From: Manihot esculenta
Taxonomy: Eukaryota; Streptophyta; Magnoliopsida; Malpighiales; Euphorbiaceae
Assembly: GCF_001659605.2 (NCBI RefSeq)
Contig: NC_035178.2
Span: 358,043 to 422,042 of the forward strand
Direction: 5' to 3'
Length of the DNA stretch: 64,000 bases
Shown here: piece after piece, positions 1-64,000 of the stretch
Layout of the letters: each line of letters starts with the position of its first letter
Numbering within the stretch: the first letter of the stretch is position 1
Position numbers and translations under genes: made by a program
The notes under the pieces: model-generated
Told to the model about the DNA's origin: nothing
What the model saw: only the letters and a program-made list of their open reading frames with translations
Databases searched by the model: none

Positions 1-1546
1 CCAAATGCCAGGGGCGTAGAATGGGCCTCACTGGTCTTTCTCTTACATAGTGCCAGGGGCGTAGAATGGGCCTCGCTGGTCTCCCATAACATATCATCAT
101 AACATAACATCAGAGGACTATGGATCACCCAACAACCATCCACATCAACATCGATTTATGCAATGCAGCATATTCGTGAATTCTAATGCAAACATCCTGA
201 AATATTGCATGGCATAATGATGCATGGGCAATGCTTTATGATTCATTCATTTATTCATTTACTTTACTTTAAAACTTAAGGGGTTATTCCACTCACCTGG
301 TGACCGAAGCTTTAACAACGAACTCTGAACGACTATCTCACAACCGGGGGTCTCGGTTCCTCGGGTCCGAACCTACACAGGTGGACTCAAATGAGGCACC
401 AAACAACAAGAACATAACTCTAAACATACCCCCAAAAACCTCCTAAAAACACCTCAAAACACTCCTAGGAAGCATGCAAGAAAAGGCTGGACAGGGCACT
501 TTCGGCGGCACCTTCGGCGGCCGAAAGTCCTGGACAGAGACGAAACTCAGGTAGGTTCGGCGGCACCTTCGGCGGCCGAAAGTCTCGGACAGAGCCGAAA
601 CTCCAACTTTCGGGGGCAAGCTTCGGCAGCCGAAAGCTGCCTCCACAAGAGGGGTTCGGCGGCCAAAACTTCCTTCGGCTGCCGAACCTGGTTTCTGCCA
701 AACGGGCAGAAACTTGGCTCACATGAACCTCCTGCCTCCCAAATCCACAAATCATGCATACAAGTTCCTAGGGGCCTCAAAACATCAAATACCCCAACTA
801 CAACACTTCAAGCATACTCAAACAACATACATTGTTCATCAAAACATCAAAACCCATAAACTCATCAACAAGCCTAAACATGCATCTCTACCCATAAAAC
901 AACTTAAAACTTACTTAAAACACATGAGGAGCTTAAGATCGGCTCTTACCTCTTGAAGATCGAGAGGGAGACGACCTAAACTTGGAGATCCACGAAAATG
1001 AGCTCCTGAGTTCCCAAAGCTCCAAAACTTGGTTTAAAAGCTCAAAACTTGTAATGTGAGTTTAAAACTCAAGAAAAATGGAAGAGATTTGGAGGAAGAA
1101 CACAAGATTTGCAAAGGGAAGGTCGGAAGCTTGCTGTGGCCGAAAATGGGAGAAAACTCACCCATTTCGGCTAAGTCCCCTTTTTATAGGTGGCTGGCCA
1201 GGCCACGTTCGGGGGCCGAATGTGCCTCCGCATCCATGCAATGTTCGGCGGCCGAACTTGGCTTTCGGCGGCCGAACCTGGACTGCCCTCTCTCATGCTT
1301 TCGGGGGCCTAACGTGCCTCCAAAACGCATGCATGTTCGGCGGCCGAACTTGACTTTCGGCGGCCGAACCTGGGTTTTCCTCCAATGCTATTTTCATGCA
1401 AAAACTCGTTTAGTTTCATACTTTAAAACCATTAAAAACATGAAAACATTTTATAAAACATGTCTTTACCCTTCTAGAAGTTCCCGACATCCGAAATTCC
1501 ACCGGACGGTAGGAATTCTGATACCGGAGTCTAGCCGGGTATTACA
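1..1546 (-). mobile_element. Partial Tekay-like LTR (runs off left edge)
   Basis: This is the U3 side and middle of a long LTR read on the minus strand. The minus-strand start, TGTAATACCCGGCTAGAC, lies at 1546 and abuts pol sequence at 1547. A TATA-like box is at 1179-1190 and palindrome clusters of the TTCGGC-N-GCCGAA type lie at about 500-690 and 1207-1371. Repeats of a 'gccaggggcgtagaatgggcc' motif occupy the first 90 bases. Its outer end is outside the window. Because it joins the middle of RT rather than a polypurine tract, it is either a nested LTR in the E1 pol (last five pol bases AAGAC would be the target duplication) or the 3' LTR of E1 after a deletion. Confidence 0.8.
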
Positions 1547-2133
1547 GTCTTCTTGGGGTCCACCTCAATCCCATTCTCTGACACTATGTGCCCCAAGAAC
1601 GAAATGCTCCTCAGCCAGAATTCACATTTAGAGAACTTGGCATACAAGCCATGTTCCCTCAAAGTCTGCAAGACCAACCGCAGATGATGGGCATGCTCCT
1701 CTGCATTCCTGGAATACACCAAGATATCATCTATGAAGACAATAACGAAGTGATCCAGGTATTGGCTAAATACTCTGTTCATGAGATCCATGAATGCTGC
1801 AGGGGCGTTGGTTAACCCGAACGACATCACAAGGAACTCAAAATGCCCATATCTGGTCCTGAAAGCTGTCTTCGGCACATCTTCATCCCTTATCCTTAGC
1901 TGATGGTACCCCGATCTCAGATCTATTTTGGAGAAACAACCCGCTCCTGCTAGCTGGTCGAATAGATCATCGATCCTTGGCAGAGGGTACCTATTTTTGG
2001 TAGTGACTTTGTTCAACTGCCTATAGTCGATACAAAGTCTAAGGGATCCATCCTTCTTTCTCACAAACAAGACCGGAGCACCCCAAGGTGAGGTACTCTG
2101 TCGAATGAAGCCCTTCTCTACCAGCTCTTGCAA
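1547..2133 (-). pseudogene. E1 reverse transcriptase fragment, downstream of a stop
   Basis: This continues the E1 polyprotein in the same frame after an in-frame TAG at 2134-2136. It encodes the RT palm and fingers: [40 protein letters not shown], the [12 protein letters not shown] strand and the catalytic FIDD box in [12 protein letters not shown]. It stops at VDPKK where LTR sequence begins, so RNase H, integrase and chromodomain are absent. The family is Tekay/Del-like Ty3-gypsy, judged by its near identity to the full-length copies in this window. It cannot make an active enzyme in this state. Confidence 0.88.
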
Positions 2134-4374
2134 CTACTCTTTCAACTCCTTCAACTCGGCTAGGGCCATCCTGTAGGGAGGGATAGAGATCGGTCTAGTT
2201 CCAGGCACCAACTCTATCTCGAACTCTATCTCCCTAGCAGGTGGTAAACCTGGAAGCTCATCTGGAAAGACATCCTGAAAGTCTCTGAAAACTGGCACCG
2301 AGGCCGGCTCCCTGACCTGACTGTCTAGCTCTCTCACATGAGCTAAGTACCCCTGACATCCCTTCCTAAGCAACCTACGAGCCTGAAGAGCTGATATCAG
2401 ACCTCTAGGTGTGCCCCTCTTGTCTCCTCTGAAGACGACCTCTGACCCGTTCTGATCTCTGAACCTGACTACCTTGTCCCTGCAGTCCAAGGTAGCACCA
2501 TGGGTAGATAGCCAATCCATCCCTAGAATGACGTCAAAGTCTGTCAAATCTAGAACCACAAGGTCGGCGGAGAGGCATCTTCCCTCAATAAAAACTGGAC
2601 TGTACTGGCAGACTGACACTGCCACTGACGGGTCACACTTGGGTCCACTGACCCATAGGGGACACTCTAACCCAGAGACTATCAAACCCAACCTCTCAAC
2701 GGCTCTCGGAGCAATAAATGAATGAGATGCACCCGGGTCCATTAATGCATACACATCAGAACACCCAATGACGAGATTACCTGACACCACGGTGTTGGAT
2801 GTGTTAGCCTCCTGCTGAGTCATGGTGAAGATCCTGGCTGGAGCTGATGGACCTTCACCTCGGGAACCAGAAGAAGAGGCTGCCCCTCTCCCTCTACCTC
2901 TGCCACTGCCCTGAGTTGTGGCTGGAACTGCTGGCTGTGCCACACTACCAGAAGCTGTCTGCTGGGGCTGGCCCATAAAAGGCGCTCTAGGACACTCCCG
3001 AGCTATGTGTCCCTCCTGTCCACATCTGAAACATGTATTAGTCCCAGCTCGACACACTCCCCTGTGCGGTCTTCCACATCTCTGGCATTCTGTACCATCT
3101 GAGCCTGAGCTCGAGCCACCGCCAAATCCCAGACCGGATTTCAACTTGTTCCAAAACTTATTCTTCTTCGGCTTCCTGGTGGTGTTATCCCACCTCTTCT
3201 TACCTGAGCTCTGAGAAGAGAAACCTGGTCCTCCTTTGCCTGGGGTCTTAACCCCTGAAGACTGGGTCACTGACTGCTTCACTGACCCCTCAACTATAGC
3301 ACTTGCTTCCATTCTTCGAGCCATATCCACCACAGTGTGGAAACTTTCTCTCTCAGCTGACTGAATCAACGAGGAGTACCTGGAATGCAGCTTCATAACA
3401 TACCTCTTGGCTTTCTTCGTATCTGTATCTAGAGCTTGCCCTGAAAAAGGCAACAGCTCCAAGAATTTATCCGTGAACTCCTCTACACCCATGTGCTCTG
3501 ATTGCCTCAGTTGCTCAAACTCAATCATCTTCAGTTCTCTGGAACTGTCTGGAAAAGCCCATCCAGCGAACTCTTTCGCAAATTCTTCCCATGTCATACC
3601 GTCTAGTCTCGGGTCCACATAACACTTGAACCACTCCCGTGCCTTTTTGCACTTTAAGGTGAACCCTGCCATCTGAATGGCCCTGCTGTCACTTGCCCCT
3701 AGCTCATCAGTTATTGTCTTTACTACTCTCAGATACTCAAAGGGGTCATCCCCTGACTTGTATTTGGGAGCATCCAACTTGAGGTAATCTGTCATCTTTA
3801 CCTTGCTCCCATCAGCTGAGCTAGGTCTAGGAGGTTGAGTTACTGGGGCTGCTGGTTCTGTAGGTGGTGGAGGTGGAGGTGCAGCATTCCCCGAGGTGGG
3901 GTTTGCCGGGTTTGGATAGAAGGGTGAGGGTGGATAAGCTGGGTACTGTGTGTAAGGTGGATAGAAAGGTGGATAAGGCATGTAGGTAGGGTAAGGGTTA
4001 AAGCTGGAGTAATCCGATGTACCTCCCATCGGATACCCTGAACCCTGTGGGAAGGGTGGATAATGGGGTGGAAAACCATACCCCGAGGCCTGAACGCCTC
4101 CCTGAGATTCCCCTGTCCCCTCTTCCTCCATGCTCACATCCAGGTTCCCATCCCTCCTCTGATCCTCTTCCATAACCTCCCTCACATCTGAAGAACTTCC
4201 TCCTCTATCTGTCCCCCTTCTGCTAGCATCAAAAGACCTTCTAGGGTCCCTTGACACTCTTTCTCTGTTGGCTCTACAAGACATTGCCCTAGGCAATGTG
4301 GGAGGACGGGCACTCGTGCCCTCATCCTCAGGTGGCACTCCAGTCAATCGTGCAGATCGACGAGTTCCTCTCAT
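2134..4374 (-). CDS. E1 Tekay-like gag-protease polyprotein (746 codons)
   Basis: The frame opens at MRGTRRSARL. Residues 1-100 are charged and disordered. Residues 100-160 are Tyr/Pro-rich (PPHYPPF, YMPYPPFYPPY). The gag core is at about 193-360 (TDYLKLDAPKYKSGDDPFEYLR to RRMEAS). Two zinc knuckles follow: an unusual CX2CX3HX3C at 430-441 and a canonical CX2CX4HX4C at 448-461. The aspartic protease has MDPGAS at 545-550, then the linker into RT. The start is chosen because a splice-acceptor-like CTTTTCAG (minus strand, ending at 4382) lies 7 bases upstream, as in every other gag here. A TAG replaces the CAG codon of the KEQLQ motif at 2134, so the protein would end before RT. Gag packages the RNA and protease cleaves the polyprotein. 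Confidence 0.88.
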   Translation of the reverse strand: MRGTRRSARLTGVPPEDEGTSARPPTLPRAMSCRANRERVSRDPRRSFDASRRGTDRGGSSSDVREVMEEDQRRDGNLDVSMEEEGTGESQGGVQASGYGFPPHYPPFPQGSGYPMGGTSDYSSFNPYPTYMPYPPFYPPYTQYPAYPPSPFYPNPANPTSGNAAPPPPPPTEPAAPVTQPPRPSSADGSKVKMTDYLKLDAPKYKSGDDPFEYLRVVKTITDELGASDSRAIQMAGFTLKCKKAREWFKCYVDPRLDGMTWEEFAKEFAGWAFPDSSRELKMIEFEQLRQSEHMGVEEFTDKFLELLPFSGQALDTDTKKAKRYVMKLHSRYSSLIQSAERESFHTVVDMARRMEASAIVEGSVKQSVTQSSGVKTPGKGGPGFSSQSSGKKRWDNTTRKPKKNKFWNKLKSGLGFGGGSSSGSDGTECQRCGRPHRGVCRAGTNTCFRCGQEGHIARECPRAPFMGQPQQTASGSVAQPAVPATTQGSGRGRGRGAASSSGSRGEGPSAPARIFTMTQQEANTSNTVVSGNLVIGCSDVYALMDPGASHSFIAPRAVERLGLIVSGLECPLWVSGPKCDPSVAVSVCQYSPVFIEGRCLSADLVVLDLTDFDVILGMDWLSTHGATLDCRDKVVRFRDQNGSEVVFRGDKRGTPRGLISALQARRLLRKGCQGYLAHVRELDSQVREPASVPVFRDFQDVFPDELPGLPPAREIEFEIELVPGTRPISIPPYRMALAELKELKE

Positions 4375-4629
4375 CCTATTTCTGAAAAGCAGTACACATC
4401 AAGCAAGCATTAGCATCATATGGTTCATGTGGGCACACATGAACCCTCATCACATACATCACATAGCATAGCATATCATTAATGCACATGCATATCATCA
4501 TGGCATTTCACATCATCATACAAGACAGGACTCAACATCCTATCCTAGTGGACATGATCTTCCTATTGTGCTTGACCTTCTATAACATCTATGAGCCCGA
4601 CACTCTAGGTCCGATCCTATGAACCTAGG

Positions 4630-4641
4630 GCTCTGATACCA
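4630..4641 (-). other. Primer binding site of E1, initiator Met tRNA type
   Basis: On the minus strand this reads TGGTATCAGAGC, the standard plant gypsy primer site complementary to the 3' end of initiator tRNA-Met. It lies three bases inside the 5' LTR end, which fixes the LTR boundary and the orientation. Confidence 0.9.
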
Positions 4642-4644
4642 TTC

Positions 4645-6882
4645 TGTAACGACCCGAAAATGGGACCGCTACTGGCGCTAGGATCCAGATCGGCTTAAGG
4701 CCGCCGGGACCCGTAGCAAGCCTGACATATAACCTGTAAACCTGTATAATCCCATACATGATCAACAACATGCATAAAAATTTAAACTTTTCTTTCATTC
4801 ATTTCTCATACACCAAACTCAACCTGTGCATGCACTAAAACATAATCATAAACTTGACCCCTCTGTGGGATCTCATCAATGCCCCAATGGGCGATATACA
4901 TGCGTTGAGTTGGCTAACATCTGTATCATTAAATATCTAAGATCATGCATCAACAAGGGATTACAATACTCATAGGGTCAAGCACATCTATAACCTCAAT
5001 ATACCTCATTACATAACATACTGTAATCTCTTACATTACATCATAGTACAATTGTCATGTCCACAATCTAACTATTACATAAACATACTTCAAAACTCTG
5101 GCTAACCTCCTGGTCTACCCTGTACCTGCACAGCTGGGGTTAGGGGAGAGGGGTGAGCCACAAAGCCCAGTGAGCAGAATAGTGAAATCATATATTTAAA
5201 AATCTCATGTCATTATGTAATGCAACACATCACAACAAATCACATCTCGGATGGTATTGTCACCAATAGTCCTCTACATAGTCCAACTGTGCCGGGACGT
5301 AGAATGGGTACAACCAGTCTTTCTCTTATCATAACATATCATAACATACCAATGTGCCAGGGACGTAGAATGGGTACAACCTGGACTTCCATACCATATC
5401 ATGCCGTAACATCATCATACCATATGAGGACTAAAGGATCATCCAATAACCAATCCACATCAACATCATAAATGCAATGCAACATATTCGTGAATACTAA
5501 TGCAAACAACCTACTATATCTCATGGCATTCATGATGCATGGATCATGCTCATAATTCATATTTCATTTATTTTAAAACTTAAGGTTTATTCCACTCACC
5601 TCTGGCTAGCTCTGACAAACTCTGTAGCAGCTGGCTCACTGCTGGGGTCCTCGGTTCCTCGGGTCCGAACCTACACAGGTGGACTCCAATGAGGGACCAA
5701 ACATACATAAACATAACTCTAATATACTCCCCAAAAACCCCCTAAAACATCATAAAACAACTACATAAAAATATGCAAGAAATGGCTGGACAGGGCACTT
5801 TCGGCGGCAGGTTCGGCGGCCGAAAGTCCCTCCAGAGCCGAAAGTCAGGCAGGTTCGGCGGCACCTTCGGCGGCCGAAACTCCCAGACAGAGGCAAAACT
5901 CATGCATGTTCGGCGGCACCTTCGGCGGCCGAAAGTGCCAGACAGAGACGAAAGTCTCCTTTCGGGGGCAACTTCGGCAGCCGAAAGGCCTGCCTCCCCA
6001 GCCATGTTCGGCGGCCGAAAATGCCTTCGGCTGCCGAACCTGGTTTCTGCCAAAGGGCAGAAACTTGGCTCCTTTATGCACATTTGCCTCCTAACTCTTC
6101 CAACATGCACATAACTCAACCAAAACATGCATACAAGCTCCTAGGGGTCTCAAACTACCTTAAACCCCAACTACAACACACATACACAAGCATTTGCAAG
6201 CCACATTTGCATAAACTCAAAAATCATCCATAACTCACTAAAAACCTACACATGCATTTCTACCCCATAGATCTTGCATAAAACTTAATTAAAACATACA
6301 ATGAGCTTAAGATCGGCTCTTACCTCTTGAAGATCGAGAGAGAGACGACCTAAACTCGGAGATCCAAGCAAATGAGCTCCTGAGTTCCCAAAGCTCCAAA
6401 ACTTGTCTTAAATGCTCAAAACTTACAAATGAGAGGTGAAAACTCAAGAAAAATGGAGGAGATTTGGAGAAAGAACACAAGATCTGGGGAGAGGGAGGTC
6501 GGAAGCTAGCTATGGCCGAAAATGGGAGAAAGCTCGCCCATTTCGGCTAAGTGACCCTTTTATAGTGGCTGGCCAGGCCACGTTCGGGGGCCGAAAGTGC
6601 TTCCGCATGCATGCCATGTTCGGCGGCCGAACTTGGACTTCCCTCACTCATGCTTTCGGGGGCCTAACGTGCCTCCAAAACGCATGCATGTACGGCGACC
6701 GAACTTAACTTTTGATGGCCAAGACTTTTCATGCAAAAACTCATTAAAGTTTCATACTTAAAACCATGAAATACCTTAAAATATTTTATGAAAACATGTT
6801 TCTACCCTACTAGAGGCTTCCGACATCCGAGATTCTACCGGACGGTAGAAATTCCGATACCGGAGTCTAGCCGGGTATTACA
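4645..6882 (-). mobile_element. E1 5' LTR (2238 bp)
   Basis: Complete LTR between TGTAACGACCC at 4645 (minus-strand end) and GGGTATTACA at 6882 (minus-strand start). On the minus strand it has a palindrome cluster (6580-6720), a TATA-like box at 6556-6565 upstream of the leader, a donor-like CAAGAGGTAAGAG near 6323, a second palindrome cluster (about 5799-6048), short 'gccgggacgtagaatgggt' repeats (5285-5385) and an acceptor-like GTGCAGGT near 5125. Its insertion point interrupts a plus-oriented LTR at 6883, so E1 landed inside another LTR. Confidence 0.9.
6556..6565 (-). promoter_or_regulatory. TATA-like box of E1 5' LTR
   Basis: The minus strand reads CTATAAAAGG, placed between the first palindrome cluster and the leader. 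The same box occurs at the same relative place in the other complete LTRs. Confidence 0.6.
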
Positions 6883-7585
6883 AGGAGCCTTTGACTACGC
6901 CCTGGCAATGATAAGTACAGAGGTGTTATATACACATATACATATATGATAGGAAGACCAGGTGCTCGATTCTACGCCCTGGCACAGAGTTACTGGGACT
7001 ATGTGGTGACAGGTTTACTCTTGATGTGGATTGTCTGTGATATGGTGCATTCCATGATATCATATTTTACTGAATTGTTTTACTGTTCTACTCACTGGGC
7101 TATAGAGCTCATCCCATTCCCTTAACCCCAGTTTTGCAGGTTCAGTGTACAGTGTATAGGGACAGTCCAGCAGAGTACAGAGAAAGAGTAAAGAGATTTG
7201 TAATAGCTTAGAGTGGACATGTAATATTAAAGAGATGTAAGATTAGTGTATAAAGTTAGAAATGTGCTTGACTTAGTAATGTTGTTATGTACATGATCTG
7301 TATATGTATATATGTTTTACTGTATGTGAAACACCAGGCTTAATAGGTATGAGTTAACCCATCTAGAGCAAGCTCTAGTCAGGGGTACAGAGTACAGAGT
7401 ACAGAGCTAGTGCATGCACAGGTTAAGCCTTGGTTCAGAAAAGAGTTTTATTTTCACAGAAAATGTATGATCATGTATGAGTTTGACAGGTACACAGAGA
7501 GTATAGCAGGCTTGCTACGGGTTCTGGCGGCCTTAAGCCGACCTGAGTCCTAGCGCCGGTGACGGTCCATTTTGGGGTCGTTACA
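6883..7585 (+). mobile_element. Partial Tekay-like LTR, 3' portion, type B
   Basis: Plus-oriented LTR remnant beginning inside the short-repeat zone (AGGAGCCTTTGACTACGCCC) and ending at GGGGTCGTTACA. It contains the acceptor-like CCCCAGTTTTGCAGGTTC near 7125-7142 and a TGTACTC-type heptamer stretch (about 7385-7410, read as GTACAGA). It matches 35590-36372. E1 interrupts it on the left; its left half would lie beyond the window. Confidence 0.8.
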
Positions 7586-7775
7586 GCATGTTCAGGTTGA
7601 GTTGGTGTATGAGGAAATGATGAATACAAAAGTTTTAATTTTTATGTATGATTGTTGATCATGTATGGGATTAAACAGGTTTACAGGTTTCATGTCAGGC
7701 TTGCTACGGGTCCCGGCGGCCTTAAGCCGACCTGGATCCTAGCGCCGGTAGCGGTCCGATTTTTGGGTCGTTACA
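7586..7775 (+). mobile_element. Terminal 190 bp of a Tekay-like LTR, type A
   Basis: This ends with GGTCCGATTTTTGGGTCGTTACA-type sequence at 7775 and joins protease codons of E0 directly at 7776. It resembles the end of the E0 3' LTR (16744-16884). The type B LTR at 6883-7585 appears to have inserted into it, which makes a stack: E0 interrupted by LTR A, interrupted by LTR B, interrupted by E1. Confidence 0.75.
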
Positions 7776-8718
7776 GTGTCCCCTATGGTTCAGTGGACCC
7801 AAATGTGACCCGTCAATGGCAGAGTCAGTCTGCCAGTGTAGTCCAGTTTTTGTGGAGGGAAGATGCCTTTTTGCCGACCTTGTGGTTCTAGATTTGACAG
7901 ATTTTGACGTCATTCTAGGGATGGATTGGCTATCTACCCATGGTGCTACCTTGGATTGCAGAGACAAGATAGTCAAGTTCAGATGTCAGGATGGGTCAGA
8001 GGTTGTCTTCAGAGGAGACAGGGGGAGCACACCTAGAGGTTTGATATCAGCCCTTCAGGCTCGTAGGTTGCTCAGGAGGGGTTTTCAGGGTTTTCTGGCT
8101 CATATGAGAGAGCTGGATAGTCATGTTAGAGAGCTCGCCTCAGTGCCCATGGTCAGTGAGTTTTTAGATGTGTTCCTAGATGAGCTGCCAGGTTTACCAC
8201 CTGTTAGGGAGATAGAGTTCGAAATTGAGTTGATGCCTGGAACCAGACTGATCTCTATCCCTCCCTATAGGATGGCACCAGCAGAATTGAAGGAGCTTAA
8301 GGAGCAGTTGCAAGAGTTGGTAGATAGAGGCTTCATCCGACCGAGTACCTCACCTTGGGGTGCTCCAGTGCTATTTGTGAAAAAGAAGGATGGATCCCTC
8401 AGACTTTGTATCGACTACAGGCAGTTGAACAAGGTCACTACCAAGAATAAGTACCCGTTACCAAGGATCGACGATCTATTCGACTAGCTAGCAGGAGCAG
8501 GTTGTTTTTTCAAAATAGATCTGAGATCGGGGTATCATCAGCTGAGGATAAGAGAAGAGGATGTGCCGAAGACAGTATTCAGGACCAGATATGGGCACTA
8601 TGAGTTCCTTGTGATGCCGTTCGGGTTAACCAATGCCCCTGCAGCATTCATGGACCTCATGAACAGAGTATTTAGCCAGTACCTGGATCACTTTGTTATT
8701 GTCTTCATAGACGATATC
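7776..8718 (+). pseudogene. E0 Tekay-like pol, first part (protease to RT catalytic box)
   Basis: The frame enters within protease (CPLWF-like, then [15 protein letters not shown]), passes the linker with [15 protein letters not shown] and runs through RT motifs [37 protein letters not shown] and [15 protein letters not shown] to FIDDI. It is cut exactly inside the catalytic box by the insertion at 8719. A TAG at 8485-8487 replaces the CAG of FDQLAG. The frame is otherwise intact and resumes at 12206. Gag and the 5' LTR are missing on the left because an LTR is inserted in the protease. Confidence 0.88.
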
Positions 8719-11700
8719 TGTAACGACCCTAAAATGGACCGTCACCGGCGCTAGGATTCAGATCGGCTTAAAGCCGCCAGAACCCGTAGCAAGCCTGCTA
8801 TACTCTCTGAGTACCTGTAAAATCTCATACATGGTCATACATTTTCTGTGAAAATAAAAACTTTTCTCTGGACCAAGACTTAACCTGTGCATGCACTATC
8901 TCTGTACTCTGTACCCCTGACTAGAGCTTGCTCTGGATGGGTTAATTCATACCTGTTAAGCCTGGTTTTTCACATACTCTGTAAAATAGTTATATAAACA
9001 GACCATGTATACAAAAGATTTACAACACAAAATAACTAAGTCAAGCACAATTCTAACTTTATACACAACTGTTACATTTCTTTAAGTTTACATGTCCACA
9101 ATAGTCTATGACAAAACTCTTCTCTCTTCCTGTACTCTGCTGGACTTCCCCTGTACACTGTACACTGAACCTGCAAGACTGGGGTTAAGGGAGTGGGATG
9201 AGCTCTATAGCCCAGTGAGTAGAACAGTAAAACAAGTCATTAAAACATGATCTTATGGAATGCATCATATCACAGAAAATTCACATCAAGGGTAAATCTG
9301 TCACCACATAGTCCCAGTAACTGTGCCGTGCCAGGCCGTAGATTGGGGTCTTGGTCTTCCTATACTATATATGTATACGTGTGTATAACACCTGTACTTA
9401 CCATTTGCCAGGGCGTAGACTGGGCACCTGGTCTTACTATACCTGCCAGGGCATAGACTGGGCACCTGGACTTTCCTATACCTGCCAGGCCGTAGAATGG
9501 GGTCCTGGACTTCCTGTCTAGAACCATTGGATCATTCAGCATTCACCCACATCAACAAATAAGTATGCAATGCAACATCTTTGTGAAGTCTAATGCAATC
9601 AACCTAATGCATAATCATGGTGCATGAAATATGCTAAAAGCATTCACTGTCTCAAGTTAAACGAGTATTAAGTTTAGTTCCACTCACCTCTGGCTATCTG
9701 GACTGACTCTGTAGGCTCTGTAACCTCTGGAGCAGTACTCACTGCTGCTCTCTCTGGTTCCTCGGGTCTGTGCCTACACAGATGGATGCAAATGAGAGAC
9801 CAAATACATTACTTGTAGAAAAACATAAATCTTACCCTTCTAGAGAAGTCCGACATCCTGGATTCCACCTGTAATACCCGGCTAGATTCAGACATCGGAA
9901 TTCCTACCGTCCGGGGGAGTTCGAGGATGTCAGAGGTCTCTGGAAGGGTAAGAGAAAGTTTTCTAAAATATTTTCAAGTGTTTTAAAGGTTTAGCGTAGA
10001 AAAGGATTGAGTTTTGAAGAGATATGGCCAAGGAGGCATTTTGCCATGTTCGGCCCCCTAAGGTTAAGTTCGGCCGCCTAAAGTTCCCTAGTTTCGGCCC
10101 CTGAAGGTTATGTTCGGCCCCCGAAGGTTGCATAATTTTGCATGCGATTCGGCAGCCGAACCTGAGGCGGTTGCTCATCTATAAGGGCACCGAGTGGCAG
10201 AAAAAGAAGGAGGTTTCTTCTCTCCTTCTGACCTAGGTGAGGTCTTGATCTCCTTAAAGTATTTTCATGGTTTTTCTTCAAATCTTTCACGGTTGTAATG
10301 AGTTTTACCCTTGTTTTGAAGAGTTGTGAGCTTTAAACAAGGTTTTGGAGTTTGAAGCTTTTGAAGCTTGGTTTCTCCATATCTTTGAGTTTGGATCATC
10401 TCAGCCTTTGTTCTTCAAGAGGTAAGTGTTGATCCATGGTTCTTATGATGTTTTTATGAGTTTTGTAAAGGGAAAAGGGAGCTAGGCATGAGTTTGCATG
10501 AGATGTGCATCATAGGGTTTATGAATCCTTTATGTTTGCTGTGTGTCTTGTGAGCTTGTTTGTTGGAGTTTAAAGTTATGTGAAGCTCCCTTAGGCTTGT
10601 TGAAGTGTTTATGCATGTTTTAGAAGGGTTAAATGCATGTGTTGAGGTCTGAACAGGTGATGGAGGGACTGACAGGCGTCCTTGTGCACGAAACTGAGTT
10701 CTGGCTAAACTCAGGTTCGGCCCCCGAAAGTCCAAGTTAGGCCGCCGAACATGCCTGACTTTCGTCTCTGGAGGAGACATTCGGCCGCCGAAAGTGCTGC
10801 CGAAGGTGCCCTGTCCAGCCTTCCTTTGCTTGTTTTGCATGCATGTTTTGTGATGTTTTAGAGGGTTTTTGGAGAGAAGTTCATAGTTATGTTAGAGTAT
10901 GTTTGGTACCTCATTTGAGTCCTCCACTGTAGGATTGGACCCGAGGAACCAAGGTGTTTAGCAGTAGTAGCTGTTTTAGAGTTAGAGGTAGCCCAGAGTT
11001 AGCCAAGCAGTGGCTACAGGTGAGTGGTTGGAACTAACTGTACTATTTTACATTCAGAAATGACACAAATCTAGCATGATCCATGCATCATAAAATGCCA
11101 TGTTATGTATTAGGTTGTATTGCATTAGATTCCACGAATATGCTGCATTGCATAAGCTGATATTTGTGTGGATGAATGTTGGATGATCCTTAGCCCTTGA
11201 TAGAGCACAGATACAGAGTTGTGGCATGAGATAGCCATACCAGGTCGCCCCTGGTTAGTCCAGGTCGCTCCTGGTACTATGAGTGAGACAGCTGGGCTGT
11301 CAGATCAGAGCTCAGAGCAGTCCAGGTGAGGCCTAATCGCCCCTGGCACAGTTGGACATGTTATGATATGAGTTACTTCAGAGTAGTCCAGGTGAGGCCT
11401 CATCGCCCCTGGCACAGTTGGACATACTATTATGTATGTAGAGGGCTATGGTGACAAGTTCATCCTTGAGATGATATGTTTGTGATGTGATGCATTTCAT
11501 GAGAGCATGTAATGAATGAACTGTTTTTATTGTTCCTCCTCACTGGGCTCTAGAGCTCATCCCACTCCCTTGACCCCAGTTTTGCAGGTTCTGAGAGAGC
11601 TAGGAGAAGTCAAAGTCAGCAAGAGTACAGAGGACAGTTATGCATGAATGTATGTTGTAATAGGATAGTGGACATGATGTAATTGAAAGATTAGTTGTAA

Positions 11701-12200
11701 TGTAATAGATAGATATGTACTGTCATATACTGGATAGACTTATGCTTTCCCTAGTGTCACTGCTATAGTGTGATGTGTGATTCATCCCTTGTACACAATC
11801 CTGTTTTACGTTTCTTGATGAGAAATGTGTGAGTTAGGCTTAATGTATGGCTTCGATGAGATACCAGTGGGATGTGTTACAGATTGTGTTAATCCCTGGA
11901 CCACAGCAGATAGTAGTCCCTGGTACAGGCCCTGAGGGCCATTTCAGATTGACATTTCTGAGTAGCAGTGGTTAAGCCTACAGAGTTTTACAGGATTGTG
12001 AGTATTGTTTTATATTATGAATGGGATGTATCAGGTACACAAAGAGTATAGTTGGCTGACTACGGGTCCCGGCGGCCTTAAGCCGATCTGGATCCTAGTG
12101 CCAGTGATGGTTCGGACCGTTACTGAGGGGTACCGGTTTCCGGGTCGTTACACCACCGGACGACAGGAATTCCGATGCCGGACTCTAGCTGGGTATTACA
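8719..12200 (-). mobile_element. Solo LTR inserted in E0 RT, itself interrupted
   Basis: Minus-oriented LTR with ends TGTAACGACC at 8719 and GGGTATTACA at 12200. The 5-bp target duplication ATATC occurs at 8714-8718 and 12201-12205, and removing the insert restores the RT catalytic codons in frame. It holds a second LTR at 9870-12152. Without that, only about 1.19 kb remain (8719-9869 plus 12158-12200): the promoter, leader and both palindrome clusters are deleted. Three units of 38-40 bp carrying GCCAGG(G)C(G/A)TAG lie at 9417-9513. Confidence 0.9.
9870..12152 (+). mobile_element. Inner solo LTR (2283 bp) with CCACC target duplication
   Basis: Plus-oriented, from TGTAATACCCGGCTAGATTC to GTTTCCGGGTCGTTACA. 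CCACC flanks it at 9865-9869 and 12153-12157. Palindrome clusters are at about 10046-10162 and 10714-10820, a TATA-like CTATAAGGG at 10179-10187, a donor-like AAGAGGTAAG at 10417-10426 and an acceptor-like TTTGCAGGTT at 11581-11590. Its terminus has an extra block (GGACCGTTACTGAGGGGTACC) also seen in the solo LTR at 58580-60927, so these two belong to one subfamily. Confidence 0.92.
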
Positions 12201-12205
12201 ATATC

Positions 12206-14533
12206 TTAGTGTATTCCAGGAATGCAGAGGAGCATGCCCATCATCTGGGGTTGGTTTTGCAGACCTTGAGGGAACACGACTTGTACGCCAAGTTCTCCAA
12301 GTGTGAGTTCTGGTTGAGGAGCATTTCATTCTTGGGGCACATTGTGTCAGAAAATGGAATCGAGGCAGACCCTAAGAAAGTGGAAGCTGTAGCTAACTGG
12401 CCTAGACCCACTACGGTGACAGAGATCAAAAGCTTCTTGGGTTTGGCAGGTTACTACAGGAGATTCATTCAGGACTTCTCTAAGATTGCAGCTCCTATGA
12501 CCAGACTGACTAAGAAGAACCAGGGGTTTGTGTGGACCGACCAGTGTGAAGAAAGCTTTGAGGAGCTCAAGAAGAGGTTGACTTCAGCACCAGTGTTAGC
12601 TCTGCCAGCTAGTAATGAAGACTTCACGGTTTTCTGTGATGCGTCCCGTGTGGGACTGGGTTGTGTACTGATGCAGAATGAAAGGGTGATTGCTTATGCT
12701 TTTAGGCAGCTGAAGAAGCATGAGTTGAATTACCCTACACATGACCTAGAAATGGCAGCGGTAATCTTTGCACTCAAGATGTGGAGGCATTACCTTTATG
12801 GGGTAAAATGTGAGATCTTCACAGATCATAAGAGCCTGCAGTACATCTTGAGTTAGAGGGAATTGAATATGAGGCAGAGAAGATGGGTAAAGCTACTTAG
12901 TGACTATGATTGCAAGATCCAGTACCATCCGGGTAAGGCGAATGTTGTGGCAGACGCCTTAAGCCAAAAATCACTTGGCAGTTTGTCCCATATTTTAGCA
13001 GAAAGAAGACCAGTGGTGAAGGAGTTTCATAAGCTCATTAATGAAGGTCTACAGTTGGAGTTGTCTGGTACAGGTGCTTTGATAGCCCAAATGAGAGTGG
13101 CACCCGTGTTTCTGGAGCAAGTGGCTCAGAAACAGCATGAGGACCCAGAGTTAGTAAAGATTGCCAGGACTGTTCAGTCATGCAAGAATGAAGAATTCAG
13201 GTTTGACAGCAAGGGGATCCTCCGCTATGGGAATTGATTGTGTGTACCAGATGACGTGAGACTGAAGGGAGACATTATGAGAGAGACTCATAATGCCAGA
13301 TACAGTGTTCACCCTGGAGCCACCAAAATGTATCAAGATCTGAAGAGGGTTTATTGGTGGCCAGCTATGAAGAGAGAAGTGGCACAGTTTGTGTCAGCCT
13401 ACGAAGTATGTCAGAGGGTGACGCTGGAACATCAGAAGCCGACTGGAATGCTTAACCCACTACCTATTCCAGAGTGGAAATAGGAGAATATTGCTATGGA
13501 CTTCGTGGTGGGGTTACCGGCAGCGTCCAATAGACTAGACTCCATATGGGTGATTGTGGACAGACTGACCAAATCTGCTCACTTCATCCCTGTCAGAAGT
13601 GGCTATTCTATGGACAAGTTGGCGCAGGTGTATGTAGATGAGGTTGTCAGGTTACATGGGATTCCTGTTTCAATAGTGTCTGATAGAGGGCCCCAGTTCA
13701 CCTCCAGGTTTTGGCGAAGTCTGCAGAACGCTATGGGTACCAGGTTGGATTTTAGCATTGCTTTCCATCCTCAGACGGACGGACAATCAGAGAGGACCAT
13801 CCAAACAATAGAGGATATGCTCAGAATGTGTGTGCTGGATTTTGGCGGTTCTTGGAGGCAGCATCTACCTTTGGTGGAGTTTGCCTACAATAACAGCCAT
13901 CATGCTAGCATCGGGATGGCTCCATATGAAGCTTTATATGGAAGGAAGTGCAGGTCGCCTGTCTATTGGGAAGAAGTTGGAGAAAGGGCCTTGGCAGGGC
14001 CTGAGCTTGTAGAGATTACTAGCAGGGTGGTGCCCATAATCAGAGAAAGGATCAAGACTGTTGTGAGCAGGCAAAAGAGTTATGCAGATGTCCATAGAAG
14101 GCTAGTAGAGTTTCAGGAGGGGGATTTGGTATTGCTCAAGGTGTCTCCAATGAAAGGGGTGATTCGGTTCAGAAAGAAAGGTAAGCTAGCTCCACGGTAC
14201 ATCGGACCCTTTGAGATCTTGCAAAAGATTGGGAATGTATCGTATAAGCTAGATTTACCTGCTTCAATGGAGAGAATCCATCCGGTTTTCCATGTTTCTA
14301 TGCTACGAAAGTTTGTGTCAGATCTGGGTAAGGTTCTTAGTGAGCCTGATATGGAGGTCCAAGAGGATCTCACTTATGTTGAACAGCCAGTACGGATTCT
14401 TGACACTCAGATCAGAAAGTTGAGAAACAAGGAGATCCCGATGGTGAAAGTCCTTTGGAATCACCACAACATCGAAGAGTGTACCTGGGAGACACGGGAG
14501 TCCATGCTCCAGCAATATCCTCATCTCTTTTAA
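12206..14533 (+). pseudogene. E0 Tekay-like pol, second part (RT end, RNase H, integrase, chromodomain)
   Basis: Same frame as the first part once the insertion is removed. In order: RT thumb ([15 protein letters not shown]), RNase H ([26 protein letters not shown]), integrase zinc finger ([10 protein letters not shown] with CEVCQRV-like), DDE core ([28 protein letters not shown]) and a C-terminal chromodomain-like tail ending [18 protein letters not shown]. Stops at 12854 (CAG to TAG), 13235 (CGA to TGA) and 13481 (TGG to TAG) break it; no frameshift is seen. The natural end is TAA at 14531. Integrase inserts the cDNA and the chromodomain is thought to direct it to marked chromatin. Confidence 0.9.
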
Positions 14534-14594
14534 AGTAAGTGTTATGTGTTTTATGTAAATGTTTATGTTTTATGCCATGCTATGTTTATTTGGT

Positions 14595-14616
14595 GAACAT
14601 TCGGGGACGAATGTTC
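14595..14616 (+). other. Stem-loop before the polypurine tract of E0
   Basis: Nine-base arms GAACATTCG and CGAATGTTC around a GGGA loop. A related inverted repeat (CATTCG-AGGA-CGAATG) precedes the tract of the 24893-27011 element, and a degenerate one lies at 35393-35414. Confidence 0.6.
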
Positions 14617-14618
14617 TT

Positions 14619-14631
14619 AAGGGGGGAAGAA
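14619..14631 (+). other. Polypurine tract of E0
   Basis: AAGGGGGGAAGAA directly before the LTR start at 14632, the expected plus-strand DNA primer site. Confidence 0.85.
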
Positions 14632-14987
14632 TGTAATACCCGGCTAGACTCCGGTATCGGAATTCCTACCGTCTGGTGGAATCTCGGATGTCGAAAACCT
14701 CTAGAAGGGTAGAACCATGTTTTCATAAAATGTTTTAATGTATTTTATGGTTTTAAGCAAGAAAGGAAATGAGTTTTGTATGAAAATAACCTTGGAGGAA
14801 GACCCAGGTTCAGCCGCCGAACCTCAAGTTCGGCTGTAGAACATGCATGCGCTTCGGGAGTGCTTTAGGCCCCCGAAGGCATGAGTGAGGGAAGTCCAAG
14901 TTCGGCCTCCGAACCTTATGTTCGGCCGCCGAACATGGCATGCATGCGGAGGCACGTTAGGCCCCCGAAAGTAGCCTGGCCAGCCAC

Positions 14988-14996
14988 CTATAAAGG
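14988..14996 (+). promoter_or_regulatory. TATA-like box of E0 3' LTR
   Basis: CTATAAAGG sits just after the first palindrome cluster and the conserved CTGGCCAGCCAC block, and about 50 bases before the conserved TCGGCCAAGGTGAG leader motif. The same order recurs in the LTRs with TATA boxes at 23394-23404, 45942-45952 and 58074-58083. Confidence 0.6.
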
Positions 14997-15230
14997 GGTC
15001 CCCATGTCCGAACGGGTGAGCTTTTCTCCCCGTTTTCGGCCAAGGTGAGTTCTCCTCCGTCCCTCATTGATTTTGAGCTTCTTCCTTCGAATCTTCATGA
15101 TTTTCTTATGAGTTTTCACTTGGTTTGAAGATATTTGAGCAAAAGAGCAAGTTTTGAAGCTTGGAGACCAAAGAGTTGATTTCTCCCCATCTCCAAGCTA
15201 GGATCGTCTTTCCTCTCGATCTTCAAGAGG

Positions 15231-16446
15231 TAAGCTTAGATCCAACCTTCCTTGTATGTTTTAAACAAGTTTTATGAAGATCTTTGGGGTAGAAATGCAT
15301 GTTTAGGTTATTGATGAGTTTATGGGTTTGTGGGTTGATTGATGTGTTTTGGTTGGGGTTTAAGTTAGTTTGAGACCCGTATGTGCTTGTTGGCTTCAGT
15401 TTGCGTGTTGTAGACTAGGAAAATGCATGTTGAATGAGTTGGGAGGCTTTTGTGCATGTTAGAGGCTGAGTTTCTGCCCTTGGGAAGAACTCAAGTTCGG
15501 CAGCCGAAGGCTCTTTTGGCCGCCGAACCTGCCTGTGGTAGCATGTATCGGCTGCCGAACCCTGCCCCCGAAAGAGCACTTTCGGTTCTGGAAGGGAGTT
15601 TCGGCTGCCGAAGGTGCCGCCGAACATGCATGAGTTTCGTCTCTGGAGGGAACCTTCGGCCGCCGAAAGTGCCGCCGAAGGTGCATGACTTTCGGCTCTG
15701 GAGGGACTTTCGGCTGCCGAACCTGCCGCCGAAAGTGCCCTATTCAGCCTTCCTTTGCATGATTTATGTGATTGTTTTAAGGTGTTTTAGGGGGTTTTTG
15801 GGGAGTATTTTACAGTCATGTTCATGGATGTTTGGTCCCTCATTTGAGTCCATCTGTGTAGGTTCGGACCCGAGGAACCGAGGACCTCAGCAGTGAGATA
15901 GCTGCTTCAGAGTCATTAGAGCTTCAGCCAGAGGTGAGTAGAATAAACACTTATGTTTTAAAGCAAATAAATATAGATTTGAGCATGTTCATGCATCACG
16001 AATGCCATGTGATATTCGTGGTTGTTTGCATTAGAATTCACGAATATGTTGCATTGCATAATTTGATGAGGATGTGGATGGATGTTGGATGATCCTTAGT
16101 CCTCAATATGATATGATATAATACGATACGGTATGGTATGGTATGGAAGTCCGGTTGACCCATTCTACGTCCCGGCACTATGTAAGAGAAAGACCGGTTG
16201 ACCCATTCTACGTCCCGGCACGTTGGAATGTTATGATATGTTATGTTTAAGAGAAAGTCCGATTGACCCATTCTACGTCCCGGCACCTTGGAATGTAGAG
16301 GACTATTGGTGACAATACCATCCTTGATGTGATTTGTTTGTGATGTGTTGCATTTCATGAAAGCATGAAATTTAAATTGAATGTTTATTTATTCTGCTCA
16401 CTGGGCTTTATAGCTCACCCCTCTCCCTTAACCCCCAGATTTGCAG
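15231..16446 (+). other. Possible leader intron inside the LTR
   Basis: Donor CAAGAG|GTAAG at 15231 and a pyrimidine-rich acceptor CCCCAGATTTGCAG|G ending 16446 bracket 1216 bases that hold the second palindrome cluster and the short repeats. Equivalent pairs are at 10422-11587 and 59121-60356. An alternative donor, AAGGTGAG, lies upstream (about 15041). This is a prediction from motifs; no transcript evidence is available here. Confidence 0.35.
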
Positions 16447-16636
16447 GTTCAGGGTAGACCAGGAGGTCAGCAGGAGTAGAGTCATGTTTTATGTAATAGC
16501 TAGATGTGGACATGAATATGATGTAATGTAAAAGTATAGTATAGAAATGTAATGTATTGATGCTTATGGAAGTTTAGAGTTGTGCTTGACCATAGTATGT
16601 TGGTAATCCCTTTCTAGTGCATGATCTTAAATGTTT

Positions 16637-16739
16637 AATGAATGAAAGAATGAATGAAAGAATGAATGAAAGAATGAATGAAAGAATGAATGAATGAATG
16701 AATGAATGAAAGAATGAATGAATGAAAGAATAAATGAGA
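16637..16739 (+). repeat. (GAAT)/(GAAAGAAT) microsatellite
   Basis: About 100 bases of GAATGAAT units mixed with GAAA near the end of the E0 3' LTR. The other LTRs here lack it, so it expanded in this copy. Confidence 0.9.
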
Positions 16740-16884
16740 AAGTTTTAAATTTTTATGTAATTGTTGATCATGTATGGGATTAAACAGGTTTACAGGATAT
16801 ATGTTAGGCTTGCTACGGGTCCCGGCGGCCTTAAGCCGATCTGGATCCTAGCGCCGGTAGCGGTCCGGTTTCTGGGTCATTACA

Positions 16885-17800
16885 GTTAGTGTGTTACCCT
16901 TTTCGTTTATATGGATCTTAAATATCATCATCCCGACATGCCATCAGGGCTAAAATAATTTATAAATGACCTACCAACCTTACGAGATATTAAGATCTCA
17001 TAAAAACGATAAAGCTAAGTATGCCCAATAAGAAGCCATAGTCCAACAAAATGGCAAAATAAACATTACAAGCAATTAAATAATAATAAAAAAATGCAAA
17101 TTTTTCATTGATAAAAAGAAGTTGATAAAAAGATGTCTGTTATAAGAAAATTGAAAGCCATGTTCTAACAAGGGCAAGAAAAAAAATAAGCCTGCCATAT
17201 ATTTACAAATAATCTCTTAAATTTCTTCAGAGGAAGCAAGTTTACCAGCCAAGTCAGGCTTAACTCTAGAGACAACAAAAGTAGCATGAGCAGCCTTGAC
17301 AGTCGGGTCTGCAATAATAACATCTCTCGGAGGAGAAGCTTGGGCATTCACGGCCTTGAGAGTAGTGGGATTGACAATCATCTGGCCAGTTGGATCACTA
17401 TCTTTCTCTAGGGTACCTCGAGAAGAGGAGAGAGGAGCTTTAAAAGCTGACGTTTGAGAGACAACAGTCTTGGCGGGCTTCTCAATTGGTAAGTCGTCAG
17501 GGCTATACTGCACGTCCTCATCGTTAGAATCACACTAAGCCAATCAAAAAGCAATGAAAGGCATATGTAGCTCATCTCGACTGGCCTTTAGCCCTAAATT
17601 GTAGCCGCTAGTACAAAAATGCATGGTAGAATTGAGAATCTTAGACTTGTGCTCATCAGACTGCAGGTAGTTTCGATACATGGTCCTGATAACGACTTCG
17701 ATTTTCTTACGCATATCCACTATATCTACCTCATACTCTTTACAACGAGTAGAGAGCTCAGTCACCTCTAGCTTATACTAGTTCTTTATAGCCTCATTGA
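16885..17800 (-). pseudogene. Remnant of an older coiled-coil retroelement-like protein
   Basis: Non-LTR sequence between E0 and the next LTR fragment. On the minus strand a broken frame runs from about 17800 to 17217: a short helical, Lys/Glu-rich part (NVNEAIKN, stop, then ELSTRCKEYEVDIVDMRKK), an FCTSGYNLGLKASRDEL segment, two stops near 17535, then an acidic and Ser/Pro-rich tail ending at 17217-17219. This pattern resembles the C-terminal half of plant 'putative gypsy-type transposon' proteins, but I cannot confirm the family. 16885-17216 is AT-rich with no recognisable feature. It is probably the sequence into which E0 inserted. Confidence 0.4.
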
Positions 17801-18517
17801 CATTGTCCATAACACATATAAAACCCATAAACCTAACCATGAGCTAAACATGCATTCTACCCCATAGATCTGCTCAAAACTTACTTAAAACATGCAATGA
17901 GCTTAAGATCGGCTCTTACCTCATGGAGATCGAGAGAGAGACGACCTAAACTCGGAGATGGGAGGGGTTGAGTTCCCTTGAACCTCAAAGCTCCAAAACT
18001 TTGCTCAAAACTTGAAAATCTTCAAAACAAAGTAAAAACTCATGAAAATCGAGAAGGATTGGAAGGAAAGAACTCAAGATCGGTGAGGGACGGCGGAGAG
18101 CTCACCTTGACCGAAAATGGGGAAAAAGCTCGCCCGTTTTCGACTAAGGGACCCTTTTATAGTGGCTGGCCAGGCCACGTTCGGAGGCTGAACGTGCCTC
18201 CGCATGCATGCCATGTTCGGCGGCTGAACTTGAGGTTCGGCGGCCGAACCTGGACTCCCCTCACTTATGCCTTCGGGGGGGCCTAAGGCACACCCGAAAT
18301 GCATGCATGTTCGGCGGCCGAACTTGAGGTTCGGCGGCCGAACCTGGGTTTTCCTCCAAGGTTGTTTTCATGCAAAAACTCATTTCCTTTTTTACTTCAA
18401 ACATGAAATCCATTAAACATTTTATGAAAACATGTTTCTACCCTACTAGAGGCTTCCGACATCCGAGATTCCACCAGACGGTAGGAATTTTGATACCGGA
18501 GTCTAGCCGGGTATTAC
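17801..18517 (-). mobile_element. Truncated Tekay-like LTR, U3 and promoter half
   Basis: Minus-oriented fragment whose start GTATTAC(A) lies at 18517/18518. It has a palindrome cluster at about 18178-18345, a TATA-like box (CTATAAAAGG on the minus strand, near 18156-18165) and a leader; the donor-like AGGTAAG is near 17919. The U5 half is missing. ATTGA at 17796-17800 and the ATTGA that followed the LTR before the next insertion (22729-22733) could be its target duplication, which would mean a truncated insertion. That match may be chance. Confidence 0.8.
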
Positions 18518-18597
18518 TGTAACGACCCCAAAATGGACCGTCACCGGCGCTAGGATTCAGGTCGGCTTAAGGCCGCCATAACCCGTAGCAAGCCTGC

Positions 18598-20506
18598 TGT
18601 AACGACCCCAAAATGGACCGTCACCGGCGCTAGGATTCAGGTCGGCTTAAGGCCGCCACGGGTGAGCTTTTTCTCTCCCATTGTCGGCCAAGGTGAGTCT
18701 CCGCCGCTCCTCCCTCAATCTTGAATGTTTTCCCTAGATCTTTCATGGTTTTCACGAGTTTTAACTTCCTTTTTGAAGATCTGTGAGCTAAGAGCAAGTT
18801 TTGGGTACTTGGAGGTTCAAAGAGCTCAATCTCTCCATCTCCAAGCTAGGATCGCCTTTCCTCTCGTTTCTTCAAGAGGTAAGCTTCGATCTATGCTTCT
18901 CTTATGCTTTATGAAAGTTTTATGCAAGTTGATGGGGTAGAATGCATGTTTAAGCTTATTGATGAGTTTATGGGTTTTGATGCTTTGATGAACAATGTAT
19001 GTTGATGTTTGTGTGTTTGAAGTGTTGTAGTTGGGGTATATCATAGTTTGAGACCCCTAGGTGTGTTGTATGATGTGTATGCATGTTTAGAAACAAGTTT
19101 ATGCATGTTTTGAGGCATTTTGGAGGCTGTGGACACAAGGGAGCCGAGTTTCTGCCCTTCGGCAGAAACTCAGGTTCGGCCGCCGAAGTGACTTTCGGCC
19201 GCCGAACCCCCTTGTGGAGGCAGTTTCGGCTGCCGAAGCCTGCCCCCGAAACTCAAGGTTCGTCTCTGTCTGGGAGGTTCGGCCGCCGAAAGTGCCGCCG
19301 AACCTGCATGACTTTCGGCTGCACAGGGACTTTCGGCCGCCGAACCTGCCGCCGAAAGTGCCCTGTTCAGCCATTTCTTGCATGTTTTCATGTGATGTTT
19401 TCAGGAGGTTTTAGGGGGTTTTTGGGGAGTATTTTAGAGTCATGTTCATGTATGTTTGGTCCCTCATTTGAGTCCACCTGTGTAGGTTCGGACCTGAGGA
19501 ACCGAGACCCCCAGCAGTGAGCCAGCTGCTTCAGAGTCTCTTCAGAGCTAGCCAGAGGTGAGTGGAATAAACTTTAAGTTTTAAAGCAAATTAATGAAAT
19601 GTTTTAGCATGATTCACGCATCATGAATGCCATGAGATATATCAGGTTGATTGCATTAGAATTCACGAATATGTTGCATTGCATACTTTGTTGTTGATGT
19701 GGATGAATGTTGAATGATCCATTAGCCCTTTTATGTCATGATAGCTTATGTGAGTCCAGGTGTGCCTGCTACGGCTCTACGCCCCTGGCACTATGACTGA
19801 TTATGGTAGTCCGGGTGTGCCTGCTACGGCTCTACGCCCCCGGCATGTATAAGTAAGAAAGATAGGGGCTAAATGGTGACAAGTTCATCCTTGATGTGAA
19901 ATGTTTGTGTTATGGCGCATACATGAAAGCATGATTTAAATTGATGTTTTATTATTCTGCTCACTGGGCTCTAGTAGCTCATCCCACTCCCTTTATCCCC
20001 AGAGTTGCAGGTACAGGATAGATCGGGAAGTCGGCTAGAGTGAAGTTAAGTCATGTATGTTGTAATAGATAGTAATGGACATGAATATGATGTAATGAGT
20101 ATTTATGACTATGTTAATGTAATGAAAGAGTAATGTATAGTTATGTAATGATGAGGATGATTGAGGACTAGTATGTGCTTGACCCTATGTTTATGGTTAT
20201 CCCCTTGACACATGATCTATAGAAATGATTTTATGATGTATTTGATAGTCCAAGCTTATCGAATGATGAAATACCCCATTGGAGCTTTTGTTGAGGACTC
20301 CAGTGGTGGTTATGTTATTAGATGTGCACATGTTCAGGTTAAGCTTGGAAAAAGAAAGAAAAAGTTTACAGTTTTATGTATGTTGTTGATCATGCATGGG
20401 ATATTACAGGTTACAGGAAGTATGTTTGGCTTGCTACGGGTCCCGGCGGCCTTAAGCCGATCTGGATCCTAGCGCCGGTAACGGGTCGGATTTCCGGGTC
20501 GTTACA
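18598..20506 (+). mobile_element. Chimeric LTR insert with U5-type ends on both sides
   Basis: It is flanked by CCTGC (18593-18597 and 20507-20511). The right part, 18658-20506, is a plus-oriented LTR from the leader onward (palindrome cluster 19171-19360, donor-like near 18880, acceptor-like GAGTTGCAGGT near 20003-20013, terminus GTTTCCGGGTCGTTACA-like). The left 60 bases (18598-18657) instead copy the first 60 bases of the surrounding minus-oriented LTR (18518-18577). The usual U3 start and promoter are missing, so the insert begins and ends with inverted copies of the same LTR end. Confidence 0.8.
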
Positions 20507-20611
20507 CCTGCTATACTCTCTGTGTACCTGTAAAACTCATACATGATCATACATTTTCTGTGAAAATAAAAACTCTTTGCTGAACCAAGGCTTAACCTGT
20601 GCATGCACTAT

Positions 20612-20682
20612 CTCTGTACTCTGTACTCTGTACTCTGTACTCTGTACTCTGTACTCTGTACTCTGTACTCTGTACTCTGTAC
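20612..20682 (+). repeat. (CTCTGTA)n heptamer repeat, about 10 units
   Basis: Perfect tandem heptamers inside the type B LTR. The duplicate at 43167-43230 has about 9 units, and the E3 LTR has a degenerate version near 32826-32865. Confidence 0.92.
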
Positions 20683-21158
20683 CCTTGACTAGAGCTTGCT
20701 CTAGATGGGTTAATTCATACCTGATAAGCCTGGTTTTTCACATACAGCAAAATATAGATACATATACCGATCATATACAAAACATACAATACTAAGTCAA
20801 GCACGTTTCTAACTTTATACACAACTATTACATCTCTTTCATAGTACATGTCCACTCTACACTATTACAATTCTCTTTATTCTTTCTGTACTCTGCTGGA
20901 CTGTCCCTGTACACTGTCCACTGAACCTGCAAAACTGGGGTTAAGGGAGTGGGATGAGCTCTATAGCCCAGTGAGTAGAACAATAAAACAGTTCAGTAAA
21001 TATGATCTCATGGAATGCACCATATCACAGACAATCCACATCAAGAGTAAAGCTGTCACCACATAGTCCCAGTAACTCTGTGCCAGGGCGTAGAATCGAG
21101 CACCTGGTCTTCCTGTCATATAGATATATGTGTATATAACACCTCTGTACTTACCATT

Positions 21159-21270
21159 GCCAGGGCATAGTCAAAGGCTCCTGGACTTTGCTATACCTGC
21201 CAGGGCGTAGTCAAAGGCTCCTAGACTTCTCTATACCTGCCAGGGCGTAGTCAAAGGCTCCTGGACTTCC
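21159..21270 (+). repeat. Three 40-bp tandem units in LTR type B
   Basis: Units begin GCCAGGGC(A/G)TAGTCAAAGG at 21159, 21199 and 21239. The same three-unit array is at 33321-33432 and 43707-43818, and in reverse orientation at about 35590-35700. Other LTR subfamilies carry related units with different counts. Confidence 0.88.
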
Positions 21271-22722
21271 TGTCTGAGACTATTGGATCATTCATCATTC
21301 ACTCACAACACCAAATAACGATGCAATGCAACATATTCGTGGATATTAATGCAATCAACCTATGGCATAATCATGATGCATGAGATATGCTAAAACATTC
21401 CATTGTGCAAGTAAAAGAGTTAAGTTTAGTTCCACTCACCTCTGTACTAACTCTGCAGGCTCTGAACACTCTGGAGCAGAACTCACTGCTGCTCTCTCTG
21501 GTTCCTCTGGTGTGTACCTATACAGATGGACTCAAATGAGGGACCAAACTAGCTTATGAACAACTCTATTTAACTCCCCAAAAATCCCTTTAAACTCACT
21601 CTAACATTCATGCAAAGCATGCAAAGGAAAGTTGGATAGGACACTTTCGGCGGCAGGTTCGGCGGCTGAAAGTCCTCTCCAGAGACGAAACTCAAGCACC
21701 TTCGGCGGCCGAACTTCCACTTTCGGCTGCCGAACCCTTTCGGGGGCAAGTTTCGGAGGCCAAAAGGCACTCTAGAGACGAAAGTCTCTAACCTTCGGTG
21801 GCACCTTCGGCGGTCGAACTTCCCTCCAGAGCCGCAAGTCCAAAAGCTCGGGGGCAAGCGTAGGCAGCTGAAACCACCTCCTCACACCTCCTCAGCGGTT
21901 CGGCGGCCGAATGTACCTTCGGCTGCCGAACCTTAGTTCATCAGCAGGGCAGAAACTTGCCCTGCCTCTCGCCCAATGCACAAAACTCACTCCACTTCAC
22001 ACACCTCAATCCTTCCACTTGCATACACTCATGTATATGCTCAAAGGGGTCAAAAACTAGCTAAAAACCCCAAACACACAACACAAACAACACAAAAACA
22101 AGCTCTAAGCACAAAATCATCAAAACCTCACACATACCCCTATTCATGCATCTCTCTCTATAAACCCCATAAAACCTTCAGAAAACATAAAAACAAGCTC
22201 AGGATCTTCACTTACCTTGTGAAAACAAGTAGATGAACGATCCTAACGTGGAGTTTTGGAGCAACTTCCCTTCAAACTCTCCAAACTTCACAACTTGGAG
22301 TTTTTAGCTTAAAACCTTCAAAAGATCATAAAAACTAATCAAATCTTTGCATGATTTAATGAAAACATGCAGAAATACTCACAAAGGGCAGAGTTTCACC
22401 TCAGCAAGTGAAAGAAACGGTGCTCTACCGCTTCAACCGACTGAGGGCCATTTATAGGTGGCTGGCCAGACCACCTTCGGCGGCCACACGTGAAATCGAA
22501 AGCCATGCATGTTCAGCGGCCGAACCTCAACTTCGGCGGCCGAACCTGGCTTTTCTGCCTTGGTTCATTTCACTCAAAAACTCATTTCCTTTATGCTTAA
22601 AACTTCATGAACATAGCAAAACATTGAAGCAAAACATAAATCTCACCCTTCTAGCGACTTCCAACACCTTGAACTCCACTGAAAAGTAGAATTCTGATGC
22701 CGGACTCTAGCCGGATATTACA

Positions 22723-23128
22723 ATTACAATTGAGGAGCGAGCTGAGGATGTGCAGTCTGCGGGGGCTGAGGTAGCCCCTACTTCTGAAGATGTTCCTCGG
22801 GGGGAAATCGAGGTCGCTCCAACCGAGGAAAGGGCTTTTGAGGGTGGAGGTGAGATCATCTTAGTAGGCGAGGGCGCCCTAGAAATTGAAGCCGAGGTCG
22901 TTCCTATTGGCGGGGGCACCTCTAAAGAGGGGGTCAAATGCAAATCTATTCTTGCGGTTTCTCGCCAAAAGAAGACCTCGACTGCCAGAGGTGTCGTTGC
23001 TAAGGAGACCGCTAACAAGCGGGCTCTTCCTTCAGATGCTCCTGCTGTAGCTCCTGCCCCTAAGAAGGCTCGTGCTTCCAAACAGCCGGCCCCATCTCTG
23101 CCCCCCTTGAGAAAGAGAAGGCTTCCGT
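22723..23128 (+). pseudogene. Reading frame X, copy 1: acidic repeat protein fragment
   Basis: Open from about 22729 to 23133 without a good ATG at its left edge. It encodes an acidic stretch with a loosely repeated motif (AEVAPTSEDVPRG, IEVAPTEERAFEGG, AEVVPIGGGTSKEG), then a basic Ala/Pro/Lys tail (KKARASKQPAPSLPPLRKRR). Both ends are cut by LTR insertions (type B on the left, type D at 23129), so it is an internal piece of a larger gene. The style resembles the middle part of plant gypsy-type transposon proteins; the family is unproven. Copy 2 at 45271-45676 differs by an Arg-to-Cys change near the end. Confidence 0.45.
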
Positions 23129-24892
23129 TGTAATACCCGGCGAGAGTCCGGCATCAGAATTCTACTTTCCGGTGGAATCTCAGATGTCAGAATCCTCTAG
23201 AAGGGTAAGCTTTATGTTTTTGTAAAGGATTTTAGTATGTTTCAATGTTTTAAGTCCAAAAGGAAATGAATTTGTGAAAGAAAAGAGCCAAGGAAGAAAG
23301 GCAAGGTTCGGCCGCCGAAGGTGAAAGTTTGGCAGCCGAACATGCATGAGTTTGGGTTTCACGTTAGGCCGCCGAAGGTGGTCTGGCAAGCCACCTATAA
23401 AAGGCCCTAGGTCGGTGAATGAATAAGATTTTCTTTCCATTCACAGACAGAGGTGAGATCATGATCTTCCTTGGGTGATTTTCATGTTTTCTTCAAATCT
23501 TGTAAAGTTTTGATGAGTTTTATGTTGTTTTGAAGCTTTGGAGCAAATTAACCAAAAGTTTTGCAGTTGGAGACTTTGAGGGAGAGTTTCTCCATATCTC
23601 CACGTTGGGATCGTTTATCTTCTTGTTTCTAAGAGGTAAGTGAAGATCCTGAACTTCGTTTGATGATTGATGCAAGTTTTATGGGTAGAGATGTATGTTT
23701 AGGTTTAGTTGAGGTTTTGGTTGATTTGTGGTCAAAGCAAGCTTATGTGTTTAGTTGTGTTGTTTTTTGGGGTTTTAAGTTAGTTTTGGACCCCTTTGTG
23801 CCTATACTTGAGTATATGCAGGTTATGGAATTGTTGGTTGCATGTTTGAGTGGCGTTTGGGTTGGTTTGCATGAAGCAGAACACGTTTCTGCCTTACTGG
23901 AGAATCCAGTTTCGGCCGCCGAAAGAAGGTTCGGCCGCCGAACATGCTAAGGAGGTGGTTTTGGCTGCCGAAGCTTGCCCAAGCTTGCCCCCGAAAGTTT
24001 GGACTTTCGGCTCTGGAGGAGGGTTTCGGCCGCCGAAGGTGCCGCCGAAGGTTAGGGACTTTCGTCTCTGGAGAGGACTTTCGGCAGCCGAAGTGCCACC
24101 GAAAGTGCTTGAGTTTCGTCTCTGGAAGGGACTTTCAGCCGCCGAACCTGCCGCCGAAAGTGCCCTATCCAGCCTTCTTTTGCATGTTTTTCTTGATTCT
24201 TTTAGGATGTTTTAGGGGGGTTTTGGGGAGTATTCTAGAGGTGTTCTTGAGTTAGTGTGATCCCTCATTTGAGTCCACCTGTGTAGGAACGGACCAGAGG
24301 AACCGAAGAGAGCAGCAGTGAGCACTGCTTCAGAGTCAGCTCAGAGTCAGCCAGAGGTGAGTGGAACTAAACTTCATGTTTTAAATTGAGAAATTAAATG
24401 CTTTGAGCATGTTCTATGCATCATGATATGTAATAGGTTGAGTGCACTAGAATACACTAATGTGACTCATTGCATTATTCTATGCTTGTACGGATCGAAC
24501 ATAGTTGTGGATTCACTAGCCCTCCGAGTAAAGTCCTGAGGAGCCCTGAGAGGGCCGGGCACAGAGCACCATAAGGTGCATAGAGAAGTCCTGAGTAGCT
24601 CCTTCGCGGGTCGGGCACAGACAGAGGGAATTTTGAATCTGTCCAACTGAGATGGGTGATTTACTTGTGATGTGATGCGATTTCCGATTGGTATATCTGT
24701 TTGTTTTAACGGTTAAGTCTGGTAGTTTTACAGAAACAGATGAAAAAGTTAGTAGTCGAGTCGGATCATGTATGGGATGTTTGGAGTTCAGGTTAGGCTT
24801 TCTACGGGTTCTGGCGGCCTTAAGCCGATTCGGATCCTAGCGCCGAGCAGTTTGGGCCGTTACAGAGAGGTACCGGTTTCCGGGCTGTTACA
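23129..24892 (+). mobile_element. Hybrid 5' LTR, type D start and type C end (1764 bp)
   Basis: The first 1550 bases match the LTR at 45677-47223 (TGTAATACCCGGCGAGAGTC start, palindrome clusters 23305-23375 and 23908-24160, TATA-like CCTATAAAAGG at 23394-23404, donor-like AAGAGGTAAG at 23631-23640). From 24679 the sequence instead matches 37650-37862 (GATTTCCGATTGGTATATCTG onward) and ends GGGCTGTTACA. About 330 bases with the acceptor-like site are missing compared with either parent. A primer site follows, so the hybrid serves as the 5' LTR of the element at 24893-27011. The preceding TCCGT (23124-23128) is the expected left target duplication of type D. Confidence 0.85.
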
Positions 24893-24894
24893 GA

Positions 24895-24906
24895 TGGTAT
24901 CAGAGC
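24895..24906 (+). other. Primer binding site, initiator Met tRNA type
   Basis: TGGTATCAGAGC two bases after the hybrid LTR end; it marks the start of the internal region. Confidence 0.9.
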
Positions 24907-25163
24907 ATAGGTTCCTCAAGAGTACGGTGTGTGATCAAGGATGAGAAATCCCACATCGGAAAGAGGTTGATTCAATCATAGAAAGGCAAGCACAATAAGT
25001 AAAATCATGTCCACTAGGTTGTTAAGTTTTGTTTTGCATGATGATGTGAAATGCCATGATGTATGCTATGCATGTATATGTTATATGTTCATGTGTCTTT
25101 CATATGAACTATATGTGTGCTAATGTTTGTCTATTTGTGTTTTGTGTTTTCAGAAGAGCTAAG

Positions 25164-25751
25164 ATGAGTGGTGTTAGTCCTCAGATTGATTCAGATCCGT
25201 CTGAAGGGTCTTTTGGTGAAAGCAGGGAAGGAATGGATCTAGGGAGAGTAGTCGGAGATAGGAAAGAGATGGAAGTGGATGTGCAGAAAAGGGAGGTAGG
25301 TTTACAGGTGAATATGGAGGAAGAGTCTTTAGCGGATAAGGATTCCAAGATTTCAGGTATAGGAGAGAATGATCCCTCTACGTGGAGTACAGCTACCTTA
25401 AAAGGAGTGAAATGGGGAAGCACTAGCAAGAAAAAGGTCAGAGGTCTTAGAAGGTCAAAGAAACAGGAGTGGGGTAGGACTAGGAAGGGCAGGTTGTGGA
25501 AGCGATGGAGACTAGCATGTGTGAGATGTGGAAGGCTGCATAAGGGAGTCTGTCTTGCAGGGACAACAGCTTGTTTTACGTGCGGACAGGAAGGGCACAT
25601 AGCACGTGAGTGTCCTACTGCGCCTTGGATGGCTCAGTCCCAGCGGACATTGTCAGGTAGAGCTAGTCAGCAGGAGGCAGCCACACCAGACTCAGTGGTT
25701 CCAGGTATGTTCACTTTTGATGTGATTGTTTTGTGGATTTTAGTAGAGTAG
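25164..25751 (+). pseudogene. Shortened Tekay-like gag lacking the core domain
   Basis: The start ATG at 25164 follows an acceptor-like TTTTCAG (ending 25153), as in the other gag genes. The N-terminus is charged (MSGVSPQIDSDPSEGSFGES). The Tyr/Pro-rich zone and the YLKLDAP-type gag core are missing, and the frame passes quickly to a basic stretch (SKKKVRGLRRSKKQEWG) and the paired zinc knuckles (CVRCGRLHKGVC and [14 protein letters not shown]). It then drifts into unrelated sequence and stops at 25749. The missing core implies an internal deletion. Confidence 0.75.
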
Positions 25752-26997
25752 TGGTTGCTGTGAGAGTAGCCGAGGATGTCAGAGTAAGTGAGATAGCTTC
25801 AAGTAAGAGGAAGTGCAGAAAGAGAGGAGAGCCGGTCTGGGAAGAGGTGGTAGTTGAGGCAGAGAAAAGGGTCAGTCTTTTCTTCAGTCAATTCCCGAGG
25901 GAAGTTCCGTTAGCCTTAGCTTGGATCTTCACCCTGATTTCATAGGAGGCTAACACATCAACACAGTGACGTCAGATAAGTTCATTTGGAAGTGTTTGGA
26001 TGTGTATGCTATTTGTTTTGGACCCTAGTGTTTCGCTTTCCTTGTTGTTTGTGAGCCGTTGATAGGATGGGTTTGATGACTTCTGGGCTTAGCGAGTTTG
26101 CTTTGGGTTGGTAGACCCGAGTGTGATCCATCTGTGGCAGAGTCAGTCTGTCGGTTCAGTTCAGTATATGTTGAGAGTAGTGGATGCAATCCAGCTGACC
26201 TTATGGTTCTAGAGTTGACTGGTGATGTCATTCTAGGGCGGATTGGCTAGCTACTCATGGTACTACCTGTGTCTGCAGAGACAAGGTAGGAGAGTTCAGC
26301 GTTTAGAAGCTAGGATGGATCAGAGTGAGTCCTTAGAGAGGACAGAGTATAGGTGCCTAGAAGTTCGTGTCAGCCCCTCAGGCTCATCGTTTTTCTGGAA
26401 AGGTTGTTGGAGGGTTTTAGCTCTTGTGAGCAAGTTTAGTAGTCAGGGCAGGGAATCAGCCTCAGTGCCTGTTGCTAGTGAGTACTAGATGTTTCCCAGG
26501 CGAGCTGTCAGGTTTACCATCTGTCAGGGAGTCAGAGTATGGGATAGGAGTGGTGTCTGGATGCGGAACCATTTCTTTCCTTCCCCTACAGGATGGCACC
26601 TGCAGAGAAAGAGAGAGAGAGTAAGGGTAGTACAGAGGCTTGGTAGCTAAGGATTTTATCTGACTTAGTACCTCACCCTGGAATGTTCCAGAGTTGTTGT
26701 GGGAAACGACGGATGATCCTTGAGACTGTTATCGTACTATAAGTGGTGACTAGGTATTCCTAGTTAGGATTGATCTTTTAGAGCTGATTATGGTTTTCCT
26801 AAGATCAAAGATTTGAGTATCACCTGATGAGAGTTAGAATGTGAAAATTAGAAGAGAGAGAAGTGAAGAAAAGATAATGAGAAAAAGGATAAGGATCAGA
26901 GTGCGCAGCGGAAGTTATGGAATTCAGACATAGGCTAAGGTCTTGCTTGTTTGTTTCTTTGTTTGTTTTGTTTTTACATTCGAGGACGAATGTTTTT
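25752..26997 (+). pseudogene. Decayed protease and RT remnant
   Basis: Fragments of protease can be followed in changing frames (WVDPSVIHLWQ-like for [13 protein letters not shown], then VILGRIG-like for VILGMDW near 26225-26250, then [12 protein letters not shown] remnants near 26370). The linker tail with a YRMAP codon run is near 26590 and a STSPW-like remnant near 26675. The rest of RT, RNase H and integrase are absent before the polypurine tract. It has many small indels, unlike the other copies, so this is an older or non-autonomous element. Confidence 0.65.
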
Positions 26998-27011
26998 AAA
27001 GGAGGGAAGAT
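26998..27011 (+). other. Polypurine tract before the type C 3' LTR
   Basis: AAAGGAGGGAAGAT directly before TGTAATACCC, preceded by the conserved CATTCGAGGACGAATG inverted repeat (26979-26994). Confidence 0.8.
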
Positions 27012-27813
27012 TGTAATACCCGGCTAGATCAGGCATCGGAATTCTTACCGTCCGGTGGGCTTTGAGGATGTTGAACCTGTCTAGAAGGGTAAGAGAATAG
27101 TTGTCTAACATGTTTTTACGGTTTTAAAGGTTTTGAATGAGTTTTGGCTTGAGTTTTGAAGAGAACGGACTGTGGGGACTTTTGCCATGTTCGGCCGCCG
27201 AAGGTAATGTTCGGCCGCCGAAAGTGCTATAGATTCGGCTTTCGAAGGTCATGTTCGGCCCCCGAACGTTGCATGGTTTTGCATGCAGGTTTGGCTGCCG
27301 AAGGTGAGTCGGCCAGCCCTCTATATCAGCGCCTCCAGTCGGTGAAATGGATAGATTTCACTTTCCTTTCACTTCCTGAGGTGAGGCCACGTCTCCATGA
27401 GTCACTTGCTTGGTTTTGTCAAAGGTTGTAAAGGTTGAAAGAGTTGTTTTGTGGTTTTGAAGGGTTAAAGGCAAAAAGAGAAGTGGTGAAGGTTGGAGAA
27501 GGTGTAGGTCATATCTTTCAGGTCAGATCGTTCAGCTTCTTGTTATCAAGAGGTAAGTGAAGCTTCTGAGTTTCTGTTGAGGATTTATAGAGGTTTTCTT
27601 GAGGTTATGGGTAGAAATGCATATGTAGGGTTGAAGTATGTTTTTTGGTGTTTTGATGATGAAAGTATGTTTATGTGTTATGCTTGTTCTTTGTGTTGGG
27701 GTTTATAGGTAGGTTGGGACCCCTTTGAACATATACTGGAGTATATGTGCGTTGAGGAGGTGAAGTATGCATGGTTAGAGAGGTGGAAGAATGGAGGAGC
27801 TAGGTTGCGGGTG
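27012..27813 (+). mobile_element. Type C 3' LTR, left part (802 bp)
   Basis: Starts TGTAATACCCGGCTAGATCAGG. Palindrome cluster about 27187-27306, TATA-like CTATATCAG near 27321, donor-like AAGAGGTAAG at 27548-27557. It stops without an LTR end at 27813, where minus-strand pol begins. The sequence fits directly onto 36373-37862 (GAGTTCTTGAAGAACTCAGG onward); the two parts together give about 2.29 kb, a normal LTR length. So 27814-36372 is a block inserted in this LTR. Confidence 0.8.
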
Positions 27814-30800
27814 ATACGACACATTTTCGATCCTCTACAACACCTCAAAGGGTCCAATGTACCGTGGAGCCAATTTACCTTTCTTTCCAAAACGAACCAC
27901 TCCTTTCATTGGAGACACTTTTAGCAATACCCAATTACCCTCTTGAAACTCTAACTGCTTTCTGCGAACGTCTGCATAACTTTTCTGTCTACTCTGAGCT
28001 GTTCTGATTCTCTCTCTGATCATGGGCACCATTCTACTGGTAATGTCTACTAACTCTGGCCCTGCAAGAGCCTTCTCTCCTACCTCTTCCCAGCAAACAG
28101 GGGATCTGCACTTCCTCCCATACAAAGCTTCATAAGGAGCCATCCCGATGCTCGCATGATGGCTGTTATTGTAGGCAAACTCCACCAAAGGTAGATGCTG
28201 CCTCCAAGAACCGCCAAAGTCTAACACACATAGTCGAAGCATATCCTCTATGGTCTGGATGGTCCTTTCTGACTGTCCATCAGTCTGTGGGTGGAAAGCA
28301 GTACTAAAATCCAATCTCGTGCCCATCGCACTTTGCAGACTCCGCCAAAAGCGGGAGGTAAACTGAGGTCCTCTGTCTGAAACTATAGACACTGGAACTC
28401 CATGTAATCTCACTATCTCATCCAGATAGACCTGTGCCAACTTATCCACAGAATAGTTACTCCGTACTGGAAGAAAATGAGCAGATTTCGTAAGTCTGTC
28501 CACAATCACCCATATCGAGTCTATCCTGTTGGACGCTACTGGTAAACCCACTACAAAATCCATGGCTATGTTCTCCCATTTCCACTCTGGAATCGGTAAT
28601 GGGTTAAGCATTCCGGCTGGTTTCTGATGCTCTAATTTCACCCTCTGACAAACCTCACAAGCTGTCACGAACTGCGCCACTTCTTTCTTCATGGCTGGCC
28701 ACCAATAGACCCTTTTCAGAGCCTGATACATCTTGGTGGCTCCTGGGTGAACACTATACCTCGCATTATGAGCTTCCCTCATAATGTCTTCCTTCACACT
28801 GCCCCTATCTGGTACACAAAGTCGACTCCCATAGCGAAGGATCCCTTTGCTGTCAAATCTGAACTCTACACTATTGCCTGACTGAACAGTCCTGGCAATT
28901 TTCATCAACTCAGGGTCCTCATGCTGTCTCTGAGCTATCTGCTCCAGAAACACAGGTGTCACTCTCATCTGTGCTATCAACACACCTGTACCAGACAACG
29001 CTAACTGTAATCCCTCGTCAAAGAGCTTATAAAGCTCCATCACAACTGGTCTCCGCTCTGCTGCTATATGGGATAAACTGCCTAGTGACTTCCGGCTTAG
29101 GGCGTCTGCGACAACATTTGCCTTACCCGGATGATACTGGATTTTACAATCATAATCACTGAGCAATTCAACCCACCTTCTCTGCCGCAAATTCAGCTCT
29201 CTCTGACTTAAGATGTACTGTAAACTCTTATGATCGGTGAAGATCTCGCATTTCACCCCATAGAGGTAATGCCGCCACATCTTAAGTGCAAAGATAACTG
29301 CTGCCATCTCTAGGTCATGGGTAGGGTAATTCAACTCGTGCTTCTTCAACTGTCTAGAAGCATAAGCTATTACTCTATCACTCTGCATCAATACACAACC
29401 CAATCCCACTCGAGATGCATCACAGAACACTGTGAACTCTTCATTACTGACAGGCAGAGCTAACACTGGTGCTGTTGTCAATCTCCTCTTGAGCTCCTCA
29501 AAGCTCTCTTCACACTGGTCTGACCAGATAAACTTCTGGTTCTTCTGAGTCAATTTGGTCATAGGAGCTGCTATCTTTGAGAAGTTCTGAACGAACCTCC
29601 TGTAGTAACCTGCCAGTCCCAGAAAGCTTTTAATCTCAGTCACTGTCGTGGGTCTGGGCCAGTTAGCTACAGCCTCTATCTTCTTGGGGTCTACCTCAAT
29701 ACCCTCTGCTGATACCACATGTCCCAAAAAGGCAATGCTCCGTAACCAAAACTCACACTTCGAGAACTTGGCATATAAACCATGCTCTCGCAGTGTCTGC
29801 AGAACAATCCTCAGATGCTGGGCATGCTCCTCTGCATTTCTGGAATACACTAAGATATCATCGATAAACACAATGACAAAGTGATCCAGAAACTCACTGA
29901 ATACCCTGTTCATGAGATCCATAAATGCTGCAGGGGCGTTAGTCAACCCAAACAGCATCACTAAGAACTCATAATGCCCATATCTGGTTCGGAAAGCTGT
30001 CTTAGGCACATCTGCCTCTCTGACTCTCAACTGATGATACCCAGATCTCAGATCTATTTTTGAGAAACAACCTGCTCCAGCTAGCTGGTCAAATAGATCA
30101 TCAATCCGAGGTAAGGGATACCTATTCTTGATAGTGACCTTGTTCAACTGTCTGTAGTCGATACAAAGTCTGAGGGATCCATCCTTCTTTCTGACAAAGA
30201 GCACTGGAGCACCCCAAGGTGAGGTACTAGGGCGGATGAAACCCTTATCTACCAAGTCCTGCAACTGTTCTTTCAACTCTGTTAACTCAGCTGGCGCCAT
30301 CCTGTAGGGAGGAATAGAGATAGGTCTGGTACCTGGCAGTAATTCAATTTCAAACCCTATCTCCCTATCAGGTGGTAGTCCTGGCAAATCGTCTGGGAAC
30401 ACATCGAGAAACTCTCGGACTACTGGTACTGTGGCTGGTTCCCTCACTTGACTGTCTAGCTTTCTCACATGAGCTAGAAACCCCTGACAACCCCTCCTAA
30501 GCAAACGACGAGCCTGAAGGGCTGAAATCAGACCTCTGGGTGTACCTCTCCTGTCTCCTCTGAAGACACACTCTGACCCATCCTGGTCTCTGAGACTCAC
30601 TAGCTTCTCTCGACAGTCCAACGTAGCACTATATGTAGATAACCAATCCATCCCTAGAATGACATCAAAATCCGTCAAATCTAGAACCACAAGGTCAGCT
30701 GGAAGGTATCTACCTTCGATAAACACTGGACTGAAACGACAGACTGACACTGCCACTGATGGGTCACATCTAGGTCCACTGACCCAGAGAGGATACTCTA

Positions 30801-31386
30801 ACTCAGAACTGATCAAACCCAATCGCTCTATGGCTCTCGAAGCAATAAAGGAATGAGAAGCACCGGGGTCCATCAAAGCATACACATCTGAACACCCAAT
30901 GATGAAATTACCTGACACCACTGTGTTCGACGTGTTAGCCTCCTCCTGTGTCACTGTGAAAATCCGTGCTGGGGCTACCGGATTTCCACCTCGGGAACCT
31001 GCTGCTGAAGTAGAGGCTGCCCCTCTCCCTCTACCTCTGCCACTACTCTGAGGCATGACTGGAGCTGCTGGCCATACAACTGGCTGTACCACACTGCCTG
31101 AACTCATCTGCTGGGATGGTGCAAAAGTCATCTGCGGACAATCCCGAGCAATATGCCCTTCCTGTCCACATCGAAAACAAGCTGTAGATCCCAACCGACA
31201 AACTCCGCCATGTGGTTTTCCGCATCTTCTGCAGACTGGAGCTGTGCCAGAGCTTGAGCCACTACCTATTCCCAGACCTGACTTCACTTTACTCCAGAAC
31301 TTACTCTTTGTTCCTTTTGCTCTATCCCATCGTTTACTGCCTGGCGTGGGGGCTTTAGAACCCGAAGCCTGTGCCTTTGACTGATT
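27814..31386 (-). pseudogene. E3 Tekay-like zinc knuckle-protease-RT-RNase H-integrase
   Basis: One frame on the minus strand, with 1150 codons open from 31287 to 27835. Counted from the Met at 31287: zinc knuckles 19-50, protease MDPGAS 139-144, RT with [10 protein letters not shown] near 375 and FIDD 474-477, RNase H CDAS near 623, DLEMAA near 658 and TDHKSL near 685. Integrase has D910, D971 and E1007 (the D-X35-E spacing) and the HHCC finger before it. The conserved MPFGLTN motif reads MLFGLTN, so one RT residue is altered. A TAG at 27835 (CAG in E2) ends the frame, and soon after the sequence breaks into LTR C at 27813, so the integrase tail and chromodomain are lost. Confidence 0.9.
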
Positions 31387-32424
31387 CTAAATCTTGGCAC
31401 TAGCTTCCATTTTCCTGGCTGCGTCCACTATCGTGTGGAAACTCTCCTTTTCTGCTGGAAGAATCAAGGAAGCATACCTGGGATGCAGTCTCATAGTATA
31501 TCTCCTTGCTTTCTTCTGATCAGTATCATAGGCTTGACCCACGTATTGAAGCAGATCCAGGAACTTATCTGTGAATTCATCAACACTCATCTCATCTGTC
31601 TGTCTCAACTGTTCAAATTCAATTACTTTCATCTCCCTCGAACTGTCAGGAAAAGCCCACCCTGCAAACTCATTGGCGAACTCTCCCCATGACATGCTGT
31701 CCATTCTAGGCTCCACATAATTCTTAAACCATTCTCTGGCTTTCTTGCATTTTAATGTGAAACCTGCCATCTCAATGGCTCTCCTATCATCTGCTCCCAA
31801 TTCACTGGTTATCATCCTAACTGCTCTGAGGTAATCAAATGGATCATCTCCCGTGTTGTATTTAGGAGCATCCAATTTCAAGTACTCCGTCATTTGGACT
31901 TTACCTCCAGATGAGCTAGGTTCATGTCTGTCAACAACAGGGGCTACTGGTTCTGGTGGTAGTACTGGTTCATTTGGCTCTAGGTGTGCTGTACTTGGAT
32001 GGGTAGGGGAAGAGGGATACATAGGATATGGTGGATAGTAAGGATAAGGCATATACGGCATATAAGGAGGATATGGCACAAAACTCGAGTACTCCGACAT
32101 ACCTCCCATCGGATACTCTGGATAGCCAAAACCTGAGGTCTGAGCACCTCCCTGCGACTCTCCCATACCTTCCTCAAAACTGCCTATACCCATGCTGTCA
32201 TCTCTAGACTGATCAATCTCCATAGCTTCCCTCCTTTCCTCTGATCTTCCTCCCCTAGCTGTTCCTCTTCTGCTCTCGTCGACAGACCTTCTAGGGTCTA
32301 TTGACGTACCTTCCCTGCTAGATCTCTGAGACCTTGCCCTTGGCAATGCAGGAGGACGAGCAGCTGGTCTCTCATTCTCTGGTGGGACTCCAGTCAATCG
32401 AGTTGATCGACGAGTTCCTCGCAT
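31387..32424 (-). CDS. E3 Tekay-like gag
   Basis: Starts MRGTRRSTRL at 32424, eight bases after a splice-acceptor-like TTTCCAG on the minus strand. It has a charged N-terminus, a Tyr/Pro-rich zone (MPYPYYPPYPMYP), a gag core with YLKLDAPKYNTGDDPFDYLR and AREWFKNYVEPR, and ends at TAG 31387 just before the zinc knuckles, where E2 has CAG. It is in frame with the downstream pol, so a single stop separates gag from the knuckles and pol. An upstream in-frame ATG at 32484 exists but lies before the acceptor-like site. Confidence 0.85.
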   Translation of the reverse strand: MRGTRRSTRLTGVPPENERPAARPPALPRARSQRSSREGTSIDPRRSVDESRRGTARGGRSEERREAMEIDQSRDDSMGIGSFEEGMGESQGGAQTSGFGYPEYPMGGMSEYSSFVPYPPYMPYMPYPYYPPYPMYPSSPTHPSTAHLEPNEPVLPPEPVAPVVDRHEPSSSGGKVQMTEYLKLDAPKYNTGDDPFDYLRAVRMITSELGADDRRAIEMAGFTLKCKKAREWFKNYVEPRMDSMSWGEFANEFAGWAFPDSSREMKVIEFEQLRQTDEMSVDEFTDKFLDLLQYVGQAYDTDQKKARRYTMRLHPRYASLILPAEKESFHTIVDAARKMEASAKI

Positions 32425-32630
32425 CTTTACTCTGGAAACACAACATATAACATACCACTTTAGCACATAAACATCACATATCAATCATACACATATAACA
32501 CTCATGGCATATCATAGCAGATAGGACTCAAGACCCTATCCTAGTGGACATGATTTCCTATGGTGCTTGACCACTTCTAACCTGTCTGAGCCCAACACTG
32601 TCTCTATAGGTCCGATCATGTGAACCTAGG

Positions 32631-32642
32631 GCTCTGATACCA
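32631..32642 (-). other. Primer binding site of E3
   Basis: The minus strand reads TGGTATCAGAGC, three bases from the LTR end at 32646. Confidence 0.9.
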
Positions 32643-32645
32643 ATC

Positions 32646-33589
32646 TGTAACGACCCCAAAATGGACTGTCACCGGCGCTAGGATTCAGGTCGGCTTAAGG
32701 CCGCCAGAACCCGTAGCAAGCCTGCTATACTCTCTGTGTACCTGTAAACCTTATACATGATCATACATTTTCAGTGAAAATAAAACTCTTTTCTGAACCA
32801 AGGCTTAACCTGTGCATGCACTATCTCTGTACTCTGTACTCATGTACTATGTACGCTGTATCCCTGACTAGAGCTTGCTCTAGATGGGTTAACTCATACC
32901 TGTTAAGCCTGGTTTTCACATATAGGAAAACATATATACATATACAGATCATGTACAAAACATACATCACTAGGTCAAGCAACAACTAGTACATCTCTTT
33001 AATATTACATGTCCACTCTAAGCTATTACAGATCTCTTTACTTTTCCTGTACTCTGCTGGCCTGTCCCTGTACACTGTACACTGAACCTGCAAAACTGGG
33101 GTTAAGGGAGTGGGATGAGCTCTATAGCCCAGTGAGTAGAACAGTAAAACATCTCAGTAAAATATGATCTCATGGAATGCACCATATCACAGACAAGCCA
33201 CATCAAGAGTAAACCTGTCACCACATAGTCCCAGTAACTCTGTGCCAGGGCGTAGAATCGAGCACCTGGTCTTCCTGTCATATATGTATATGTGTATATA
33301 ACACCTCTGTACTTACCATTGCCAGGGCGTAGTCAAAGGCTCCTGGACTTTGCTATACCTGCCAGGGCGTAGTCAAAGGCTCCTGGACTTCGCTATACCT
33401 GCCAGGGCGTAGTCAAAGGCTCCTGGACTTCCTGTCTGAGACTATTGGATCATTCAGCATTCACTCACATCACCAAATAACGATGCAATACCACATAGTC
33501 GTGAATACTAATGCAATCAACCTATGGCATAAACATGATGCATGAGATATGCTAAAAGCAGTTTGTGGTTCAATTAAAAGTCATCCGTT
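32646..33589 (-). repeat. Left arm of a 944-bp inverted repeat
   Basis: Almost identical to the reverse complement of 35429-36372. In the variable heptamer zone I count a single difference over 60 bases (GTACGCTGT versus GTACGTTGT). The spacer is about 1.84 kb. Confidence 0.88.
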
Positions 33590-34813
33590 TAGTTCCACTC
33601 ACCTCTGGCTATCTGGACTGACTGACTCTGCAGGCTCTGAACCTCTGGAGCAGTACTCACTGCTGCTCTCTCTGGTTCCTCTGGTCTGTACCTATACAGA
33701 TGGACTCAAATGAGGGACCAAACAAGCGTAGAAATAACTCTCTTAAACTTCCCCAAAAATCCCCTTAAACTCACTCAACTATCCATGCAAAGCATGCAAA
33801 AGAAAGCTGGACAGGACACTTTCGGCGGCAGGTTCGGCGGCCGAATGTCCTCTCCAGAGACGAAACTCAAGCACCTTCGGCGGCACCTTCGGCGGCCGAA
33901 TCCCCCAAACAGAGCCGAACATGCAAAACAGGCTGTGGCAGCCAAGCCACCATGCAAGAGGTTCGGCGGCCGAATGAACCTTCGGCTGCCGAACCTGAGT
34001 TCATCCAGAACTCAGCTTCAACGGCAAACCATCTTCTCCTTCCCTTCAACCACTCAAACCATATATACTCCAACTCCTCAACACACATATACTCACGTAT
34101 ATGATCACAGGGGTCCAAAACTAGCTAATAACCCCAAACAACAAATCAAACATAACACATAAACATGTATACATGCATAACTCATCAAAACCACTACTTC
34201 TCACTTAAACATGCATCTCTCTCCCTTAACTTCCATAAAACCTTCAGAAAACACATAAACAGGTTCAAGAGCATTACTTACCTCCTGTAACAAGAAGCTG
34301 AACACTCTGAACTAAGGAAAACGGACCAACTCTCCTCAAACTCTCAAACTCGCACAAACGGAGCTTTTGTTTCAAACTTCAAAAACAAATGTCACTCTTC
34401 TGTATGAGCAGCTCAATAGCATTTGCAGATTAGTCATGAGGGAGGGACGTGGCCTATTCCATGGCAAGAATCTGAGGCCAACATCTGTCACACTCCATGA
34501 CTCAGCTGGCTGGCCAACTCATCTTCGGCTGCCCAATCACATGCAAGATCATGCAACGTTCGGGGGCCGAACTAAATCCTCGGCAGCCGAACATTGAGCA
34601 CTTTCGGCGGCCGAACTTACCTTCGGCGGCCGAACTTGACTCAAGTCGCCATGAACCATGTTTTCCTCACAACTCAAAACTATCGAACTGTAAACCATAA
34701 AACACAGCATACCACGTAGAACACATAACTCCTACCCTTAGATAGAATCCCCAACACCCCGGATTCCACCAGACAACAGCAATTCCGGTGCCGGATTCTA
34801 GCCGGGTATTACA
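32646..34813 (-). mobile_element. E3 5' LTR (2168 bp, type B)
   Basis: Ends are TGTAACGACCCC at 32646 and GGGTATTACA at 34813. Palindrome clusters lie at about 33820-33997 and 34526-34640, and three 40-bp units at 33321-33432. Its first 944 bases recur in inverted orientation at 35429-36372, and its last 526 bases recur directly at 34817-35376. No TATAAA-like box is visible between its promoter-side palindromes, unlike most copies. Confidence 0.88.
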
Positions 34814-35376
34814 TGGAACAAGAAGCTGAACACTCTGAACTAAGGAAAACAGACCAACTCTCCTCAAACTCTCAAACTCGCACAAACGGAGCTTTTTGCT
34901 TCAAAACATTCAAAACTAAGTTTGTTTTCCCTTCAAAACTTTCCACACCTGTGAAACCCTTAGCTTAAGCAGCTCAAAGCGTGCAGATAAAGCATGGGAG
35001 ATGTGACCAACTTCTGGACATGATCTGGTGATAACACCTGTCCAAAATGCTGACTAAGGGATACAAAACTGCTGGCTAAGCAACTCAGCTTCGGCTGCCG
35101 AATCGCATGCAAAACCATGCAACATTCGGGGGCCGAACCTGAATTCGGAAGCCGAATATTGGGCACTTTCGGCGGCCGAACTTATCTTCGGCGGCCGAAC
35201 TTGGCTCCTCTGCCTTGGTTCATTTCAACTCAAAACTTGGTTCCATTTACCTATAACACAATAAACCACACAACATTCGTGAGAAACTCATATCTCCTAC
35301 CCTCTAGAGGATTCCGACATCCCGGAGTCCACCGGACGACAAGAATTCCGGTGCCGGACTCTAGCCGGGTATTACA
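34814..35376 (-). mobile_element. Partial Tekay-like LTR, U3 half, next to a polypurine tract
   Basis: From 34817 it repeats the end of the E3 LTR (ACAAGAAGCTGAACACTC). It ends GGGTATTACA at 35376 and is followed by a polypurine tract, so it is the start of a 3' LTR of a minus-strand element. It carries palindromes at about 35088-35205. Parts differ from E3 (near 34970-35070), so it is not a simple recent copy of it. Confidence 0.8.
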
Positions 35377-35428
35377 TTCTCCCCCCCTTAAGAACATTCG
35401 TCCTCGAAGGTTCCTAAAACACACAAAT
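35377..35428 (-). other. Polypurine tract and end of 3' untranslated region
   Basis: The minus strand reads TTAAGGGGGGGAGAA against the LTR at 35376, with a GAACATTCG-like inverted repeat before it. Only about 50 bases of internal sequence remain before the inverted LTR begins at 35429. Confidence 0.8.
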
Positions 35429-36372
35429 AACGGATGACTTTGAATTGAACCACAAATTGCTTTTAGCATATCTCATGCATCATGTTTATGCCATAGGTTG
35501 ATTGCATTAGTATTCACGACTATGTGGTATTGCATCGTTATTTGGTGATGTGAGTGAATGCTGAATGATCCAATAGTCTCAGACAGGAAGTCCAGGAGCC
35601 TTTGACTACGCCCTGGCAGGTATAGCGAAGTCCAGGAGCCTTTGACTACGTCCTGGCAGGTATAGCAAAGTCCAGGAGCCTTTGACTACGCCCTGGCAAT
35701 GGTAAGTACAGAGGTGTTATATACACATATACATATATGACAGGAAGACCAGGTGCTCGATTCTACGCCCTGGCACAGAGTTACTGGGACTATGTGGTGA
35801 CAGGTTTACTCTTGATGTGGCTTGTCTGTGATATGGTGCATTCCATGAGATCATATTTTACTGAGATGTTTTACTGTTCTACTCACTGGGCTATAGAGCT
35901 CATCCCACTCCCTTAACCCCAGTTTTGCAGGTTCAGTGTACAGTGTACAGGGACAGGCCAGCAGAGTACAGGAAAAGTAAAGAGATCTGTAATAGCTTAG
36001 AGTGGACATGTAATATTAAAGAGATGTACTAGTTGTTGCTTGACCTAGTGATGTATGTTTTGTACATGATCTGTATATGTATATATGTTTTCCTATATGT
36101 GAAAACCAGGCTTAACAGGTATGAGTTAACCCATCTAGAGCAAGCTCTAGTCAGGGATACAACGTACATAGTACATGAGTACAGAGTACAGAGATAGTGC
36201 ATGCACAGGTTAAGCCTTGGTTCAGAAAAGAGTTTTATTTTCACTGAAAATGTATGATCATGTATAAGGTTTACAGGTACACAGAGAGTATAGCAGGCTT
36301 GCTACGGGTTCTGGCGGCCTTAAGCCGACCTGAATCCTAGCGCCGGTGACGGTCCATTTTGGGGTCGTTACA
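35429..36372 (+). repeat. Right arm of the inverted repeat: type B LTR, U5 part
   Basis: Plus-oriented LTR end with GCCCTGGCA-type 40-bp units (about 35590-35700), acceptor-like CCCCAGTTTTGCAGGTTC (about 35918-35935) and terminus GGGGTCGTTACA at 36372. The U3 and promoter part is missing at 35429, where it fuses to 3' untranslated sequence of opposite orientation. Confidence 0.88.
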
Positions 36373-37862
36373 ACTGAGTTCTTGAAGAACTCAGGTTCGG
36401 CAGCCGAAGGTGCATTCGGCCGCCGAACCCCTTGAGAGGTGGCTTTGGTTGCCACATTTCACCCTTGAGAGCTTTGAGGTTCGGCTCTGTTTGGGGGATT
36501 CGGCCGCCGAAGGTGCCGCCGAAGGTTAGAGACTTTCGTCTCTGGAGTGTGTTTTGGCCCCCGAACCTTGCCCCCGAAAGGGTTCGGCAGCCGAAAGTGG
36601 AGTTTCGGCCGCCGAAAGTATGCGAGTTTCGGCTCTGGACAGGACATTCGGCCGCCGAATGTGTTTTGTCTAGCTTTTCTTTTGCATGCTTTATGTGATT
36701 GTTCTAAGAGCTTTTAGTGGGGTTTTTGGAAGTTGTTTAAGAGTTGTGTATGAGTTGTTTCGAGTGTGTTTGACACCTCATGCGAGTCCATTTGTGTAGA
36801 ATTGGACCCTAGAGACCGAGGAGGTCATCAGTGGTAGGTGTTGCAGAGTCAGTTCTCAGTTGTCTGCTAGAGGAGCAGAGGTGAGTAGAATTAAACTTAA
36901 TCTTTTATACTGAGAAAATGGAATGCTTGAGCATAGTTCATGCATCATGACTGCCATGTTATGTACTAGGGTGATTGCATTAGAATCACGAATATGGTGC
37001 ATTGCATTATTTACTGATAGTGGGGATTGGACCAAGGCGACATCAATAGCCCACGATCTGTCATGGCAGTGAAAATCCTGTGTGAGTTCCTACGGGAATC
37101 GGGTGCCGACAGAGGGAGTTTTCAGGTCATGTCTAATCCGGGATGTGAAATGTTTGTGTTGTGCCCCATTCATGTAGGTGGTGTGTATTAATGACCAGTT
37201 TTTCAGTGTTTCTACTCACTGGGCTTTAGAAGCTCATCCCATTCCCTTAATCCCAGTTTTGCAGGTCCAGAGTAGCTGGGAAGGGCAGAAGCAGCAGAGT
37301 GTTGGTTAAAGGACTGCATGAGAAATAGTTTAGTGTGGACATGATGTAACTTAAAGAGATATATGTAAAGACATGTAATAGATAGTAAGGTCGTATGATA
37401 TGGTTTAGAATGTGCTTTGCCTAGTGTGTGCTTTATCCCTTGTGTATGCATGTATCCTGTTTTCAGTTTCTTGATAAAAAATGAGTCAAACCAGGCTTAA
37501 TAGATGTTGTGTTGCGAAAACTCCAGTGAATTTAACTGTGAGGGAAGACAGGGTTTGATTCCCTTGACCCAAGACCAGACCGTGAGGGAAGATCGGGTTT
37601 GAGTCCCGTGACTCTACGGACAGAGTTACTGGTGTAGGCCCTGGGGGCGATTTCCGATTGGTATATCTGTTTGTTTTAACAGTTAAGTCTGGTAGTTTTA
37701 CAGAAACAGATGAAAAAGTTAGTAGTCGAGTCGGATCATGTATGGGATGTTTGGAGTTCAGGTTAGGCTTGCTACGGGTTCTGGCGGCCTTAAGCCGATC
37801 TGGATCCTAGCGCCGAGCAGTTTGGGCCGTTACAGAGAGGTACCGGTTTTCGGGCTGTTACA
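36373..37862 (+). mobile_element. Type C 3' LTR, right part (1490 bp)
   Basis: Continues the LTR begun at 27012. Palindrome cluster about 36400-36660, acceptor-like CCCAGTTTTGCAGGTCC (37248-37267) and terminus TTTTCGGGCTGTTACA at 37862. It interrupts the E2 pol just after codons for the chromodomain motif ETRESML; TGGAG at 37863-37867 is the expected target duplication, but its partner is not visible because the 5' LTR of this element is a recombinant. Confidence 0.85.
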
Positions 37863-39586
37863 TGGAGCATAGACTCCCGCGTCTCCCAGGTGCACTCTTC
37901 TAGATTATGGTGGTTCCACAGGACTTTCACCATCGGAATCTCCTTGTTCCTTAACTGTCTGATCTGTGTGTCCAGAATCCGTACTGGCTGCTCTATATAG
38001 GTGAGATCTGTAAGAATCTCCACCTCAGGTTCACTCAGAACCTGATTCGGATCTGACACAAATTGTCGTAGCATAGAAACATGAAATACCAGGTGAATTC
38101 TCGCCATAGAAGCGGGTAAATTCAGCTTATACGACACATTTCCGATCCTCTGCAAAATCTGAAAGGGTCCAATGTATCGTGGAGCTAATTTACCCTTCTT
38201 CCCGAAACGAACCACTCCTTTCATTGGAGACACTTTTAGCAATACCCAATTACCCTCCTGGAACTCTAACTGCTTTCTGCGAACGTCTGCATAACTTTTC
38301 TGTCTACTCTGCGCTGTTCTGATTCTCTCTCTGATCATGGGCACCACTCTACTGGTAATCTCTACTAACTCTGGCCCTGCAAGAGCCTTCTCTCCTATCT
38401 CTTCACAACAAATAGGGGATCTGCACTTCCTCCCATACAAAGCTTCATAAGGAGCCATCCCTATGCTAGCATGATGGCTGTTATTGTAGGCAAACTCCAC
38501 CAAAGGTAGATGCTGCCGCCAAGAACCGCCAAAGTCTAACACACACAGTCGAAGCATATCTTCTATGGTCTGGATGGTCCTCTCTGACTGTCCATCAGTC
38601 TGTGGGTGGAAAGCAGTGCTAAAATCTAATCTCGTGCCCATCGCACTCTGCAGACTTTGCCAAAATCTGGAGGTAAACTGAGGTCCTCTGTCTGAAACGA
38701 TAGACACTGGAACTCCATGTAATCTCACTATCTCATCCAGATAGACCTGTGCCAACTTATCCACAGAATAGTTACTCCGAACTGGAAGAAAATGAGCAGA
38801 TTTCGTGAGTCTGTCCACAATCACCCAAATAGAGTCTATCCTATTGAACGCTGCTGGTAAACCCACTACAAAATCCATGGCTATGTTTTCCCATTTCCAC
38901 TCTGGAATCGGTAATGGGTTAAGCATTCCGGTTGGTTTCTGATGCTCTAGTTTCACCCTTTGGCAAACCTCACAGGCTGTCACAAACTGCGCCACTTCTT
39001 TCTTCATGGCTGGCCACCAATACACCTTTTTCAGATCCTGGTACATCTTGGTGGCTCCTGGGTGAACACTATACCTCGCATTATGAGCTTCCCTCATAAT
39101 GTCTTCCTTCACACTGCTATCTGGTACACAAAGTCGACTCCCATAGCGAAGGATCCCTTTGCTATCAACTCTGAATTCTGCACTGTTGCCTGACTGAACA
39201 GTCCTGGCAATTTTCATCAACTCAGGGTCCTCATGTTGTCTCTGCGCGATCTGTTCCAGAAACACAGGTGTCACTCTCATCTGTGCTATCAATGCACCTG
39301 TACCAGACAACTCTAACTGTAACCCCTCTTCTAAGAGCTTGTAAAGCTCCATCACGATTGGTCTCCGCTCTGCTGCTATATGGGATAAACTGCCTAGTGA
39401 CTTCCGGTTTAGGGCGTCTGCCACAACATTCGCCTTACCCGGATGATACTGGATCTTACAATCATAATCACTGAGCAATTCGACCCATCTTCTCTGCCTC
39501 AAATTCAGCTTTCTCTGACTCAAGATGTACTGTAAACTCTTATGATCGGTGAAGATCTCGCATTTAACCCCGTAGAGGTAATGCCG
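37863..39586 (-). pseudogene. E2 Tekay-like RNase H end, integrase and chromodomain part
   Basis: In frame with 39587-42757. It encodes the RNase H tail (FTDHKSLQ), connection, the HHCC finger ([17 protein letters not shown]), the integrase core ([24 protein letters not shown]) and the [11 protein letters not shown] domain, and is cut at 37863 within [11 protein letters not shown] by LTR C. The last residues of the chromodomain-like tail are lost. The conserved WEEVGE motif reads CEEIGE here. Confidence 0.9.
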
Positions 39587-41395
39587 CTACATCTTAAGTG
39601 CAAAGATAACTGCTGCCATCTCTAGGTCATGGGTGGGGTAATTCAACTCGTGCTTCTTCAACTGTCTAGAAGCATAAGCTATTACCCTATCACTCTGCAT
39701 CAAAACACAACCCAAGCCCACTCGAGATGCATCACAGAACACTGTGAAATCCTCATTACTGACAGGCAGAGCTAGCACTGGTACTGTTGTCAATCTTCGT
39801 TTGAGCTCCTCAAAGCTCTCTTCACATTGGTCTGACCAGATAAACTTCTGGTTCTTCTGAGTCAGTTTGGTCATAGGAGCTGCTATCTTTGAGAAGTTCT
39901 GAACGAACCTCCTGTAGTAACCTGCCAGTCCCAGAAAGCTTTTAATCTCAGTCACTGTCGTGGGTCTGGGCCAGTTAGCTACAGCCTCTATCTTCTTGGG
40001 ATCTACCTCAATACCCTCTGCTGATACCACATGTCCCAAAAAGGCAATGCTCCTCAACCAAAACTCACACTTCAAAAACTTGGCATATAAACCATGCTCT
40101 CTCAGTGTCTGCAGAACTATTCTCAGATGCTGGGCATACTCCTCTGCATCTCTGGAATACACTAAAATATCATCGATGAAAACAATGACAAAGTGATCCA
40201 GAAACTCACTGAACACTTTGTTCATGAGATCCATGAATGCTGCAGGGGCGTTAGTCAACCCGAACGGCATCACTAAGAACTCATAATGCCCATATCTAGT
40301 TCTGAACGCTGTCTTTGGCACATCTGCTTCTCGAACTCGCAACTGATGATATCCGGATCTCATATCTATTTTAGAGAAACAACCTGCTCCAGCTAGCTGG
40401 TCAAATAGATCATCAATCCTAGGGAGAGGATACCTATTCTTGGTAGTGACCTTGTTCAACTGTCTGTAGTCGATACAAAGTCTGAGGGATCCATCCTTCT
40501 TTCTGACAAAGAGCACTGGAGCACCCCAAGGTGAGGTACTAGGGCGGATGAAACCCTTATCTACCAAATCTTGCAACTGCTCTTTTAACTCTTTTAACTC
40601 TGCTGGCGCCATCCTGTAGGGAGGAATAGAGATAGGTCTGGTATCTGGCAGCAAGTCTATTTCAAACTCTATCTCCCTGCCAGGTAGTAGTCCTGGAAGT
40701 TCGTTTGGAAAAACATCGAGAAACTCTCGGACTACTGGTACTGTAGCTGGTTCCCTAACCTGACTGTCTAGCTCTCTCACATGAGCTAGAAACCCCTGAC
40801 AACCCTTCCTAAGCAAACGACGAGCCTGAAGGGCTGAAATCATACCTCTGGGTGTACCTCTCCTGTCTCCTCTGAAGACACACTCTGACCCATCCTGATC
40901 TCTGAGACTCACTATCTTCTCTCTACAGTCCAAAGTAGCACTATATGCAGATAGCCAATCCATCCCTAGAATGACATCAAAATCTGTCAAGTCTAGAACC
41001 ACAAGGTCAGCTGAAAGGCATCTACCCTCTATAAACACTGGACTGAAACGATAGACTGACACTGCCACTGATGGGTCACATTTAGGTCCACTGACCCAGA
41101 GAGGATACTCTAACTCAAAACTGATCAAACCCAATCTCTCTATGGCTCTCGAAGCAATAAAGGAATGAGAAGCACCGGGGTCCATCAAAGCATACACATC
41201 TGAACACCCAATGATGAGATTACCTGACACCACTATGTTCGACGTGTTAGCCTCCTCCTGTGTCACAGTGAAAATCTGTGCTGGGGCTACCGGATTTCCA
41301 CCTCGGGAACCTGCTGCTAAAGTAGAGGCTGCCCCTCTCCCTCTACCCCTGCCACTACTCTGAGGCATGACTGGAGCTGCTGGCTGAACAACTGG
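39587..41395 (-). pseudogene. E2 Tekay-like protease-RT-RNase H
   Basis: Between in-frame stops at 41396 and 39587. It holds the Gly/Arg-rich linker ([12 protein letters not shown]), protease MDPGASHSF and [10 protein letters not shown] with [29 protein letters not shown] and [11 protein letters not shown], and RNase [10 protein letters not shown] and DLEMAAV. It ends at ALKM, where TGG of the next Trp codon is TAG. All RT motifs are intact. Confidence 0.9.
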
Positions 41396-42217
41396 CTATA
41401 CCACACTGCCTGAACTCATCTGCTGGGATGGTGCATAAGTCATCTGCGGACAATCCCGAGCAATATGCCCTTCCTGTCCACATCGAAAACAAGCTGTAGA
41501 TCCCAACCGACAAACTCCGCCATGTGGTTTTCCGCATCTTCTGCATACTGGAGCTGTGCCAGAGCTTGAGCCACTACCAAATCCCAGACCTGACTTGACT
41601 TTACTCCAGAACTTACTCTTTGTTCCTTTTGCTCTATCCCATCTCTTACTGCCTGAAGTGGGGGCTTTAGAACCCGAAGCCTGTGCCTTTGACTGTTTCT
41701 GACTATTGGCACTAGCTTCCATTTTCCTGGCTGCGTCTACTATAGTGTGGAAACTCTCCTTTTCTGCTGGAAGAATCAAGGAAGAATACCTGGGATGCAA
41801 TCTCATAGTATATCGCCTTGCCTTCTTCTGGTCAGTATCATAGGCTTGACCCACGTACTGAAGCAAATCCAGGAACTTATCTGTGAATTCATCAACACTC
41901 ATCTCATCTGTCTGTCTCAACTGTTCAAACTCTATTACTTTCATCTCCCTAGAACTGTCAGGAAAAGCCCACCCTGCAAACTCATTGGCGAACTCTCCCC
42001 TAGACATGCTGGTCATCCTGGGTTCCACATAATTCTTAAACCATTCTCTGGCCTTCTTGCATTTAAGTGTAAACCCCGCCATCTCAATGGCTCTCCTATC
42101 ATCTGCTCCCAATTCACTGGTTATCATTCTAACTGCTCTGAGGTAATCAAATGGATCATCTTCCGTGTTATATTTAGGAGCATCCAATTTCAAGTACTCC
42201 GTCATGTGCACTTTACC
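41396..42217 (-). pseudogene. E2 Tekay-like gag core and zinc knuckles
   Basis: Gag core from MTEYLKLDAPKYNTEDDPF through KKAREWFKNYVEPR, then a basic linker, an atypical knuckle [12 protein letters not shown] and a canonical [14 protein letters not shown]. It ends at TAG 41396 where E3 has CAG (SVVQPVV). Confidence 0.88.
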
Positions 42218-42757
42218 TCAAGATGAGCTAGGTTGATGTCGGTCAACAACAGGGGCTACTGGTTCTGGTGGTGGTACTGGGTCATTTGGCTTTGGGTGTG
42301 CTGCACTGAGATGGGTAGGAGAGGGTGGATACATAGGATATGCTGGGTAATAAGGAGGATAAGGCATATATGGCATGTAAGGAGGATATGGGACAAAACT
42401 CGAGTACTCCGACATACCTCCCATCGGATACTCTAGATCCTGCGAAAAAGCTGGATGGCCAAAACCGGAGGCCTGAGCGCCTCCCTGCGACTCTCCCATA
42501 CCTTCCTCAAATCTGCCTATACCCATGCTGTCATCTCTAGACTAATCAATCTCTATTGCCTCCCTCCTTTCCTCTGATCTTTCTCCTCTTGCTGTTCCCC
42601 TTCTGCTCTCGTCTACAGACCTTCTAGGGTCTATTGACGTACCTTCCCTGCTAGATCTCTGAGACCTTGCCCTCGGCAATGCAGGAGGACGAGCAGCTGG
42701 TCTCTCACTATCTGGTGGGACTCCAGTCAATCGAGCTGATCGACGAGTTCCTTTCAT
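42218..42757 (-). pseudogene. E2 Tekay-like gag N-terminus
   Basis: Starts MKGTRRSARL at 42757, nine bases after a minus-strand acceptor-like TTTTTCAG. Stops at 42542 (CAG to TAG, from E3 IDQSRDD) and 42218 (GGA to TGA, a transversion and the only exception seen) break the Tyr/Pro-rich part. The frame is otherwise continuous with the core. Confidence 0.85.
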
Positions 42758-42971
42758 CTTTACTCACTGAAAAACAACACATAACATAGCACTTTAGCAC
42801 ATAAACAACACATATCAATAATGCACATGCAAAACTCATGGCATATCATAGCAGTAACCAGATAGGACTCAAGACCCTATCCTAGTGGACATGATTTCCT
42901 ATTGTGCTTGACCACTTCTAACCTCTATGAGCCCGACACTTTCTCTATAGGTCCGATCATATGAACCTAGG

Positions 42972-42983
42972 GCTCTAATACCA
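42972..42983 (-). other. Primer binding site of E2, one base changed
   Basis: The minus strand reads TGGTATTAGAGC, one C-to-T change from the usual TGGTATCAGAGC. It lies three bases from the LTR end at 42987. Confidence 0.85.
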
Positions 42984-42986
42984 ATC

Positions 42987-45270
42987 TGTAACGACCCCAA
43001 AATGGACCGTCACCGGCTCTAGGATTCAGGTCGGCTTAAGGCCGCCAGAACCCGTAGCAAGCCTGCTATACTCTCTGTGTACCTGTAAAACTCATACATG
43101 ATCATACATTTTCTGTGAAAATAAAAACTCTTTGCTGAACCAAGGCTTAACCTGTGCATGCACTATCTCTGTACTCTGTACTCTGTACTCTGTACTCTGT
43201 ACTCTGTACTCTGTACTCTGTACTCTGTACCCCTGACTAGAGCTTGCTCTAGATGGGTTAATTCATACCTGATAAGCCTGGTTTTTCACATACAGCAAAA
43301 CATAGATACATATACCGATCATATACAAAACATACAGTACTAAGTCAAGCACGTTTCTAACTTTATACACAACTATTACATCTCTTTCATAGTACATGTC
43401 CACTCTACACTATTACAATTCTCTTTATTCTTTTTGTACTCTGCTGGACTGTCCCTGTACACTGTCCACTGAACCTGCAAAACTGGGGTTAAGGGAGTGG
43501 GATGAGCTCTATAGCCCAGTGAGTAGAACAGTAAAACAGTTCAGTAAATATGATCTCATGGAATGCACCATATCACAGACAATCCACATCAAGAGTAAAC
43601 CTGTCACCACATAGTCCCAGTAACTCTGTGCCAGGGCGTAGAATCGAGCACCTGGTCTTCCTGTCATATAGATATATGTGTATATAACACCTCTGTACTT
43701 ACCATTGCCAGGGCGTAGTCAAAGGCTCCTGGACTTTGCTATACCTGCCAGGGCGTAGTCAAAGGCTCCTGGACTTCTCTATACCTGCCAGGGCGTAGTC
43801 AAAGGCTCCTGGACTTCCTGTCTGAGACTATTGGATCATTCAGCATTCACTGACAGCACCAAATAACGATGCAATGCAACATATTCGTGGATACTAATGC
43901 AATCAACCTATGGCATAATCATGATGCATGAGATATGCTAAAACATTCCATTGTGCAAGTAAAAGAGTTAAGTTTAGTTCCACTCACCTCTGGACTGACT
44001 CTGCAGGCTCTGAACACTCTGGAGCAGAACTCACTGCTGCTCTCTCTGGTTCCTTTGGTCTGTACCTATACAGATGGACTCAAATGAGGGACCAAACTAG
44101 CTTATGAACAACTCTATTTAACTCCCCAAAAATCCCTTTAAACTCACTCTAACATTCATGCAAAGCATGCATAGGAAAGCTGGACAGGACACTTTCGGCG
44201 GCAGGTTCGGCGGCCGAAAGTCCTCTCCAGAGACGAAACTCAAGCACCTTCGGCGGCCGAACTTCCACTTTCGGCTGCCGAACCCTTTCGGGGGCAAGTT
44301 TCGGAGGCCAAAAGGCACTCCAGAGACGAAAGTCTCTAACCTTTGGCAGCACCTTCGGCGGTCGAACTTCCCTCCAGAGCCACAAGTCCAAAAGCTTGGG
44401 GGCAAGCTTAGGCAGCTGAAACCACCTCCTCACACCTCCTCAGGGGTTCGGCGGCTGAATGTACCTTCGGCTGCCGAACCTGAGTTCATCAGCAGGGCAG
44501 AAACTTGCCCTGCCTCTCGCCCAATGCACAAAACTCACTCCACTTCACACACCTCAATCCTTCCACTTGCATACACTCATGTATATGCTCAAAGGGGTCA
44601 AAAACTAGCTAAAAACCCCAAACACACAACACAAACAACACAGAAACAAGCTCTAAGCACAAAATCATCAAAATCTCACACATACCCCTATTCATGCATC
44701 TCTCTCTATAAACCCCATAAAACCTTCAGAAAACATAAAAACAAGCTCAGGATCTTCACTTACCTTGTGAAAACAAGTAGATGAACGATCCTAACGTGGA
44801 GTTTTGGAGCAACTTCCCTTCAAACTCTCCAAACTTCACAACTTGGAGTTTTTAGCTTAAAACCTTCAAAAGATCATAAAAACTAATCAAATCTTTGCAT
44901 GATTTAATGAAAACATGCAGAAATACTCACAAAGGGCAGAGTTTCACCTCAGCAAGTGAAAGAAATAGTGCTCTACCGCTTCAACCGACTAAGGGCCATT
45001 TATAGGTGGCTGGCCAGACCACCTTCGGCGGCCACAAGTGAAACCGAAAGCCATGCATGTTCGGCGGCCGAACCTCAACTTCGGCGGCCGAACCTGGCTT
45101 TTCTGCCTTGGTTCATTTCACTCAAAAACTCATTTCCTTTATGCTTAAAACTTCATGAACATAGCAAAACATTGAAGCAAAACATAAATCTCACCCTTCT
45201 AGCGACTTCCAACACCTTGAACTCCACCGGAAAGTAGAATTCTGATGCCGGACTCTAGCCGGATATTACA
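42987..45270 (-). mobile_element. E2 5' LTR (2284 bp, type B)
   Basis: Ends are TGTAACGACCCC at 42987 and GGATATTACA at 45270, followed by the ATTAC target duplication (45271-45275). Palindrome clusters are at about 44190-44480 and 45022-45095, heptamers at 43167-43230 and 40-bp units at 43707-43818. It is almost identical to the solo LTR at 18518-22722. Confidence 0.93.
43167..43230 (+). repeat. (CTCTGTA)n heptamer repeat, about 9 units
   Basis: Same array as 20612-20682 with about one unit fewer. Confidence 0.9.
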
Positions 45271-45676
45271 ATTACAATTGAGGAGCGAGCTGAGGATGTG
45301 CAGTCTGCGGGGGCTGAGGTAGCCCCTACTTCTGAAGATGTTCCTCGGGGGGAAATCGAGGTCGCTCCAACCGAGGAAAGGGCTTTTGAGGGTGGAGGTG
45401 AGATCATCTTAGTAGGCGAGGGCGCCCTAGAAATTGAAGCCGAGGTCGTTCCTATTGGCGGGGGCACCTCTAAAGAGGGGGTCAAATGCAAATCTATTCT
45501 TGCGGTTTCTCGCCAAAAGAAGACCTCGACTGCCAGAGGTGTTGTTGCTAAGGAGACCGCTAACAAGCGGGCTCTTCCTTCAGATGCTCCTGCTGTAGCT
45601 CCTGCCCCTAAGAAGGCTTGTGCTTCCAAACAGCCGGCCCCATCTCTGCCCCCCTTGAGAAAGAGAAGGCTTCCGT
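45271..45676 (+). pseudogene. Reading frame X, copy 2
   Basis: Same acidic repeat and basic tail as 22723-23128, open to 45681, with Cys in place of Arg in KKA(R/C)ASK. It lies between the ATTAC duplication of E2 and the LTR start at 45677 (preceding TCCGT). Function unknown; probably a fragment of an older transposon protein. Confidence 0.45.
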
Positions 45677-47760
45677 TGTAATACCCGGCGAGAGTCCGGC
45701 ATCAGAATTCTACTTTTCGGTGGAATCTCGGATGTCAGAATCCTCTAGAAGGGTAAGCTTTATGTTTTTGTAAAGGATTTTAGTATGTTTTAATGTTTTA
45801 AGTCCAAAAGGAAATGAATTTGTGAAAGAAAAGAGCCAAGGAAGAAAGGCAAGGTTCGGCCGCCGAAGGTGAAAGTTTGGCCGCCGAACATGCATGAGTT
45901 TGGGTTTCACGTTAGGCCGCCGAAGGTGGTCTGGCAAGCCACCTATAAAAGGCCCTAGGTCGGTGAATGAATAAGATTTTCTTTCCATTCACAGACAGAG
46001 GTGAGATCATGATCTTCCTTGGGTGATTTTCATGTTTTCTTCAAATCTTGTAAAGTTTTGATGAGTTTTATGTTGTTTTGAAGCTTTGGAGCAAATTAAC
46101 CAAAAGTTTTGCAGTTGGAGACTTTGAGGGAGAGTTTCTCCATATCTCCATGTTGGGATCGTTTATCTTCTTGTTTCTAAGAGGTAAGTGAAGATCCTAA
46201 ACTTCGTTTGATGATTGATGCAAGTTTTATGGGTAGAGATGTATGTTTAGGTTTAGTTGAGGTTTTGGTTGATTTGTGGTCAAAGCAGGCTTATGTGTTT
46301 AGTTGTGTTGTTTGTTGGGGTTTTAAGTTAGTTTTGGACCCCTTTGTGCCTATACTTGAGTATATGCAGGTTGTGGAATTGTTGGTTGCATGTTTGAGTG
46401 GCGTTTGGGTTGGTTTGCATGAAGCAGAACACGTTTCTGCCTTACTGGAGAATCCAGTTTCGGCCGCCGAAAGAAGGTTCGGCCGCCGAACATGCTAAGG
46501 AGGTGGTTTTGGCTGCCGAAGCTTGCCCAAGCTTACCCCCGAAAGTTTGGACTTTCGGCTCTGGAGGAGGGTTTCGGCCGCCGAAGGTGCCGCCGAAGGT
46601 TAGGGACTTTCGTCTCTGGAGAGGACTTTCGGCAGCCGAAGTGCCACCGAAAGTGCTTGAGTTTCGTCTCTGGAAGGGACTTTCGGCCGCCGAACCTGCC
46701 GCCGAAAGTGCCCTATCCAGCCTTCTTTTGCATGTTTTTCTTGATTCTTTTAGGATGTTTTAGGGGGGTTTTGGGGAGTATTCTAGAGGTGTTCTTGAGT
46801 TAGTGTGATCCCTCATTTGAGTCCACCTGTGTAGGAACGGACCAGAGGAACCGAAGAGAGCAGCAGTGAGCACTGCTTCAGAGTCAGCTCAGAGTCAGCC
46901 AGAGGTGAGTGGAACTAAACTTTATGTTTTAAATTAAGAAATTAAATGCTTTGAGCATGTTCTATGCATCATGATATGTAATAGGTTGAGTGCACTAGAA
47001 TACACTAATGTGACTCATTGCATTATTCTATGCTTGTACGGATCGAACATAGTTGTGGATTCACTAGCCCTCCGAGTAAAGTCCTGAGGAGCCCTGAGAG
47101 GGCCGGGCACAGAGCACCATAAGGTGCATAGAGAAGTCCTGAGTAGCTCCTTCGCGGGTCGGGCACAGACAGAGGGAATTTTGAATCTGTCCATCTGAGA
47201 TGGGTGATTTACTTGTGATGTGATGCATTCCATGTGAGCATGTTTTATGCACATGTTTTTAGTGTTCTACTCACTGGACTAGTATAGCTCATCCCTCTCC
47301 TTTAACCTCAGTCTTGCAAGTTCAGAAGTCAGGGGAAGTTCAGCTGAGTACAGGAAGAGTAAAAAGTTGTAATAGTTTAGTGTGGACATGTAATTTTGTC
47401 AAGAGATGTACTAGAATTGTGCTTGACCTAGTTGTGTTGTAAATCCCTTTTGTATACATGGTTTGTTTTATGTAAATATGTTATTGAAATGTTTTATGAG
47501 TATGATCACCAGGCTTAACATTGTATGAGTTTAACCCGTCTAGAGCAAGCTCTAGTAAGGGGTTTTATAGTACAGAGATAGTGCATGCACAGATTGAGCC
47601 TTGGTTCAGAGCATCAGTTTTATGTTTTTACAGAAAATGTTTGATCATGTATGAGATTTTACAGGATGCAGAGAGTATAGCAGGCTTGCTACGGGTCCCG
47701 GTGACCTTAAGTCGACCTGGATCCTAGCGCCGGTAGCGGTCCGATTTTCGGATCGTTACA
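45677..47760 (+). mobile_element. Type D 5' LTR (2084 bp)
   Basis: TGTAATACCCGGCGAGAG to TTTTCGGATCGTTACA. Palindrome clusters about 45853-45925 and 46456-46708, TATA-like CCTATAAAAGG at 45942-45952, donor-like AAGAGGTAAG at 46179-46188; the acceptor-like site reads CAGTCTTGCAAG near 47310, a weakened form. Followed by a primer site and gag. Confidence 0.92.
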
Positions 47761-47763
47761 GAT

Positions 47764-47775
47764 TGGTATCAGAGC
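47764..47775 (+). other. Primer binding site of the type D element
   Basis: TGGTATCAGAGC three bases after the LTR end. Confidence 0.9.
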
Positions 47776-48010
47776 CCCAGGTTCATATGGTCGGACCGAA
47801 GGGGTGTGAGCCCTAGGTTACCTAGATAGAGAGTGTTGGGCTCATAGAGGTTATAGTAGGTCAAGCACTAGGAAAGTATGTCCACTAGGATAGGATGTTG
47901 AGTCCTGTCTATTTGCTGAGGTGTAATGCCATGACTTATGCATGTGCATTGTTGTTATGTGATGTTTATATGTTGATGTGTGCTGTTATGTTGTTTTCCA
48001 GAAAGTTAAG

Positions 48011-49054
48011 ATGAGAGGAACTCGTCGATCTGCACGATTGACTGGAGTCCCACCAGTGAATGAGGGTTCAGATGCTCGTCCTCCTGCGTTGCCAAGGGCA
48101 AGGTCTCAGAGATCAAGCAGGGAGGATCCGTCAAGGGACCCTAGAAGGTCTATTGACGAGAGCAGAAGAAGAACAGAGAGAGGAGGAAGGTCAGAGGAAG
48201 TGAGGGAGGCTATAGATGTGGATCAGCAGCCAAGAGAGGAAAGCATGGGTATGGGCAGGTCTGAAGAGGGTATGGACGAGTCTCAGGGAGGCGCTCAGGC
48301 CTCGGGGTTTGGTTATCCACCCCACTATCCACCCTTTCCACAGGGCCCAGGGTATCCGATGGGGGGTACGTCGGATTACTCTAGCTTTACCCCGCATCCT
48401 ACCTACATGCCTTATATGCCTTATCCTCCTTTTTACCCACCATATCCCATGTATCCACCCACACCTTTCCATCCCAGTACAGCATACCTAGAGCCAAGTT
48501 CAGCACCTTCTGCTCCACCACCAGAACCAGAACCAGTAGTCCCTGTTGTCCAAGTACCTTAACCTAGCTCAGCTGAGGGAAGCAAAGTGAAAATGACAGA
48601 GTACCTAAAGTTGGATGCTCCCAAATTCAATACGGGAGATGATCCCTTTGAGTACCTCAGAACGGTTAAGATGATAACCGATGAGTTAGGAGCTGATGAT
48701 AGCAGAGCCATTGAGATGGCAGGGTTCACATTGAAATGTAAGAAGGCTCGAGAGTGGTTCAAGAATTATGTGGACCCCAAGTTAGATAGCATGTCATAGG
48801 GAGAGTTCGCCAATGAGTTTGCAGGGTGGGCTTTTCCTGACAGCTCCAGGGAGCTGAAAGTGATCGAATTTGAGCAGCTAAGGCAGACCGAGGAGATGAG
48901 TGTAGATGAATACACAGATAAGTTCCTGGATCTGCTTCAGTCAGTGGGTCAAGCTTACGACACTGACCAGAAGAAGGCAAGGAGATATACTATGAGACTT
49001 CATCCCAGGTATTCCTCCTTGATTCTTCCAGCAGAGAAAGAGAGTTTCCACTCT
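48011..49054 (+). pseudogene. Tekay-like gag of the type D element, truncated
   Basis: ATG at 48011 is nine bases after an acceptor-like TTTTCCAG. Encodes MRGTRRSARLTGVPPVNEG, a Tyr/Pro-rich zone (YMPYMPYPPFYPPYPMYPP) and the gag core (YLKLDAPKFNTGDDPFEYLR, KKAREWFKNYVDPK, KKARRYTMRLHPRY). Stops at 48560 (TAA, Gln in E2) and 48797 (TAG, Trp in E3). It ends at ESFH, where unrelated sequence starts near 49054. Zinc knuckles and pol are absent. Confidence 0.87.
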
Positions 49055-49916
49055 TAGTCCACTTTATCATGATCTTATTGATGTTTATTTACACCTTTTC
49101 TACCTAATTTTGTGGTTTTAATTATGTTTTGCAGGTATTAGATGTAAAGAGACAATCCGGAGAGCATTAATTGAGGTTAACAGAATCTACAACGTACCTA
49201 TCTCGATCGGTAAATCTTATATTGAACCTGTTAATTGTGATGTTGTGGATATGGATTGTTGTGGAATTTTGCTAGGTCGCCCTTAGCAGTTCGATGTTGA
49301 TGCTTTGTATAAGGGGAAGGATAATTCATACATGTTCACGTGGAATCAAAAGAAGATTACTATCTTGCCTTTCGGTTCTGTGAAACATTCTAAAGTGGAA
49401 GGGAAGAATGCTGTTGTTGTTTCCACAGGACTGCAGAGGCTATCAAGCGCAGTTGAAAAATCTGGAGGCACACTGCCTTTATTGGTGAGAGCAAAAGGTG
49501 CAATGGAGGATGCACCATCTTTACCACGACCCGTCAAAGAGCTGTTGAAAGAGTTTCCTAAGATAATGGAGAAATCATCCAAGCTTCCACCTCTGCAGGA
49601 TATCCAACATCAGATTGATCTCATTCCAAGATCAAAATTACCGAATTTGCCTCATTACAAGATGAGTCCAAAGGAGAGTGAAATCCTCCAAGAACAGGTT
49701 GAAGAATTACTGAAGAAGGGGCACATTCGGAAGAGCATTAGCTCCTGCGGAGTATCTGCCCTATTAGTTCCAAAGAAAGATGGGACTTAAAGAATGTGCG
49801 TGGATAGCAGGGCCATCAACAAAATTACAGTTCAATATCGATTTCCTATTCCACAATTGGATGACATACTGGATCAGCTATCTAGATCTAAAGTCTTCTC
49901 TAAAAGCGGCTATCAC
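49055..49916 (+). pseudogene. Reina-like chromovirus protease-RT fragment
   Basis: From about 49131 the frame encodes a protease tail (CDVVDMDCCGILLGRP), the linker (LPPLQDIQHQIDLIPR, LPNLPHYKMSPKE) and the start of RT ([43 protein letters not shown]). Trp codons of LGRPWQFD-type and GTWRMC-type motifs are stops (49286-49288 region and 49788-49790). RT breaks off at SGYH with a small in-frame deletion before it. The first 80 bases (49055-49135) are not Reina coding but resemble the start of the Athila LTR at 49917. Reina assignment rests on the DIQHQIDL-LPNLPHY signature. Confidence 0.75.
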
Positions 49917-51314
49917 TGATCAAGCATAAATTAGCCACATTTTTATTATCTTTATCATTGCTTATTTACACATTTTTCAGCTTAATTTATGGTTTTTATC
50001 TTGTTTTTATAGAAAAGGAAGAAATTGGAATATTGGAGAAAAAGTGCAGAAAAAGGCTGGAAAAGTGATTGGGTCAGAGTGATTTGGCCAAATCACTTGC
50101 AGAGACAGAAAAACTGGACAGACTCACAGAAAGCGATTGGGGCAAGTGATTTGCCCAAATCACCCGCCCCAATCACAATGACGGTAGAAATTGACAGCAG
50201 AGCGAGAAAAAGGGAAAAATCAAATTTAAAAAGAATAAAAGCCCAAATTCACTTCAAACACTGCCAGCTCATATCCAAAAGCCACAAGGATGTCCTTCTA
50301 CCAAGAGAATTCCATCTACAACAAAATACAAAATCCAAGGAGGAATCAAAGACTACAAAGAAGACCAAATCAAATTGAGATTTCAAAACCCTAATCAAAT
50401 TGGAATTGGGATTCTCCAGCTATAAAAGGGCAGCATCCAAACCAGCAATGGGGCATCTGATCTTCGAAAATCTGCAGAAAATACAGCAGCCTGTCCTTTT
50501 CTTTCTTTCTTCTTTCTTTTGTGTATTTTGTTCACCATGAGTGGCTAAACTCCAATCTTTCTAGTTGAAATTGAGGAAATTCATATTTATGATGAATTGG
50601 GATATTTAATACTCCATTGTTAAACTCTTATTTGCTTTCAATATTTATGCAACTTGATCTTTTCTATAATTGTTACTTTGCTTTTAGAATCAATAAGGGC
50701 CCATTGCTTTTAAATTGCTTGAGTAATAAATTGTTTGAATGATTTAAGTCCGTAATTGCTTATATTATTTGAATACAAATATAATCAGTGCATAATCTAG
50801 ACTTGACCACGCGGTTGGCAAGGATAGAATTGGGTTTCTCTAAGTCTTAATGCAGTCAACAGTTGTTCGATGCTAAATGCCCCAAGGACGTTCCTTGGCA
50901 ACTTGTTGACTAGTGTTTGATTGGCGAACGTTTCCTAATCAAACTAGAACTAAGGAGGAATTTGGTTGTGAGAAGAATCTTCCACAACCAAAACTAATTT
51001 ATTGAAATAAAATAGGAGTCTTAGATAATCAATGATCAATTATGAACAAACTGAAATTGACTCACACTTCAGCTAGAATCTCTTTCCCATTGATATTCTC
51101 ACTTATTTAAATTATTGCTTTCTCTTGCTTCCTAGATTTAATTCATCAAAACAAAACCCCCCTCTTTTATTTATTTGTCATTTATTTGCCTTAGTCATTA
51201 TTAGGAAAATCTTTGGTGTCAATTCCCTGTGGTTCGACCCTATTGCCACTATCTGCAAGTTAATTGTTGATTGTTTAATAGGTTTATTTTTGACAGCTTC
51301 GACAACCGCTATCA
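49917..51314 (+). mobile_element. Athila-like 5' LTR (1398 bp)
   Basis: Starts TGATCAAGCATAAATTAGCC after ATCAC (likely target duplication 49912-49916) and ends CGCTATCA before a primer site. It has a perfect 20-bp palindrome at 50079-50098 with relatives nearby, a TATA-like TATAAAAGGG at 50421-50430 and a pyrimidine-rich run after it. No long reading frame. The matching 3' LTR was not found. Confidence 0.82.
50421..50430 (+). promoter_or_regulatory. TATA-like box of the Athila LTR
   Basis: CTATAAAAGGG lies about 320 bases after the palindrome group and before a pyrimidine-rich stretch (50492-50521) suited to a transcript leader. Confidence 0.6.
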
Positions 51315-51319
51315 AAAAT

Positions 51320-51337
51320 TGGCGCCGTTGCCGGGGA
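51320..51337 (+). other. Primer binding site, Asp tRNA type
   Basis: TGGCGCCGTTGCCGGGGA, five bases after the LTR end. This primer site is typical of Athila and Tat elements. Confidence 0.9.
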
Positions 51338-51366
51338 ACTGATTTAAACTAACGTATTTTCCCTTT

Positions 51367-52569
51367 ATGACCAGGGCTGGCCGTAAAGAAAATCTTCTTT
51401 ACGATCTGGAGATAGAACGCACCGCCAAGAGCTTAAGAAAGCAAGCAAACTTGAGGAACCAAGCCTCAAGAGCATCTTCATCTTCACCAGCAACAAGTCT
51501 GGAATCTACTAGCCGATCTGTCACTGCACCAGCAAACAGAACACCTACTGCCCCTGCTGCAGAATTTTTTACACCAGTAGATTCGTCTACTGCTCAATCT
51601 GCCACAGCTGAAATTACACCAGAAACTGAGTTCCAGATTACTGCAGAAAATCCAGCAATGGCGGAACCTCCTGCTGCAAGTGAAGAAGCTGAAATTCAAG
51701 CTGGAAACCTGCCTGTCCAAGCTCCACAACCTGCTGCACGAGAGAGAACACTCCGAGAGCCAGATATGCCAGCTGAAGACTAAGCACCATTGTGCATAAC
51801 TTATCCCCAACTGCAAGCACCTTTTGAATTGAAGACAGGTCTGATCCATCTCCTTCCCAAATTTAAAGGCCTTGAAAATGAGGATCCTCACAAGCATTTG
51901 AAGGAATTCCACATTGTTTGCTCAACCATGAGACCTCAAGGAATTTTAGAAGACCATGTCAAACTCAGAGCTTTTCCTTTCTCTCTTGAAGACTATGCCA
52001 AGGATTGGCTATTCTACTTGACACCCGGATCCATCACATCATGGGCCGACATGGCAACAGCATTCTTGAGCAAATTCTTTCCAACATCGAAAGCCATTAG
52101 TATCCGTCGAGAAATTAGTGGTATAAGGCAAAAGCATTCTGAAGACTTATATGAATACTGGGAGAGGTTCAAAAGGCTATGCACAAGATGCCCTCAGCAT
52201 GATATTTCTGACAAGTCTCTCATAGAGTATTTCTATGGAGGTTTACTACCTGCAGAAAGGAAGTTTATAGATGCAGCATGTGGAGGATCAATTCGAGATA
52301 AATCACCTCGAGAGATGAGGAATCTAATTTCCACTATGGCAGCCGCATCTCAACAATTTGAAGACCAAGAGCAACCACCAAGAAAGGTGAATGAGGTGAG
52401 TACATCCATTTTAGCATCCCAAATCTCTGATCTCACCAACGCTGTCCGTAGCCTTGTTGTGGGTCAAGCCCAACAAGTCCAGCAAATTCAGCAACCAAGG
52501 CCATGTGGGGTATGTGCAAACATAAACCACCCAACTGATCTATGTCCATCCCTTCAAAAAGAAGACTAG
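51367..52569 (+). pseudogene. Athila-like gag
   Basis: ATG at 51367 (MTRAGRKENLLYDLEIERTA), then a Thr/Ala/Pro/Glu-rich stretch. A TAA at 51781 is followed in frame by the gag core (LQAPFELKTGLIHLLPKFKG, EDYAKDWLFYLTPGSI, YEYWERFKRLCTRCPQHD, IEYFYGGLLPAERKFID). A cysteine cluster (CGVCANINHPTDLC) precedes TAG 52567. Both stops are consistent with Gln codons changed by C-to-T. This is the typical plant Retrotrans_gag fold region of Athila. Confidence 0.87.
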
Positions 52570-54078
52570 CAAGTCAATGCTGTTGGAGGCTTCAATGGGC
52601 AAAGAAGGTATGATCCCTATGCAAACACCTATAATCCAGGTTGGAGGGACCATCCAAATTTCAGTTATGCAAGGGGTAATCAATATCCAAGCTACCAGCA
52701 GAGGAATCAAACTCAAGCTGCACCTGAAAAGTCCAATGCACCCCTTGAAGAGATTGTGAAGACCTTAGCAAATACCATGCAAAATCTTGAGCAACAAGTG
52801 AGCCAAATGGCCACTTCAATGAGCAAATGGGAGTCACAAGGGAAGCTGTCATCCCAAACTGAGATAAATCCAAGGCAAAATGCTAGTGCCATCACATTAA
52901 GGAGTGGAAAAGAGTTACAAGACAGTGGGGCTGAAAAATCTCAAAAACAGGCCAGGGAAGAAAATCTGCCAGAAAGTGATCAGGGCAGTCGATCTGCCCA
53001 AATCACTGACCCAATCGCTAGGCAGACTGAGCTGCCCAGCAGTGATCTGCCCAAATCACCAGAAAAGGCAGAATCCGATCTGCCCAAATCAACAGAACAG
53101 GCAGAATCCAGTCAAAGGCAGAAACAGCAACCAGCAGAGAAATTCAAGGTACCTCCTCCCTTCCCTAAAAGATTTGCAAGGTCTCAAAAAGAAAAAGAGG
53201 AAAAAGAGATATTAGAGACACTTCGCAAGGTAGAAATCAACATTCCCCTACTTGATGCTGTCAAGCAAATTCTAAGGTATGCCAAATTTCTCAAGGAACT
53301 ATGCACCAACCGAAGGAAACTAGCTGAACGTGAGAAGGTAAGTGTGGGGGAGTGTGTCTCAGCTGTCATTCAAAGAAAACTCCCAACCAAATGCAAGGAT
53401 AGAGGAATGTTCGCTGTTTCATGCAAGATAGGCAATGTGGGGATAAAAAAGGCCATGTATGACCTAGGAGCTTCAATTAATGTCATGCCACTTTCTATCT
53501 TTAACTTGTTAAATGCAGGTACACTCAAGGGCAACAGCATTGTGATCCAATTGGCTGACCGATCAGTTATCTATTCCAAGGGAGTGCTTGAAGATGTGTT
53601 GGTACAAGTGGACCAATTAGTCTTCCCAGCAGATTTTTATGTAATAGACATGGAGGAAGAAAAGAGCAACACCACCTCTGACATCTTACTTGGAAGACCA
53701 TTCTTGAGCACAGCTAGAACAAAAATTGATGTGCATGATGGCACATTAACCATGGAGTTTGAAGGGAAAGTTATCAAGTTTAATGTTTATGATGCCATGA
53801 AATTCCCCAATGATGTTTCTCCTGTTTATGGCCTTGATATTATTGATTATTTAAGTCAAGAAATTTTTTATTTTGATCAAGAAAACTTACTTTATGATGG
53901 TCTTTGCAGGAAAGGAGAAATGGACAGCAGCTGTACCATGACAGAAGCAGTGAAGACAGCAGACTGCTGTACATTGCTGGTGGCGAGTGATCTGCCCAAA
54001 TCACCTGGACAAGCGAAATCTGATTGGGCCAAATCACTGGAGCAGACAGACAAAGCCAGGCGAAATTTGACCACATAA
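52570..54078 (+). pseudogene. Athila-like gag C-terminus and protease
   Basis: Same frame. It starts QVNAVGGFNGQRRYDPY, has a helical stretch (NTMQNLEQQVSQMATSM), the conserved ITLRSGKEL motif, then a repetitive SDLPKSPEKAE and SDLPKSTEQAE linker encoded by the palindromic motif family. It continues with PPFPKRF, a helical KRYAKFLKEL-like stretch and the protease YDLGASINVMP (DLGA active site), SDILLGRPFLSTART. After the protease come more DLPKS repeats; TAA at 54076. The catalytic Asp is present. Confidence 0.87.
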
Positions 54079-55668
54079 CCAGAATCAATAACAGATAATC
54101 TGCCCAAATCACTACGACAGACAGACATGACAGAAGGTGATTTGGCCAGACCACCCAGACAGACAGCAGGCAATCTGCCCAAATTAGTAAACCAGCAACA
54201 ATCTGCAGATAAGACAGCAAATGCACCAGATCTGAAGCCCTTACTAGAACACCTCAAATATGCCTTCTTGGGAGCTGGAAATACACTTCCAGTTATAATT
54301 TCCAACCAGCTCAGCCCACATGAAGAAGAAAAGCTCCTAGAGGTGTTGAAAAAACACAAGAAGGCAATTGGGTGGACCTTGGAGGACATCAAAGGCATAT
54401 CACCCTCAACATGCATGCATCAGATACTTATGGAGGATGAGTGCAAACCTGTTCGTGAGGCTCAAAGAAGGCTGAACCCACCAATGATGGAGGTTGTGAA
54501 GAAAGAAATTGTGAAACTCTTAGACACTGGAGTCATTTACCCCATCTCTAATAGTAAATGGGTGAGTCCCATCCATGTGGTATCAAAGAAGACTGGGATT
54601 ACCATTGTCCCTAATTCTGAAAGAGAGCTAGTATCCACTCGTGTGCAAAATGGGTGGGGAGTTTGCATGGATTACAGGAAGCTCAACACAACCACAAGGA
54701 AGGACCACTTTCCCTTGCCCTTCATGGATCAAATGCTTGAGAGACTTGCTGGAAAGAGCCATTACTGCCTCCTTGATGGATATTCGGGATTCTACCAAAT
54801 TCCCGTTGCACCTGAAGATCAAGAGAAGACTACCTTCATATGCCCATTTGGCATCTTCGCATTTAGGAGGATGCCCTTCGGTCTTTGCAATGCACCAGCC
54901 ACCTTCCAAAGGTGCATGATGAGCATTTTTTCTGACTATGTGGAGAAGATTATTGAAGTCTTCATGGACGATTTCACGGTGTATGGCAACTCATTCAATG
55001 AATGCCTAGCTAACTTGGAGAAAATACTTCAAAGGTGTTTGGAGTCAAATATGGTTCTCAACTATGAGAAATGCCACTTCATGGTCAGCCATGGCTTAAT
55101 CTTAGGCCATATTATTTCAGCAAAAGGGATTGAGGTGGACAAAGCTAAAATTGACACCATCAAAAATCTGCCCTATCCAACCAGCATTACGGAGATTAGA
55201 TCTTTCCTTGGGCATGCTGGTTTTTACAGGAGGTTTATTAAAGATTTCTCCAAAATAACCCAGCCTTTATGCAGATTATTACAGCAGGATGTGCCATTCG
55301 AGTTTGATGATAGCTGCAAAACAACTTTTGATTTGGTCAAATCACTGCTAGTTACTGCCCCAGTCATCCAGCCACCTGATTGGACTCTTCCATTTGAGAT
55401 CATGTGTGACGCCAGCAATTTTGCTGTGGGTGCAGTATTGGGACAGCGAAAAGGTAACTCTCGTCATGTCATACACTATGCATCACGCACCCTAGATGCT
55501 GCACAATGCAATTATTCAACCACAGAAAAAGAGTTGATGGCTGTTGTGTTTGCATTGGAGAATTTTCGATCCTATCTACTTGGGACAAATGTGATCATTT
55601 ATTCAGACCATGCTGCACTGAGATATTTAATCAAGAAAAAGGAGTCCAAACCAAGGCTGGTGCGATAG
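54079..55668 (+). pseudogene. Athila-like reverse transcriptase and RNase H
   Basis: Open from 54127 (513 codons). N-terminal DLPKS-like repeats, then [21 protein letters not shown] motifs [58 protein letters not shown], and FMDD as the catalytic box ([10 protein letters not shown]), thumb [18 protein letters not shown], then RNase [25 protein letters not shown] and [13 protein letters not shown] at 55666 takes the place of a Trp codon. The [15 protein letters not shown] signature is Athila-type. Confidence 0.9.
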
Positions 55669-57126
55669 ATATTGCTGTTGCAAGAGTTTGACTTGGAGAT
55701 CCGTGACAAGAAAGGAAAGGAGAACCTTGTAGCTGATCACCTCAGCAGAATTCTGACCGAAATCGAGACATGCCCCATCAATGAAATTTTCCCTGATGAA
55801 CATCTCTTTGCTGTCCAAGAAGAGGAACCATGGTATGCTGATATAGTAAATTACCTTGCCACAGGTGATTTGCCTACTGATTTGCCCAAACACATGAGAG
55901 ACAAGATCAAGAAAGATGCAAGATATTATGTGTGGGATGAGCCTTACCTATGGAAGCATTGTGCAGACCAAGTTATAAGGAGATGCATCCCGGAGCAAGA
56001 AACACATTCTGTTCTAGCCTTCTGCCACTCATATGGCTGTGGAGGACACCTTGGGCCACGCAAGACAGCCTTGAAGATACTTGAAAGTGGGTTATTTTGG
56101 CCTAACATATTTAAAGATTCTTATTTATTTTGTAGGTCATGTGCAAGATGCCAACAAACGGGAAACCTTGGCAACCGAAGTGAAATGCCACAACCACCCA
56201 TCATGGTGTGTGAAATCTTTGATATTTGGGGCATTGACTTCATGGGACCATTCCCACCTTCCTTTGGCAACACCTACATACTTCTAGCCGTGGACTATGT
56301 GTCCAAGTGGATTGAGGCCAAGGCAACAAGGGCTGATGATGCAAAAACAGTTTGTGACTTTGTAAAATCCCATATATTATCAAGATTTGGTCTGCCCAAG
56401 GCCATTATCAGTGACCGAGACACCCATTTTTGCAACAAGGTAGTAGAAACTCTCCTCAAGAAACACCATGTCATCCATAGAACCTCTACTGCTTATCATC
56501 CTCAAATAAATGGGCTAGCCGAAGTATCAAATAAGGAGATCAAGTCAATCTTGGAGAAAACAGTCTGCCCAAATCGCAAGGATTGGAGTGTGCGCCTCAA
56601 TGATGCCTTATGGGCATATAGAACAGCATATAAAACTCCAATTGGGATGTCTCCATATAGGCTGATTTATGGGAAAGCTTGCCATCTACCTGTGGAACTT
56701 GAACATAAAGCCTATTGGGCTGTGAAGAGCTGCAATCTTGATGAGAAAGAAGCTGGAGCCAACAGAAAATTGCAATTTCAAGAGCTTGAAGAGATTCGGC
56801 GTGATGCATATGAAGCTTCATAGGAGTACAAAGCAAAGACTAAAGCTTTCCATGACAAAAATATCTCTAGAAAACACTTCCAGGTTGGTGATAAAGTTTT
56901 GCTTTTTGATTCAAGGTTCAAATTATTCCCTGGGAATCTTCGGTCTAGGTGGATAGGACCATTTGTGGTTGAGCATGTCTATCCACATGGGGCTGTTGAC
57001 ATAAGGAGTCCACAAACAAGCAAAGTTTTCAAAGTTAATGGACATCGTTTGAAGATATTCTATGAAGGATTTACTGTTCATCTTGCAGAAGAGATCCCCT
57101 TGGATCCCCCTTCCCTAGACTACTGA
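55669..57126 (+). pseudogene. Athila-like integrase
   Basis: Same frame. It begins with the RNase H tail ([24 protein letters not shown]), then the HHCC finger ([19 protein letters not shown]) and the DDE core with [21 protein letters not shown] and [12 protein letters not shown]. Next, [28 protein letters not shown] motifs, TAG at 56821, then the C-terminal domain with [14 protein letters not shown] and [11 protein letters not shown], ending TGA at 57124. No frameshift is seen across the 5.7 kb of coding sequence. Confidence 0.9.
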
Positions 57127-57737
57127 TCAACTCAAGGAAGTCCAACCCAAGACAGAAAATAGGGCGCTATTGGGAGGCAACCCAGCTGAAGCGATCTGCC
57201 CAAATCACAGCCCAGTCTGAGGCAAATCGCCTGCATGCACCATAGTCACAAGTGATTTGGCCAAGTGATCTGCCCAAATCGACAGGCCAATTCGACAGGG
57301 TTCACCTCGGTAAGAACAAGATCAACCAGGCTGTTGCACCAAAGAAGTGATTTGCCCAGGTAATTTGACCAAATCACCAGGCCAAATCAACAACTCCGCC
57401 TACCAACAGAAAAAGGTGTGAACAGTACCAGCCATGCAAAAGCAAGGAAGAAAGTGATTTGGCCAAGTGATCTGCCCAAATCACTGATCAGATCACCCTG
57501 TCAAGAGATCAAAGACTCAGCATTTAATGATCAGGGCAGTTCAACTACCCCAAATCACTTTAAATAATTTTTATTTTATTTTCTTCCTTTTCATACTATC
57601 TCTTTCTGTTTCATCTCCTCCTTCTCTTTCAAGTCCTCCCTCACCGACGACCACCGGTGATTGCAGAGCACTATGGCCAGGAGCAAGATGATGGTTACCG
57701 GTGGCCCCAGAATGTGAAGGCGACGCGGGATGCCTAG
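57127..57737 (+). other. Athila-like 3' region, no complete gene
   Basis: About 610 bases after integrase. At least six copies of the GTGATTTGGCC / GATCTGCCCAAATCAC motif family lie at 57195-57490 and a pyrimidine-rich tract at 57575-57645. A short frame begins ATGGCCAGGAGCAAGATG at 57673, where Athila elements carry a third reading frame, but it stops within a few codons. LTR insertion at 57738 (after CCTAG) cuts the element; its 3' part and 3' LTR are not in the window. Confidence 0.6.
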
Positions 57738-58297
57738 TGTAATACCCGGCTAGACTCTGGTATCGGGATTCCTACCGTCCGGTGGAATCTTGGATGTCGG
57801 AGGCCTCTAGAAGGGTAAAAACTATGTTTTTATAAAATGTTTTAATGTGTTTTATGTTTTAAGCATGAAAGAAAATGAGTTTTTGCATGAAAATAGCATT
57901 GGAGGAAAACTCAGGTTCGGCCGCCGAACCTCAAGTTCGGCCGCCGAACATGCATGCGTTGCGGGTGTGCTTTAGGCCCCCGAAAGCATAAGTGAGGGAA
58001 GTCCAGGTTCGGCCGCCGAACATGGAATGCATGCGGAGGCACATTCGGCCCCCGAACGTGGTCTGGCCAGCCACTATAAAAGGGTCCCTTAGCCGAAAAC
58101 GGGCGAGCTTTTCCCCATTTTCGGCCAAGGTGAGTCTCCGCCGCCCCCTCACCCATTTTTGATGCTCTTCCTCTAAATCTTTCAAGATTTTCACTTGTTT
58201 TAACTTGGTTTTGAAGATTTAAGCTTTTGAGCAAAGTTTTGGAGCTTGGAGGTTTAAGAACCAAATCTCTCCCAACTCCGATTTTCGGGTCGTTACA
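57738..58297 (+). mobile_element. Tekay-like 5' LTR with large internal deletion (560 bp)
   Basis: Normal start (TGTAATACCCGGCTAGACTC), palindrome cluster about 57912-58060, TATA-like CTATAAAAGG at 58074-58083 and a leader motif, then at about 58278 it jumps to the last 20 bases (GATTTTCGGGTCGTTACA). Roughly 1.7 kb of leader and U5 is missing, including the donor-like GTAAG and acceptor-like sites. A primer site and gag follow, so it is a real 5' LTR. Confidence 0.85.
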
Positions 58298-58300
58298 GAG

Positions 58301-58312
58301 TGGTATCAAAGC
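58301..58312 (+). other. Primer binding site, one base changed
   Basis: TGGTATCAAAGC, one G-to-A change from TGGTATCAGAGC, three bases after the LTR. Confidence 0.85.
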
Positions 58313-58570
58313 CCTAGGTTCATATGGTCGGACCTAGAATGTCGGGCTCATAGATGTTATAGAAGGTCAAGCATAATAGGAAAGATCATGTCCACTAGGA
58401 TAGGATGTGGAGTCCTGTCTTGCATAATGATGTGAAATGCCATGATAATATGCATGTGCATTAATGATATGCTATGATATGTGATGTATGTGATGCGGGT
58501 TCATGTGTGCCCACATGAACCATATGATGCTAATGTTGCTTGTGATGTGCACTGTTTTTCAGAAAACAGG

Positions 58571-61500
58571 ATGAGAGGATGTAATACCCGGCTAAGTCAG
58601 ACATCGGAATTCCTACCGTCCGGTGGAATTCGGGGATGTCAAGAGACTTCTAGTACGGTAGTAGAAAGAGTTGCTAAATGTTTTTAAGACTTTGTAAGGT
58701 TTAGCGTAGAAAACGAGTTGAGTTTTGTGGAGAATTGGCCAAAGGAGTTTTTGTCATGTTCGGCCCCCGAAGGTTACGTTCGGCCGCCGAAAGTGCCCAA
58801 TGTTCGGCCCCCGAAGGTTAAGTTCGGCCCCCGAAAGTTGCATGATTTTGCATGCAGTTTCGGCAGCCGAAGCTGAGGTGGTCGGTTAGTTGTGCACACT
58901 CCTCAGTCCGTGGTTTGGCCAGGTGTTCACCTCCAGATCATGATCAGAGGGTAGGCCACGTCTCCCTTGACTCATCTGCACGCTTTTAATCAGCTCATGC
59001 AGAGGGTTGCTCGTTTGCAAGAGGTTGTGAAGGTTTTGAGAGAAAAGAGAGGTTTTGGTGGGTTGAAGCGTGTGAAGGGGATTTGTTGAGTTCAAGTTGC
59101 TCCTTTTCTAGTTTCAGGAGGTAAGAGAGGTCGTTATACTTGTTTTATGGTTTTACCAGCTTTTAAAGAGGTTAAGGGTAGAGTTGCATGTTTAGGTTTT
59201 AGAGTTTAGTTTTGATGTTTTAATGGTGAAAGCATGATTATGTGTTATGTTAGTTGTTTTGTTGGGGTTAATAGGTAGTTTGGTACCCCTTTGTGCATAT
59301 ACCAGAGTATATGTGAGTTGAGACGCTGAGTTATGCATGTTAGAGTGTGTTGGAGAAGTTGTGCATGAGAGGAAGCAAGGTTCTGCCTTCTGGAGAACCC
59401 AGCTTCGGCCGCCGAAGTGAAGATTCGGCCGCCGAACCCCTTGTGGAGGTAGTTTCGGCTGCCTAAGGTTGCCTCCGAAAGAATGGACTTTCGGATCTGT
59501 CATGCACATTCGGCCGCCGAAGGTGCCGCCGAACATGCATGAGTTTCGGCTCTGGAGAGGACATTCGGCCGCCGAACCTGCTGCCGAATGTGTTCTGGCC
59601 AGCCTTCGTTTGCATGAGTTATGTGATTAGTTTCAGAGGTTTAGAGGGGATTATGGGGAATTGTTTAAGAGTTATTCAAAGGATGTGTGACACCTCATTC
59701 GAGTCCATTTGTGTAGGATTGGACCCGAGAGTTCGAGGAGGTCATCAGAGTTAGAGATATCAGAGTCAGTACAGTATCTGCCAGAGAAGCAGAGGTGAGT
59801 GGAACTAAACTAACTATTTTATTGTGAGAAATGACACGATTCTAGCATGCTCCATGCATCATACATTGCCATGTTATATCTTAGGTTGTGTTGCATTAGA
59901 ATTCATGAATATGATGCATTGCATATGTTGTTATTCCTGTGGATGAATGTTGGATGATCCTTAGCCCTTGACAGAGAGCAGATACAGAGTTATGGCATGA
60001 GATAGCCATACCAGGTCGCCCCTGGATAGTCCAGGTCGCTCCTGGTACTATGAGTGAGACAGCTGGGCTGTCAAATCAGAGTGAAGTGTAGACCAGGTGA
60101 GACCTCGTCTCCTTGGCACAGTTAGTCATGCTATGATATCAGAGAGATAAATGGAAGACTAGGTGATGACATTGTCTCCTTGGCACTGTTGGTATTCTAA
60201 CATGTAGTTGAGGGCTACTGGTGACAAGTTCATCTTTGAGCTGATATGATTGTGATGTGATGCATTTCATGCGAACATGGAATTAATGAATTGTTTTATT
60301 GTTCCTCCTCACTGGGCTCTAGAGCTCATCCCACTCCCTTAACCCCAGTTTTGCAGGTCCTGAGATAGCTATGGGAAATTAAAGTCAGCAAGAGGACAGA
60401 GGAAAGTTGTGCTTGAATGTATGCTGTAATAGTGTAGTGGACATGATGTAATTCAAAGATTAACTGTCATGTAATGTATAGATCTGTACTGTCATATACG
60501 GATAGACTTGTGCTTTCCCTAGTGTTTTTGTTATTGCGTGATGTATGCTTAATCCCTTGTACATGAATCCTGTTTTACGTTTCTTGATGAGAAATGTGTG
60601 AGTTAGGCTTAATGTATGGCTTCGATGAGATACCAGTGGAATATGTTACAGATTAAAAGGGTTTCATTTCCATGACCCACAGCAGATAGTAGTCCCTGGT
60701 ATAGGCCCTGAGGGCCATTTCAGATTGACATATCTGAGTAGCAGCAATTAAGCCTACAGAGTTTTACAGGATTGGTGAGTCTATTTGTATCATGTCTGGG
60801 ATTTATCAGGTACACAGAGAGTATAGTCGGCTTGCTACGGGTCCCGGCGGCCTTAAGCCGATCTGGATCCTAGTGCCAGTGATGGTTCGGACCGTTACTG
60901 AGGGGTACCGGTTTCCGGGTCGTTACAGAGGAACTCGTCGATCTGCACGATTGACTGGAGTGCCACCTGAGGATGAGGGCATGAGCGCCCGTCCTCCTAT
61001 ATTGCCTAGGGCAATGTCTAGTAGGTCTAACCGAGAAAGAGCAGTAAGAGACCCTAGAAGGTCTCTGGATCTGGGTAGGAGTAGATCAGTGAGGGGCACA
61101 GTTCAGGGAGGAATGTCAGAGGACATGGGGGATGATATGGATGTAGAGCAGAGGAGGGATGGCAGTCTGGGAGTTAGCATGTCAGAAGAGGGAATGGGAG
61201 AGTCCCAAGGAGGCACTCAGGCCTCGGGATTTGTTCAGCCACCCCACTACCCACACTTCTCACAACATCCCGGGTATTCGATGGGAGGTACATCGGATTA
61301 CCCTAGCTTCACCCCTTATCCCACACAGATGCCATACCCACCATACTACCCACCATATTCACAATACCCAATGTATCCACCCCCACCTTACTATCCAAAT
61401 CCAGCAAACCCTACCTCAGAAAATGTTGCACCACCTCCACCACCTACAGAACCAGCAGCCCCAGTTACTCAACCTTCGAGACCTAGCTCAGCCAGTGGGA

Positions 61501-61920
61501 GCAAGGTCAAGATGACTGAATACATGAAGCTGGGTGCTCCCCAGTTTGAGTCAGGTGATGACCTGTTTGTGTATCTTGAGAGGGTCAAGACTATTACAGA
61601 GGAATTAGGGGCGGATGACAGTAGAGCCATTCAGATGGCTGGGTTCACATTAAAATGCAAGAAAGCCCGAGAGTGGTTTAAGAGTTATGTGAGTCCAAGG
61701 GTGGAAAGCTTATCATGGGAGGAGTTTGCAAACGAGTTTGCGGGATGGGCTTTTTCCGATAGTTCAAGGGAGTTGAAGATGATTGAGTTTGAGCAGTTGA
61801 GGCAGACAGATGATATGAGTGTAGAGGAGTACACCGACAGATTCTTGGAGGTGTTGCCTTTTGCTGGGCAGAGTCTGGATACAGATTCGAAGAAGTCAAG
61901 GAGGTATGTCATGAAACTTC
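58571..61920 (+). pseudogene. Tekay-like gag split by a solo LTR and truncated
   Basis: The ATG and two codons lie at 58571-58579, eight bases after an acceptor-like TTTTTCAG, and the rest resumes in frame at 60933. It encodes a charged N-terminus, a Tyr/Pro-rich zone (QMPYPPYYPPYSQYPMYPPP), a Pro-rich linker and the gag core (YMKLGAPQFESGDDLFVYLE, KKAREWFKSYVSPR, SRRYVMKL). There is no internal stop in this part. It breaks at 61920 by an LTR inserted after ACTTC; zinc knuckles and pol would lie beyond the window. Confidence 0.9.
58580..60927 (+). mobile_element. Solo LTR (2348 bp) with GAGGA target duplication
   Basis: TGTAATACCCGGCTAAGTC to GTTTCCGGGTCGTTACA, flanked by GAGGA at 58575-58579 and 60928-60932. 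Palindrome clusters are at about 58757-58872 and 59402-59590, donor-like GGAGGTAAG at 59117-59125 and acceptor-like CCCCAGTTTTGCAGGTCC near 60343-60360. There is no clear TATA box at the usual place. Same subfamily as 9870-12152. Confidence 0.93.
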
Positions 61921-64000
61921 TGTAACGACCCAAAAATCGGACCGCTACCGGCGCTAGGATCCAGATAGGCTTAAAGCCGCCGGGACCCGTAGTAAGCCTG
62001 ACATAAAACCTGTAAACCTGTATAATCCCATACATGATCAACAACATGCATAAAAATTAAAACTTTTCTTTCCATGAACATCAACCAAACTCAACCTGTG
62101 CATAACATTAACATAACATTGATCCCTCTGTGGAATCTCAACAATGCCCCCAAGGGGTGACATAACATATGCTGAGTTGGTTACATAAACATCATAAAAA
62201 TATCTAAGATCATGTATTAAAAGGGATACAATAATCTATGGTCAAGCACACCACTAACATCCATAAACCTCATTACATAACTATACTGTACTTTTACATT
62301 ACAATTTGATCATTTCCATTGCTAGCTATTACATAAGCATGACTTCTTTACTCTATCCGGACTCCCGCACTATATTGTACCTGCAAGCCTGGGGGTAAAG
62401 GGAGAGGGGTGAGCTAAAAGCCCAATGAGTAGAGCTAGTAAAACACATTAACACTATGCTCAAATGGAATGCATCATAACACAAACAATTCACATAAGGG
62501 TTGGGTGAACTTGTCACCAATTAGTCCAAGCTAACATTTGTGTCAGGCCGTAGCATGGGGTCCTGGTCTTCCTGTCATACATACATTACTTACCATTATC
62601 CCAGGGCCTCCTCTGGGCTCCTGGTCTTCGAGTCCCACAATCGTGCCAGGCCGTAGAATGGGGTCCTGGTCTTTCATTACAATCGTGCCAGGCCGTAGAA
62701 TGGGGTCCTGGTCTTCCTGTCATGGACTAATTGGGTCATCCAACATTCACCCACATCAACAACAATCGATGCAATGCGGCATATTCGTGAATACTAATGC
62801 AATCATCCTATTGCATAATCATGATGCATGAAACATGATAAAACATTTAATTTAAAAGATTAAGTTTAATTCCACTCACCTCTGGCTGACTCTGACAACA
62901 CCGAAGCAGCTGGACTCACTACTGGGGTCCTCGGTTCCTCGGGTCCGAACCTACACAGGTGGACTCAAATGAGGGACCAAACATACTTGAATATAACTCT
63001 AAAATACTCCCCAAAAACCCCCTAAAACATCATGAAAACATCACATAAGAACATGCAAGAAATGGCTGAACAGGGCACTTTCGGCGGCAGGTTCGGCGGC
63101 CGAAAGTCCCTCCAGAGCCGAAAGTCAGGCAGGTTCGGCGGCACCTTCGGCGGCCGAACCTCCCAGACATATCCGAAAGTCTTCTTTCGGGGGCAAAGCT
63201 TCGGCAGCCGAATGCTGCCTCCACAAGGGGGTTCGGCGGCCGAAAGTTCCTTCGGCTGCCGAACCTGGTTTCTTCCCAAAGGGCAGAAACTTGGCTCAAA
63301 TGAGCCTCTTGCCTCCCAAAACCTCAAATCATGCATAAAGCTCATCTAGGACATGCATACAAGTTCCTAGGGGTCTCAAACAATCATATACCCCAACTAC
63401 AACACTTCAAACACACACAATCAACACACATTGTCCAAAACATCAATATTAACCCATAACTCAACATATATCCTAACATGCATTTCTACCCAAAGAACTC
63501 ATAAAATCTTACTTAAAACACATAAGGAGCTTAAGATCGATTCTTACCTCTTGAAGATCGAGAGGGAGACGACCTAAACTTGGAGATCTACGAAAATGAG
63601 CTCCCGAGTTCCCAAAGCTCCAAAACTTGTTTCAAAAGTCCAAAACCTTCAATGCAAGCTTAAAATTCAAGAAAAATGGTGGGGATTTGAAGGAAGAACA
63701 CTAGATTTGGAAGAGGGAGGTCGGAAGCTAGCTGTGGCCGAAAATGGGAGAAAGCTCGCCCATTTCGGTCAAGTGACCCTTTTATAGGTGGCTGGCCAGG
63801 CCACGTTCGGGGGCCGAAAGTGCTTCCGCATGCATGCCACGTTCGGCGGCCGAACTTGAGTTTCGGCGGCCGAACCTGGACTTCCCTCACTCATGCTTTC
63901 GGGGGCCTAACGTGCCTCCAAAACGCATGCATGTTCGGCGGCCGAACTTGACTTTCCTCCAAAGACTTTTCATGCAAAAACTCATTTTATTTCATACTTA
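61921..64000 (-). mobile_element. Partial Tekay-like LTR (runs off right edge)
   Basis: Minus-oriented from TGTAACGACCC at 61921, following ACTTC (likely target duplication). Short repeats with GCCAGGCCGTAGAATGGGG lie at about 62540-62720, palindrome clusters at about 63080-63262 and 63803-63950, a donor-like site near 63549 and a TATA-like box on the minus strand at 63778-63787. It resembles 4645-6882 and 1-1546 closely. Whether it is solo or part of an element cannot be seen. Confidence 0.88.

What the first reader, a model, noticed from the sequence alone, without database searches (positions are those of the whole stretch)
20507..47223. A 4.2-kb direct duplication with a hybrid LTR at its breakpoint: ectopic recombination between different elements
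20507-24678 and 43062-47223 are nearly identical. Copy 1 carries E2's insertion site as a solo LTR (ATTAC on both sides), copy 2 has the full E2 with ATTAC on the right, and both share the flank ATTACAATTGAGG plus frame X and LTR D. In copy 1, LTR D switches at 24678/24679 to the end of LTR C, the LTR of the element that sits inside E2. A crossover between LTR D on a solo-LTR haplotype and LTR C on the E2 haplotype gives exactly this order. The switch is at non-aligned positions (about 330 bases lost), so short homology was used. A false join of two haplotypes in the assembly would look similar.
Basis: partly seen in the sequence, partly recalled or inferred. Interest (0 to 1): 0.78.

Follow-up and report, generated by a model that had tools for sequence, protein, structure and literature searches.

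The report
Retrotransposon-bounded tandem duplication in cassava
A stretch of nested jumping-gene DNA in what is almost certainly the cassava genome was copied in tandem when the end of one element was joined to the end of another; it is a clean but ordinary example of how plant repeats get rearranged.

Summary
20507-24678 and 43062-47226 are one locus present twice: 56 differences in 4,165 aligned bases plus one 7-base gap. In the window's own 640-Mb assembly only these two places match the whole query (40 of 27,619 candidates scored). Copy 1 has a solo LTR with ATTAC on both sides. Copy 2 has the right LTR and most of the inside of the same insertion (E2), with ATTAC on the right. Both share frame X and LTR D's insertion site. 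In copy 1, LTR D turns at 24678/24679 into the last 214 bases of LTR C, followed by C's primer-binding site. The join shares 2 bases, lies about 380-480 bases off the aligned position, and joins LTRs 64% alike there. End joining or template switching therefore fits better than a crossover between aligned LTRs. Two haplotypes are not needed: the solo LTR could have formed after the duplication. A contig length identifies the genome as cassava v8, reported as partially inbred. With a join lacking assembler-type overlap, an artefact is less likely but not excluded without reads. Duplication by unequal crossover between LTRs at ectopic positions is already described.

The parts
17800..18517 (-). 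LTR remnant of the older host element, ending GGGTATTAC; 18513-18517 is the left ATTAC of the solo LTR
18518..18597 (-). First 80 bases of the solo LTR (copy 1 of the E2 insertion); equals 42987-43066 with 2 differences in 80
18598..20506 (+). LTR inserted in the solo LTR, TSD CCTGC at 18593-18597 and 20507-20511; its start is replaced by 60 bases identical to 18518-18577
20507..22722 (-). Rest of the solo LTR, 40 differences in 2,209 from E2's LTR
22723..23128 (.). Right ATTAC, A, and the 400-base frame-X fragment of an older repeat; 2 differences in 406 from copy 2
23129..24678 (+). LTR D part of the hybrid LTR, 14 differences in 1,550 from copy 2
24679..24892 (+). LTR C part of the hybrid LTR; GC at 24677-24678 is shared by both parents; 5 differences in 214 from 37649-37862
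24893..27011 (+). Inside of element C: primer-binding site at 24895-24906, gag zinc-knuckle reading frame, polypurine tract at about 26998-27011; shortened
   Evidence: PBS and PPT motifs recognised from knowledge
27012..27806 (+). Left part of C's 3' LTR
27807..36372 (-). Insertion inside C's 3' LTR: truncated element E3 with rearranged LTRs
36373..37862 (+). Right part of C's 3' LTR, source of the C sequence used for comparison
37863..42986 (-). E2 internal region; pol breaks off in the chromodomain where C was inserted
42987..45270 (-). E2's 5' LTR (copy 2)
45271..45676 (.). ATTAC, A and frame X, copy 2
45677..47760 (+). Complete LTR D followed by its own primer-binding site at 47764

Best explanation
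Shown: one locus (E2 insertion site, frame X, LTR D) is present twice in direct order, and the copies are linked by an LTR whose front is LTR D at its own insertion site and whose end is LTR C followed by C's primer-binding site. Inferred: a broken or stalled LTR D on one chromatid or homologue was joined, through 2 bases of microhomology, to LTR C inside E2 on another copy of the locus, by end joining or replication template switching. This made a tandem duplication whose unit runs from C's LTR end through the right part of E2, frame X and D's front (24679-47226, 22.5 kb). The left copy of E2 is reduced to a solo LTR by ordinary LTR-LTR recombination, either before the join (on a second haplotype) or after it (same chromosome).
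For: Same insertion junctions in both copies, and no other near-identical frame X in the genome. Six of 8 non-self frame-X loci were inspected and all six read on past both edges, so both edges are old insertion junctions. Outside CpG/CHG sites the divergence is even: 7 of 1,863 (LTR) against 7 of 1,654 (X plus D), p = 1.0. C's own LTR ends differ by 5 of 214 (interval 0.8-5.4%), against 16 of 1,956 for X plus D (0.5-1.3%), compatible with C being older than the duplication. E2's missing left end starts exactly at C. Join with a 2-base overlap at non-aligned positions.
Against: No reads were available. The copies differ by 0.8% (X plus D), or 1.3% overall, about what two cassava haplotypes differ by in print (1% in TME204, 1.4% in TME7, 98.85% aligned similarity between TME204 haplotypes). 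The raw rate differs between LTR and X plus D (Fisher p = 0.0065), and differences cluster weakly (76 of 2,000 permutations reach the observed density), although the excess sits in CpG and CHG sites. The C and X-plus-D intervals overlap, so the order of events is weakly supported. D's right end and frame X's outer halves were not found within 10 kb left and 20 kb right of the window.
Confidence: 0.6

Rival explanations
1. Assembly artefact: two haplotypes of one locus, one with a solo LTR and one with full E2, were placed one after the other.
For: Copy divergence (0.8% X plus D, 1.3% overall) is in the range of printed haplotype divergence in cassava. A printed cassava HiFi assembly carries 2.4-3.0% k-mer false duplications. 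The repeats around the join are dense.
Against: A contig length identifies the genome as the v8 cassava assembly. Its source line AM560 is described as partially inbred, with heterozygosity an order of magnitude below 1%. The join has only 2 shared bases and skips 377 or 481 bases of aligned sequence, whereas a false overlap join needs a long shared stretch; the window holds no N.
Confidence: 0.2
2. Crossover between LTR D on a solo-LTR haplotype and LTR C on an E2 haplotype as homologous partners, with the missing bases lost during or after the exchange.
For: Order, orientation and rough position within the LTR fit. Unequal crossovers between LTRs at ectopic positions giving segmental duplications are described (PMC2686159 passages).
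Against: LTRs 64% alike at the join and no alignment at the switch. LTR-like sequence covers 34% of 24679-42986, 27% in this orientation, so an LTR at the second breakpoint is not surprising.
Confidence: 0.13
3. A larger segmental duplication of the whole locus came first; a deletion between D of the left copy and C of the right copy then made the hybrid LTR, and the left E2 became a solo LTR separately.
For: A deletion with 2-base microhomology is the commonest kind of illegitimate recombination (general knowledge). Each step is ordinary.
Against: One step more than needed; the larger duplication has no other trace, and no second copy of the host LTR plus ATTAC is in the window.
Confidence: 0.07

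Closest known systems
Segmental duplication and deletion by unequal crossover between LTRs at ectopic positions (maize p locus discussion, PMC2686159, passages)
   Same: Duplication bounded by an LTR whose two sides come from different elements; the two flanks of that LTR do not match each other.
   Different: Here the two LTRs belong to different subfamilies, 64% alike at the join, and the switch is not at aligned positions; it sits on a nested element inside another element.
Solo LTR formed by intra-element recombination (PMC7251063 and PMC2686159, passages)
   Same: 18518-22722 has LTR ends and identical 5-base target duplications.
   Different: The full-length counterpart of the same insertion is kept in the second copy of the duplication.
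Illegitimate recombination that trims plant LTR retrotransposons (Devos 2002, Ma 2004, Wicker 2003, as cited in PMC7251063, passages)
   Same: Short-homology join with loss of LTR sequence.
   Different: The usual outcome is a deletion; here the outcome is a duplication.

Membership tests
Solo LTR by intra-element recombination | One LTR with identical target duplications on both sides | tested here: met
   ATTAC at 18513-18517 and 22723-22727
Solo LTR by intra-element recombination | Same site once held the whole element | tested here: met
   Copy 2 holds E2's LTR and internal region at the same ATTACAATTGAGG junction
Tandem duplication by unequal LTR recombination | LTR at the breakpoint is a hybrid of two insertions | tested here: met
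   Left flank is D's insertion site, right flank is C's primer-binding site
Tandem duplication by unequal LTR recombination | Switch at aligned (homologous) positions of similar LTRs | tested here: not met
   D47226 aligns to C37167, C37649 to D47604; 444 of 698 identical
Microhomology-mediated join | Few shared bases at the join, sequence lost on both sides | tested here: met
   GC shared; 377 and 481 bases skipped
Ty3/gypsy chromovirus (E2, E3) | gag, protease, RT, RNase H, integrase, chromodomain | tested here: inconclusive
   gag, protease and RT in E3 pieces, RNase H and integrase in an E3 piece, integrase and SH3 in an E2 piece; E2's Chromo match is broken and below the curated cut-off (19.6 against 25.1 bits)
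False haplotype duplication | Half read depth over both copies | not testable with these tools
   No reads held

The most novel reading that the evidence does not exclude
The hybrid D/C LTR, the LTR flanked by both primer-binding site and polypurine tract at 32646-35376, the inverted 944-base LTR arms and the replaced LTR start at 18598 are products of one burst of template switching in this nested block, not separate slow events.
Probability: 0.08. Interest if true: 0.5.

Novelty: new member of a known kind. Interest (0 to 1): 0.25.

Why it matters
It is an unusually legible fossil: target duplications, a solo/full pair of one insertion and a hybrid LTR let each step be named. It also shows that rearrangement between nested plant elements can join divergent LTRs with almost no homology, and that both copies then decay mainly at methylatable sites (27 of 37 polarised changes in the LTR are C>T or G>A). 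It does not change any general view.

Tried and rejected
Independent insertions: rejected, because frame X and both insertion junctions are shared and no third near-identical frame X was found. Hybrid LTR made by reverse transcription before insertion: rejected, because C's 3' LTR starts differently (27012 against 23129) and the hybrid's left flank is D's insertion site. Recent gene conversion of the solo LTR from another element: no sign; with six genome relatives (L003-L008) as outgroups, 23 of 40 differences are derived in copy 1, 14 in copy 2 and 3 are unclear. Solo LTR older than the rest because of its higher raw divergence (40 of 2,209 against 16 of 1,956, p = 0.0065): not supported once CpG and CHG sites are set aside (7 of 1,863 against 7 of 1,654).

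Led nowhere: protein search with frame X found nothing at E <= 0.001. Frame X has no Pfam family at E <= 0.01. Flanks of six frame-X relatives matched only LTR-like places in the window and 30 kb of flank, hits over 60 bases listed. No LTR end followed by TCCGT was found in the 20 kb right of the window. Genome searches for the junction pattern and for LTR C and LTR D did not complete, so uniqueness of the join in the genome is not tested.

Full report
What the window is. The window is plant DNA packed with nested Ty3/gypsy LTR retrotransposons: LTR-like sequence covers 49% of it, and gag, protease, reverse transcriptase, RNase H and integrase domains are found. It lies at C18:358043-422042 of a 640,357,471-base assembly with 86 contigs. 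A gag relative named MANES_06G063050v8 sits on a cassava contig of 30,819,343 bases, exactly the length of contig C6 here, so I take the genome to be the Manihot esculenta v8 assembly. The passages I saw name AM560 v8.0 as the cassava reference and call AM560 partially in-bred (PMC8952263 passages).

The duplication. 20507-24678 and 43062-47226 differ at 56 of 4,165 aligned bases plus one 7-base gap. The unit can be followed to the LTR end: 18518-18597 matches 42987-43066 with 2 differences in 80, interrupted in copy 1 by a later LTR insertion with CCTGC on both sides. Genome-wide, of 102 reported matches only two cover the whole query, both in the window; the next best are 91-93% and cover the E2 LTR only (40 of 27,619 candidates scored). 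Frame X belongs to a dispersed repeat: 40 matches were listed, of which only the two copies are near-identical and the other 38 are at most 82%. Six of the 8 non-self frame-X loci fetched were inspected. All six read on past both edges, and four of six carry ATTGA at the left edge. Both edges of frame X are therefore junctions of old insertions, shared by the two copies, which makes one locus present twice the only reasonable reading.

The solo LTR and E2. In copy 1 the LTR is flanked by ATTAC on both sides. In copy 2 the LTR 42987-45270 is followed by the same ATTACAATTGAGG and preceded by a primer-binding-site region and an antisense pol. E2's pol stops inside a chromodomain match (residues 513-551 of a 553-residue piece, profile 3-38 of 53, below the curated cut-off) exactly where element C ends. 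E2's left end and its second LTR are missing from the window, as a join to C predicts.

The join. Copy 1 reads D up to GATGTGATGC and then C from GATTTCCGATTGG; GC is shared. By alignment D47226 corresponds to C37167 and C37649 to D47604, so 377 bases of D or 481 of C are skipped; D and C are identical at 444 of 698 aligned positions there. The C part differs from C's 3' LTR at 5 of 214 bases and is followed by a primer-binding site and C's short inside, ending in a polypurine tract and the differently starting 3' LTR of C at 27012. That 3' LTR is split by an insertion of about 8.6 kb and resumes at 36373. Homologous recombination between LTRs this different, at non-aligned positions, is unlikely; end joining or template switching fits better. 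That the second breakpoint fell in an LTR is not remarkable: LTR-like sequence covers 34% of 24679-42986, 27% in the orientation needed.

Timing. The raw rate is higher in the LTR part (40 of 2,209) than in X plus D (16 of 1,956), p = 0.0065, and differences cluster weakly (76 of 2,000 permutations). The excess lies in CHG (20 of 234) and CpG (13 of 112) sites; elsewhere it is 7 of 1,863 against 7 of 1,654, p = 1.0. Both copies carry private changes (23 and 14 of 40, 3 unclear), 27 of 37 being C>T or G>A. So the whole 4.2 kb looks equally old and no conversion patch is seen. C's LTR ends (5 of 214, interval 0.8-5.4%) are if anything older than the duplication (0.5-1.3%), but the intervals overlap.

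Order of events.

Artefact. Against: a partially inbred source, no N in the window, and a join without the overlap an assembler needs. For: copy divergence is about what printed cassava haplotypes differ by (1% in TME204, 1.4% in TME7, 98.85% aligned similarity between the TME204 haplotypes), and a printed cassava HiFi assembly carries 2.4-3.0% k-mer false duplications (PMC8952263 and PMC9299708 passages). Reads are needed.

Literature. [quoted passage not shown] My searches were narrow, and I make no claim about this locus being absent from print. The finding is a well-preserved member of a known kind.

Noticed in passing
window 32646-35428: An LTR-like stretch of E3 has a primer-binding site on one side (32642) and a polypurine tract on the other (35377), with a partial second LTR start inside (34286-34813 against 34814-35376, 390 of 522 identical). 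This is the signature described for inter-element recombination.
   Followed up: partly
window 32646-33589 and 35429-36372: Inverted LTR arms of 944 bases, 99.5% identical, joined to 52 bases of an element's 3' end. Real rearrangement or assembly fold-back not settled.
   Followed up: partly
window 18598-20506: LTR insertion with a perfect 5-base target duplication whose two ends are both the LTR 3' end type (TGTAACG...CGTTACA); its start is 60 bases identical to the neighbouring 18518-18577, but the end at 36372 matches those 60 bases equally well.
   Followed up: partly
window 27800-27820: E3 is cut off in its SH3-domain region and fused to LTR C at TT/GCGGGT without its 3' LTR; the right end still has the LTR terminus, followed by ACTGA.
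   Followed up: partly
window 57738-58297: LTR with a large internal deletion (560 bases), still followed by a primer-binding-like sequence.
   Followed up: no
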